A DNA stretch of 64,000 bases from Scenedesmus sp. ARA3. Taxonomy: Eukaryota; Chlorophyta; Chlorophyceae; Sphaeropleales; Scenedesmaceae. Made by a program: the position numbers and the translations under genes. The notes beneath the pieces are model-generated. The model worked only from the letters and a program-made list of their open reading frames with translations, was not told the origin of the DNA and ran no database searches. Location: assembly GCA_004335835.1 (NCBI GenBank), contig RWJK01001828.1, forward strand, positions 40,518-104,517, given 5' to 3'. Numbering within the stretch: position 1 is the first letter of the stretch; every line of letters starts with the position of its first letter. Shown here in pieces: positions 1-64,000 of the stretch.

Positions 1-3000
1 TGCACATGTTATAACAGTGTTACCGTGACAGTTACACAACATGTCATTCCAGGTGGCACCCGCTTTCGTGTGCTGTAGCGCGTTGTGCAAGTGACTAGTC
101 ATACGACAGAACAGAGAGACATATGCTTGAAAAGGAGCAAGGTATGCTGTGTCCAGCGCAGCAAGGCAGCCATGCAGCTGCCTCTGTAGAGACCAACTCT
201 GTATGTGGATACCCTACGTTCAGAGCACGGGCAGCAACGATCGCTGCTTTAGCCAGCCACCCTCAAACACAGCCACACATCAAGCACCTGCCAAGCTGCT
301 GTTTACCAGTGAGTGATCAGAGCAGGGCACAACAGCCAGCTGCACTGCAATGCGCTGCAACCCACCTGTGTGACCTCTGCTCCCTCGTGTGTTGTGGCAG
401 TCAGCCGCAGATTCACCTCCTGCAGCAATGCAAGCGGCGCTGGCCTGCCGTGCAGCTGTAGCGCCAGCTGCAGCAGCAGCGGCACGCTCTGGCCTGGCAG
501 CAGGGACTCCTGGTGGCAGAAGAGCTGCGCCTTCAGGGTGTACTGTTCTTGCAGGCGCCTGGCAAGGAATGGGGGAGCAATGGGCAAGCAATGGGCAAGC
601 GCTGGTTTACCGACGCTCGATGGTCGGACAATCTAGCAATGGTTGAGCAGTTTGCAAGCAGTGGTGAAGCAATCGTCAATCAGTACAAGCAGATGAGCTG
701 TTGTCTGACGGCCAGCAGGCAGGTACAAAAGAAATCATGCATGTGTTTTCCGCGGCACTTACTGGAACTCTGGGAACAGCACAATGCACTCCTTGCTGGG
801 ATCAGCAGCTGCCTGCAGCTGTGCCGCCACCACCAGCGGCGTCTGCTGCTCCTGCCTTGCATACGGCAGCAGCACCTCATGCTGCTGCCCTGCTGGCGAG
901 GGAGTATACTGCTTGCCCTCGCACCACACGCGCGCAACCTGCTGTGCGCATGAATAGCAGCGCAGTAGTAAAGTAAAGCCGCACATGTGTACAGTCTATG
1001 ATGCAACGCTCGGCAGCGCAGCAAATCCACGCAACAGACATGCCATGATGACAATGGGTAACAAGAACCATGTTTTACTCAACTGTTTGAAAATCCAAAA
1101 CCCACCTTAACAGGCCGCCAGTCCTCATCCAGCACTGTCAGCACCTGCCCAGCAGCAGTGGGCCGCTGCGTCAGCCGCAGGCAGCCTTTCTGGATGCGTG
1201 CCCTCACCACCTGGCCGTTGGCCACAGCCTCCACCAGCCACACACCAGGGGTGTTTGCAAGGCCCAGCGGGACGCTGTGGCGAGTCCTGCAGGCGCAGAT
1301 GACACAACTCAGCAGCTCAACTCCAAGTGAGTTGAGCGCCAAAACAACGATGCACAGGTGCATGTGATGGCAGCAGGAGCAACAGCACCACAAGCCATGC
1401 ATGCATTCAACCGAACCATGAAGAGCACACGCATCAATGGCAGCATGGCACAACTATAATATGCTCTTGAGTACAACATCTACATCTGCTTGACACAGGC
1501 CAATTGACTGGCCTTGAGGGTGTCGTGGATGCTGCACACCACTGGCAGCGCTTGCACAACAGGCACGGCCACGCAATCATTATCCACGCTCACCTGATGA
1601 TGGGGTCCTGTGGAGTCGGTAGTGCCAGCATGTTGTTGGGCACCAGGCACCAGGCCAGACAGTGTTGCTGTCACCCGTTCAAATGTCCAGTCACTCACAA
1701 TGGCTGGACCATGTAACAATTCCCTCTCACCTGATGATGGGGTCCTGTGGCGTTGTCAGTGCCAGCGTGGTGGTGGGAGCCAGGCCAGACAGCAGTGCTG
1801 TAACCTGTCTGCTTCTGAATGGGTTGAACAACGTCATCATCATTTGCTGTACATTAGGCTGTACCCCCTTACATGGTTCCAGGGACCACATGTGGCCACC
1901 TTATGGACGAGTCTCACCTGGTGATAGGGTCCTGTGGTGTTGTCAGTGCCAGGGTCTGTGAGGAGGTGAGGTCAGACAGCTCCAGCGCGGTGTCCACCAT
2001 CTTCATGACAAGTCTATGACAGTTGCTAAACCATGCAAGCGTGAACCTCACCTGATAATGGGGTCCTGTGGCGTCGTCAGTGCCAGCGTGGTGGTGGGAG
2101 CCAGGCCAGACAGCTGCAGTGCCAGGTCCACCATTGCTGTTTGGACTGCATCGACAGTTGGCTGGAACATGCAACTATACATGTCTACTCACCTGATGAC
2201 AGGGTCCTGTGGCGTTGTCAGTGCCAGCGTGGTGGTGGGAGCCAGGCCAGACAGCTCTAGGGCCAGGTCCACCTGCCTGCCCTCAGCGGTGTAGTAGTTC
2301 CAGGCGTTGACCTCATACACCTTGAGCAGCACACCCTGCAACAGAAGCAGCAGCAGCAGCAGCAGCTCAGCAGGTGCAAATGGACAGAGCACAGTAAGCG
2401 CAGCGTCTGCGGGCCGAGACCGTCAATCAGCTGGCCTTGTGCGCCCTGAGAGGCACGCCCTGTGGCGGCAGTGCAGCTTGTGCGCTATGTCGCGGGTGGG
2501 ACACACACCGTATGCAGGGTAGCCAGCACATGAAGCAGGGAAAGCTCAGCGTGCACAGCAAGCGGCGGAACTACAGACAGCAGCCAAACCACAACGAGAA
2601 GGGGTAGGTATCGGCAACGCAACTAAAACGCATCAGTACCTGCGGCCCCACATTCTTGGTGTCCAGGTGCAGGGTCACCTCTTCCTCAAGAGCGTAGCTG
2701 CTGCGGTTGTGCTGCGCAAAGCTGAGCTCTGTGCGGGCCGCAAGAGCTGCCACATCCTCATGCTTCTGGTACAGCCTGCAGGTGACAGTGCAGCCGGCAC
2801 AACCACGTCAGCGTGCTAGCTAGGGCCTCAAGCAATGCGCATGTCAGCGCCGTATGCTCTGGATTATTGCGTATGCAGAGTAAAAGCATCGTTGTGGCTG
2901 CTGCTGCCTGCGGGGCCGACGGCGACGTTGTTATGGCTCTAATTGTGATATGATGATGATGACCCCCACCCCGCGTCTCACCTGGACCAGGCAGCTGCAT

Positions 3001-4582
3001 GGCTGCTGCCACTCAGCAGCATGCCTTCTGCCACTGCTGCATCGCGCCAGTCGGCAGGCAGCAGCAGCCCAGCAGCAGCCAGTGGGCATGGCCCTGTGGG
3101 ACTGAACAGGCCTCCAACAGCTGCAGCACAGCAGAAACGCAGGCACATGGTCGGGCGGGCAAGCGGCAGCAGGCAGCAGGCAGTCTGTCCCCTGGGACCC
3201 TGCACCAGCTGCAGCAGCAGGCTGCACAAGGCAGCAGCAGCAGAAGCAGGCAGCGGGATGTGGCAGCAGCAGCAGCAGGCAGCATGCAGCGGCAGCAGCA
3301 TGCAACAGATAACCCACCTGGATCCTGCACCAGCTGCACCAGCAGGCTGCGTGCAAACGCCTGCCGCTCCGCCTCAGAGGCAGGCAGCTGCCCCAGCACA
3401 TCAGGCAGCAGCACAGCAGGCAGCATGTAGATACTGTCATCACCTGCAGCACACAACAGCACAAAGCAGCAAAGATCAGCAACAGGTAACATTGGGCGTG
3501 GGCCACTTGAACAGCAGCAGCAGCACCATTCGACCGCCGTATGAACGCAGCACTCAGCAGAGGCGCATCTTTTCAAAAGCACCAGCACTTCACTGGCGTT
3601 AGCAGCGGAACTTCGACCAAGCAAACACAAACAGGAGAGCATGTGTTGCAGCGGGTGCACGTGATGCCAGGTGGCAAGTCACATCAGCATCGTGCACACG
3701 GAGATATGCCAGCTGTACAACACACTCACAGTGAACCTCCTCCAGAGGCCCTGCTGCTGCAGCCTCTGGGCTGCCAGCACAGCCCACACACACGTTGAAG
3801 CCAAACTGCGTGCGGCTGCGCAACCTCGGACCCACAATTGGCCGCATGCCGCAGACGCTGCACGCCACATGCAGCGGCTGCTGCTGCTGCCCGCTCGCTG
3901 TCCCAGACAGTGACTGGAAGCCTGTTGAAGCCGCAGCGCCGGGTCTGTTGGCTGTCACGGTTGGTCCTGCTGACCAAGTGGCTCTGCCAAGCAGCTGCAT
4001 GAATGAAACAAACAGCTGCAGGTCCACGCAGCGCTGACTCCGCAGTTGCAGCTGCACCTGAGCATGCACCGCATGCAGCCTGCACGCCATGACGGGCAGC
4101 AGCAGGACTGGCAGGTTGTGGAACGAGGTGCATAAAAGTGTTGCAGGGCTTGATCGACTGAGTGTACTCGAGTGTAAAATGCAACAGCAAAATAGGATCC
4201 AGCAGCGGCGTGACAGTGTGAGCTATTGCAAGTAAGCATTGGACAAGTGACATGTACTGCCAGCCGCTGCTTTCGTTACATCTTGTGTACAACGTCTTTG
4301 CAGGAAGTACCTGATCTTGCAGTTGACTGATCTGCCACATACACCCTGCCAAAGATCCTGGAAAACAGCGAGCCTTACCTGACCCAGTCAGCAGGCGGTC
4401 CCAGCTGGTCACACACCAGCAGCACCCGCTGCAGGTCAAGTGCAGCTCCTGCTTCCGCTGCCCTGCAGGACCAAGGCGCTGCTGCACTGCCACCGCTGCC
4501 AGCACCAGCAGCTGCTGCAGCACTGCCAGCATCAGCAGCACTGCTGCTGCCAGCATCTGTGGCTGCGACTGTGCTGGAGCTA

Positions 4583-4616
<34 letters not shown>

Positions 4617-7600
4617 CTGCAAGTGCCTTGGTGACCAGTGCTGCAATGTATGGCCGGTCCAGCTCAGCGTTGTGGCCAAAGGAGGGGCCAGGCAGCACCG
4701 GCCTAAGCGCCAAGGCCTGCAGGAAGACAACAGCAGTGGCACTAGTTATAACTGTTCGGCGTTTTGATACCAAAAAGCGCAACGGCAGCAAACAGAAGCT
4801 CATGTGTTCGAGGCCGAAAGACACACAATTCTGTGCAGCCTGAACAGCGGCAGTCAAAGAGCTGTGATGAGCTGAGAAAGAGCTTGCAGCGCACCTGATC
4901 TGTTGTCAGAGAGCCCCAGTTTTCTGTCACCCAGTCTGTGGCAGGCGTGTTGTTCCAGCTTTCTGTTGCCACCCCTGCTTGCACCAGCTGCAGCAGTACC
5001 CGCACAGGCACTGCTGCCGCAGGCACTGCACCTTCCTGCAGCAGCGCCACCCTGTCCTGCAAAGGCAGGGACGCATCTGCTATGACATCCAACAGAGAGC
5101 TGCGGTCAAACATGCTGGTCAAACTTTGACCGCGAGCTGCAGTAGCAGCAGTTGAATCCAGCAAGGCTTTGAAGGCTGCAGCGCTGTACTGGTCATCTGT
5201 GAGGTGGCATGGCAGCTGCTGTACAGTTGGTTGTTCCGCACCCTCCACTGCAGCTGCTGCTGCAGTGTCTGACATTTCACTGTCACCGCCACCTGGCTGC
5301 ACTGGCGCTGGTGGCTCAGCCTGCATGTGAGCACCGCACACATATGCGTTACGTTACGTCAACACCCAGCGTACGTAACTCAGCCAAGGAGTGGGGACCC
5401 CGACTAAGATTTACCGTGAGCCTCATAAGGGGACATACTTCATGCAGTGTCGACCGTTACCAACAGACATTGGTGTGCATACAGCCAGGCGTGTATGCAC
5501 ACCACACATAATGTGGAGCAGGTCCTTTGATCCCGCATGGTACTAACAGCTGATGCCAGCAGCTACACAAGTGCCTCTGCATCTTCTGCCCCTACCTCGT
5601 GTGCAGCCACAGCTGCCAGAAACCCAAAACCCCACACAGTAAAGTTGAAAACCCACACAGTAAAGTTAACACCGTGTTAACTCAGGGTGACCCTGAGCAG
5701 CTCAGGCAAGCTACACAAGTGCCGCTGCAGCTGCCCCAGCCGCACCTCAAAGTGCAGCCCCAGCTGCTTGACCAGGAACTGCTGCAGCTTCTGCCTGTCC
5801 TGCTCGCTGCCCTCACACATCTGCAGCAGCAGCAGCAGCACCAGCAGCAGCAGCACGCCAGGCGCAGCAGCACTCGTGTCCATATACAACAGCCGCATTT
5901 CGTGTACTGGGCAGGGCTAGCAAGGCAAGACAAGGCAAGGCTTGGCACGCTCAGCAGTGCTTGAACTCCTGCCGCTGTGGCGCTGTCCATCACAAGCTGC
6001 TGCGGATCCCGTGGAATGACATGGCAACAAATTACATGGCGCAGCTGACTTTACACGAGACATGCGCAGCAGGCAAGCATCAACGCCAGCAAGGGGGTGG
6101 TGACTACACTGAGTACATGTCACACGTGTGAAGGCAGGCATGTAGCTCTGTGTACTTCAGGGATCTGGCTCGGCAGATATACTTGGCATAGGCCACCTAC
6201 ACTAAACCCAGCTTGGCTACACCCAAAAACCGTAGCCCTGCAAAATTTGGCCTTTTTGGCCTGTACTTTGTACTTCCGCCAGTGCTGAACAGCGGAAAGT
6301 TGCTGTACTCTGTACCTTTGTGTACTCAAGGCTCTGGCTTAGCTACACAGAGCGTAGCTCCGCCACGTACTTAGGCGTTTCTAGGCACACTTTGGGTGTA
6401 GCTATACGACCAGAACATTATATTTATATGTAATTATTGATTGTTGCAGATCCCACGGGAATTTGTGAGTGTCACCCTTATGCATCAGCACAACGTTGTG
6501 ACAGTACTGTATAGGTGCACCTTTGGTTTCAAGCTGACGGTGTTCAGTACTGTTACTGTGCCTACTAGGCTAGCAGTGGTCTAGTCTAGTTTTTTTTATG
6601 TTACCGGGGGGAGCGAAACCTTACTGACTGGCCATACAAAGCAACCAGGCAAACAAGTCTAGTCTAGTTGATGTAACTTTCCCTGAAAATCAAGGTCTTA
6701 CGCTGCGCCAAGCTACATATGAGACATACCAGGCACCCTGACCTAGGGCTTAAGTACACTCAAGTACACATTGGTACTCATCAGGCGTACCTTGTACCTC
6801 AGTTTCACCTGTCTTGGCCGCCGCGCTTGTACTTTGTACTCGTGCGTACCCCGGAGTACACGTTTGTACCTGCTCTTTAGAATTAGAATCAGCATGTTTA
6901 AAACTATAGAATGGTGCAGTCAGAACTCTTGAGTACACAGGGCTACATGCCCGCCTTCACCCGTGTGACATGTACTCAGTGCAGTCACCACCCCCTTACG
7001 CCAGCTTCAGCTGATATTCCGGAGACAGGTACACAGAGACAGAGACAGAGCAGAAGCACACGCGCAGGTGCATCAGCAACAGTAGCAGCAACAGGGGCAG
7101 TAGCACCACCACAGCAGCAGCAGCAGCAGCAGCAGCAGCGGCAGCCCACCTTGAGGTGCAGCAGCGTGCGCAGCGGCTCCAGCTGGCCATCTCCCTCGCC
7201 CACAGCAACCCCCAGCAGGTCACACAGTTGCTGGTACTGCTGCTGTGCAGCAGGCAGGTCATCACGCTGCAGCTGCTTCAGCACTGCAGGCGAGAGTCAG
7301 GGTGCGCAGGATGTACGTGGGTAGGCACGGCAAGTCGCCAGTTTGGGTAACACAGCACTTGGTGCGCATGTGTGCTAACTATGCGTAACGAAAACCAACA
7401 CATTGATGTTGTAGCATCGATTTCGGTTGGTGTGAGTGCAGGGCAGCGAGGTGCAAGCATATGCATGCAGAAGCGCAGTCAGCTGCTGTCCTTGACCTGA
7501 AGGGCAGCTGGCAGACAGCAGCTGCCTTGCATGAGGTCTTGCCGAACGGTTGCTGTTGCCACAGCTTGCATCGAATGTACATTCAAGTTCCATACATCAA

Positions 7601-7837
7601 AATTCACGCGCGTCCCCTGCGCTACTAGCGAAGACCACGCCATTTACCTGACAGGAATAGGTACTCTGCTGTGTCTGGAACCAGGCCAGGGATGGCATCC
7701 GGGTCGTTGCTGAAGATTGTAAGCTGTTCTAGTAGTCGTATGTTTTGTTTCAGGCGCTCGACAATCATCTTGCATGCAGTGGTGGCACGCCTGACAGTGG
7801 TATCGGAACGTTGATCACGGAAAGGCAACAGCTGCAC
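1..7837 (-). CDS. Large alpha-2-macroglobulin-like protein (3' end off window, 5' end uncertain)
   Basis: The exons I can place are 366-558, 763-941, 1106-1286, 2193-2335, 2640-2775, 2982-3093, 3318-3443, 4379-4716, 4895-5320, 5692-5820, 7150-7283 and 7648-7837; one or more exons near 3740-3800 are unresolved. Splice phases join correctly at most junctions: DPVI/R joins TRHSVPLGLANTP, and FPEF/Q joins RLQEQYTLKA. The N-terminal part is helical and TPR-like (RLKQNIRLLEQLTIF). The C-terminal part has beta-rich segments (LKVYEVNAWNYYTAEGRQ, then GVWLVEAVANGQVVRARI, then ARVWCEGKQYTPSP). These resemble uncharacterised eukaryotic proteins annotated as alpha-2-macroglobulin N-terminal-like. The reading frame is open towards the left edge, so the C-terminus is missing. 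The function is unknown to me. The start may lie upstream of 7837, because that exon begins in phase 0 at an acceptor. The introns are large and contain duplicated exon edges and a transposon. Confidence 0.6.
1591..2192 (-). repeat. Four decayed copies of the 3' edge of exon 2193-2335
   Basis: The last ~75 bp of exon 2193-2335, with its AG|GTGAG donor, recur in the following intron near 2049-2133, 1917-2000, 1728-1810 and 1591-1680. On the + strand each begins with CACCTGATGATGGGGTCC or a close variant and continues through the part that encodes LALTTPQDP. The original exon is the copy that extends to the YEVNAWNYY segment and has an acceptor. The copies vary by substitutions and small indels. 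Confidence 0.9.
3186..3245 (-). repeat. Decayed copy of the 3' edge of exon 3318-3443
   Basis: The sequence encoding LLVQLVQDP at the end of exon 3318-3443 recurs about 120 bp downstream as LLLQLVQGP, in the intron that follows. It is one member of the exon-edge duplication pattern seen across the window. Confidence 0.65.
6091..6997. mobile_element. 907-bp non-autonomous DNA transposon (hAT-like MITE)
   Basis: About 66 bp at 6091-6156 recur as an inverted copy at 6932-6997, with a few mismatches. The outer ends read AAGGGGGTGGTGACT on the left and, on the right, its reverse complement AGTCACCACCCCCTT with small changes. Both ends are flanked by the same 8-bp direct repeat, ACGCCAGC (6083-6090 and 6998-7005), which is the target-site duplication. 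An 8-bp duplication is typical of hAT-superfamily elements. The interior is AT-richer than its surroundings, has internal subrepeats rich in GTAC motifs and no meaningful reading frame. It lies in an intron of the alpha-2-macroglobulin-like gene, between exons 5692-5820 and 7150-7283. Confidence 0.85.
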
Positions 7838-7877
7838 CTGGTTTGCTTGATTGGTGTATACTAAAGATAGAATTTAC

Positions 7878-8384
7878 CTAAATGTTGGAATCAAGCTGGG
7901 TCTGTCCTTCACATCCGCTGTGCAGCTGGTGTGGAGACAAGATGTGAACTCTGCCGGGGGTGGCCATCAGCTGCCCATTTGAATCGCAGTCAAGCATGTT
8001 CTTCGACGTGAGTGTCGAGAAGCTTGAAGTACTTGGGCTGCACACAGCACCCGGGTGAAGTACCTGAGGTTGAACATGATTTGCACCACCAAACCCTACC
8101 AACACAATGTTAGCTCTGCAGACACTGCATGGCCGCATAGCCTTCAACAGGCAAACCAGGTCATGTGTTGCGGTCACATAGGGCTGGTTGTTGCACTTAC
8201 ACATCCAGCTACGAACCCGCCACCATGATCCTGGTACGGTATTGTATCGCATAAACCTCAACCAAACCCAGCCTTTGCATGCTGGCACCACCAGCTGTAC
8301 GCCAACCAGCTGCGGTGACCCCAATGTCAAAGTGTGCCTGCCGCTTGGCATCATGGTGACACTCCACATGTAAAAGATCACCAT
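7878..8384 (-). other. Unassigned 168-codon ATG open frame
   Basis: This ATG-initiated frame is unusual here because its composition is balanced; most chance frames in this window are rich in A, C, L, Q and S because of CTG repeats. I recognise no motif. It lies immediately upstream of the first placed exon of the alpha-2-macroglobulin-like gene, on the same strand. It could hold upstream exons of that gene, a separate small gene, or a transposon relic. Confidence 0.2.
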
Positions 8385-9786
8385 TACTGATAAACAATTG
8401 AATATGTATATGATGAAACATGCTGTACATTCCGCCTTCCGGCTGTGATTTCATCAGCACTGCCAAACAGCAATCAGGGACAAGCAGCAGCCCCACTTGC
8501 TGCAACTGCTGCAGCAAGCGTAAAGCTCCCCTGGGCCTCTGCCTGCTACAAGTCAAATGCCACCATTGCTGCTGGCAGCTGCAGTCGCAAGCACTCAGAG
8601 TGCAGCGGGGTGCAGATGCAGCAGAGTTGAGAGTGCAGCTGCAACCAAGTGCAGCAGAACAGCATGGTCAAGAAACCAGCTCGACAGAGTCCTGATGATG
8701 CACCTGCAGCACCAGCATGCAAGCAAGCATGAGTTGCCCTCAGACTTCATCAAGGAAGTAGAAAGACAACGTAGGAGCATCCGCACGTGCAGAGTGCTCT
8801 TCAAAACTGGCAGTGGTCAAGGCAGCACATGCACCAAACCGAACCAATTCCCAGAGCATCGCCACAAGTGAGTGCAATAGAGAACAGCCCGCAAACCAGG
8901 TACCATACGTACATGAAGCAAGCACACCGCTGGCGCTTCAAGATGACAGCTGGTGCAGAGCGTGTGCTGCTGTAAGACAGGTAGCATTTCTGACATGCAC
9001 AACACAGCCAAGCCGGGTAGCAACATGCCATCATGACACCACCCTTACTGCATTAGAAGACCAAAATCAGGAAGCAGAGCCCAAGTAGCAGGTCACAGGT
9101 ACATACATGCACTTGAAACTGTGGGATGACCCTATGATAATGAGGTATATGCACATATGCTGTGCAAATCAAGCTCGTTGCCAGCAAGCCAATCAACATC
9201 TGCAGCATGCCAGAGCAGTAACTTCCCCAAAGCAGCCGCCGTTGTCACAGCAGCAGAAAAAACAAACAACGAGAAAACACGAGAAAGAGAAAGAAGCTAC
9301 AGCAAATGCAGTCATCCGTGCTCCATGCACGATGCATGATGCGTGAAGCACTTTGCTGCTGCTGACAGTAGTCCTGCCAGCCTTGCGCTGGCAATGCATC
9401 CTGCTGATGCACGCCACATCCTGCAACAATCATTCTTGACTTGAAATTTGACGTAAATGCCGGCATTATCACACATACAGAGCAATCCAATAGATTCCAT
9501 CCACAAAGTAGAACGATCAAATGTCAAGCGCAGTGTCAGCACGCAGAAGCACACGCGGCGCCTGCTGCTGCTTCCAAGCACAAGCTGCAGAAGCAACAGC
9601 CAGGGCCCAGCAGCTGGCTGCTTATGCTGCCTGGGCATGCGCAGCACCAGCAGCAGCACCGCTGCCAATAGCTGGCAACTCTACGCAGCCTTGGCGGCGA
9701 GCTTTCGGGTGCTGGCCGGCTGCTTGGCCTTCAATGCCTTGGCCTTTCATCAGCAGCACCAGCACTGCTGACAATAGTCGGCGGCT
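8385..9786. other. Intergenic stretch upstream of the A2M-like gene and downstream of the desaturase
   Basis: No recognisable gene. The only clear structure is at 9690-9770, where the 3' end of the desaturase coding sequence (the part encoding AKALKAKQSAPV) is repeated just beyond its stop codon. Confidence 0.5.
9690..9770 (-). repeat. Copy of the desaturase 3' coding end, beyond the stop codon
   Basis: GCTGCTTGGCCTTCAATGCC at about 9719 repeats GACTGCTTGGCCTTCAGTGCC from the last exon (about 9820). The copy lies downstream of the TAA at 9787-9789, so it is untranslated. It shows that this duplication process also acts at gene ends that have no splice site. Confidence 0.75.
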
Positions 9787-11041
9787 TTACAAAGCCTTTG
9801 CAGTCAGCTTCACTGGCGCCGACTGCTTGGCCTTCAGTGCCTTGGCCTTCTCACTGGGCACGTGCACATCCCACACAATACCCAGCGCCTTGAGGGTGCA
9901 GATGAGGTACCAGGTGAGGTCGATCTCCCACCACTCAAGGCCGTGGCGGGCTGACTGTGGGAAGGCGTGGTGGCTGTTGTGCCAGCCCTCACCGAAGGAC
10001 ACAGCGGCCACCCACCAGCAGTTGGTGGACAGGTCTCCTGCAAATCGTGAGCGGCACAGCGAAGCACAGCAATGTGTTGAGCGGTAGACTCAGTGAACGG
10101 GGCAGGCAGACGGCAGCTACATGGCATGCAGCCACAACACCTCATGTTGCTGTAGTGATAGGTCTATTCCCAAAGTGATGTTTGCTCACCTGTCTCGTAG
10201 GGCTGGCGGCCCTAGACGTGTGCCGCGCTGTTCACGAGGAAGGTGGAGTGGCAGCCTGCCACCATGGGCACAGAAGCTCATGCCAGCAGTGTAAATTACC
10301 TTGCTATGACCATGAACTAACGCCCTCTCACCTGTCTCATAAGGCTGGCGGCCCCAGACGTGTGCCGCGCTGTTCACGAGGAAAGTTGAGTGCCATCCCG
10401 CCACCATGGGCACTGCGATGGTCCATGCCACTGCCTCCAGTCCGCCCAGGTAGGTGTAGGTGAGGTAGGGCTTGATGATAAACAGCCAGGGGAAGAAGAA
10501 CACCTCCATGAACCTGCGCGGAGGAAGACATATGGTTGCAAATTGTAAGCGGATGAAGTGTGCTTTTGTGTTTGGGACGAGAGGAGCAGCCAGGGGAAGA
10601 AGAACACATCCATGAGCCTGCGCGGTCGAAGAGAGATACTTAGTGTTGATTGTGTGTCGGTGTGTGGGGTGGGGAGTTACCAGGAGGGACTGAGCTGCTG
10701 AGATCAAGCAGCAGCAGCCTGTTGCGCAACGGGAACACCACATGCCTGTTGCCATACCGTGCGGCAGAACAGCCAGATCGATGTGCAGCACACGCACGCA
10801 CCTGTAGAACAGAACAGAACAGCCAGTCCATCTACAGTAACTAATATGTACTATTGCTCTCCACCCACAAGCACCTGTAGAAGAACTGGCTCTTGAGGTC
10901 CTCTGCGTTGGAGTAGTCCAGCATGGAGGCCTCAGTGCTGAACAGCCAGCCCATGTGGCTCCAGAAGAAGCCCTCATAGGGGGAGTGCGGGTCCAGGGGC
11001 GTGTCGCAGTGCAGGTGGTGGTAGCGGTGCGTGGACACCCT

Positions 11042-11136
<95 letters not shown>

Positions 11137-13639
11137 CGTTGAGTTCGGATCCAGGAACGCTACATATGTGCTGCTCAGTCAAGCAACTGCTCAGTATATG
11201 AGGAGCGTTGCGCAAGCGCTGCGGTTGACAGCGGCAGACAAGCAGCAGCAGCCCCAAGCCTTGCAGAAGCTTGTAGATCTGCCTCACTGCTTAGCAATGC
11301 ACGTGAGCTGCAGGCTGTGTTATGCTGTGCTTGTACTTAGTTTAGCCGCTGCTCACCACTCGATGGGGTCACCCTGGCCAGCCTGGCAGGCCAGGAAGGC
11401 ACACGTGTACTCAAACCACTTGGGGCACTTGAAGGACCTGCACACCGCAACACGTACACAATCTGTTGTGTTCTGTAACACGGTTGCATGGCAGGCGACG
11501 CACAAAAGCAACACACGCATGGAGCACTGCTGCTGCACTTGTGGTCAGATTGTTTGCCATGTGCAACCTGTGGCTGGTCGCACAACAAGCAGGGCAACCG
11601 TTTAGAAGTGGACACACCTGCTGCCTCCGCTGCTGCTGCTGCTGCACATTGGGTGTGTACCTGTATTTGAGCATCCTGTGGAAGCACAGCGTGATGCCAG
11701 CACTATGAGTGCTGCTACAGCTGCTTGCTGAGATCACTGCATTTGCTGCATCGCCTTGGCACGCACCTGTGTGTGAGCATCCTGTGGAAGCACAGCGTGA
11801 TGCCAAAGATGCCTGGGATGGTGTAGATGAGCCAGCCCAGGAAGGCGTTCTTCCAGGTGAACGTCCTGCATGGGGACACGTGAAAGATAATGATAAGGTT
11901 TTGCTGTTGCTTCGGCAATGTACAGCACAGACCAGCTACAGCGGACACAGAGGTAATGGCGAGATTGGTTGAGAGAATCAGGGGTTTGAGATGCTCGGAG
12001 GTGGCTGTGTCAGACTGTTTGGACATGCCATCTGCTGCTGCTGCTCAACCCGCACGTGCGGCAGCTGCTGTTACCTCCTTCGCACTCGCTTGCTGATGCT
12101 CTCGCCTCCCCTGCCACCGCTGCTGCTGGTCCTGCTGCTGCTGTTGCTGCTGATGCTGCTACCGCGACTGGCTCAACCATTGCTGCTACATGTCACCAAC
12201 GCACCTTGGCGCCACATACAGCGCAATGCCGTGCATTGCGGTGATCACGGTGAGGCGCATGAGGCATGTGACTGCGTTCTTGATGGTGGCGCCCTTCTTT
12301 GGGATCTCCTTGGTCTCCAGGTTGAGCAGCGGGCGCGGCTCTGCCTTTGCGTAGATGTCGCTGAAGGGGATCTTGTGCGCGCCCTCCACCTTGGCCTGTG
12401 TGCGATGATGCAGGTGCAGCACGCAAGCTGAATTAGTAATGAAATGATGATGATGCAGGCGTGATGCAGCCTCATCATGTGTCAGGCTGGGCGGGTGATG
12501 GCAGGCAGGCATGCAGCAGCTGACGGCAGGAAGCGCAGCTAGATGTCCTTGAAAAACAGTGCATGGCGCAGATTTCGCTGAAGGGGATCGTGTGGGCGGC
12601 CTCCACCTTGGCCTGTGTGTACCAGTGTGTGATGTGCAGGTGCAGGGAAGGAAGCAGCCGCACAAATGTCAGGCTGGACGGGTGATGGCAGGCAGGCATG
12701 CAGCAGCTGACGGCAGGAAGCGCAGCTAGATGTCCTTGGAAAATAGTGCATGGCGTAGATTTCGCTGAAGGAAATCTTGTGCGCGCCCTCCACCTTGGCC
12801 TGTGCGTGATGGTGCAGGTGCAGCACGCAAGCGAGGTGAGATCTTTATGTTATGGTATGGTAATATGTTGTTGCTGCAGCTTGATTGGTAGTGTATTGAT
12901 TATCCCTATTCCAGAGTAGAGGGAGAGGGGGGAGGGGCGGTGGGCGCCCTAGCGACAGCGACCTGGACCTCGGCCCTGCGGCGCGGCGCGCCGCGGCGTG
13001 GCGTGGCGGCGCGCTGTATGCGCAGCGCGGCGCGGCGTGGCGATGATGATGCAGGGAGGAGGCAGCCACATATGTGTCAGGCTGGGCGGATGATGGCAGG
13101 CAGGCATGCAGCAGCTGATGGCAGGAGGCGCAGCTAGATGTCATTAAAAATCAGTGCATGGCTTAGATGCCACTGAAGGGGATCTTGTGGGCGCCCTTCA
13201 CCTTGGCCTGTGTGTACCAGTGTGTGATATGCAGGTGCAGCGCAGGGGAGGATGCAGGGTGGAGGCTGTGTCAGGCTACGCGGGAGATGGCGGGCAGGCC
13301 TGCAGGTGCTGGCGGCAGCGCAGCTGCAGGCACGTATGAATTCACAGATTATGTTTGCATGTCCAGATGTGTATCCTGTCTCCCTCAGGTGGCTGGCGGC
13401 AATGTGGCCAGCAGCGCTGTGGGAGTGACTGCTGCCAGCATGAAGTGAGTGTCACTTCTAGTGCCAAGTGACTTGGCTGTGATGTAGAAAACTCTGCGCA
13501 CCTGCTCCTCCTTGGAGGGCTTGGCATATGGTGTGGCCAGGATCTCATAGTCCTTGCATCCCTTGAGGTTGTTGAACTGCTGATGGTACGAAGGCGCGCC
13601 AGCCTTCACCTTGCGCTCCCAGTTGCCCCTTACTGTCAT
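9787..13639 (-). CDS. Acyl-lipid/acyl-CoA delta-9-type fatty acid desaturase
   Basis: Introduces a double bond into an acyl chain; this is a membrane di-iron desaturase of the plant ADS/FAD5 family. The CDS is complement(9787-10037, 10332-10513, 10875-11039, 11357-11437, 11767-11865, 12205-12395, 13502-13639). These sum to 369 codons including TAA (368 aa), with every splice phase consistent. All three histidine boxes are present: HRMLTH, HRYHH in STHRYHHLHCDT, and HNSHH in GEGWHNSHHAF. Hydrophobic stretches include the segment around LGWLIYTIPGIFGITLCF. The ATG at 13639 is the first one in frame. No clear transit peptide follows it, so an upstream exon could exist. The substrate (plastid MGDG C16 or ER acyl-CoA) cannot be told from sequence alone. 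Introns carry many partial exon copies, and a (CTG)31 tract abuts the acceptor of exon 10875-11039. Confidence 0.93.
10199..10272 (-). repeat. Copy of the 3' edge of desaturase exon 10332-10513
   Basis: The exon end encoding NSAAHVWGRQPYETG and its CAG|GTGAG donor are repeated about 130 bp into the following intron. The copy is close to the original but loses the reading frame over the segment that should match VAGWHSTFLV. The donor at 10331/10332 joins in phase to the last exon, so it is taken as the real one. Confidence 0.85.
10585..10812 (-). repeat. Two exon-edge copies in desaturase intron 5
   Basis: Near 10589-10627 the acceptor side of exon 10332-10513 is repeated (GAAGAAGAACACATCCATGA against GAAGAAGAACACCTCCATGA). 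Near 10796-10812 the donor side of exon 10875-11039 is repeated (GCACCTGTAGAACA against GCACCTGTAGAAGA). One intron therefore holds copies from both flanking exons, each nearer to its source. Confidence 0.75.
11040..11134 (-). repeat. (CAG)31 tract, (CTG)n in sense, abutting a 3' splice site
   Basis: An uninterrupted trinucleotide tract of about 31 units. Read in the sense of the desaturase gene it is (CTG)n ending in CAG, and the exon encoding VSTHRYHH begins immediately after. The repeat therefore occupies the polypyrimidine-tract position of this acceptor. Confidence 0.9.
11652..11702 (-). repeat. Copy of the 3' edge of desaturase exon 11767-11865
   Basis: The exon end encoding ITLCFHRMLTHR (the first histidine box) is repeated about 110 bp into the next intron as ITLCFHRMLKYR, with a GTACAC donor in place of GTGCGT. 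Confidence 0.85.
12400..13340 (-). repeat. About 180-bp tandem array carrying copies of a desaturase exon acceptor edge
   Basis: In the intron upstream of exon 12205-12395, a unit with GATGGCAGGCAGGCATGCAG and GCGCAGCTAGATGTC recurs near 12490, 12685 and 13090, with a degraded copy near 13285. Three units carry a copy of the start of the exon (around 12560-12615, 12745-12805 and 13160-13215) that reads AKVEGAHKIPFS or a close variant after a CAG acceptor. Between them, 12950-13045 is an extremely GC-rich stretch of GGCGCGGCG motifs. Confidence 0.85.
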
Positions 13640-15939
13640 GGTTGCTGGGTGTGCTGCGAGGTTGCTGCAGCGACAAGGCAGACATGCTGTGACGAAGAGT
13701 ATTGCTGTTATGAAAGTAAGGGCATAACGTGGGAGGACCGATCGTGCGTAAGCTGTGTTCAGGGACCAGCTGCAGCTGGCACCCGTATAAACTGCCGGTG
13801 ACCTCGAGAATTTCCAAGTCAAGCGCAAACCAGTAATATAGCTGAGTTTTAATTATGTCGGTGACGACAGCGTAGCCACATGCAAACGACGTCACTGCTG
13901 TGAGCACCCTGCTGCACCAGGGTCACTGCAAGACTCTAGGCCAGACGTGTCAGCTGTATGAGCACTGAAGCATGCAGCATTTCGACGTGGCTGCAGAGTG
14001 CAACCATCGCAGATCCACATGTCGGTCATGCTTGGCCGTTCACCGGCTCCGCTGCCAGGTCCCACAGCAGCCGGCCTTGCACTGAAGCGAGCACATACTC
14101 ACTATAATGGGTCAAACGTAATGATTTCTTGGTAGACGGCTTCGAGCAAAGCTTGCGTCCTCGAGCCAGCCTGGTGTCACTACTGCATCGACTTGCGACT
14201 GCAAGGCATCTGGTTCGCTACAGGCTAGACAATTTCAAACAGCCTATAGCAGCGCCTTTGGTGTGTTGTGGTCATGCGCCGGCTGAGAGGCCACCGACTT
14301 GACAGCAAACATGACAACCCTTGACCGCAACCATGCCGCGAAAGTGATGATGATGTATGTTGTTCGATATGTGTTTGAAATGTAGAAACATTGACGACCC
14401 GCATCCTCGGCATAGCATTCTTGTTGTCGCTGCACAGACAATAGCTTGTGTTGCACTTGTTGAGCAGTGAATCCAGGACGGGACCGCAGCAACCCAGAGT
14501 TGCCGACCTCAGTGCCCCCTAATCTAGCACTTTCTTGGACAATGTGCCTGTATGCATGCAGCCATACTGTTGCGGTGTGCGCCACACCTGGTAGTACCTG
14601 CCTTCCCTGCTGCATCACGCACTGGCACCCTACACTCTCAGAACGTGAGCCAGAGCCCACCCTAGAGCCCCGGGCCAGCTCTGCATCCAGCAGCAACCTT
14701 GATGTTTTGCCTGATCTTTGCCTACGCAATACTTTCAGCAGCTGCCTGCAGTGATACCTGCCAGCCTCTGGTCACCAGAGGCGACAGTGTCGCCGCAACA
14801 AGAGTCTTGCCGCAGAGCGCTTATAATGCTGGCAGCGCCCCTGCACGCAAGCTCAGTTCGCAGGATTCATGTGCCAGCCTGACGCTGCCAGCGTGTCCAC
14901 ATTGTGCTGAAATAGCATCGCTGAACTGCTGTGTTCCCGTCGTGAAAACGCACAATTCGTGAACTGCACTGCATTGCGTGGTGTAATATGACAGTTTTAG
15001 GGTGTGATGGCCAGGCCGTCAGGCCATGACCAGCAACACTGTTGCGTTGAAAGCAGATGCCAAGGCCTGGTTGCCAATTCAGTACTTCGTTATCCTGGTC
15101 TTGTCTAGAATTCGTCATTTTACAGCGACTGAGCCGCTACCACTACTAGTGGTGCATCCGGGATGCACCTCAGTTGCACCTCAGTTTGGAACTTTACAGT
15201 GTGCATGTCGCAGTTTGAGATAATGCTGTACAGTTGGTTTATGTTTTTTTGGTGCCCATGCAGCATGGGCCATGCTTCACTTCTCGGCTACAGCCGCTAC
15301 AGGCAGTTCAGCACTGCCGCCGCGGCAGTGTGGGCCACATGCAACGGGCTCAGCCTGTGGCTCGTGAGCACAGCACTGCAAGAGTGCCTGTGACACGTCG
15401 TTCGGCTTCAAGTTATCAACGAAAAGCGCCCGAATGCTGGATTAGGGCCGCAGCCTCTGCTTGGAGGAACGATTGAGGTACAGCTGTTGCAGGCAGTACC
15501 CGAGCACGTGCATAACACATGATGCGAAAAGAGCTGCACTAAAGCCATTGGATCACTGACACGCTCATGTGCCCTCGGTGATTGCTTATTGAATGCACAC
15601 TCATCGCAGCAGCCGGCACGTTTGCCAAAGGGCACAGGCAAAGGTCCATCGGTGCTGGCTCTACAACAACATCGGCCCACCGTCTCATGCACTAAACTAC
15701 ATCTCAGACTAGCGCAAGTTCATCACCGGTGCTACATCGACTTCTTATGCACGAGCATTGCAAGCTAAGCGCACCAGAAGCACACACAAGTCAGCAGAGA
15801 ATGTGGACACCCGTTTACTAGGATCCCCTGATTTACAGCTATCAAAATTTAAGCAGGCTCCTGCATTAGATCGATTTGAACGTCGTAGGCAGCTGCGTCT
15901 GAGTGGTTGGGTGCCTTGGGAGCATCTCCGGGGTCAAGC
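13640..15939. other. Divergent intergenic region between desaturase (-) and CNX2 (+)
   Basis: About 2.3 kb with no recognisable coding region. It should contain both promoters and 5' UTRs. I see no clear TATA box. Small perfect hairpins occur (for example ATGGCC...GGCCAT at about 15006-15026). The short frame just before the CNX2 ATG does not start with ATG. Confidence 0.5.
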
Positions 15940-16097
15940 ATGAGGAGCACAGCTAGGCTACTGGGCCAGCTGGAGCTGGCAGCAACTCGTTATGCTGGCA
16001 GCTTGCACATACCAGAGTGTATACCTAGCACCAGCTACAGCAGTATCAGCACCTGTGCTGCTGCATGGGACATCAGCAACTGCGGTTGTGTGAACAA

Positions 16098-16138
<41 letters not shown>

Positions 16139-16324
16139 CCGCCAGCAGCAGCAGCTGCAGCAGCATAAGCCTGCAGCAGCGACGCCTATCCTCTACCCAA
16201 GCATCAGCAGCACCGATGCAACAGCCAGCTGCAGCACTGCAGCCCAGCATGCTGGACCTTGAGGCCACACGGCGCTTGCAGGAGATGCTTGCATACGATG
16301 CAGCGCGGCAAGCAGCAGCAGCGG

Positions 16325-16356
<32 letters not shown>

Positions 16357-18028
16357 CAACCCAAGCCCAGGCGCCGCATCAACATAGCAGATGTGCCGCA
16401 GTTCCAGCTGCCGTCAAAAAGCAAGCAGCCAGCCAGCCCTGTTCACCAGCCTGCAGTAGACTGGCAGCAGATCGTGGAGCAGGTCAGGCGCAGCGGGCAG
16501 CTGGTGACTGGCGAGCAGATGCTCACTGACACCTTCAGGTGCGCTGCTGCAAGCAGGTCAGAATTTATGCATCCACATGCAATTTCTCTGTCCACCACCG
16601 CCACATAAAGTTGAAATGTGTGCTTACCAAGGTAACACATGCGCATGGCGCGGCGGGACGTTGCGCGGCGTGCACTGCATGATTTGAACATCCGCCTTGC
16701 AACGCCAGCTCCCACTGCTGCACACATGCACTCAAGCATGCACTGCATCCTTCCCCTTCACATCAGGACCACGCTCTTAGCAGCACACTGCGTCAACACA
16801 CTACAGTCACCAAGCCACCACCATCATCAACAGGTCTCCCTGCACAGCTGCTACGCTCAGCTCTTTGTCCAACTTGCAACAGATCTTTGTCCTCACATTG
16901 TGCTGGCTGCTGCTGCTTTTGCTGCTGTTGCAGGCGCAAGCACACCTACCTGCGCATCTCGCTCACGGAGCGCTGCAACCTGCGCTGCACCTACTGCATG
17001 CCCGCGGATGGCGTGGAGCTTACGCACTCGCAGGAGCTGCTGGCCCCCGCAGAGGTGGAGCGCCTGGTGAGCATGGGTGGTTGAAGTCCAATAGATGCCC
17101 TTGGACGTTCAATAGATGCCCTTGGACGTTCAATAGATGCCCTTGGACGTTCAATAGATGCCCTTGGACGTTCAATAGATGCCCTTGGACGTTCAATAGA
17201 TGCCCTTGGACGTTGGATTCACATGTAGTGGATGTGGTGTGGGCCCTTGTAGGGCCTGCTGTGGCCAGCAGAGGTGGAGCGCCTGCTGAGCAGCAGTGGT
17301 TGAACTTCACTAGATATATATTTCTAGGGTTGTACCCTTGGATGTACCCTAGATCCTGCGGCGAGCCTCTCAACTGACGGGACGGCTGCTGCTGCTGCTG
17401 CTGCTGTTGCTGCAGGCCCGGCTGTTTGTCAAGGCAGGTGTGCAGAAGATCCGCCTCACCGGCGGCGAGCCCACCGTGCGCAAAGACCTGCAGGAGATCG
17501 TGGCGCGCCTCAATACCCTAAAACCGCTGGGCCTGCAGACCATTGCAATGACCAGCAATGGCATTGCACTGGGCAGGCAGCTGCCAGGCCTAGTAGAAGC
17601 TGGCTTGAGTTTGAATGGGCTGAATATCAGCCTGGATAGCTTGAAAGCGGAGCGCTTTGAGCGCATGACACGGCGGCGGGGCCATGCGCGGGTGCTGCAG
17701 TCGATTCAGCAGGCAGTGGACATGGGCTTCGACCCTGTCAAGGTGAGGACGGTTCAAGCAACGACAAAGCAGCGTTTATATGTGACGAATATGTTGATAG
17801 TAGTGATGGAGTGTGGTGCTGGTACAGCAGGCAGTGGAGATGGGCTTCGACCCTGTCAAGGTGAGCGGGGTGTGCAGTCCGGGGGATGCTATGTTCAGTA
17901 GTCACAGGATAATGCTGATACAGCAGGCAGTGGATATCAGTCCGTTCCTGCAGCTGCTTACCCGATGAATTGTAGCTGCCTCATCAATGTGCCGGGGCGT
18001 CTTGGTCACGTCACCCTCAACCTCATAT

Positions 18029-18088
<60 letters not shown>

Positions 18089-18138
18089 NNNNNNNNNNNN
18101 NNNNNNNNNNNNNNNNNNNNNNNNNNNNNNNNNNNNNN

Positions 18139-18192
<54 letters not shown>

Positions 18193-18949
18193 AGGTCAAC
18201 GTGGTGCTGCAGCGCGGCGTGAACGACGACGAGGTGGCCGACTTTGTAGAGCTCACGCGGCAGCAGCCCATCAACGTGCGCTTCATTGAGTACATGCCCT
18301 TTGACGGCAACGTGTGGAGCACACAGAAGATGGTGCCCTACAGGGAGGTGATGGCGCGCATTGCGGAGAGGTGAGCACCCAGGAAACCATTGTGGTCCGT
18401 CAAAGTTGTAGCTTTGTGACCAGGAAACCATTGTGGTCAATCAAAGTTGTAGCTTTGTGACCAGCATGAGCTATGCCTTCTGCAGCTCTGCCCTGGCTTG
18501 GCTGCCCTCTCCCCTCCAAACCAAGAAGCAAATCAGTTAGCACACACTGATTTACTCATCCTTGCCGTGCTTTGTCTGCTGTTCGCTGCCCTGATTGGTT
18601 TATGCCCAGGTTTCCGGAGGGGCTGCAGAGGCATCAGGACCCTGCGGGCGAGGTGGCCAAGAACTTCTCACTCCCAGGCTTCAAGGGCAGCGTGAGCTTC
18701 GTGACCAGCATGAGCCACGCCTTCTGCGGCGACTGCAACCGGCTGCGGCTGCTGGCGGATGGGGCGCTGAAGGTGTGCCTGTTTGGCGCGAATGAGGTCA
18801 GTTTGAGGGATGCTGTGAGGGGTGGCGCGAGCGATGGAGAGCTGGCGGCTGTGATTAGCGCGGCGGTTGATCGCAAGAAGGCGGCGCATGCGGGAATGGA
18901 GGTGCTGGCAGTGACGCAGAACAGGCCCATGATTACAATCGGCGGCTAA
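15940..18949 (+). CDS. CNX2: Molybdenum cofactor biosynthesis protein CNX2 (MoaA-type GTP 3',8-cyclase)
   Basis: Radical-SAM enzyme that converts GTP to 3',8-cyclo-H2GTP, the first step of Moco synthesis; in plants it acts in mitochondria with CNX3. The CDS is join(15940-16538, 16934-17066, 17416-17742, 18195-18370, 18610-18949), 525 codons including TAA (524 aa), all in phase. The radical-SAM motif CNLRCTYC lies in [18 protein letters not shown], followed by [12 protein letters not shown] and LNISLDSL. The second cluster appears as CGDCN with a third Cys in KVCLF, and the protein ends in the conserved GG. The N-terminus is about 190 aa of Ser/Gln/Ala-rich low complexity before the catalytic core, longer than the usual plant CNX2, and presumably includes a transit peptide. 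The intron between exons 3 and 4 contains a sequencing gap. Confidence 0.97.
17089..17214 (+). repeat. Six-unit 21-bp minisatellite
   Basis: CAATAGATGCCCTTGGACGT plus one T repeats six times head to tail with no change. It begins about 20 bp after the donor of CNX2 exon 2, inside the intron. The near-identity of the units points to recent expansion. Confidence 0.95.
17256..17304 (+). repeat. Copy of the 3' edge of CNX2 exon 2
   Basis: GCAGAGGTGGAGCGCCTG from the end of exon 2 (about 17049-17066) recurs here in the following intron, and the downstream GTGGTTGAA is shared too. The copy carries CTGAGC where the exon has GGTGAGC, so its donor GT is lost. Confidence 0.85.
17823..17937 (+). repeat. 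Copies of the 3' edge of CNX2 exon 3
   Basis: CAGCAGGCAGTGGAGATGGG through CCCTGTCAAGGTGAGC copies the end of exon 3 (17708-17748) including a working-looking donor. A second, shorter fragment follows at about 17921-17937. Confidence 0.9.
18031..18194 (+). repeat. (CTG)n tract with a 50-N assembly gap (18089-18138)
   Basis: An uninterrupted CTG tract runs up to the acceptor of CNX2 exon 4, interrupted by 50 N. The true length is unknown: the gap sits inside the repeat and its size looks like a placeholder. It lies in an intron, so the coding sequence is not affected. Confidence 0.95.
18379..18485 (+). repeat. 41-bp direct repeat plus copy of CNX2 exon 5 sequence
   Basis: CCAGGAAACCATTGTGGTC to TTGTAGCTTTGTGA occurs twice in tandem (18379-18419 and 18420-18460). 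It runs into a copy of GACCAGCATGAGCCACGCCT from the interior of exon 5 (about 18700-18727), with two changes. Confidence 0.85.
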
Positions 18950-20525
18950 CTCCCGTTGACTGACACGATGTAGCTGGACCGTGTTGGTTTGGGCCAGCAC
19001 GCTGCAACCACCTGCAGGGGCATGGTTTGCAAGCGATGGAAGTAGGCACGACTTGTGCTGCAAAGTAGCACCAGTATCCCAACTTAACTGTGTAGCACGT
19101 GCGGCAGTTGAATTAATGGTAGCCAGTGGCACAGCTGCCTGTCATGGAGGTGACACAGGACAGGCCCATGATCACGATTGGCGGCTCATTGTCATTGTTT
19201 GATTCGTAGGTTGATGGTTACGATGCAGCTTGAATCTGCGTGTTGGTTTGAGTCAGCATGCAGCAGAGATGCTTGGTGTGTGTATTGCTTCGGCTGTAGC
19301 AAGTGTCTGGCAGCTGGCACGTGTTGTGCAGTTGCTCGGCAGCGTTCCAAGGCAGCAGTTTGGCCAGTGCAGCAGCTGCATTGTGGTTGCCGCTGGCGCA
19401 GCTGCAGAAGATGAGTGCAGTCAGCTTTCAGGGCATGAAGATGTCACAGCCGCTGATGAACAGTCGCAACCAGCAGCGTTGTATAATATTTGAGGGTAGA
19501 GCGTGCTTGCTGTTGTTGTGCTACACAAGGGTGCTGCTTCGGGGTGAGACAGCCACTGGTCCGGGGTGCACATTCTGCTGCTGCGACTGCTGCACACAGC
19601 ATTGCTGCTAACCATTCTTTGTGTTGCGCCTAGTTGTACTGCATCATTACGACTTTGTGAGCTAGGTCTGTCTCACATCAATGCCAGGCGTGGGATCACG
19701 CACAACTGCAGATGATTGTGGTGGTACGCAGCCTGCCTGCCAGCGGCTGACAACTGTGTCTGCTGGCATTTACATAGTGAGGTTGCTGCCTGTAGTCAGG
19801 TGCAGCTGCAACAGTTGTGCGCCGTCTACGTGAGGGCAGCGATGGAATGCATTGCAGGAAGCCAACGAGCAGCTCATAGGAGGGCGCCGTGCTGCACACT
19901 TGTACAGCTGGTGGCAGCCAACCAGCCAGGCCATGGCCATGGCACTGCTGGAGTTCCATGTTCATGTTGTGCGAGAAGTGACGCATGTAAAAGGTTTTGT
20001 GTTTCCTTTGACCCGGTTTTGTTTGATAATTGGTTGATCTGACCAGGCGTGTGCTGATCGTTGGGATCTAACAAGCACCGCAGCTAAGGGTCCCCTAGGT
20101 GAGGTTGTTGGTGCGCGAGCAGGCGGCAACAGTGATAATAAGAAGTACAATGTACTGTTCCAACGTACTACGTATAGGCTACACTACTGCCGAACCTAGC
20201 GCCCAAAGTATGCATGAAAAGCCACTGGCGGCCAAGCTGTTTGGGCCACCCGCATTTCAAACCTGCTGAAAGCAGCTCTCCACTACAACATGGAGCCCTA
20301 CCAGTGGTACTAGCCCCTAGACATACGCAATGATAGTACTGATGACGTTACATTTTGCTACGTTGCATACTCCACTCAACCAATGGGTGGGATCCCAGTC
20401 AGGAGCCAACAAGACGCCCAAACGGGTGACACCATACGTACATAGTACGTAGTAAACAGAAGAACCAAATTGCGTTCACGCTTTGCCACCTGCAGCGCAA
20501 GCATTTGCCCCAATCACAACAGGGC
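18950..20525. other. Intergenic region after CNX2, with a decayed copy of its 3' end
   Basis: Downstream of the CNX2 stop, GACAGGCCCATGATCACGAT at about 19158 copies the last coding segment GAACAGGCCCATGATTACAA, and similarity continues into 3' flanking sequence to about 19270. The rest (19300-20525) has no recognisable gene. A candidate poly(A) signal for the minus-strand LRR gene is at 20348. Confidence 0.6.
20348..20352 (-). terminator. Candidate TGTAA poly(A) signal
   Basis: TTACA on the + strand (TGTAA in sense), about 175 bp after the proposed stop of the minus-strand LRR gene. TGTAA is the usual poly(A) signal of chlorophycean algae. A five-base match is weak on its own. Confidence 0.3.
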
Positions 20526-23500
20526 TTAACACAACTTCTTGAAGAACTGGCTGTCATCCCGCATCGCCTGCAGGACATTGTGCTGCACGCTGCTGCTGCT
20601 GCTGCACTCCAGCAACTGCTCCTAACTTCTGGTGTAGGGCGCTAAGGGCCAGCTGCCGTACTTCGCCATCAGCCATCAGCCCTCTCGCAGTACCGCAGTG
20701 GTTGGCCCTTGGCAGCTGACAGCTCAAGGGCACTGCTCACAGACCCTTCACTGATGTTGAGTTGCTACAGCAGCTGCAGCGATGGAAGCAGCAGCAGGCG
20801 ACAAAATGCGTTACATAACACAACCTAACAATGCATGAACCGGCACTTCAACAGCAGGCTGCTACTGGTAACACAACTGTCATCAGCGCCCTGCACTGCG
20901 GTACCATGGCTGTGCTGCGTCACCTTATAAATACCCTGTAACATGTGCACTGCCACAAAACACTGCGCTACAGCACATGGTAGGCTGCTGTGCATCCACA
21001 GGAGTCGCCTGCTCACCTCTGCTATCAATCCCTCATCCTCCAGCACCAGCTGCTTGCTGCTGTCATCCGGCGTGTACATGTACCCCAGCTGTGCCAGTGC
21101 TGTGGCCACCATGATGGCAGCCAGCACTGCGGAGCGGGCAGAGCCGATGGCTACCTTGCGCGGCTGCTGATCAGGCCCCAAAGGCACCAGGTAAGCTTCC
21201 CATGGCCCCTGGCCTGTGCTGCTGCGCTGCACAGACTTGGAAGTTCCAGGCGTGCTGCAGGCCCATTGATGTGGGGGCATCAAGCAGCTGCAGGCAAGTG
21301 GGGCAGGCAGGGCAGCTGCAGCCCGCTTGAGCATGCAGCAGCAAGCAGTTTGCAGGACAGCTGCACAGCAGCTCCAGTGCGCAGCAATTGGCACTTGCAG
21401 GACAAGCTGCACTGCGGAGTAGGCGTGGAACAGCATGCATCTAGCAGGGACTCCCTGCAGCTTCGGAAGCTGCACAGCAGCTCCAGCACGCATAGCATGT
21501 ACTTTGCAGGACAGCTGCACAGCATCTTCAGCATGCAGCACTGCTGCTCTGGCAGAAGCCACTTTGCAGGACAAGCCGCACAGCATTGCAGGCGAGCAAG
21601 AGGGGCCACCTTGCAGGACAGAAGCTACACAGCAGCTTCAACATTGTTAGGCCAGCATGCAAGCAAGCTGTACGGCCACACCCTTTGCACTCACAATGAA
21701 TGGCAGCAGCTTGCGCAGCAGGGCTGCTGAGCCGGGCTGTGCTGGCCTCTGCTCAACTGGCCAGATGTCGCTGATGCCAATGTCTTGGAGCTGCAGTCCT
21801 GCATAGATACATCAAGCAGCAAGAGCAGCATGTCTGGTAAGCGTCCAGGACCTATGCGCTGTACAGGTCTCGCGTGCAGTGACCGTCTCTGCTGCTGGCG
21901 AGAATCCATGATGATCACGCAGGGGGCTCCAGCGAGCCGTCACATAGTGCCTCCACACCAAGTTGCTTGCAGTTACTTGCACGTCATGAATTTGTTGTAA
22001 ATGAGAGACAATGCCACAAAAGCTGCGCATGGCTGCCATAATGTCACTGCCTTTGCTCACCTTCACTCAGCAGCACCCTGTACTTGGTGTGTGCACCCGC
22101 AGTTGTGCCTGCCTTGCCAAGCCCACCAACAAGCACGCCAGCATGCTGCCGCCCTGCAGCTGTGATGGCCACAGGCGTCCCTGGCAGCAGCCATTGCTGC
22201 ATAAGGCGAGGGTTGCCTTGCAACTGCAGCTCCGTGAGGTGCGGCAGCTGCGCAATGGGCCCCAAGCACGCCATGCTGCATAGATCACAGCCAGACACGT
22301 CCAAATGGCGCAGATGCTTGAGGCAGCACGCCAACGCCACTGCCCCAACGTCGCCGACACATACACCACCGTCAGGCAGTGCTAGGTGCGTCAGCGCAGT
22401 GAGTGCTGTGAGGTGCCACACATCGGCACGCACCAGGCCAGAGGAAAATGCAGTGCTGTGTGTGAACTGCCTGAGTTCAATGAGCTCCAGGTGCTGAAGG
22501 CGTGTCAGGCCTGCAATGCTGGCGCATACCTCTACCATTGCTGGCTGCCGCCCTCCTGCCACACCTGCTGCCGCCTGCGCCTGATCCCCGTCAGCATCAA
22601 CCAGGAAGCTTGTCCATGAGTACAGCTTTGTGAGCGCTTTAGCTGCAACTATACCTGCAACGCCAGCAGCCAGCTCCTGCCAGGTGCTGCAAGCCTGCTG
22701 CCAATACATTTGCAACTCACACAGCTGCGGCAGCCGCCCCCAGACGGGCGCTGTGGCTAATGCAACTTCAATTTCGTCTACCAGCACCGACAGCCGCAGC
22801 TCCTGCAGTGCTGGCAGCTGCGCCAGGCGCAGCAGCTGCTCAGGCTCTACATTCGCTGCATCAAGGCTGAGCGCTGTCAGCTGCTGCAGCGGCATGACTG
22901 CTGCCAGCTGCTGGCCTGGCCCGCAGTACCCCAGCTCCAAGTCCCGCAGCTGCCGAGGAAGCACATGCACCTTTGGCAGCTCTTGTGGACGCACAAAACG
23001 CTGCAGGTGCTGCATGCGGCTCATGTCAAGCGCCGGCATCAACGTGTCGCTGAGGGACCAGTTGTCTCCCATGTCCAAGTGCAGCTCCTGCAGCCGTGGC
23101 GGCGGCTGTGTCAGCAGCTGCTGCAGGGCTGAGAGCGCTTGACGCGCCTCTACATGGCCCCGCAGGTCCATGATGACCTTCAAGCGAGTCAGCCTGCTCA
23201 GCTGGCCGAACACTGCCAGACAGCTGTCTACTTGAGGCGTACCCTGCTTCTTCCAGAATGGCTTTCCCCTGAGCAGCAGCTGCTGCAGGCCGCCAAGGCG
23301 TGGCAGCGCCGCTATCAATGCAGCTGCGTCACCTGCAGCAGCACCGGCATGCGCTGGCCAGCCAGGCTTCAAGTCCAGCTCCAGGCGTGTCAGGCTGTGT
23401 GCTGGCAGCACAGGCAACAAGCCCACAGCCCAGGCCGCGTCGCTGCTGAAGCTGGACAGCCATGGCGGCTGCTGCTGCGGCTGCGGCCCGCTGCACCTGG

Positions 23501-23926
23501 CAGCAATCGCTTCTTCTTCTTCTTCTTCTGGGTGCACATCCCACGCAGCAGCTGCTGAGAGCATGCCTGTGCGCACCAGCCGTACTGCTGCTTCAATGAC
23601 GCCAGTAGTTGTGTCTGCGTCTGCAATTGGCCAGCCATCAAGCGTCAAGCTTCTGACCAGCAGCCTATGCTTGGCCAGCCAGCTGCCGAAGCCTGCCATC
23701 TTGGGCAGCAGCTGTGAGGCGCCAGCCCCAGTGGTGCAGAGCGTGCTGCTGCTCCTGCTGCTGCTGCTGCTGAGCCTGAGATGCACGTTTGTGTTGCATG
23801 CTGCACACTGCTGCACTGCTTGCTGCCAGTCCTTGCACACACAAGCAGCTGCACACAGGACCTTGGGCGAGGAGCTGATCGCGGGATGCTGTACAACGAT
23901 GGGCAGCGCAAGCAAGGTGCTGCTGC
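20526..23926 (-). CDS. F-box-like / leucine-rich repeat protein A
   Basis: Main exon 22061-23926 encodes about 620 aa, with further exons 21695-21798 (GISDIWPVEQRPAQPG), 21017-21208 (GPWEAYLVPLGPDQQP) and a tentative last exon 20526-20621 ending DDSQFFKKLC and TAA; the phases agree. The main exon begins after an acceptor, so the start codon lies in an unidentified upstream exon. The N-terminal VLCAAACVCKDWQQAV resembles the end of an F-box helix region. It is followed by irregular leucine-rich repeats (LTRLELDL, LRDLELGYCG, LTALSLDAANV, LTHLALPDGGV, LRHLDVSGCDL). Such proteins usually recruit substrates to SCF ubiquitin ligases, but that role is inferred. It is paralogous to the divergent gene at 24552. 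Sequence before the last exon (around 20640-20780) also looks coding, so the C-terminus is uncertain. Confidence 0.72.
21280..21660. repeat. Irregular minisatellite in an LRR-gene intron
   Basis: A 45-60 bp unit with the core TTGCAGGACAGCTGCACAGC recurs about six to eight times with divergence (for example near 21350, 21400, 21505, 21565 and 21610). It fills the intron between exons 21017-21208 and 21695-21798. Its core does not match the flanking exon edges, unlike the other arrays in the window. Confidence 0.8.
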
Positions 23927-24551
23927 CTGGGGCACCCTGGAAACATCAGCAGCAGGAGCAGCAGCAGGAACGCAGGTGCTTCGGTCTTGCGTAACTGTGA
24001 TGTGACTGCAGCTAGCATGCACCGTTGATGCAAGCAAGTTATTTGGATTTGCTTGGAAACAGGCTGGTGTGGTGCAGCTGCTGGGACTGCAAAGCCCACC
24101 TCGTGATCCTGCATGTTAGCAGCCCTAAAAAGGTAAAAGATTGCAGTTTGAACGGGGGTGATGAAGCGATGCAGCTGTGCCGTGATGAAGCAGCAGCAAT
24201 CGACAGTCCGACGTTTCAAGTGTGTATGCAGCACCTATGGCAAACTCAGAGTTTCTGCAGTTGCAACTTTCGAATCAAGGAATCCACCTTAAAGGCACCT
24301 GCACCCATCAACAGGGGCATGTAACGATGTTCAAACATCTAGCACCCCTTGAAGCCTTGCAACGCCTTTTCTGTACTTCAGTTGATTGGAGGTGTTCTCA
24401 ATTACTTTGAGGACTCATCGGGACCAACAGGCCTTTACTCAATGGTTGCCAGCGAACATCGCGTCAAAGTGCTGGTTACTGTGCAGCAGAACTCATAGCT
24501 GCGTAACTCAGATACACTGCAGCATCATCAACTCGGTGCAAGAAAGTTGTA
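23927..24551. other. Region between the two divergent LRR genes
   Basis: About 620 bp with no recognisable gene. It should contain the first exon of LRR gene A on the minus strand and both promoters. I could not identify the missing exon. Confidence 0.4.
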
Positions 24552-26663
24552 ATGAAGCGGGGCGACGAAGGCACGCGCCTGAAGTACAAGAAGCAAGGGG
24601 TGAGCACCAGGGGAAATGCTGTGCAGCTGCACATCTTACCCCATCGAACATCACGACTATCCTTGCGTTGTTTGCTCAGTGATGTGTTTGAATTCGCGTG
24701 CCTGTTGTTGTTTGCTATTGCTGTTGCTGTTGTCACTGTGTCCTGGTGCTATTGCTGTTGCTGTTGTTCAGCATGCCACCACATGACCCACCATAGCATC
24801 ACCTGGTTGCTAATATGCCTACCAATATGCCTACCAATATGCTGGCTTCTGTTGCAGGCAGCAGCAAATACGTACCTTCCAGGCTTATCCATTGCCTTAA
24901 ATCACTCAGCACGCACCACAGACCCCCAGCTGCTGTGTGCAGCGGCATGTTCTGGCAAGGGCTGGAGGGAGGCTGTGGAGGAGTGCGCTGAGTGCAACAC
25001 TGCTGTTGTCCTGAACCCTGCGAAACCGCTGCAGCAGATGCGCAGCTTTTCTCAGTGGTTGTCTAAGCATGCAGCACTTGTCAAGAGCATCACAGCCACA
25101 ACAAACGCAGTTGACAAGTGGCTGTTGCAGCCGCACCTTGCAGCAGCCTCTGGGCTGCTGCAGCAAGCCCTGCACATGGCAGCAGAAGTGACCAACTCAA
25201 GCGCAGCAGCTGTGCAGGCCAGCAGTAGCCCAGCTTCCAACAGCAGCACTCTGGCGCACCAGCCGCAGCAGCAGTGTGGATGGCGCCTGGCTAGCTTCAG
25301 CAGTGACCTACCACGGGCGTTAGGCATGCTGCCTGTGCTGCCGTGCACTCTCACGCACCTGTGCCTGGACCTGCAGGCTGGCACAGCTGTTGCAGGGCTG
25401 TGCCAGCTGTCCCGCCTCAGCCGTCTGCAGCAGCTGCACCTGGGGAGCGGCAAGGGCTATCGTTGGTGCGAGCTGCAGCACAACTGCCTGGCTGGATTGA
25501 CACAGCTCAGCCAGCTAACATCACTCAGATTGACAGGAGCTTGGTCTGGCATTGAATCAGAGCTGGAGCCACTGCTGATGCAGCCACTGCTGCTGCAGCA
25601 GCTGCAGGTCGATGCCGCGTCAACGTGGACCGTGCCCAGCTTAGCTCACCTTTCACAGCTGACTGAGATGACCATAGGCAAAGGCGTGCACCGGGGTGCA
25701 GCATTGCCGGCACAGCTGCAAACTTTGCGACTGGGCCGCTGCAGTGAACTGGCACGCGTGTTGGCACTGAAGCAGCTGCAGCGCCTTACCCTGCAGCTCG
25801 ACATCAAGAAAGGGGAGTTGCAACCCGAGCTGGAGCTAGCCAAGCTTCCAGCCCTGCAAGAGCTGGATCTCTGCTACTTTGGTGATGATGTTGCAGCAGC
25901 TGCAGCACCTGCATTTGAATCGATGCCACAGCTGCGTGGGATGAAGGTGTTGTGTGGATCTAGATCACGGAACGTGAAAAAGATCCTGCGTGGAGCAGCA
26001 GCTGCTACTCAACTCACGAGTTTCTGCCTGGAGTGTCCTGTTCTGTCGCAGTGTCCTGGAGGTGGCATGCCAGTTATTAGCAAGTTGGCATGCTTGAGTG
26101 GGCTTAGGTCTCTGGTGTTGAGGGATCTGTGTTTGAATCCGGGTGATGCATTGGCGGTGACGGCCCTCACTGAGCTGACATGCCTGTGTTTGGACAGCAC
26201 GCGCACTGGATGGAGTGCGGTGGAGCTTGCAGCAGTAGCACGCAACCTGAAACACCTCAAGCACTTGTCCTTATGCCAGAACCACATTGACTTGAGCAGC
26301 GCGCCAACTTTGGCCGCCGTTGGTCAGCTGCAGCAGCTGACGTACTTGGGATTGGACTACAATGGTGGCTTGACCCAGCAAGGGCTGATGCAGCTGACTG
26401 GGATGTCACTCCTGCAGCAGCTGTGTGTGGACACAACTGGGGAAGTGGCTGATGACGTGTTAAACAGGTTCTGGGCAGAAGTTCGGGGCAGTGGCGGCCG
26501 GTGTACATCTGCAGTGGTTTACGCACAGCCTGCAGAATGGTTTCTGCAGGGTGCTGTATCAGCAATGGTTGGTTGGGGCTGCCATAAGCGTCGGCAACGG
26601 CCATGCTTGACTTCCTTTGTAAGGTGTTTGCTGCATAGCTCTGGCCAGCTGGTGAAGTGATGG
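24552..26663 (+). CDS. F-box-like / leucine-rich repeat protein B
   Basis: A short first exon 24552-24599 (MKRGDEGTRLKYKKQG) is joined in phase to a long exon 24858-26663. The intron 24600-24857 has a GTGAGC donor and a TTGCAG acceptor; it is also open in frame, so retention would add an 86-aa insert. The N-terminal QLLCAAACSGKGWREAVEEC parallels VLCAAACVCKDWQQAVQQC of LRR protein A, and both then carry SWLAKH/QWLSKH and LPCTLTHLCLDL-type repeats. More than ten irregular LRRs follow, including LRSLVLRDLCL, LKHLSLCQNHI and LTYLGLDYNG. No transmembrane segment is predicted in the spliced form. An F-box/LRR adaptor role is plausible but not shown. The two genes form a divergent paralogous pair that arose by inverted duplication. 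Confidence 0.78.
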
Positions 26664-27140
26664 AAGCAATGCTTTACTGGGTTCCACGGGTGATGATAGG
26701 TACTGGTCAACAGTGGTAATGCTGCAGGCAGCAATGGTAGCGGCAGCTGCGAGTCACCAGTGGGGAACAGCCTTGCCCAGCCGGCAGAAGATACATTGTA
26801 TTTGCATGCAGCTGTTTGAGCGCTGCGGGCCAGGGGACAGCTTGGGAACAGCTTCGAGCCAGATGGCAGCGACCAGCAGGAGGAGTTGAGGGCCTGGTTG
26901 CAGTGGTGGGCGAGTGACCAGTGCTGATTTTCAGCAGTTTTCATTCGTCATGACCGCATGCGGTCAGCTGCGCAGCTGTGTTTGGCTGTGCCGCATGAAC
27001 CTGCCTGGGGAGTGTAGGTCATCCCCTGGATGATACAAATTGCCAAGTGCTGTTGCAACTGGTGCAAAATTGCTTGCATTTATCAGGTTTACTCGGCACA
27101 GGCGTGGGGAACCTGACGAGAGGCTCGTAAGGGAATGGTG
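26664..27140. other. Intergenic, nothing recognised
   Basis: Downstream flank of LRR gene B. No coding region or repeat family recognised up to the SINE-like insertion. Confidence 0.4.
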
Positions 27141-27459
27141 TAATGCACAGTTACATTCTTATATTCTACCTTGATTGTAGACTCCTTTATTGGGGCGGCT
27201 GGCACTGAGTGTTGGTCGGGTGTGTGCGGCATGCAATTGAGCTGTAGCACACCAAGGGGGTGTGGGGGTTCAACTCCCCCGCTTATTTTTTTTGGTCCGG
27301 GCGCTGGGCACCTCCTGTATAGGGTGTTGTGACGTGTTCTGCTGGTGAGGCACTGCCTCCCGCTCCCGACAATTGGGCTTGCCCAATTGTGTTGTGGTAG
27401 CGAGCCAGTAGGGTTCCGTCCCCCCTGGTAACAAAAAAATATTAATGCACAGTTACATT
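27141..27459 (+). mobile_element. SINE-like element (285 bp) with 17-bp target-site duplication
   Basis: The direct repeat TAATGCACAGTTACATT occurs exactly at 27141-27157 and 27443-27459, enclosing 285 bp. The insert has a tRNA-like T-arm, GGGGG-TTCAACT-CCCCC, containing the Pol III B-box consensus GGTTCAACTCC (27267-27277). A T-run follows, then a unique body, and the insert ends in an A-rich tail (AACAAAAAAATAT) next to the second duplication. Together these indicate a tRNA-derived SINE in + orientation. The A box is not clear. It encodes nothing. Confidence 0.85.
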
Positions 27460-28956
27460 GCGCTGAGCTGAGCAGACCTTCCAGGCCTGACTCGCGCATT
27501 CTCACTGTCGCTGGCGTTCAAAGTGGGTGGAGAGCAGCTGCGTGACAACATGTGACTTAACTCATTAGTAGATGCATAGTCTCCGCAACAGCAGCTGAAG
27601 CTCTGGCCCCAGGTCCCGGGTGCTGGTGGACTGCATAGTGCGGCGCAGCATGCAGTGCTGAGCTGTACAACTGTACAGCTCAGCAGCTGCCAGTGATCTA
27701 GGTGTAGGTATTGGCCATCCAGATGTCGCCATGGTGTTTCAAAGAATACGTTGTATGTATCCGGCAGTTTCTTCGATTGCCCCTTGTCTTGCACGGATGA
27801 CGCCACGGCCGTGACGCAGGCACGTCACGTGGACGAGCGCGCAAACGAGAGGTCACGGCTACAAACGATCACACAGTCCACTGACTGAGACAGATGGTTT
27901 TCCCAAGTACAAATACTTTACTAAATTGTGCTGAGCCAGTCAGCAGCAGTGTGCTGGTCTACTGTTATGTTAGCTGCGTGAAGTGCTGCTTCAACTCTTT
28001 CAACGAGTCTTAAAGTTTGAAACTGTCTCCATGGATGATGCTGGTGGGTTGGGTTGCATTTCGTGTGCAATTCTAAAATCAAGTGCTTTGCACGCCCCAG
28101 GGTGTCTGTTTGGCGCTGCTGCTGCTGGCGCTGCTGCCTGTCTTGCCCTCAGGGCACTACCAGTAGTAGTGCCAGGCTGTTGCATGCATTATGCATGACG
28201 ATGTTTCCCGTGTCTGTCCCAGGTGTAAGATGGCAGCTGAGGTCGATTTAGTCGGTCTGCGTTGTCATGGCAGTACTCTGCCAGCGCAATGCACGGCTCA
28301 TTTCTGACTGCTCAACGCGCACGGCCCAAGTCTTGTTTGTATCCTGCCATCATTGCTGCACTTTGCTGTGTGGGTGCAGGTCAAGCCGAGCAGCAAGCTA
28401 CAGCAGGGCAGGCAGCTGCACATGAGCCCTTTGAGCAGGAGCCGCAGGAGCGGCTGCAGGACTGGGAGCGGATACTGATTCAGCGTTCGCAGATATTTTT
28501 TATAAAAAAGATACGATATGTAAAAAAATGAGGCGGCCGCAGGAGCAGCGGCAAACAGCGGCAGCGAGAGCAAGGGCCGTGGCTGGTTTTGCGGAAGCAG
28601 CCTTGACAAAATCCCATGCAGCCGCAGCAAACGCGGCAGTAGCAGCAGCATCAACAGCAGCTGCAGCAGAAGCAGCGACAGTAGCAGCAGAAGCAGCAGC
28701 AGAAGCAGCAGCGAAAGCCACAGCTACCACCGCCGCCGCCTCAGCAGCATCAGCCGCAGCAGCAGGCCACAGCTGCTGACATCCAGAACATCCGGATCCG
28801 TTTGTGTGGTGTCTATGGCCCGGCAGACAACCAGCGGAGCACAGCTGAGCAGCACCAGGCCTTTGCCCTGCAGTGCTGCCTCTGTAGCAGCAAGAGCAGC
28901 TGCATCCTCTGCTTGCTGCTCTGCTGGAATCCCAGCTGCACCATCAGTCCGATCCA
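27460..28956. other. Intergenic region before the armadillo gene
   Basis: No gene recognised. A GCA-rich imperfect trinucleotide stretch at 28610-28760 would encode poly-Ala in one frame and is most likely simple-sequence DNA. Confidence 0.4.
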
Positions 28957-29328
28957 TCAGCTGTGAACAGGTTCAGTACATACTAGTCTGGCTGCTTGTG
29001 TGGGTACCGGACAACAGTCCAGTTTCGGAGATTCAGCAACAGCTGAGACCAAACAGCGGGCACCTGCAGCCGAATCAAAGACAATTGCTTTAATTGGCAG
29101 GTCTTTTTTGCAAGAACGACGAGTTGAAGGCACGTACAAGCAATGAACGGGGAGTAACTTTTTGCAAAGCCATTCTGCTGCCACTGTGAGTACCTCCTGC
29201 TTGCTGCTGCCCATCAGCTGCAGCAGGCCTTGCAGTGCACTGGGTGCTGCTGCAACCTGCTGCCTCACGGCCTCACTTTCGCAGGCAAGGATCAAAAGCA
29301 CTTTTGCTGCTACATGTTGCACCTCCTC

Positions 29329-29359
<31 letters not shown>

Positions 29360-30459
29360 AGTAGCTGCAGCAGCCCTTGCAATGCTCCGGGCGCTGCTGC
29401 AATCTGCCGCTGCGCAACATCGCTGCCACATGCAAAATTCAACAGCGCGCCTGCTGCTGCTTCTTGCACCTCCCGGCTGCTGCTACACAGCAGCTGCGCC
29501 ACCCCTTCTATTGCCCCTGGTGCTGCTGCAACCTGCTGCTGCCATTGCTCATCGTGCAGTGCAAGGTTTTGAAGCAGCGCTGCTGCGTTTTCTTGCACCT
29601 GGCAGCTGCTGCTGCCCAGCAGCTGCACAAGCCGGTCCACTGCCCCCTGCAGCTCTGCAGCAACACACCTGGCCAGACCTCTGCTGCCAGCAGTGCCACC
29701 AGTGAGGTTGCAAAGCGCTCCTGCTGCTGCCTCCTGCACTCGATGGCTGCTGCTGTGCAGCAGCTGCTCTAGCCCTTTGGTTGCACCTGCCGCTGCTGCA
29801 ACCTGGTTCTTCAAAACCTCACTGCCAGCTGCAAGGTTGCCAAGCGCTGCTGCTGCTGCTTCTTGCACCATAGAGCGGCTGCATCCCAGTGACTGCACCA
29901 GTCTTTCCAGCGCCCCGTGTACTGTTACAATCTGCTGCTTCGAGGACTCACTGCCATCAGCAAGGTTGCAAAGCGCTACTGTGGCTGCCCACTGCACTTT
30001 GCAGCTGCTGCTGCCCAGCCCTTGCACCAGCCCTGCCACTGCCCCCTCCACTTCTGCAAGCTGCTGCTGCACGCCTTCACTGCCACTAGCAAGGTTTACA
30101 AGCGCTGCTGCTGCTGCTTCTTGCACCTCCTGGCTGCTGCTGCCAAGCAGTTGCACTAGCCCTTTGATGGCTTTTGCTGCTTCTGCAACCTGCTGTTTCA
30201 AGCCCTCACTGCCAGCAGCAAGGTTGCCTAGGCCTGTTGCTGCTGCTTTCTGCACGTCCATGCTGCTGCTGCTGCCCAGCAGCTGCACCAGCGCTTCTAA
30301 TGCTCCTGGTGCTGCCGCAACTTGTTCCCTGAGAGCCTGACTGCCCCTGGCAAGGTTTGAGAGGCCTTCTGCTGCTGATCTGCGGACTGCCTCATTGCTG
30401 CTGCGCAGCAGACGCACCAACGCCTCCATGTCTTGCTGTGCACTGGCAGGTTGCTGCAT
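28957..30459 (-). CDS. Armadillo-repeat protein, single exon
   Basis: A 500-aa frame starting at the ATG at 30459 with ten consecutive armadillo repeats of about 42-43 aa. A typical unit runs from LVQLLGSSS through VQEAAAAALVNLASGSE to a terminal PGA/EGA. The sixth and ninth repeats carry insertions (the ninth a poly-Ser run). The repeats end near 29165, and the last ~65 aa have no recognisable domain; they may be read-through of an intron or a natural tail. Armadillo arrays are protein-binding scaffolds; the repeat consensus resembles plant ARM/PUB-type arrays, but no U-box is visible, so the partner is unknown. The gene lacks introns in the repeat region, in contrast to its neighbours. The repeats are similar enough to suggest recent internal amplification. 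Confidence 0.85.
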
Positions 30460-33400
30460 CCTGGGCTCACTGCCTCTGGCCAGGGTCCTGACTGTCCTGC
30501 TGCTTCATAAGTACAAGCTTGCACGTCGAAAGGTCTCGCAGCTACGATTTAACGTCTGATAAGCTCTGAGACCTGCTTGCTTGACAGATACACGCTGGCA
30601 AGGCTGTTTGTTGCTCAGGACACTTGTGCTGTGTTAACAGGACTGTCAATCTCGCGAGAGCCACGAAAGCTTAGATCGTGGCGCCGACCTCGCTTATGAT
30701 TATGCGTTGAGGCATGATCGGCTTTGTTATGAGGAGGCTCGTTGATTGTCATTACCTCGGACTCATTGAGGAGTTCAGTATGGAAGTACAGCTGGCCCAT
30801 GGGCATAATAAGCTGATATGTCTGCGCTGCTGAGCACCTGCAGGAGCAGGATTTTGAGACACATTTACTATATTGAAGCCATTAGTTACACTATGCCACG
30901 GAGGCAAGCGTGCCTTGTACGTATGCCACGATGCAGGCACCACAATCACGTGGTGTGTTTGATTGCACAGACACAGCCCTCAACCAGTGCCTGCCATGCA
31001 GAAACCAGCAGCTGGTGCTGCACAACCGTTGAGGATCTGAAAAACTAAGAAAGCATCCACTGCAATACAATCGCTGCGCGGCACAACAAGGTGTGTTACC
31101 ATAACAGCACACACGCACCGCACACAAACATGTGCTGACATGCACCGCGCATGCATGGCCCCTGGCGTTGCCGTCACAACTACACTTGCTATAACACGGC
31201 ATAATGTCCCCCTATACACACACCAGCCTTAACATCTACCCTCCGATCCATACCACCAGAAGACACCCCAGCATTCCTGCAAGCACGTGCGCACAGCAAA
31301 CCAGGAACCACCACCTCCAGAGGCACTGCAGGCGGCAGCACTGTGCACTTTGCAGTGCAGGGCACCAGGAAATGAGAACGCCAGGGGCATGACGAGGAAA
31401 GTGCACGCTCAGCGATCCTGTTGAGTACTGCTCTGCAATGCCTCAAACTCAACCACAACGCTCCATGCGTGAATATGATGTAGCCGCATTGTTCCCTTGG
31501 CACTGCTTGTCTGTCTTTTCAGACTGGTGCTGCACAGGCTCCATAGCACTGCAGCTACGCATGCAGCACTTGCTGCACATGCAGCATGCATCTGGCATCA
31601 GTTTGTGTGTGTAAAGCGTGATCGGTTGCCGGTGAGCCTAGATGGCTCTTGGGTGATCACGCAAACACGTCGACAACACAACTGCCCTCACACAGGCGCG
31701 CGTACGCCGCATGCTACAGCGGGAAAGCGTGCAGCACTGCCTGCACACAACAATGTAACGATGTAACATAGTAACATACACGGGGAGGCAGTGAGGAGCC
31801 TGCACATACTACAACACATTCGGGCAATGAGACAGGGCCTTGGCTGATACCCTCCAAAAGTACAAACACTGAATGCCTTACGGCAAGGACAGCCATCCAT
31901 GGGCCAAAAGATGAAAATGGTATACAAGCCTCACTGCTCCTCTGAACAGGCACAGTGATCTCTTACTACAATATGTTAGTAGGTTAGTAGTAGGTACAGA
32001 CGCGAGGCATCGCACAGCCAGGGAGCACACACAAAAAGCAAGCCAGGTCACTCACGGCCTTGCGAGCAGCACACACGGTGGTAGGTACAAAAGCCTAAAC
32101 CCAAGAGCATGCCTGCTGGCTCTGTGTGCAGCAGCCATGAGCCCCAAGACCTTGCTGAGGCGTTATAACAACATTCAAATCCATCCCAGGTCGCCCGCAG
32201 ATTCTCGCCAGCAGTTTCTCGCACGTTCTTCTCCTAGAATCTCAACATGTAAGCGAGAAGCTGTGCTGTAGTATGGGCCATGCTTGCTAGATCCTGCAAC
32301 AAGACTATACGCCAACATGTGTGCTCTGTGAAACCTGGCCTTGCAGCCAGGCAACAGGCAACAACGCATCAATCCCAGTTGGTGGCTGCCTGCTGAAAAT
32401 GCCACCACGTACAATGAACGCCAAGCACGCGTTGCGCCAGGCCAGACACACTAGCCATGACAGCAGCGCAGAATCCTTACAAGCAGTGCTGCCCTACCCT
32501 GCGTTCTAGTAGTATACCAGTCTACCAACACCGAACACTGTGGATGAGCTCGCTGCTCAATACTGGTGCACGCCAGGTGCACATGTGTCTGCTGCTCAAT
32601 GCATGAGAGCCTGTGCTGTGCCTCCATGCCTGGCGGCAGGTGGCGTGCTTACCACTGCTCACACTGAAACACACAGTCAAGTGAAGCAGCTGACAGCCAG
32701 ACCACCTGGCAGCAAACTGCCCACAGCCCCTTCAGACAAAGTCCTGCAGGAGCAGGCAACGCTGCACCAGCAGTCTGCTGCTGCAATCCATGCCACCAAC
32801 TGCAACAACCACACAGCTCTTAGGTGCCAGCCTTTGCTTTCAAGGTTGACCGAGGCAGGCTGCAGGTTCAGAGTGCCGCACCCGCCCCAAAGTACAGCAA
32901 AGCCTGCATGTGGGGAATTCTAAGGAGCAGTCACAGCAGAGCAGCCGCATCTGCAGCGGCCGCTGCTGCTACATCAAGAGCCCTACGCTGTACACAATAA
33001 GCTATGTACACAGCATAGCGTCAACAGAATTAATCGCAGCCACCACAATGGCCTGAACCAAACGTACCAGCCACCAACACGCGAAACTGCTTGCTGCAGC
33101 ACTCACTGCAGCAGCCAGCAACACGCAGCACTGCTTGCTGCAGCTCTCACTGCAGCAGTCGCAAGCGCTCCGAGAGCAAGAAAGCAATGCAACTCTGCTG
33201 CAGCCTATCGCAGGCAGCGCAGCACAATGCACGTCAACAAAGAGCGAAGGTTTCAAACCCTCTACCCCTCAAAACCGCGGCTTTCATTCCAGTCCGTGCA
33301 ACCGCGCAGCAACACGGCGCCATTAGCGGTACACGTGCGCTGCAGCTGTGCGCAGGAGCGCGCAGCGCAGTGCTCACCCTCGCACACCTGCTGTGCAGGC

Positions 33401-33689
33401 ATGTGCAGCATCACTTCCAGCGTTTGGGAACTGTAGTCAGCTACAGCCTCTGCTGCTGCCGCTGCCACTGCTGCCGCTGGCGCAGCAGCACGCGAGTGAG
33501 CTTCCTGGCAGCAGCAACAAATCCCGCCGAAAAGCAACTGCAGCACATAACAGTGCAGTGCAATGCAGCGAGCAGTGCCCCGCTGCTGCGACAAACCCCT
33601 GCAGGCGCGCAGGCTGCCTGCAGCAGCATTGCTGTTGCTGCAAACGGCAACGCTCCTCACTCGCCCAGAAAGGCAGGCAGTATGCCGCC
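30460..33689. other. Long stretch without a confident gene
   Basis: About 3.2 kb. A 63-codon ATG frame on the minus strand (30615-30806) has balanced composition (for example NEPPHNKADHASTHNHKRGR) and might be an upstream exon of the armadillo gene or a separate small gene. A 44-bp direct repeat lies near 33078-33165 (CTGCTTGCTGCAG with CACTCACTGCAGCAG). Nothing else is supported. Confidence 0.35.
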
Positions 33690-33897
33690 AGCCCCTGCTG
33701 GCTGACGCTGCCCGGCCACCTGCACCGCAGCCCCTGCAGCAGCAGCTGGCAACACCACCCAGCATCGCCCAGCAGGACAGCCAGTGTGCACAGCCCCTGC
33801 TGCAGATAGCTGCAGTGGAAATGATGACGCCTGCAGCTGCAGCTGATATCATCCGTCACCCAGCAGGGCTGAGAGTGTGGACAGCCCCTGCTGCAGC
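33690..33897 (-). repeat. Tandem copies of the PP2C 3' coding end, beyond the stop codon
   Basis: The segment covering the last codons and stop of the PP2C gene (about 33940-33990, with AGCCCCTGCTG and CCCAGCAGCGCTGAGAG) recurs near 33848-33897, 33765-33806 and, partly, 33690-33715, at spacings of about 90 bp. All copies lie in 3' untranslated or flanking DNA. Confidence 0.75.
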
Positions 33898-33941
33898 TAG
33901 CTGCAGCTGGAGTGTGATGCCTGCAGCTGCAGCAGATTCGT

Positions 33942-36404
33942 TCATTCGTTGCCCAGCAGCGCTGAGAGCGAGGAGAGCCCCTGCTGGCTCACGTTGCGCG
34001 AGAAGCGGCCGTTGCCGTACACGCGCCGCTTGGGCGGCTCGTCGCCAAAGCAGATGACGATGACGGTGATGTTGTCGCTGCTGTGCATGCGCAGCGCCTC
34101 CGCAACCAGCTCCTCCGCACACCTGTTGTAAGCGACGTGAAGCAAGCAGGAAAGCAGGGAGCAGGCGGCAAAGGGGGTTTTCAGCTAGGGGTCGAAGCGC
34201 CACTAAGCCGCACCAGCTCCTTTGCACACCTGCTTGGTTTGTTGTCAAATGGTGATTAAGCAGGCAGGCAGCAGGCATGCGGCAGGCAGGCGGATGATCA
34301 GGAGTCGAAGCCAGAAGGAACTGGAAACTAGGGATCCTGCCAACATATGACGCACATACTGCAAACAGAACGTACGTGCAGTTCTCACTCGCTTGCCTGA
34401 GCGGGCTAGTGTCCTACACAGCACTGAGGCTTGTGCAGGCAGTCAGACACATATCTGACAGAGACAAAAGACAGCACACGCATGCCTTAGCAAGGCCAGC
34501 AGCAGCACGACAAGCAGCCAAGGAACGCACCTCTGTGGGTCGTTGTGCTCGCGCAGCTTCTGCCGTGCCAGCTCTACTGCCCGCTGCGAGGACAGCACGT
34601 CCCACAACCCATCACAGCCCAGCACCAGAAACTCATCATTCGGCGCCAGCTGGTGCTGCGTCACTTCTGGCTCTGCTGTGAGCGGCGTGTTGCTGCTGCT
34701 GCGCTGCGAGCTGGCACTGCCTGCAGGCATCAAGCATAACTGATAAGCATAAGCAGACGCTAAGAACGCAGTGCGTGTGTGTGCCTGCAAGCAGGCAGCG
34801 GTCCACTGCGCACTGCGTACAATGGCAGTCTTGACGGCACGTTTGCAGCAACACATATATGCGTGCAGCCTCGCCAGGCTGATGCTGAGCTGGCTGGCTA
34901 TCGCATTTTATCATCATTCTCATCCTAGCAATAGGCAGAGCAGCAACTGCTGTTTCCTGCAAGTAGCTGCGCTGTTTCCTGCAAGCAGCCCACCTGCGCT
35001 GCAGCACTCCCCTTTGAGCTGCGGGATATGAAAGTCTCCAATCGCTCGGGCCACTGCCAGCTCGCCACACAGCCTGCCTTCGCTGCACACGTAGCCACCA
35101 CATAGCTCGATGCGCTGCTTTTCTGATGGCTCATGCGGCTTGTGGTCCCGAGTAAGCTCGATCGCCTTGCCGTGCCTGCTGAGCACTGCGCGGCTGTCGC
35201 CCGCATTTGCCACGTACAGTGTGCTGCCCCAAACTACTGCGGCTAGCGCTGTCGTGCCTGCCGCGGCTTGTGTTGCTGCTGCACTGCTGCTGATGGCTGC
35301 AAGGTAGTCAGCATCGATCTGCATGAAGGCATCCGCCTGCATGCACAGGTGTGTTAAAAGTGGTGCGGCAGAGTGCATGGCTGCGTCAATAACACAAGGA
35401 CTATGCAGATTTCACTGTGGCCTGTGTGCTGCTGCGTGCAAGCGCAGTGGTTGTGGGATTACTGAGACAGCTGCTTCCGCAGAAGAGATGCTAGTTGCTA
35501 CAAGGATTTGCGTGCACATGCACATGTACGGTGCAACAGACATGCGAGTTTACTGAGTTGCGGCCCCAGCCAGGGCGCTGGTTGCATGAAAGAAGCCTGT
35601 GGTAGCCTACACGCTGCTCAGCTGCTGCACATTGAGCTTCAGTTTAGTGTTGTTGGCCAATGAACAAGCTCACAAAACAACTGCACGCACCAGAGACGCA
35701 GGGATGTCTCCAGGGAAGTGTGTGTGGCCAGTCACTCCCTCCAAGATGCGTGAGCTGGCAAACTCAGCAGCATGGCTGCCACAATGCCCGTCAAACACCT
35801 GCACGCGATTCAAAAGCCAGTGAGGAGCGTGCTGGAGCGCACAGCTCACGGTGCAAGCATATGCCCGACTGTTGGTGGCCTGGCTGCTGACGCCATGCAT
35901 GCAGTTCCGAAAGATGCTGGCTGCAGTTTCGGGGTAGAAAGCAGCGCAGCCAAGCTGTTGCTGTAAACCATTAGCAGCTCATTAGCACAAGACATGCGCT
36001 CACCGCATAGAGGGCAGTGACGTCGGGCATTGTGTCAGGTACGCGGGGAGACTCATGAGTGGCCAGCGGCAGCACCAGGCTGTCATGAGTTACCGCTGCA
36101 TCCTCCATGTTACGCCTCTGCCCCTGGTCTGACGCATGCCCGCTCCTGATGATGGTGTGCCGAGCTGGCGATGCCTGCAAACACATGCATGCATTGTGAG
36201 CATTTCCAGCTCGATCGAGCGCTTTAACACGCTATAAACACGTATTTAAATCACCTTAGGACTCCCATCCTCGCTGTCGCTGCCTGAAGCAGCAAATCGC
36301 ACTGCTTTCGCAGTGCCCTGGTCCTTGAGCTGCTCGCAGTCGAGCCTTCTGCTCACGTCCTCCAACTGTTTTGCTACAACTGCTTCAAAAGGCTCCAGAA
36401 CCAT
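33942..36404 (-). CDS. PP2C-family Ser/Thr protein phosphatase
   Basis: Metal-dependent protein phosphatase. The CDS is complement(33942-34122, 34531-34720, 34994-35336, 35691-35798, 36004-36174, 36255-36404), 381 codons including TGA (380 aa), in phase throughout. PP2C motifs run in order: QRRNMED, VFDGHCGSHAAEF, LYVANAGDSRAVL, LTRDHKP, AVARAIGDF, LVLGCDGLWDVLSS and SSDNITVIVICF. The metal-binding aspartates in DGH, CDG and SDN are all present, so the enzyme should be active. The N-terminal ~50 aa are acidic and Ser-rich. Another possible start is further upstream, but no ATG is in frame there without a splice. An insertion between AIGDF and the CDG motif contains a Ser-rich loop. Plant PP2Cs act in ABA, stress and MAPK signalling; the subgroup here cannot be assigned. 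Confidence 0.95.
34205..34235 (-). repeat. Copy of the acceptor edge of the last PP2C exon
   Basis: CACCAGCTCCTTTGCACACC copies CAACCAGCTCCTCCGCACACC at the 5' edge of exon 33942-34122, about 100 bp upstream in the same intron, and keeps the acceptor. Confidence 0.7.
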
Positions 36405-37628
36405 CAGACACAGATATCCATGGTGCCGAAATGAAGTATTTGAGCTCGTGTAGAAGTCTGAAAACACAAATGTTTGCGTTGTATGTCTTGAAACCACAGG
36501 TATGAAAGCTATGCATGAGTGCAGGGCGCTAACAATGGGGGAGGGAAGTTTTGTGACAAGACATCAGAGCCCTGCACCCTCGAGTACCGTCAGCACGATG
36601 TGTCTCCCCATTGGTCACCATGTGTGCTCAATGCTTCATCTGCTGCACCTGATATGTCAACCAGCCTGCGTTGCAGGGCACCTGGCGACTTGTGCTGGCA
36701 CAGTGAAGTGGGCAAAGTTCATGTCAAGATCTGCTTCGTCACAGTTGTTGACCAGTGGTGGCCGATGATGCAGTCGTCCGGCATTTGCACTTGACATATT
36801 TTGAAATCCAGGCCGTCGGCCGCCGAACAGAGTCGTGTACAGCCTTGCTTGGGCCTCACAATTCTAGGCTGCAGCGACAGCTGGGCAGGCCCACTTGATG
36901 ATCGGGTGCTTGGCCACAAAAGAAGTGTAAAGGAATTTGCAGGAAAGACAATACATTTTGCAATAGCTGCAGGCAGCATATCGCTCACTCACATGTCCAT
37001 ATGAAGTCCACACGAACATGAGCCAGACCCAGCTGCAGTGACTTTCAACGCACTTGCCATCATAGCGTAGTAGCTGTTACATTGAGTGAGTATATCAGAC
37101 TGTAGACCAGACTGTAGAGCAGACTGTATATACCACAGCTGTCTCAGCTGGCAAGCTTACAACACCCGCCCAAGAAGTCTGCTGCAAAGCTGCGTTCGCC
37201 CGGTGCTGTGCTTCAATGAAGGTGCAAGCTGGGTTTCAACCCAATAGCACACAAGGCAGTCTATGACTTGGCCAAAATGTGCTAGCTAGCCGGCCGGAGG
37301 TCATGACTAACCCTGCCTGCCAAAACAAAACTTTTCAGCTGCTTGCAGCAAGCCGCCAGCAACATCATCACACCCACCCACTGCAATACAGCAACCCAAC
37401 CAACAGCTGTCAGCAGCAGCCGCTGCTGCTGGCCGCTGCTCCGTTCAGTACCCTCCCCGCTCCCGCAGCCTCCTGCAAACACACCAACCGACACAAACCC
37501 TGCTGCCGGGCGCACTACTAACCTGCCATCGCTGCTGACGCATTGCTGCAGCATTCGTTGCTGCCGCTGCCGCTGCAGAAGCCCAACTGTGCTGCTGCTG
37601 CTGCTGCTGCTGCTGCTTCTCCGCACAT
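36405..37628. other. Intergenic between PP2C and EBP1 (tandem minus-strand genes)
   Basis: Should contain the PP2C promoter and the EBP1 3' UTR. TGTAA motifs in sense are at 37077-37081 and 37157-37161, about 470-550 bp after the EBP1 stop. No other gene is recognised. Confidence 0.45.
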
Positions 37629-38945
37629 CTATGCTGTCGCCTCTGCTGCCTTTGTGCCGTTCTTCTTCTTGCTGCTCTTGCGTGGCTTGAGGCTGGTGGC
37701 CAGCAGCTGCAGCAGCTCCGCGTCCTCCACCTTCTTGTCAGTCTCCACCTTCTGCTCGGGTGCGCTGGTGACCTTGTCGCTGCCGTTGGGCATCAGCAGC
37801 ACTGTGCCCTTGATCTGCAATACAGTTCAGCAGCAGCAGCAACAGCAACAGCAGCAGAGCAAAGGCATGTTACGCGATCGGGCATACAGGCGCATTGGTT
37901 ACCTTGTCGCTCCCGTTGGGCATCAGCAGCACCGTGCCCTTGATCTGCAAAGGAACAGCACAGCAGCAGCATCTCAGGTGTCTGCATTGCATCAGTGCTC
38001 CAACAGTGCTAAAGACTACTTTATACCCTCAATCCCTGGCTGCCAATCATGGCGCAGTCCTACGGTGCCCAAACCTGATCCCATTGCTTTATGACATAAC
38101 AACTGTCAGAGGCAAGCAGTGTCTGCAATGCATGCGCATCTGCGCCACCAGGTCTCCCGTCCTCCTGTCTCGGCGCCTTCCAATCCACATGACAAAGTAA
38201 CAAGACAAAGTAACAAACAACACGGCAGCCGCCCGCACCTGCGCCACCAGGTCTCCCGGCTTCTCGTGCAGCACCGGGTAGGGGTGCAGCAGGCTGTGGT
38301 TGAGGCACTCCACCAGCCCCAGCCGCAGCTGGCCCTCACTCAGCTCCTGCTTGGCCTCGCCCTCAGCACCCTCCACCAGCGCCCTGTTTGGCAGCCAATA
38401 AGAAGTGCGGCAACAGCAGCAGCAGAAGCAGCAACAGCATGTCAGGTGTGTGTCGCCGCTCCTATGCATGCAGCACACGCATATCTTACGTCCACCATGC
38501 ATGCTCACAAGTTACCCTCCTGGCGGATCCTGCATGGCTTGTCGTACCTGCGCTGCAGCGGCACATCAACACAATGCATGTGGTTCGCAAGCAACACAAG
38601 GCACAAGGTCTAGCACGCAGCGCACCTGACGGTGAAGGGCATGGTTGGCGCCTTCTTGCTGATTTCGCTGAACACGGCGCGGCTGGCCTTGAGCTTCAGC
38701 TTGTACTCCACATCCAGCGCACGCTTGTACACAGTGGTCTCCTTCTCATCCAGCATGCGCGGCTTGCCCTCGCCTGCAACGTAACACAGAAAGTAACACG
38801 TCACCTAACACAATTTGTAACAAGTTGTGCGGGGAAACACTGCTACGCCAGGAGACCAACTGCAGGATTATGCAGCTCCCCTTGGTGTGACCAAGGACAG
38901 TTCCCAAGGCCGCCGCGCGGCACGGAGTACACCGACACATGCTGC

Positions 38946-38999
<54 letters not shown>

Positions 39000-41809
39000 G
39001 CTCACCTGAGCTGACCACGATGTCGATGGCGTAGACCTCATTTGGCTCAAACTCAGCGTCCTCCACCTTGTGCTCAGGGGAGGGCTTGTTCAGGATGACC
39101 TGGCGGCAGCAGCAGCAGCGAGCAGCAGCAGCATGTGAAACAGAGCTTCCCTCATAACAGCAACAGCTGAGCATACGTTGTCAGCCGCTGCTCGGAGCTG
39201 CAACGAACGGGCTAGTGCTCATCTTTCACGACGTGGCAACGCGCTGCAAGCCATGCTGCTGTGCAGTACAGATCACAAGACAGTTGTCTGTCTCCGCGCG
39301 GTCCCTGGGATTGCGAGTTGTTTCTCACAGCAGCAGCTTTTCAATCCTGGCCTGCTGCGCACCTTGTTGCCGTCGATCACAAACTGCTTCATCTGGTGGC
39401 TCATCGATCAAGCATTCCTTCATGAAACATGCAATCGCATTAAAATGCATCTCTGCTGTGTCCCGGCCTGCGCCGCACCTTGTTGCCGTCGATCACAAAC
39501 TGCTTCATCTGGTGGCTCATCACGCCCTCCACCAGGTGCACGCCAAACGGCTCCACAGCAGCCGCCAGCTTGGGGGCCACGTCAGACACGCGCTTGCCTG
39601 CAGAGCACCAAAAACAACACAGATTGCAGAAATTATGCTTAGCAGGCAGGATGGATGCAGACGGCAGAACAACAATGCCAGCTGCCAGCTTGGGAGCCAC
39701 GTCAGACACACGCTTGCTGCAAGGAATCAGCACAGCCCAGAGGATACAACAGTCAGCATGCATGCCGGCAGACATGAAGCTTCCCGAACGTGTCACCTAA
39801 GTGCTACATCAGGCACGCGCTTGCCTGCAGGAACAGATCCCAGACAAAGGAGTATCGCTGGGCCCTGACACCTCCAGCTGCTGCGGGCAAACCGAAGGCC
39901 TCAAACTGCAACTCCGAATGCACACCGCCAGTACATCAACCACACCTGGTTTGACCAGGCAATGGCTGCGTGCTGGAAGACGGCAAGCCGGTGCCAAAAG
40001 AGTAATAACACGAACACAGCACAAAGTTATATCGCTATATAACGAAGACCACACACCTGGTTTGACCAGTCCAGTGGCTGAGTTGAAGGCTGTGCATGCC
40101 ACTCTTAGTACTTCACCACACTAGCAAGATACGTGTATATGGCATAATGCACATGTAGACGGACAAATGCACGCCAACAAACCGCACCTGGCTTGACCAG
40201 CCTGATGGCTGCGTTGAAGGCTGTGCGTGCCGCCTCCAGCAGGTCTGCCGCCTTTCCAGTGACTGGCGTGTCAAAGCTGGCCGCCACCAGCACCGTCTGC
40301 GCCTGCGTGGCGATGAAGCCGTCTATGTGGCAGCCCAGGTCGCTGCAGCAGCACACGCATGGGGAGATACAAAACATCAACGCTGGTGAAAGCATGCCAA
40401 AGAAAGATGGACAACGGAGCAGCAGAGGCAGGATCGATACATGTGTATGGGCTTGTCCTCCTCTGCGCTGGCATGAGGCGTTGGCAAAATGAGAGTCAGC
40501 AGCGCCCTGGATCACCCGCAGAGGCCAGCTGGTGGTGTTGTTCATGCAGCTCACAGGGTCACTCTCTGCTGCTAGTGACCGCAAATATATTCTTGAACAG
40601 CAACAGCCTGCCGCAAATCTCCTGCTGCTGCTGCTGCTTCTGCTGCTGCCAATTCTGCTGCTGAATATGGCGAGGCTGCGACACGCTGCTGCTGCTGCTG
40701 CCGCCGCCACTCACATCTTGACCAGGTCTCCATCCTTGATTGCCAGTGTGTTGTCAGCCAGTGGGCTGAAGTGGCCCACGATGCTGCAGGGGCAGTAGGG
40801 GCAGCAGGGGCAGGCGCGTATGCATTTGAGCTCAAAACCTTCCAACTAGTGCTGCTCAACTGTAGCACTGCATGAGGAGAGCTTCGTCAGGTGAACAAGA
40901 TGCAAGAGATAAAGCACACACACGGCACCAAATAGCTGTGGTTTGGCTGCCGGTCAACGAAATGCCAGTGGCCTGACACTGCTGCCTGCCAGCCTGGCCC
41001 TTGGCCTTGCTGCTGCTGCTGCTGCTGGCTCACCTGTTGGGTGACACGCAGGTTGGGAAGGCCACACCCTTCTCGATCTGCTTGCCCTTGAAGGACTTGG
41101 CGCACTCTCTGCAGCATGACGTCAAACGTGGCAGAATGTATCAGTATCAGCAGGTACTGGTGGTGCTGGCTGGCGGGGCAGCCTGCCGCTACGTGTGGTT
41201 GCTGCTCAGGGCTAACTAGTGCCAATCAGTCATCACAGTGCAGTGAAACTTTCTAAAAATGGCGGGTGATGATACAGCTGCTCATCTTCCAGTGATGATG
41301 GTTGCTGCATTCGAAACCACTGCAGCAGTAGCAGTAGCATGAGCAGTGCTGGCTGTAAGCAGCAGCTGCCTGCGCACGCACTTGTTGATCACGTCGTCGC
41401 CGATTTTGCAGAGGTCCACCACCTTAGCTCCATCCTTGCAGGCCTCAATCACAGCAGAAATGGCCTCTGCGGAGCAAACGCCGAACGCAGCTGTCATAAA
41501 CTGTGCACGTCAAACACAGCCAGGCTGCCTCCGCCAGTATCAGGCCATTGTAACTTTAGAAAACATCATCCTGATTCCGGCTTGCTGTTGTGGCACAGCA
41601 ATGAGGCTGCACACATCTCGAGAGTTGCGGCTAGTGTTGATGGCTACAAGCTCTTGCCCCGGGACGGCGCAGATCAATGCTACCGAGCTTATCTGTACAG
41701 CAGCTATATGCTTTGATAACTCACTGTTGCAGATCTCAGCGGCAGCCTTGTACTTGGTCACCACCTTGTCGTCTGAGAGATCAAGCTCCTGGTCCTCGTG
41801 CTCAGACAT
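37629..41809 (-). CDS. EBP1: ERBB3-binding protein 1 homologue (PA2G4 / EBP1)
   Basis: Inactive methionine-aminopeptidase-fold protein that binds ribosomes and rRNA and promotes growth in plants. The CDS is complement(37629-37814, 38239-38383, 38626-38773, 39006-39099, 39479-39597, 40188-40342, 40715-40783, 41034-41108, 41382-41466, 41725-41809), ten exons, 387 codons including TAG (386 aa; family about 390). It begins MSEHEDQELDLSDDKVVTKY and contains EKGVAFPTCVS, LVKIDLGCHIDGFIA, EGVMSHQMKQFVIDGNK, EVYAIDIVVSSGEGKPRMLD and GLVECLNHSLLHPYPVLHEK. It ends in a Lys-rich tail (KPRKSSKKKNG). Every splice phase agrees. Metal ligands of true MetAPs are partly replaced, as in other EBP1 proteins. 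At least five introns carry partial copies of flanking exon edges. Confidence 0.97.
37899..37952 (-). repeat. Copy of the acceptor edge of the last EBP1 exon
   Basis: TTGGGCATCAGCAGCACCGT and the following GATCTGCAA copy the start of exon 37629-37814 (peptide IKGTVLLMPNGSDKVT), with the acceptor, about 90 bp upstream in the intron. The flanking (CAG)n tract is shared. Confidence 0.9.
38134..38162 (-). repeat. Copy of the donor edge of EBP1 exon 38239-38383
   Basis: TGCGCCACCAGGTCTCCCG repeats the exon end encoding PGDLVAQ about 100 bp into the following intron. Confidence 0.85.
39352..39408 (-). repeat. Copy of the donor edge of EBP1 exon 39479-39597
   Basis: CACCTTGTTGCCGTCGATCA to GGTGGCTCATC is nearly identical to the exon end encoding MSHQMKQFVIDGNK, including the GTGCG donor context, 120 bp into the next intron. 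The 50-bp core is unchanged, which implies a recent event. Confidence 0.95.
39679..39834 (-). repeat. Two copies of the acceptor edge of EBP1 exon 39479-39597
   Basis: GCCAGCTTGGGAGCCACGTC at about 39682 and CATCAGGCACGCGCTTGCCT at about 39810 repeat the start of the exon (KRVSDVAPKLAA), each with an adjacent CTGCA acceptor, in the intron upstream. Confidence 0.85.
39944..40102 (-). repeat. Two copies of the donor edge of EBP1 exon 40188-40342
   Basis: ACACCTGGTTTGACCAG occurs at about 39945 and 40052, matching GCACCTGGCTTGACCAG at the real donor. The nearer copy continues through GTTGAAGGCTGTGCATGCC. Confidence 0.85.
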
Positions 41810-42541
41810 GTTGGCGTATCGTGTGTAACAAAAAGTTGCTCGAGAAACGTGTGTGCCGGGCACGGAAAGGACAGGAGCCGTGCCTGGCAGCGTACTTGAC
41901 ATCGACAGGACAGCAGTGGGCGGCAGACCGACCGTCACCTGTACCGGGTATGCCAGGCACTGGTCTTCGGGTGGCTCCATTCAAAGGTGTCAACGCACTA
42001 AAGTACTGACGTTGGTTTAAAATGCATGAATGCACCCTTCAGCATACGCCTGTGGTGCATGGGCCCCAACAACTGCCCTCAACTGTACCTGCATGTGGGC
42101 AGGTCACTGACTGACCATCTGTTGTGCACTGCAAATCATGCCATGCCCTAGCTTGAAGCAAGAAGGTGCCATCACGTACACACTGAGTGCGTGTTCAATT
42201 AAATATATTACAGCATGTTCAACCCGCTCTCTTGCTTCATAACACTGCAGTGTGCTGTACAGGGTTTCTGTGACTTGACGTTACCAACATCACCCTGCCG
42301 GCATCGAGCAGAGGAAGCCACCACAGAGCAGCAACGAGTGCCATGATGATGTTACAAGCTAATCGTTGCCGGCAACACTGCGCATACTGGACCATACAAC
42401 TCCTCGACGTTGCAGGTGCACACCACGCAGCTGACAGCACAACAATGGCCCTTGCAAGAGCTGATCCCACATCAAACCTTTCTCCAACATGAGGCGTGAG
42501 CACAGCCTCATCATTGCCAGCCAAATGGTGCAGCACATGCC
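41810..42541. other. Intergenic between EBP1 and proteasome alpha-2
   Basis: Holds the EBP1 promoter and the 3' UTR of the proteasome gene. No further gene seen. AAATATATTA near 42202 is AT-rich but unassigned. Confidence 0.45.
42352..42356 (-). terminator. Candidate TGTAA poly(A) signal of the proteasome gene
   Basis: TTACA on the + strand, about 190 bp after the stop codon. The position suits the chlorophycean TGTAA signal. Confidence 0.35.
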
Positions 42542-44059
42542 CTACTCCACCTCCTGCAGGTAGTCCTGCACCTCCGCTGCTGTCAGGATCTTGAACTTCT
42601 TGTCAGGCCCGATGATGCCCACCTGCAGCCACAGCAGCAGCAGCAGCAGCATGCAGCAGCGCACACGAGCGTTTATGCATCGAATGTGCAGGTAATCACC
42701 AGCATGTGTAGTACGGGCAACACTGCACGTGATGCACGGAGCAAAGGGCGACCCGCTGCCATGCACAGCCAGTGGTTTCAGCAACGCAATGCCGCACGTA
42801 GCCAAAGCATTGCCAACCTCAGTGTTGGAGCCCGCCACCGCCCCCTCACAGCCTTCTTTTAGTGTGAGCAGCGCCATGTGCACCGCGTCCTCCGACCAAT
42901 CCCAAAACACCAAAACCCTCCACCTCAACATGTAAGAGCAACTAATTTCCGTACCTCAATGTTGGAGCCCGCCACTTCCCCCTCGAAGCCCTCCTTGAGT
43001 GTCAGCAGCGCCGTGTGCTCGGCGTCCTCCAGCCAATACAAACCCTAAGAAACCCGTCCACCCTAAACCTACAAACAACAAAACCACGCACCTCGTTGTT
43101 GGAGCCCGCCACTGCGCCCTCGAAGCCCTCCGTCAGTGTCAGCAGCGACGTGTGCACCGCGTCCTCCAGCCAATCCAAACCCTAAACACCCGTCCTTCCT
43201 AAAACCTACAAACAACAAAACCACGCACCTCGATGTTGGAGCCGGCCACTGCGCCCTCAAAGCCCTCCTTCAGTGTCAGCAGCGCCATGCACGGCGTCCT
43301 CCAGGCCATCCAAAACACCAAAAACCTCAACGTCAACATTTAAGAGCAACCAAATTTTGCACCTCGATGTTAGAGCCCGCCACTGCTCCCTCAAAGCCCT
43401 CCTTGAGTGTCAGCAGCGCCGTGTGCACGGCGTCCTCCAGGCCCATCTCGCTGCTGTAGCGCTTCTCCAGGAAGGTCTTGGCGTTGGTCATGTTCTTGCC
43501 AATAGCGCTGGCCTGCATGACGTCAGGTAAGTTGAAATTGCAGAGGCAGCAGCGATGCAAGTTGCGGTGACAGAGTGGGCTGGACTGCACAGGTGGCTCA
43601 GGACCTTGCGCATGACAGTTCGCATGCACGGGCAAGGCAACCTCCGTGTACCAAGTCTATCACAGACAGCAGTTGCTGCACACACCGCTCGGCCCTGACC
43701 TGCCCTGCACCATCCCTTGATTGCAACAACACTAAACACCTCTGACTCCACGGCCCAAACTGGCCTGAGCCGATGCAAGATAGAAAGCATAAGCTTTGTG
43801 CAATCGTACCTGCCACGCAAAGTGGGAGCCGCCAGAGTCGATGTGGTACAGCTGCCGCTGTTGCTAGACCATAGTGCTAGCCATGCATGCTTTTCCATGC
43901 ACTTGCTCAACCACGCTTGTGCAATCGCACCTGCCACGCGAAGTAGGAGCCGCTGGGGTCGATCTGGTACAGCTGCGGCCCGTTGTCATCGTAGCCGGCC
44001 ATTAGCAGCGACACGCCAAACGGCCGCACACCGCCCGTCTCTGCAAAGCATGACAAGAT

Positions 44060-44099
<40 letters not shown>

Positions 44100-45087
44100 G
44101 TGGTGAGAAACACATCACGAGCGATATGTGCTGCGTGCTGTCTTCTCTTGCTGCCGCCCCGCCCAACCACAGACACACACCAGCGCTCTACCGCGTCGGT
44201 GCACAGCTCACACCTGCAATAGCTGCGGTCTACAGGCACGCCTGCATTGCGCTGGCTGATCCGACTATTACTGCCCTCAAGAAAACCCCATTGAAGACAA
44301 GCAGCAACAAATGCTGCGCAGCTAAGCATGCGGCAAACAGCTGCTGCTAACCGTGCATGCCCGGGCGTGCCACCGCTGTTGGTGCTGCCCTTTGAGCCAT
44401 CAGCGCCCAAGCCATGCATCCTGTTTCCAAGCCCGCTCTACATTCCTGCCCTAAAATTCATACACTCCAGCACAACATCTCAGCCAATGCCTGCCCGCCA
44501 GCCGCGCTCACGTGTGAACTCCTGCATGACTGCTGCTGTCTCCCGCACCAGCTGCGCCACTGGTATGTGCTCGTTGTACAGCCGGTGGTACGCCTGCGCT
44601 GTCTTGCGCGCCTTTCGAACCAGCACTCTGTAGTCAGGCCCCATGCCGCTGTACACCACGCCTATGTTTGGCGTGAGCATGGCTATTTTCTGCACCGTGC
44701 TGTCATCCACCAGGATGCTTGGCAGCTTCTTTTCTGTTGCTATGACCACGCCGTCTGTTGCTGAGATGCCCAGGGAGGTGGCGCCTGCTGCTACTGCGTT
44801 CAAAGCATACTCGATTTGCACCAGCTTGCCGCTAGGGCTGAAGGTGGTGAGTGAGAATGAGTACTGCAGCAGTTAATGCAGCAGCAGGGCACACGGCAGC
44901 GGAAAGAGTTTAATTAAGGTGTGCAGAAGGTGGATCACGAGAGTGTAAAGGCTCTATGAAAGAAAAAGCAGGCCTGGATCATGGGTACTGCTGCAGGCAG
45001 CAGTTGACAGAGGTTATGGCTGATCGGGAGCAGCTGGCACGGCATAGCAACGTCTGATACTCAAAATCTCACCTGTGATTCTCCCAT
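42542..45087 (-). CDS. PSMA2: 20S proteasome subunit alpha type-2
   Basis: Structural subunit of the alpha ring of the 20S core. The CDS is complement(42542-42622, 43363-43512, 43931-44040, 44512-44863, 45073-45087), 236 codons including TAG (235 aa, the normal length). The first exon is only 15 nt (MGESQ) and joins [20 protein letters not shown], the alpha-type N-terminal signature. [54 protein letters not shown] and [14 protein letters not shown] follow, and the protein ends DYLQEVE as in plants. TAG as the stop at this conserved end shows that the nuclear code is standard. The intron before the last exon holds four copies of the end of exon 4. Confidence 0.98.
42811..43362 (-). repeat. Array of four exon-4 donor-edge copies in the last PSMA2 intron
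   Basis: Copies of the last ~78 bp of exon 43363-43512 start near 43233, 43092, 42955 and 42818, so the unit is about 130-140 bp, of which about 60 bp is intron. Each contains GGAGCCCGCCAC or a near match, the [13 protein letters not shown] segment, and a GT donor (GTGCG, GTGCG, GTACG, GTTGG). The copy nearest the exon has a 2-nt deletion that would shift the frame. The farthest copy is the most diverged. Two copies share the intron segment CCTACAAACAACAAAACCACG. Confidence 0.95.
43801..43860 (-). repeat. Copy of the donor edge of PSMA2 exon 3
   Basis: CAATCGTACCTGCCACGCAA to GATGTGGTACAGCTGCCGC copies CAATCGCACCTGCCACGCGA at the end of exon 43931-44040 (peptide [14 protein letters not shown]), about 70 bp into the intron. 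Confidence 0.9.
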
Positions 45088-45693
45088 GGCTTGTGTGCGA
45101 TGCTACAGAGGCTGCTGGCCGAGTGCTTCGACAAACACGGTGCACAACGAGAGACGTCTGATCCAAAAGACGGGTAGCTCTTGAAAGATTTAAAGCAACA
45201 CTTAGATTTGCGTTATAGTTCAGTCAAGTCTTCTCGCGATCACCTGCGCTGCGAGCCCGATTGAAATGCATAATGTCATGTTCATCTGTGCACCCTGCAC
45301 CCCAGGCAAGCCAGGTCACTGGTGAAGCCCGTACGCGTGTCCGTGTTACATGACCTAATCTGCTGCAAACATGACCAAACCTCAAAGCCTGGCTCAGCGC
45401 CATCAAGCGCTGAGCATGTGTGAAGGTGCCACACATGCATGCAGTACGTTGTCCCGCTGCCTTGGAGCATGGGAAGTAAGAGCCCAGGGGCCGTACATCA
45501 CACAAAACGAACATATCCAGCTCACGTAAAAAATCAAATAAATGGTTGAGTTCTTCAGACACACTGTGCCAAAGGAATGACCCGGCCACCCACTGCACAG
45601 CTGTGCAGACAAACCCCAGCCACTGGTACATGGTACGCCCACAGCATATTGCCCTGAGCAGTCATTGAGTGCAGCAGCCGCCTGCAGATGCAG
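45088..45693. other. Intergenic between PSMA2 and the NIPA-like gene
   Basis: Holds the PSMA2 promoter and the 3' UTR of the NIPA-like gene. A sense TGTAA lies at 45346-45350, about 345 bp after the NIPA-like stop. No other gene recognised. Confidence 0.45.
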
Positions 45694-48600
45694 CTATTGC
45701 ACACCCTTTGTGCCCTGGCTGCTGCCGTCAAAGCTGCCACTGAATGGCGCCTGGCCACCACTCGTGCCCTGCTCATCATCTTCCACAATGGCAAACATCT
45801 CGTCCTTTGACTGCATGCGCGCATAGCTCCTGTTGCTGCCGGCTGTTTGAATGCTGGCTGTCAGCTCCTTGAAGTTTGACTTGACCTCTGACAGGATGTT
45901 GCTCAGGCCATCAAAGGGTGCCTGCAGCCAAGCAGCACACTGATGGTGGCAACTGCATGCGCATGCATAGGGAGGGCACCTCAAGCTGAAAAAATACGCA
46001 TCACTCGCTCATGCAGCGTGTCGTTCCAAGGTGCTGGCAGAACAGCCCCATGTGCCACTGTCACTGCTATTACCCGCACTGCCCATCATATAGTTGTGGT
46101 CAGACCTCCTGCTGCCGCCAACCTAACATTCAATAGCCATGCAGTGCTGCAGCGCCCCTCACCTTGCTGGCTGCCGCATGTGCGCTGGGGCTCATGTCAA
46201 TCGCATTGCTCAGAGGATTAATACCCCGGGATGCCCCTGCCACTGCATGCACCGCCACCTGCCGCTCCGCCTGCCGCTGCTGCTGCTGCTCCCTGCTGCT
46301 GCTGCTCCTGTTGAGGCCGCGTATGGCTGCAGCAGCGCTGGGGTCCAGGCTGCCATCGTCCAGCTCCAAGCTTGTGCGGCTGCTGCTGGTGCCGCCGCCA
46401 CTGCCAAAGGTGCTCAGCTGCATGCTGCCGCCCAGCAGGGAAGCCTCTGCGCGCTGCGGCCGGGCTTGCAGGAAAGCACCGGCCTGAGCATGCCGTAGCC
46501 AGACGCAACAGACGCAGCATGTGTGTGTTTGAGTGGTGTGCAGACGCGTGCGGCAGAGAGCACTGTGCAAGGTAGAGTGTGGTGCAAGATAACCAGGCCA
46601 CATGCAGGATTGTGTGCAGGCACGGCGTGTTGATATCCTCGTGTCACCAGCAGCAGCGCACCTCAGGTGCCCCTCCCTGGCTGTGGTCAGGCAGCGCCCC
46701 GTACCTCCTCACGACAGCGGCAGCCTGCAGGGCAAGCAGCCGAGCCCATGGAATTCGGAAACACACTGGGCAGGGGATGCAGCAGCTGCATTTGCAGATA
46801 AGCGCCTCCGCCGCAGCACTGCTCACAAACATGCTTGTCATACACAAAGGGCTTCTGGTCCAGCATTGCTTTCAGTTGTGCATTTACATGCCGAAAACTG
46901 TCATATCACAAGAAAATCATCACATGTGGCCGGACCACACACTCTTACACACAACGAACACAGACCTTTGGTGAGCCGTACAGGTCAGCCATGGGCATGG
47001 CGAACAGACTGACGCCGGGCATGGCCTCATCACCCAGGCCCAGCGACAGCCGCGCAGCAGCAGTCTCGTCCAGGCTGAAGTCTGCTGCCACGGCACGCGA
47101 CAGCGAGCCCACCCTGGCGCGCAGTCGCTGCTTGGATTGCCTGTAGGGGGGTAGCAGGGCAGGGCAGGCAGGTATGCAGGGAGTGGCACGCCGCTCACTT
47201 CTCTTGTATGCTGTGCATCCCTATGTTGCTTTCTACCGGAGACACTGCCTGCTGCCGCCAAAGCATGCGCTGTCAACGGCGCTGCTAGCCTGCTCATGCT
47301 CATGCAAGTGGTTGTGCAGCAAACACCACCTCGCTCCTTGCCAGCCCAAGTACGCTACCGCATGCTGCGCCACTCACCGCCGCTGCCTGGCGGATGCCTC
47401 AGCCGCGCCCTGCTCCAGTGACAGCCCAGAGTCAGGCAGCACCTGCACACCCCGCACACCACCCGCTTCTGCTGCTGCTGCCGCACTATCGCTAACCCTC
47501 CCAGCCTCGCCGCCCTGCCAAAGCTGCTGCAGCCGCAGCGCTGCCAGCGCCCGGCCCAGGCTGAAGCTGCTGCTGCTGCCGGCCCGGCCGCCAAGCACGC
47601 CATGTGAGGGCTGGCGGCCCACAGACAGCAGCGACTGCTCGTCGTCCTCCCAGCCATCATTGTCTTCATCACTGTGCTCAATCGGTGGGTGCAGCTCTGG
47701 CTCCTGCTGTGAGGGTGCGGAAGTGAGGAAGAAGCTGGGTTGGCTGCCTGGTGTGTCTGCAATGCGGATGCAGGAAGGCAGGCAGCAGTGGCAGTCAGGT
47801 CAAGCAGGTGAATGATGCGCTGCCATGATGTGCTGTCTGCTGCTCAGACATGACTTGGATGCAGGGTGCGCATAAGATCAAAGACAGACAGTCGACACCC
47901 CTGATTGCCCATAGCTTTTAAAGAACGAGCAGTGACATAAGTGTTTTGTACAGATGGCAGATGTGGCAGCACCATCAGGGCATGGTGCATGGACCTATGT
48001 GTGCTGCAAAGCACATGCAAGTCAACCAAACAGCCTGTGCAGCACCATGATCCCCTCCCACCTGGCACAGGCGCAGCCAGCAAGCCGCCATGGCCATCCT
48101 GCGTTGCATCCACTGCCGTGCGTATGCAACCATCACCACCAGGGCTGGTGGCAGCAACCTCATCAGTACCATCCTGGGTGCTGTGCAGGTAAGACACCTT
48201 TGCACCTGCGACCAGTGGGCTTGCTGGCTGCGACTGCGGGTGGGCGGGCGCTGAGGCCTTGGTCAGCAGGAACACGCCAGCAAACACAATCTGCAGCAGG
48301 CAGGAAAAAGCGCATCCATCAGTGTGAGACATACCAGCTAGCCAAGCCGAATTTGCTGCACAACCCACACTGCTTGCTGAGCAGCAGCTTGGGCAGCTCG
48401 CCTGCAGAACCAACGGCATCCTTTCTATCAGCAGCAGCTGCTGCAGCAGGCGTGTAGCTGGGCACTGCCACGGTGGCACCTCTTGCCACATGCGCACTCA
48501 CCGCCACGCCCAGGCAGAACATGGACGCCTGCAGCCAGCCCATTTCCTGGTACTCCTGGAAGTAGAGCATGCCACTGAGGATGGAGAACAGCGTCCAGCA

Positions 48601-51214
48601 GATCTGCAGCGTGGGCACGATGACCATGGCTGGGAACATCTTCAGGCCCTGCCAGCAGCAGCAGTGGTATCAGCACCAGAAACCTTGTGCCATGTTTTTG
48701 GGTTTGCACTGATGTGAGCGCGAGGAACCAGCTGAAGCAGCTGTGCAATGAGCGAGTACATTCCTGGGAGTAGATACCAAACACTGCAGGCTGCCACCAC
48801 ACAGGTGCTCGTCTCGCTGCTGGGCTAAGCAGTACTAAGGAGGTCAACTGCATCGTGCCGGAGATACAGGCAAAGCGTGGCGCGGTCACGCACCTTGTTC
48901 AGTCGCGACACCCAGAACACGGCTGTGAACAGGAACGCTGGCAGCACCAGCCACGTGAACCACTTGGTCAGCTGCAGCAGCAAGGGACAGCAGAGCGCAC
49001 ATGTACCGTCAGAACAGACTGCTGCTGTTTGCTGGGCAACGCATCATGGCAGTGGTGCACGCGGCTGCAAACAGCCACTCCTGATGCCAAGGCATTCCTG
49101 GTGTCACACGCAAGGTCGGCCTTGACCTAGTAGCAGCTGCTGATTTCAGTGCAGCACAACAGCATGCTGCAGACTATGCTACGCCGCACCTGGTTGTCGC
49201 CGCTGGCTGTGGCCCTCAGCAGCACCGCCAGCGTCTTGCTAAACAGCACGCTCTGCGTGCCGATGATGGCGCTGAACAGGCAGTACAGCAGCGGCAGCAC
49301 CGCGCCCCATAGCGCGGCTGCTCGTGGGCCCTTTGCACTGCACACACGGGCGGGCGGGGCGACGCAGGATGTGGTCGCGCGCTATGTGACGTCCTGCTGC
49401 TGCTGCTGCTTGTCACGCCAACTTGGTGCGCTCTTGTCAGTACCGCTGCTGCTGTTGATGTTCAAAAGTGGATTGCACTCACCTCACTTGCCGCTGGCCA
49501 ATCCAGAAGCCAGCGTACGCTGCCATCACCACTGCCGCCCCTATTGCCATGTAGCTGACATATGCTGGCTTGCCATACAGAGCCAGCAGGTCCTTGTAGG
49601 TGTACTCCCTGCTGCTGTGGCTGCCGAATGATACCAGCACTATGCAGCCGCCGACAATGCAGCTGATGGCGATGATGACGGCTGCAGACACCTGCGTGGC
49701 CAGCAAACGAGTTGCGGAAGTGGTGCGCTTCTCAGACAAATGTATGGCGTGATCACTGTCCAGGGGACATTGCCTACTTTAAAACTATTCTGTGACGGCC
49801 CCAACTGCTGTTGGCAGCAACTGCACACTGTATGTTTCGAGCGCTTGGTGTTGGCAAAAGCGCTACAGTGTGCTTCCTATACTACTGCTGCTGCTGCTGC
49901 TGCTGGCTGTCGCAAGCTGTTGGTCTCACCTTTTCCTTCAACACAAACGACGCGAACAGAACATTGGATACAAACTGTACACATCCAATTGCCGCCAGCA
50001 GCGACTGCGCTGCGTAGCCTGCAAAAGCATAATGACACCCAGCAGCTGAGCAGTCAGCAGTAGCGACACTCATTGGGAATTATCAACTGCTACGTGCTGT
50101 CTGCTGGCTGTTCCGGCTGCTGCTGCTGTGCCTATGGCGGGCTGCCTACTGATTGAACGAAATGATGCGTTCGGCTGCGCAGCCAACGGCTGTGCCAGCA
50201 TTGCCCTTAACAACAGCAACCCGCTGGGTGCAAGCTCTGCGAGCATCTGCTCACCGAAAGAGATGAAGTTTGCCACATTCCCAACAGAGAAAAGTGCCAC
50301 TCCTATCTGCCACTCCCTGATTTTGCTGCAAGCAGCGACAAATCCAGCAGCAGCAGTAAGGCATGTTGGCAGCCTAAGTTGGCTGTGTCAGGCTATGCAA
50401 TGAGGAGGGCTGCAGCATGTTTCATTTCAGCCCTAGCGCCTACTGCTGCTGTGCATGCACTGCACTGGCTGGTACCTGCATGAGCCATTTGCCTCAGCTA
50501 CTCAATTGCAACATAGCAGAAGCTGCATTTGCTAGTCAGAGTGCCATGAGCAAAGTATCTGCGCACATGCGACAGTGCCCTCACCTGACTGCCTTCTTGC
50601 TGCCTGTGAGGGGCTCAGGCAGTGCAGCCCGCTTGTTGTGCCCAAGCTTCATCACATTCTGCAGCAGCAGCAGCAGCAACCACAGCATATGCTTGCTGCA
50701 GCCACGGCACATGTTCCGCTGTCCCGGACATTTAGCCAAGCACTACAGCATGGTGCATGTCTGCTGCTGGTGCAATGCTGCAGGTCGGCTGCTGGCCTTG
50801 CAGCGCGCCGCCTTGTCCTGCAAGCTGTTGCTGGGCTGGGCTGCTACCTGCAGGTGTGTTTTTGTTTGTGGAGTGTTCCGCTGCCTCACCGTTCCCAGAT
50901 TGATGAGGATACTCCCCACCTGCAAGCAGTGTGTACAGATGCAGCCAACTGCTTAAAGCACTGGCAATCAGTGCAACAACTGCGATGGACACCAGCGGAC
51001 TTGATGCACGCTTGGCCGTTCTGCTGCAAACTAGCACTGCGGAGCAACAATATTGAAATCCCATCTGCAGCTGTGAATGCTTGCACGAAAGCGTACTGTG
51101 CAAGCTTGAAGCAATACACCATCTGCATGTGCTGCAAAACAGCACTTCGCTCATAGGGCAGCAGCAGCACTGTCTCACCAGGTTGATGCCCACTCCAAGC
51201 AGCCATGCTCCCAT
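45694..51214 (-). CDS. NIPA-like magnesium transporter with long cytosolic tail
   Basis: Multi-pass membrane protein of the NIPA (DUF803) family, which moves Mg2+ at plasma or endosomal membranes. There are fifteen exons: complement(45694-45921, 46163-46483, 46662-46724, 46966-47140, 47378-47756, 48062-48290, 48502-48648, 48894-48971, 49190-49337, 49483-49691, 49930-50018, 50255-50325, 50585-50658, 50890-50919, 51179-51214). They sum to 759 codons including TAG (758 aa), all in phase. Membrane segments include MGAWLLGVGINLVGSILI, GVALFSVGNVANFISFG, LLAAIGCVQFVSNVLFASF, VIIAISCIVGGCIVLVSFG, AIGAAVVMAAYAGFWIG, LLYCLFSAIIGTQSVLF, FTWLVLPAFLFTAVFWVS and IVPTLQICWTLFSILSGM. The N-terminal exon pair is the family signature. 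The ~400-aa C-terminal tail is Ser/Gln/Ala-rich with acidic patches (HSDEDNDGWEDDEQS) and is much longer than in plant homologues (about 330-450 aa in total). Confidence 0.93.
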
Positions 51215-51718
51215 TATGGAATGAGCTGGTCAACACAGCGAATGTTGCTGCTTCACCTGTCTCACAGTGCTGAGCATGTGGGTAGCAGCATGGATGCAGG
51301 CTGCAGCTGCCTCATTGCTGCTGTAGCTCAGAACGCACGAAACCACCTCATCACAGGCAAGTATGTTGTGAATCCTTATTCAGCAAAGTCGGGATGAAGA
51401 ATGTCGGACTGTGATTTGCTGGTCACACCGAGTGCGTTTGAAGTCCGACGTCAAACTCGCAGACACATCGTAAGGCCAGAAAAGCAAGCGTATAGAGTAG
51501 CATTTAGCTACATCTCTAAAGTTCGTGTCAAGCTTTGCTAACATGTTGCAGCCAAGATGACAGCAAACCCTAAGAGCGGGAGGTGACCCGCGTGTGCCAC
51601 ATGGCTGCTGCCCTGCCTGCGAAAGTGCTGCGACACCATACAGCACCGCGTTTTGAGATTGCTGACTCTGTTGGCCTTCTGTTGTGGCTTTAAAGTAAAA
51701 CTGCAACATTGTATGGTC
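51215..51718. other. Intergenic between the NIPA-like gene and the GTPase gene
   Basis: About 500 bp, holding the NIPA-like promoter and the GTPase 3' end. Nothing else seen. Confidence 0.45.
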
Positions 51719-54286
51719 TCAATGATGCCGTCTGCCTGCTCCAGACTGCCATGATACTTTCCTGTTCGTCTGCAGCAGCAACACACAGTTGGAAGGACCT
51801 AGAAGCTCGTCCTTCCGCACTACCCTGCACTGCACAGGCACGCCCCGTGCTGCTGCTGCAGCTGGGCTCCCTGTGCTCACTCCTTGCTGCTGTTGCTGCT
51901 GCTGTTGATCAGCAGCATCTGCTGCATCACTGGCTGCTGCTTTGCTGCTTCTGCTGCTTACATGTTCTCCTGCTGTCAGCACCCTGCACTCTGCTCTAAC
52001 AAACTCGCCTTCCAGTAAGCCATAAGGAGGCCGCTTCAGCACCTGCAGCAGGCAGGCCCAAACAGCACGTACCACAGGCCAGTTTAGCCACAAGTTTGAT
52101 GCAGAGCAGACCGTGCTGTTGGCAAACACAAAGCACGCGCAAAAGGCCGCTGCCAAATAATTTCTGCCCAACGCCTGCTGCGCCAGCTGATTTCTTGCCA
52201 TAGTCAACCCACCTGATACACATCTTCTACTCTGCTGCCAGGCTTCACCAGCAGGCAGTCCCGCAGCACCCCAGCAGCCCCTCCTTGCGCTGCTCTCGCC
52301 TTCGCATCCACTCCCCACCCCAACGCAGCAGCAGAGCTGCTGCTGCTGCTGTGGCCCTTGCTCCTGCTGCTGCTGCCACCATGATGGTGGTGACCATGGT
52401 GTGAGGAACCCCCTCCTCCACCACCAGCAGCAGCACGCAAACTGACTGCAGCAAGCGCTGTGCAGCTCTCCCTATCAGCTATAGGGAAGCACCAGCGGGG
52501 CGGTTTCAGTGCTACTGCACATGTCAGCGCTGCAAGTACACCCGTACTGCCGTACGGCTGCAGTACGCTCTGTGTCACCTGCTGTACCGCTGCCTCACTG
52601 CTGCTGCTGCTGCCAGAAGGTGCTGCTGCAGCAGCAGCAGCGTCCTGGTAGGAAACCTGCCCTGCTCGTCGCAGCTGCTGCAGCTGTCGCTCAGCCGATG
52701 CGCTGACTGCCAGTGCTGCGTCATGCGGATATGCTGCAAGCACTGCACGGATGTGCGCTTGAGCACTCGGCAAGTCAGCCTGCAGTAGACATACATGACG
52801 GCACAGATCACTTTCTGACATAATAGACATTGTTTTCTTGTTGCGCCAGGCAGGACTACTGCTGCTGTTTCGCGCGAACTGCTGTCAGCACTGCCCACCC
52901 CAGCAAAATCCTGTCTCGCACAAAAAGGCTGCAGGCAAACATGCCGGCCAAGAAACTGTACCAATGCCGATCAAGCATACCCATTTGAATCAGCTGGAAT
53001 AACTTCCCCTTGCTGCTGCCGCTGCTGCCGCATGCCGCACCTTGTTCAATGCCAGCAGGATGGGGAAGCGTGCTGCCAGGAAGTGTGCCACCAGCCGATG
53101 CAGCTCCCACTCCCCCCAGCTGCCCAGGATGCTGCTGCTGCTGCTTGCGGGCAGGCCAGACTCCTTGGTGCCGCCCTGCAGCCCAGCATTCTGGTGCGCA
53201 GGAAAGTGCCAGGGCAGTGCATGTGTCGTTTCTATGTGGCCAGATATGGTGTGAAGGTCGCACCGGTGACGGGGGTTCTTGATGAGCAATAAGTGACGAT
53301 AATTAATTGACATATAAGCACTTGACAGTTAGGCTGCTTGCTTTTTGAAGTACGCCTTCCATAGCATGCAGTACGCACCAGCCAATCCCAGATCAGCCGC
53401 TGCGTCACACAACGCGTCTCACCCCTGCAGCCGCCACCTCAGCAGTCAAGTCCTCCAGCCGCACCCCCACAGCCCGCAGCACAGCAGCAACCAGCCCAGA
53501 GGGGGCATGGTAGCCACTGAACAGCCCAGGCAGCCGGGTGGGCCGCCGCAGCACGCCTGGCCACTTGGCACGTACATTATCGTACACCCAGCAATGCAGC
53601 TCCCGCCGCACCCAGCTGCAGGAGGACAGCAGCAAGGAGCGGCAGCAGCAGCAGCACAGCGTGTGTGAGAAAGCAGAGCTAGGGCGTTTATCTATAATGC
53701 TGCAGCACTGAGTATCTGATCAAGCCAGATGAGCTCGCTGCATGCCAGTCAGAGTGCTGCAACATACAAATGACAACTACACACAGCGAGATACCAGTGA
53801 GATACCAGTGAGAGCACATAGCAGACTACAGAACGCACAGCACTGCTGGGTGGCAGCAGCAGCAGCGGCAGCAGCAGAGCTGCAAGCACTCACAGCACCT
53901 CCTGGCGCGGGTCTGCGCCCTCCCCCGGTGCCGCCCCCGCACCCTCACTGTCAGTGGTGCCGCTGACATCCACCACGTGCACCAGCACGTCAGAGTCACA
54001 CAGGTCATTGAGGAAGGCATTGCCGCGACCCCGGCCCTTGTAGGCACCTACAGCAGTAGCAGCAGCAGCAGCATGTCAGCGGCACACATGTCATTGCACA
54101 CAAAGTGACACAACCACAGCCCTTGCGGCAGACAGGTTTGAAAAGATGGGCAGGGAACCACAGCACTGTCTGTGGTGCCGCTGACATCCACCATGTGCAC
54201 CAGCACGTCAGCGTCACACAGGTCGTTCAGGAAAGCGTTGCCGCGGCCTCGGCCCTTGTATGCACCTGCAGTCATGGTGTGAACAT

Positions 54287-54337
<51 letters not shown>

Positions 54338-56141
54338 CCAACAGCAGCAGCACGTCAGCATCACACAGTTCGTTCAAGAAAGCGTTGCCGAGGCCGCGGC
54401 CCTTGTAGGCACCTGAATCCAGCAAACAATTTCAGCACAACAGATAGGCAGCAGCAGCGCCATAAAGTCAGCGACACACATGCCGTAGCAACTGGCTTGC
54501 TGCACCAATGTCCCTTGCAGTACAGCCGGGCAAGCTCCAACAGCAGCAGCAGCAGCAGCCGTCAACAACACTGTGTGTACTCAGCAGGGCATCGCCATGG
54601 CAGTGGCCTGGCCTGATCTAAACGACTGCACGTGGCAACACAGCAGCCACATGTTACACACCTGGCACCAAGCCTGCCACATCCTTCACCACGACAGGCA
54701 CACGACGCCACAACAAGCTGCTGCTGCTGCTGCTGCTGCTGTTTGGCGCTACTTGCTGCTGGCCCCAACCGCAGTCCCTGACCAGCTGCTGCAGCGGTCC
54801 GATGTTGCTGAACTCTGGACTGATCTGGCTCAGATCAAAGCCTGCAGGCAGCAGTGGCAGCAGCAGCAAGATCAGGGCAAGGACAAATGTGCGTTGTGGA
54901 GGAAGCATCCAATTGCAGCAATCTTGCATGAGTTCCGGCAGAGAGAAATTGCTGCGGTCTGCGCTGAGCACATGTAAGTGCATGCACATACTTGCATTTG
55001 CGACACAGCCAGCAGCCAGACCAATCATCCCAACTGGACCCCTATCCAGGGCCATGTGCCGGCTGCGCTGCACCAGCAAGCATACAATGCACTCGGCTCA
55101 TGCACATGTAGCACAACTGCAGACACAAAACCCATCACCCTGCACCTACCCAGGGCATAGCCATGAGCCGGCTGTGCTGTGTCAGGCCCCAGCCCCAGCA
55201 GGGGTGCAGGGTCTGGCAGCACAATGTGGCCCCTGCCAACGTTTGGTGTGATGGTGGTGAAGGGGAATGGGGCCTCGCGCGCTGCATCCTCCTCCCGTGA
55301 GGGATCTGCAGGCAGAAGGCCAGTTGCAGCAGAGCAGCCGATGCAGCAGCAGCGGTGCATGAGCATCAGCAGAGGTGAAGAAGGGTGCTTCATCCTTGTT
55401 GTGCGGAAGGATCTGCAGACATGTGATGGGCAGAGGCAGCAGCGAATCTGGCAGCACAATGTGGCGGCGCCCGATGTTGGGTGTGATGGTGGTGAATGGG
55501 AATGGGGCCTCGCGCGCTGCATCCTCTTCTCTTGAGGGATCTGCGGTTACAGCAGAGCAGCCAATCGCCGTCAGCGATGCAGCAGCAGATGGGCATGAAC
55601 ACGGCCAACGGGGAGGCTGTTGTGGTCTCGGGGTGGGAATTTGCCAGCAATCACGCCCTTATGTTGCACAGGTGTGCACAGAAGCTGCAAAGACGCTTGC
55701 TGTTGTTTTGCGCAAACAATGGAGGGTTCAGCCTCAGGCTTTCAGGCAGGACAAATGAGGCCCTGGCGATATGGTCTACATCACAATGAGACGAACCGGC
55801 TTGTGCACCGGCCGGAATGTCAACAAAAGCAGTGATGTGCTGTGTTATGCTATGCTGTTTTGTGCAAGTGGCAACAACACAGCCCCTCAGTACTCCTCAC
55901 CTATCACTGCGTTGTAGAATGTTGACTTGCCGGCTGATGGCTTGCCCACCAGCCCCACAGTGTAGTCCCACCTGCCTCGGCTGCTCTCCAAACCCCCAAA
56001 CCCCAACCCTCCTGCTGCTGCTGCTGCTGGTGATGCACTCGCTGCTGCTGCTGCTGCTGCTGGTGGTGGTGGTGTCTGGCCGTCCTGCTCCTCTCCTGCA
56101 GCCCCAAAAGGACTGTCATCATCTGCAACTGCCCAGGCTTT
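51719..56141 (-). CDS. OBG-family GTPase of the YGR210c / archaeal type, with TGS-like C-terminus
   Basis: Exons placed: complement(51719-52052, 52213-52779, 53041-53175, 53423-53615, 53894-54047, 54662-54841, 55146-55305, 55901-56141). One small exon between 54842 and 55145 is unresolved, because the phases do not join without it. All GTPase motifs are present: G1 [10 protein letters not shown]2 in [12 protein letters not shown]3 [18 protein letters not shown]4 [22 protein letters not shown] and [19 protein letters not shown] match yeast YGR210c and archaeal homologues rather than OLA1, which has NxxE at G4. Related proteins bind ribosomes; the precise role is unknown. The C-terminal ~110 aa after QVLKRPPYG contain a Gln/Ser-rich insert. 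The first exon has no in-frame ATG, so the protein must begin upstream, possibly inside the RWD gene. Confidence 0.85.
54166..54413 (-). repeat. Two partial copies of the GTPase G3 exon
   Basis: The acceptor half of exon 53894-54047 ([21 protein letters not shown]) recurs at 54166-54267, extending to VSGTTDS, and at 54350-54413, both upstream in the same intron and both with an acceptor. A (CAG)n tract separates them (54296-54340). Confidence 0.92.
55374..55543 (-). repeat. Near-complete duplicate of the GTPase G2 exon, plus a decayed copy
   Basis: 55445-55543 repeats the exon 55146-55305 peptide from [18 protein letters not shown] to HIVLPD, with an acceptor and an open frame. Between it and the real exon, 55374-55415 is a decayed copy of the exon start. 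The upstream copy lacks a clear donor, so the exon at 55146-55305 is taken as the functional one. Confidence 0.9.
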
Positions 56142-60906
<4,765 letters not shown>

Positions 60907-61470
60907 GGCTCCCTCAGCAGCAGCAGCAGCAGCAACAGAGGAGATGTGCAGCGAGTGTTGTTCCGCAGCAGTCAGCCGTGATACAGATGTCGACGTATTC
61001 AGATATAGATGCTATGATTTGATTGATTGTGGCTCTTGACGTCGTATTGCACGGTGCGACAGATAAATCTTTGCAACTTGGCTCCCTGCCAATCACCCAA
61101 TTGAATTATATAATATCTCCTCCCTTCAGCTTCGTGTTCTTTTTGATGATTGTCGCCGCAACAGCGTGGTTACCGCGCAGGGCTCTCAGCCAGCAGACCA
61201 GTGACATGTTGAGCCCACCAGTGTGTCATTCGATGTACTGCTTGTAATTGACGATACAAGCAGCAGCACATCGCTGCATTCAGGTGTTTTCGGGAACAAT
61301 TATTAGTTCAGCACGAACACAGCAGCACCCTGGGTTGCCTGCCTCTGTGGTGCAGCCTGAAAGCTAGTTCGCTGCATAAGGTGGCCTTATTGGCGGATAG
61401 CCTGCTTAAAACAACACATCGAACCCACTATATTGCAGTCAAACCTCAAGCATCGTTTGACCGAGCAGCC
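60907..61470. promoter_or_regulatory. Divergent promoter region between the FSH-RWD (-) and TyrRS (+) genes
   Basis: 564 bp between two divergent start codons, so both promoters should lie here. An AT-rich TATA-like stretch, TTGAATTATATAATATC, is at about 61101-61117, some 200 bp from the FSH-RWD ATG and 350 bp from the TyrRS ATG. Its function is a guess. Confidence 0.35.
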
Positions 61471-62331
61471 ATGTTGGTCCACAGGCTCATCAGCTGCAGG
61501 GCCATGAGCAAGGCCACCAGAGGCAGCTGCCTCTCGGGCCTGAAGCAGCTGCACTCCACATCACAGCGTGCAAGGTGGGTAAACGTACTGATATTGAATC
61601 CAATTGGGCGGCATCCTTCAGTGCAGTACCTCTAGCTGCAGTGTTGCTGCTGGTGCTGCTGTCAGGCCAGCATGGTCAGTATTCTTGCATGCTTCATTCT
61701 GCGCATTCATAAGGAGTATTTGTAAGTGGAGAAATATAAGTATACATCATTATCATCCTCAATTGGTAACCTTAGCTTGCACCCCATGCTGTGATTTTGT
61801 TGTCCAGGGTCTTGCCGCAGCAGCGGCAGCAGCAGCAGCAGCAGCGGCAGCAGCAGCAGCAGCAGTGCCACCCAGCCCTGCAGCAGCAGTGCAGGATTGT
61901 CGCCACATCAGCTGCCACTGCAGATGTAGAAGCAGCACCAGCAGCAGCAGCAGCAGCAGCGCAGCCGACAGCCAATCTGGTAACACTGCTGCGCAGCAGG
62001 GGCCTGCTGCAGGATGTCACCTCAGAAGACCTTGAAAAGGTGACCTGACAGCTGCCTGCCCGACACATAGAGAGTATGCTGCAACTGTATGTATGGTCTT
62101 TTGTGTAGCCATTCCTGCAGCAGTGCTTTGTTGGAAATCTAAGCTGTCATAATGTGCGGTAGTCACACCTGCAGCATGCCATGTGAAACTATGAGACAGC
62201 GCACTTTATCCGCGCGTACGGATGCTGCTGCAGCAGGTGCAGCGGATGCAGCAACCAGCAACTGGCAGGCCAGTCATTATATATGCAAGCGTGCCTCTGA
62301 TGCCGACGTGTGTCACTGCTTGGGCTCAGTG

Positions 62332-62367
<36 letters not shown>

Positions 62368-64000
62368 GCCCCGCACTGCTGCCGTCAGGCTGCTGCTGAC
62401 ACCTGCCTGCCCATTTATGTGGGCTTTGACCCAACAGCAGACAGCCTGCACCTAGGTGAGCAGCAGCAGCAGCAACGGGTGACGGCGGCAGCTGGAACAG
62501 GAGCAGCATAGCTGTCAGCCTGCAATCCTTTGAACAGCAACAGCAGCAGCAAGCCCAGCTCCGCGGCAAGCCATGCAGCGCAAGCTTTTACAGCAGTAGT
62601 CATCATGCCGTCAGCAGCACCTAGTCTTCACGTTGGCAGTACAAGCATCAACAGCTGATCACCGCCAAACTGCAGCTGCAATCCTTCTTGCAGCATCATT
62701 GCACAGTGTGTTCAACAGCCTACAGCTGCACATGTGTCAAACTACAGTCAGCCTTTACACAAGACATAGCCCTGCTTTGTGCATCAGCAGATACAAGACT
62801 TGCAAACACCATGAAACAGCCTAACCGCGTTCCATTTTCCCGCCAATGCAGGCAACCTGCTAGGCATAATTGTGCTGGCCTGGGCAGGCGCCTGCGGCCA
62901 CACCTGCAACACAACTGATTTCAAACCCCAAACCCTCTAGCAAAACCCTGTATTTCGTGTTTCTGCCGCACCACAGGCAACCTGCTGGGCATAATTGTGC
63001 TGGCCTGGGCTGGCGCCTGCGGCCACACCTGCAACACAAATGCTTTCAAACCCCAAACCCTGTAGTAAAACCCTGTATTTCGTGTTTCTGCCGCACCACA
63101 GGCAACCTGCTGGGCATCATCGTGCTGGCCTGGGCCGGTGCCTGCGGCCACCCACCTATCGCGCTGTGTGGCGGCGCCACGGGCCGTGTGGGTGACCCCA
63201 GCGGCCGCAGCAGCGAGCGGCCTGTGCTGAGCGAGGCGGAGATCCAGCGCAACATTGATGGTAGGTGGTGGCTGCTGGATTTTAGTGTGTAAAAGGGCTG
63301 TTCTTGGAGTCACACATCATGTAGAGCGTGCGGTGTGAGTGCTGGGCGAGGCGGAGATCCAATGTAACAATTATGGTGAGGCTGTTGCATGGGTGATTGG
63401 ACAGCCGTTTGAGGGTGGGCTGTGTGGGAGTTGCAGCAGCGAGCACCCTGTGCTGAGTGAGGCGGAGATGCAGCGCAACATCGATGGTGAGGGGGTGGCT
63501 GCTGTGTTAACAATGAGTTGAGGTTATGTCAACTAGTGTTATGTGTGTGAGCTAATGTGTGTATGTTGTGGTTGTATCATGACTGGCTCGTGTGCTGAGC
63601 GCGGCAGAGATGCAAGGAAGCCTGAAGGGTATTTGTAGCAGTGGCATGTCGGCTGAATGCGAGTGTTGCACACGAGCAAATGCCCATCTACTTGTACTGC
63701 AAAACCTGCCGCTGGCGCTGCTCTTGCACCACCGGTCTGCACCTGCTTTTCAATGCATAGCCATCGCCGGCACGCTGCGGACCATCCTTTGGGGTGTTCC
63801 GTTGTGCAGTGTAGCAGAGCTCATGTGATCATTACACAACATTTGCACATCTACTTGTGCGACCCAGCCAATAATGAGCGCTGCTGCTGCTGCTGCTGCC
63901 GGTGTGGGCTGCACGCACGCCTTGCTGCTGCTGCTGCTGCTGCCGGTGTGGGCTGCACACACGCCTTGCTGCTGCTGCTGCTGCTGCCGGTGTGGGCTGC
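61471..64000 (+). CDS. Tyrosyl-tRNA synthetase, organelle (bacterial) type, 5' part
   Basis: Charges tRNA-Tyr; a class I synthetase of the bacterial/organellar kind. Exons placed: 61471-61574 (MLVHRLISCRAMSK, Arg/Ser-rich transit-peptide-like), 61808-62039, 62389-62455 and 63102-63260; the rest is off the window. Phases agree. After a Gln/Ala-rich linker come NLVTLLRSRGLLQDVTSEDLEK, PIYVGFDPTADSLHLGN (HIGH motif as HLGN), then HPPIALCGGATGRVGDPSGRSSER and LSEAEIQRNIDG. The KMSKS loop and anticodon-binding domain are not in view. The presequence suggests import into chloroplast and/or mitochondria. Introns 3 and 4 are filled with exon-edge copies. Confidence 0.94.
62851..63101 (+). repeat. Two tandem copies (125-126 bp unit) of the acceptor edge of TyrRS exon 4
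   Basis: GCAACCTGCTGGGCATAATT to GCGGCCACACCTGCAACACAA starts at 62851 and 62977, with the real exon at 63102. Each is preceded by a CAG acceptor; the second copy and the exon share the upstream TTCGTGTTTCTGCCGCACCA. After GACATC-type divergence the copies end in ACACCTGCAAC where the exon reads ACCCACCTATCG. Confidence 0.95.
63337..63620 (+). repeat. Three copies of the donor edge of TyrRS exon 4
   Basis: The exon end encoding LSEAEIQRNIDG with its donor recurs near 63337-63380, 63435-63492 (most complete, from the codons for SSERPVLSEAE) and 63587-63620 (decayed). The first two keep GATGGTGAG or TATGGTGAG donors. Confidence 0.9.
63883..64000 (+). repeat. Tandem (CTG)n-GCCGGTGTGGGCTGC repeat at the right edge
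   Basis: CTGCTGCCGGTGTGGGCTGC followed by ACGCACGCCTTG or ACACACGCCTTG repeats about every 51 bp, with three units visible and the last cut by the window edge. It lies in an intron of the TyrRS gene, and may precede the next exon. Confidence 0.85.

What the first reader, a model, noticed from the sequence alone, without database searches (positions are those of the whole stretch)
1..64000. Introns built from tandem copies of neighbouring exon edges
In at least seven genes (A2M-like, desaturase, CNX2, EBP1, PSMA2, FSH-RWD/GTPase, TyrRS, and probably PP2C) introns carry one to six decayed copies of the adjacent exon edge, each with its own splice site. Donor-edge copies lie just downstream of their exon and acceptor-edge copies just upstream, as expected for tandem duplications that span an exon-intron junction. 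Copies range from near-identical to barely recognisable, so the process is continuing. It could be a main route of intron growth here and a large reservoir of alternative 5' and 3' splice sites. A simpler reading is that tandem duplications arise everywhere and only those spanning junctions survive selection.
Basis: partly seen in the sequence, partly recalled or inferred. Interest (0 to 1): 0.88.

Follow-up and report, generated by a model that had tools for sequence, protein, structure and literature searches.

The report
Introns padded with exon-edge copies
In this green alga's genome many introns contain old local copies of the end of the neighbouring exon, which makes the introns longer and leaves spare splice sites; the copies look like leftovers of ordinary short tandem duplications that did no harm, but some are better preserved than that simple story predicts.

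Summary
Real, and not limited to the window. The genome is Tetradesmus/Scenedesmus (EBP1 differs from Tetradesmus obliquus at 1 of 386 residues). In 302 kb (window plus 39 loci) there are 172 non-redundant local repeat pairs; 83 join an exon edge to its adjoining intron, against 24.8 ± 4.3 for random placement (maximum 38 of 1000). They touch 81 of 570 predicted junctions and 70 of 270 complete introns, which are longer (median 414 against 263 bp, introns under 1.5 kb). Most indels in exon-copy alignments break the frame (77 of 90). Copies also lie beyond stop codons (6 of 31 edges; 6 of 2000 random placements reach this), so the cause is probably not splicing itself. Best reading: short tandem duplications survive where they straddle the border of coding sequence, and selection keeps one copy recognisable. 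This does not explain everything: similarity tends to stop at the splice motif (25 of 46 end 3-8 nt into the intron, 10% of random placements), and in 8 of 11 youngest pairs the rest of the unit is too diverged. Local gene conversion is a candidate, unproven. Junctions are predicted; no RNA, related genome or second assembly was available.

The parts
1589..2255 (-). A2M-like gene (name unverified): array of copies of a donor-side exon edge (exon about 2193-2335) lying downstream in the intron
   Evidence: self-alignment, 5 alignments; sequence. No Pfam hit for the predicted protein
10185..10271 (-). desaturase: copy of the donor edge 10327-10413 (exon 10332-10513), 91% identical, offset 142
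   Evidence: PF00487
10587..10632 (-). desaturase: copy of the acceptor edge 10483-10528 of the same exon, 91%, offset 104
11659..11699 (-). desaturase: copy of donor edge 11765-11805, 95%, offset 106
12349..13215 (-). desaturase: acceptor edge of exon 12205-12395 followed upstream by several decayed copies (nearest at 12566-12619, 91%)
17268..17315 (+). CNX2: copy of donor edge 17049-17096 (junction after 17066), 85%, offset 219
17825..17865 (+). CNX2: copy of donor edge 17707-17747 (junction after 17742), 98%, offset 118; a truncated third copy at 17913-17937; filler fails the clock test
19150..19186 (+). CNX2: copy of coding bases 18911-18947 placed beyond the stop codon, 86%
33766..33941 (-). 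PP2C: two decayed copies of the coding 3' end lying beyond the predicted stop codon (a stop-edge case)
37896..37950 (-). EBP1: copy of acceptor edge 37766-37820, 95%, offset 130
38135..38159 (-). EBP1: copy of donor edge 38234-38258, 96%, offset 99 (GT reads AT in the copy)
39345..39405 (-). EBP1: copy of donor edge 39461-39521, 95% (43 of 43 exon bases identical), offset 116
39679..39721 (-). EBP1: copy of acceptor edge 39559-39602, 91%; cluster extends to 39830
40054..40100 (-). EBP1: copy of donor edge 40185-40231, 85%; further copy at 39941-39971
42816..43443 (-). PSMA2: 4.6 units of about 137 bp, each roughly the exon 3' edge plus intron start; the upstream-most unit joins the true exon (by comparison with the protein family), the rest lie in the intron
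   Evidence: TRF; PF00227; relatives listed are mostly 235 aa, without the repeats. The gene model calls some units exons
43796..43858 (-). PSMA2: copy of donor edge 43917-43979, 87%, offset 121
53946..54415 (-). Obg-like GTPase: near-complete exon (about 100 bp) with further copies at 54164-54267 and 54336-54415; the gene model calls 54167-54265 an exon too
   Evidence: PF08438
55476..55541 (-). Obg-like GTPase: copy of acceptor edge 55241-55306, 92%, offset 235
56544..56935 (-). acceptor edge of exon 56255-56588 in a roughly 103-128-bp array
57294..57807 (-). acceptor edge of exon 57154-57333 in a roughly 90-106-bp array; units in 57508-57807 match at 98%
62849..63151 (+). TyrRS: acceptor-edge array, 125-bp unit, 2.4 copies, 94%; the last copy is the true exon (from 63102, read by hand)
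   Evidence: PF00579
63207..63504 (+). TyrRS: donor edge (exon end 63260, read by hand) with two further copies downstream

Best explanation
Short tandem duplications (offsets mostly 87-248 bp within the 40-300 searched, median about 125) arise throughout this genome. Inside coding sequence they are removed by selection. Where the unit spans the border of coding sequence (an exon-intron junction, or a stop codon) the gene still works, because the outer donor, the inner acceptor or the first stop codon is used; the duplicate becomes intron or 3' flank and lengthens it. The spare copy then decays largely as noncoding DNA while the functional copy is held by selection, so these pairs stay recognisable longer than duplications with two free copies, and similarity fades first outside the constrained part. 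In some pairs the exon-edge copy is better preserved than this clock allows, so occasional re-copying of the exon edge onto the spare copy (local gene conversion) or direct short copying probably adds to it. Shown: the copies, their excess and direction, mostly frame-breaking decay, stop-edge cases. Inferred: which splice site is used, the duplication mechanism, the removal inside coding sequence, the re-copying.
For: 83 of 172 pairs at junctions against 24.8 expected; 83 against 4 for direction; similar offsets at junctions and elsewhere (median 125 and 128); 70 of 270 introns affected and, under 1.5 kb, longer. Filler of the unit similar at p<0.05 in 41 of 82 pairs, and fully so in the young arrays of TyrRS and PSMA2. 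77 of 90 indels break the frame (noncoding pairs 38 of 43). Stop edges 6 of 31, reached by 6 of 2000 random placements, plus PP2C. EBP1 of T. obliquus matches the model without copies at 385 of 386 residues; PSMA2 relatives are mostly 235 aa, without repeats. A published table gives T. obliquus a mean intron of 462 bp against 230-302 bp in four other green algae (PMC5966456, passages).
Against: Excess at junctions is about twice what I estimate from noncoding density and longer visibility (own estimate: about 22 expected, 35-44 after a 1.6-2x visibility correction, 83 seen). In the youngest class (<4% exon divergence) 8 of 11 fillers are too diverged even at the upper bound; overall 10 of 53 fail strictly and 29 of 53 by point estimate. 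Synonymous share of exon-copy differences is 0.53-0.56, above 0.43 expected for a freely drifting copy without mutation bias (0.48-0.52 with 2-5x GC-to-AT bias). Start-codon edges show no significant excess (2 of 24; 497 of 2000 placements reach it), though a copy before the start would be expected to be tolerated too.
Confidence: 0.6

Rival explanations
1. Exon-anchored homogenisation: old junction duplications whose exon part and splice motif are repeatedly overwritten from the functional exon by local gene conversion, so copies persist while fillers decay to nothing.
For: Identity profile for the 18 pairs >=95%: 0.95-0.98 in the exon, 0.97 and 0.92 over the first four intron bases, 0.69 at bases 4-6, 0.53 at 6-8, then a tail above the null. 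25 of 46 pairs >=90% end 3-8 nt into the intron, 10% in random placements. 8 of 11 youngest pairs fail the clock test.
Against: Conversion should also homogenise fillers while they are still similar; no direct tract evidence; the high synonymous share is not predicted; older pairs mostly fit without it at the upper bound.
Confidence: 0.25
2. Direct short copying: a piece of exon edge plus splice motif is copied by template switching or templated end-joining into the intron next to an unrelated spacer, with no tandem duplication of the spacer.
For: Of 18 pairs >=95%, 10 show no significant filler similarity and 7 score below the null mean; three spacers searched have no source elsewhere in the genome.
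Against: Does not explain why the block ends at the splice motif or why coding ends at stop codons behave alike; several spacers are homologous; spacer sources could be lost or unassembled.
Confidence: 0.1
3. The copies are functional alternative exon ends kept by selection.
For: Third codon positions differ most (0.171 against 0.072 and 0.055); splice dinucleotides kept in 41 of 46 high-identity copies.
Against: 77 of 90 indels break the frame; 27 of 83 offsets are multiples of three, as by chance; the T. obliquus EBP1 and the PSMA2 relatives do not contain the copies.
Confidence: 0.04
4. Assembly artefact.
For: One pair flanks a 50-N gap (L039) and is probably a joining error.
Against: Copies span 70-100% identity with indels and are arranged by gene anatomy; pairs spanning N were excluded there.
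Confidence: 0.01

Closest known systems
[quoted passage not shown] ATP2A1; potato RdRp, Ma et al. 2016)
   Same: Tandem duplication involving coding DNA tolerated because splicing removes the extra sequence (PMC4974935, abstract and passages)
   Different: There a new intron is created; here existing introns appear to grow at their ends, at 81 of 570 sampled junctions
Novel intron positions by exon duplication or intron sliding in Drosophila (Lehmann et al. 2010)
   Same: Regional duplication of coding DNA with a proto-splice site (PMC2891723, passages)
   Different: 5 of 31 positions attributed to duplication there, without surviving sequence similarity; here many recognisable copies inside existing introns
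Small tandem duplications from break repair (CST-Pol alpha; Schimmel et al. 2021)
   Same: A possible source of short tandem duplications (PMC8355091, abstract and passages)
   Different: Studied in animal cells; says nothing about exon edges in the passages seen
Introner elements (recalled)
   Same: Intron-building process in algae
   Different: The three spacers tested are single-copy, with no shared family

Membership tests
Junction-spanning tandem duplication | Copies lie on the intron side of the duplicated edge | tested here: met
   83 pairs intron side, 4 exon side only; null 24.8 and 16.1
Junction-spanning tandem duplication | The whole unit, filler included, is duplicated | tested here: inconclusive
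   Filler similar at p<0.05 in 41 of 82 pairs; 10 of 53 fail the clock test strictly, 29 of 53 by point estimate
Junction-spanning tandem duplication | Same unit-size spectrum as duplications elsewhere | tested here: met
   Median offsets 125 and 128 bp, both within the 40-300 searched
Rogers-type intron gain | A duplicated AGGT supplies both splice sites of a new intron | not tested
   Intron positions in relatives were not available
Tandem or mutually exclusive exons | Copies keep the reading frame | tested here: not met
   77 of 90 indels not multiples of three; offsets by remainder 27/29/27. True of the set; single loci such as 54167-54265 may differ
Introner elements | Spacers belong to a repeated family | tested here: not met
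   3 of 3 spacers searched are single-copy in 87 Mb
Gene conversion | Conversion tracts between copies | not testable with these tools
   No population or strain DNA available
Used alternative splice sites | Transcripts using copied sites | not testable with these tools
   No RNA reads available

The most novel reading that the evidence does not exclude
Exon ends act as anchors of concerted evolution: spare exon-edge copies in introns are repeatedly re-templated from the constrained exon, so that intron DNA carries self-renewing cryptic splice sites and grows by accretion at exon edges across the genome.
Probability: 0.25. Interest if true: 0.8.

Novelty: new variant of a known kind. Interest (0 to 1): 0.6.

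Why it matters
How introns lengthen without transposons is poorly documented (recalled). Here a mutational process and its selective filter can be read directly: 81 of 570 sampled junctions carry a copy, and affected introns under 1.5 kb are about 150 bp longer in the median. It would also supply natural tests of how the spliceosome picks between near-identical sites about 100 bp apart, and the stop-codon cases suggest that the filter is coding constraint rather than splicing.

Tried and rejected
Splicing-coupled copying (U1 or R-loop): suggested by the sharp end at the splice motif, but stop-codon edges also have copies. Spacer as inserted element or introner: three spacers single-copy. Coding constraint on copies: rejected on frame and indels, though the synonymous share is somewhat high and unexplained. 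First self-alignments used heavy low-complexity masking and made some pairs look shorter than they are (L014:1674, L023:7700); extensions were redone without masking, while the pair set itself still rests on the masked search and so misses cases such as PP2C. The first gene model was over-permissive; the second had a wrong rule for minus-strand start codons (it entered the counts). Fixed; the main counts are. with the faulty version gave 82 of 173 junction pairs (null 24.8). (expected synonymous shares, noncoding indels) is cited from the faulty version. No related alga's DNA was available.

Papers: passages of PMC4974935, PMC5966456, PMC12899622, PMC2891723 and PMC8355091 were seen; all others only as search listings. 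That I know of no report of this pattern rests on the listings alone.

Full report
What was examined. The window is C1417:40518-104517 of an 87.27-Mb assembly in 1567 contigs. Its EBP1 protein, as predicted here, differs from a Tetradesmus obliquus protein at 1 of 386 residues, so the organism is Tetradesmus/Scenedesmus (Sphaeropleales). I added 20 stretches of up to 10 kb from contigs at regular numbers and 20 loci of about 3 kb around an arbitrary 11-mer, one of which (L020) was dropped because it overlaps another: 301,755 bp in 40 sequences.

Gene models. No annotation was available, so I wrote an HMM gene finder, seeded it with five CNX2 exons and one TyrRS exon read by eye, and trained it on the sample. 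A mistake in the minus-strand start rule was fixed; the final model has 52 genes without internal stops. Its EBP1 has the length of the T. obliquus protein. Pfam matches desaturase, CNX2, PP2C, PSMA2, an Obg-like GTPase, an LHC protein (L029), RPN2 (L023), FSH1, TyrRS and EBP1; the A2M-like protein has no match. For CNX2, PSMA2 and the GTPase I left out copy segments that the model had called as exons before the scan, and TyrRS was read by hand. The model calls some copies as exons (11 of 83 junction pairs), merges neighbouring genes at 42.5-60.3 kb and misses TyrRS; the counts are not corrected for this.

The copies. Local direct repeats are abundant: 298 alignments under 500 bp apart, against 2 inverted and 0 in the reversed control. 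After reduction to nearest non-redundant pairs (score >=40, offset 40-300, no N) there are 172: 83 junction pairs with the partner on the intron side, 38 intron-only, 36 intergenic, 15 other exonic. Random placement of the same pairs gives 24.8 +/- 4.3 junction pairs (maximum 38 of 1000). The window alone gives 20 of 31 (null 5.0, maximum 12 of 300) and the other loci 63 of 141 (null 19.7, maximum 32 of 300), so the signal does not depend on the window that raised the question. Donor 44, acceptor 39. 81 of 570 junctions and 70 of 270 complete introns are affected; among 263 introns under 1.5 kb the medians are 414 (70 introns) and 263 bp (p = 1.6e-6; all). 21 of 40 sequences hold at least one junction pair. 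The length difference is expected if copies add DNA, but longer introns also offer more room for copies to be found. By eye, several pairs labelled intergenic carry exon-like motifs, so the noncoding count is probably too high.

Decay. Differences between exon edge and copy: 211 synonymous, 164 not; rates by codon position 0.072, 0.055, 0.171 (83 pairs). With a freely drifting copy and a fully constrained exon the synonymous share should be about 0.43 (up to 0.52 with a fivefold GC-to-AT bias); 0.53 to 0.56 is seen, and nonsynonymous changes show no such bias in wholly intronic copies at >=85% (32 against 30). I cannot explain this excess. Indels mostly break the frame (77 of 90) and offsets show no preference for multiples of three, so the copies as a set are not coding alternatives. 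Splice dinucleotides survive in 41 of 46 copies at >=90% and in 19 of 37 below.

Where similarity stops. For the 18 pairs at >=95% identity, match rates are 0.95-0.98 in the exon, 0.97 and 0.92 over the first four intron bases, 0.69 at bases 4-6 and 0.53 at 6-8, with a tail above the null. Of 46 pairs at >=90%, 25 end 3 to 8 nt into the intron, against 10% of 1569 random placements that touch a junction. A clock test compared the filler with what the exon divergence allows (ratio 1.57, my assumption), on 54 of the 83 pairs; the others were dropped for length differences, short exon parts or short fillers. Among 11 pairs under 4% exon divergence, 8 fillers are too diverged even at the upper 97.5% bound; 1 of 17 at 4-8%, 0 of 15 at 8-13%, 1 of 10 at 13-30%; by point estimate 10, 11, 7 and 1 (one row lies outside these classes). 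So duplication plus constraint can cover most pairs at the upper bound, but not the youngest class.

Not only splicing. Coding 3' ends also have copies beyond the stop codon: 6 of 31 stop edges; random placement gives 1.8 on average and reaches 6 in 6 of 2000 trials. Start edges show 2 of 24, which is not significant (497 of 2000). PP2C is a further stop-edge case that my masking had hidden. This argues against a splicing-coupled mechanism and for a filter set by coding constraint, on small numbers.

Sources of the spacers. Three spacers of high-identity pairs were searched singly in the genome, one together with its adjoining copy; apart from themselves and, for that copy, its own exon edge, nothing matched. 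They are not a repeat family.

Expected numbers. Taking the density of noncoding pairs (74 in 227.5 kb) and the median unit, about 22 junction pairs are expected; one constrained copy lengthens visibility perhaps 1.6 to 2 times, giving 35 to 44. The observed 83 leaves a factor of about two, which longer persistence (conversion), a higher duplication rate near transcribed exons, or annotation errors could fill. This is an estimate, not a test.

Comparison with the literature. Intron gain by tandem duplication is known from single cases (PMC4974935; PMC2891723). T. obliquus has longer introns (mean 462 bp) than R. subcapitata, M. neglectum, C. zofingiensis and C. reinhardtii (230-302 bp) in a published table (PMC5966456, passages), which fits but does not prove growth by this route. 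I found no paper describing systematic exon-edge copies within introns in the listings.

Verdict. Real, spread over the sampled genome and strongly biased to the borders of coding sequence. Best read as neutral short tandem duplication filtered by selection, with an unexplained extra preservation of some exon-edge copies. New variant of a known kind; interest 0.6.

Noticed in passing
window 17089-17214: A perfect six-copy 21-bp minisatellite inside a CNX2 intron, next to the decayed donor-edge copy.
   Followed up: no
window 18030-18192 and throughout: Long (CTG/GCA)n runs are common, some directly upstream of acceptor sites (for example CNX2), so the acceptor tract there is a CTG repeat.
   Followed up: partly
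L039 about 7689-7819: A 50-N gap lies between two identical 40-bp stretches, probably a scaffold-joining error; a similar 50-N gap lies in the CTG run at window 18089-18138.
   Followed up: partly
window 6585-6625 and 27405-27445: By eye, sequences of the type T-run, GTTACC, G-run occur in opposite orientation and may be ends of a transposable element; not analysed.
   Followed up: no
window 28957-30459: An ORF built of about 129-bp (43-residue) repeats, armadillo-like by eye: tandem duplication kept in frame within coding sequence.
   Followed up: no
window 18451-18486 and 18695-18730: An interior piece of CNX2 exon 18610-18949 (not its edge) has an intronic copy upstream, 89% identical.
   Followed up: no
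L023: The RPN2 gene (26S proteasome) region carries nine repeat clusters in 10 kb, one of the densest loci seen.
   Followed up: partly
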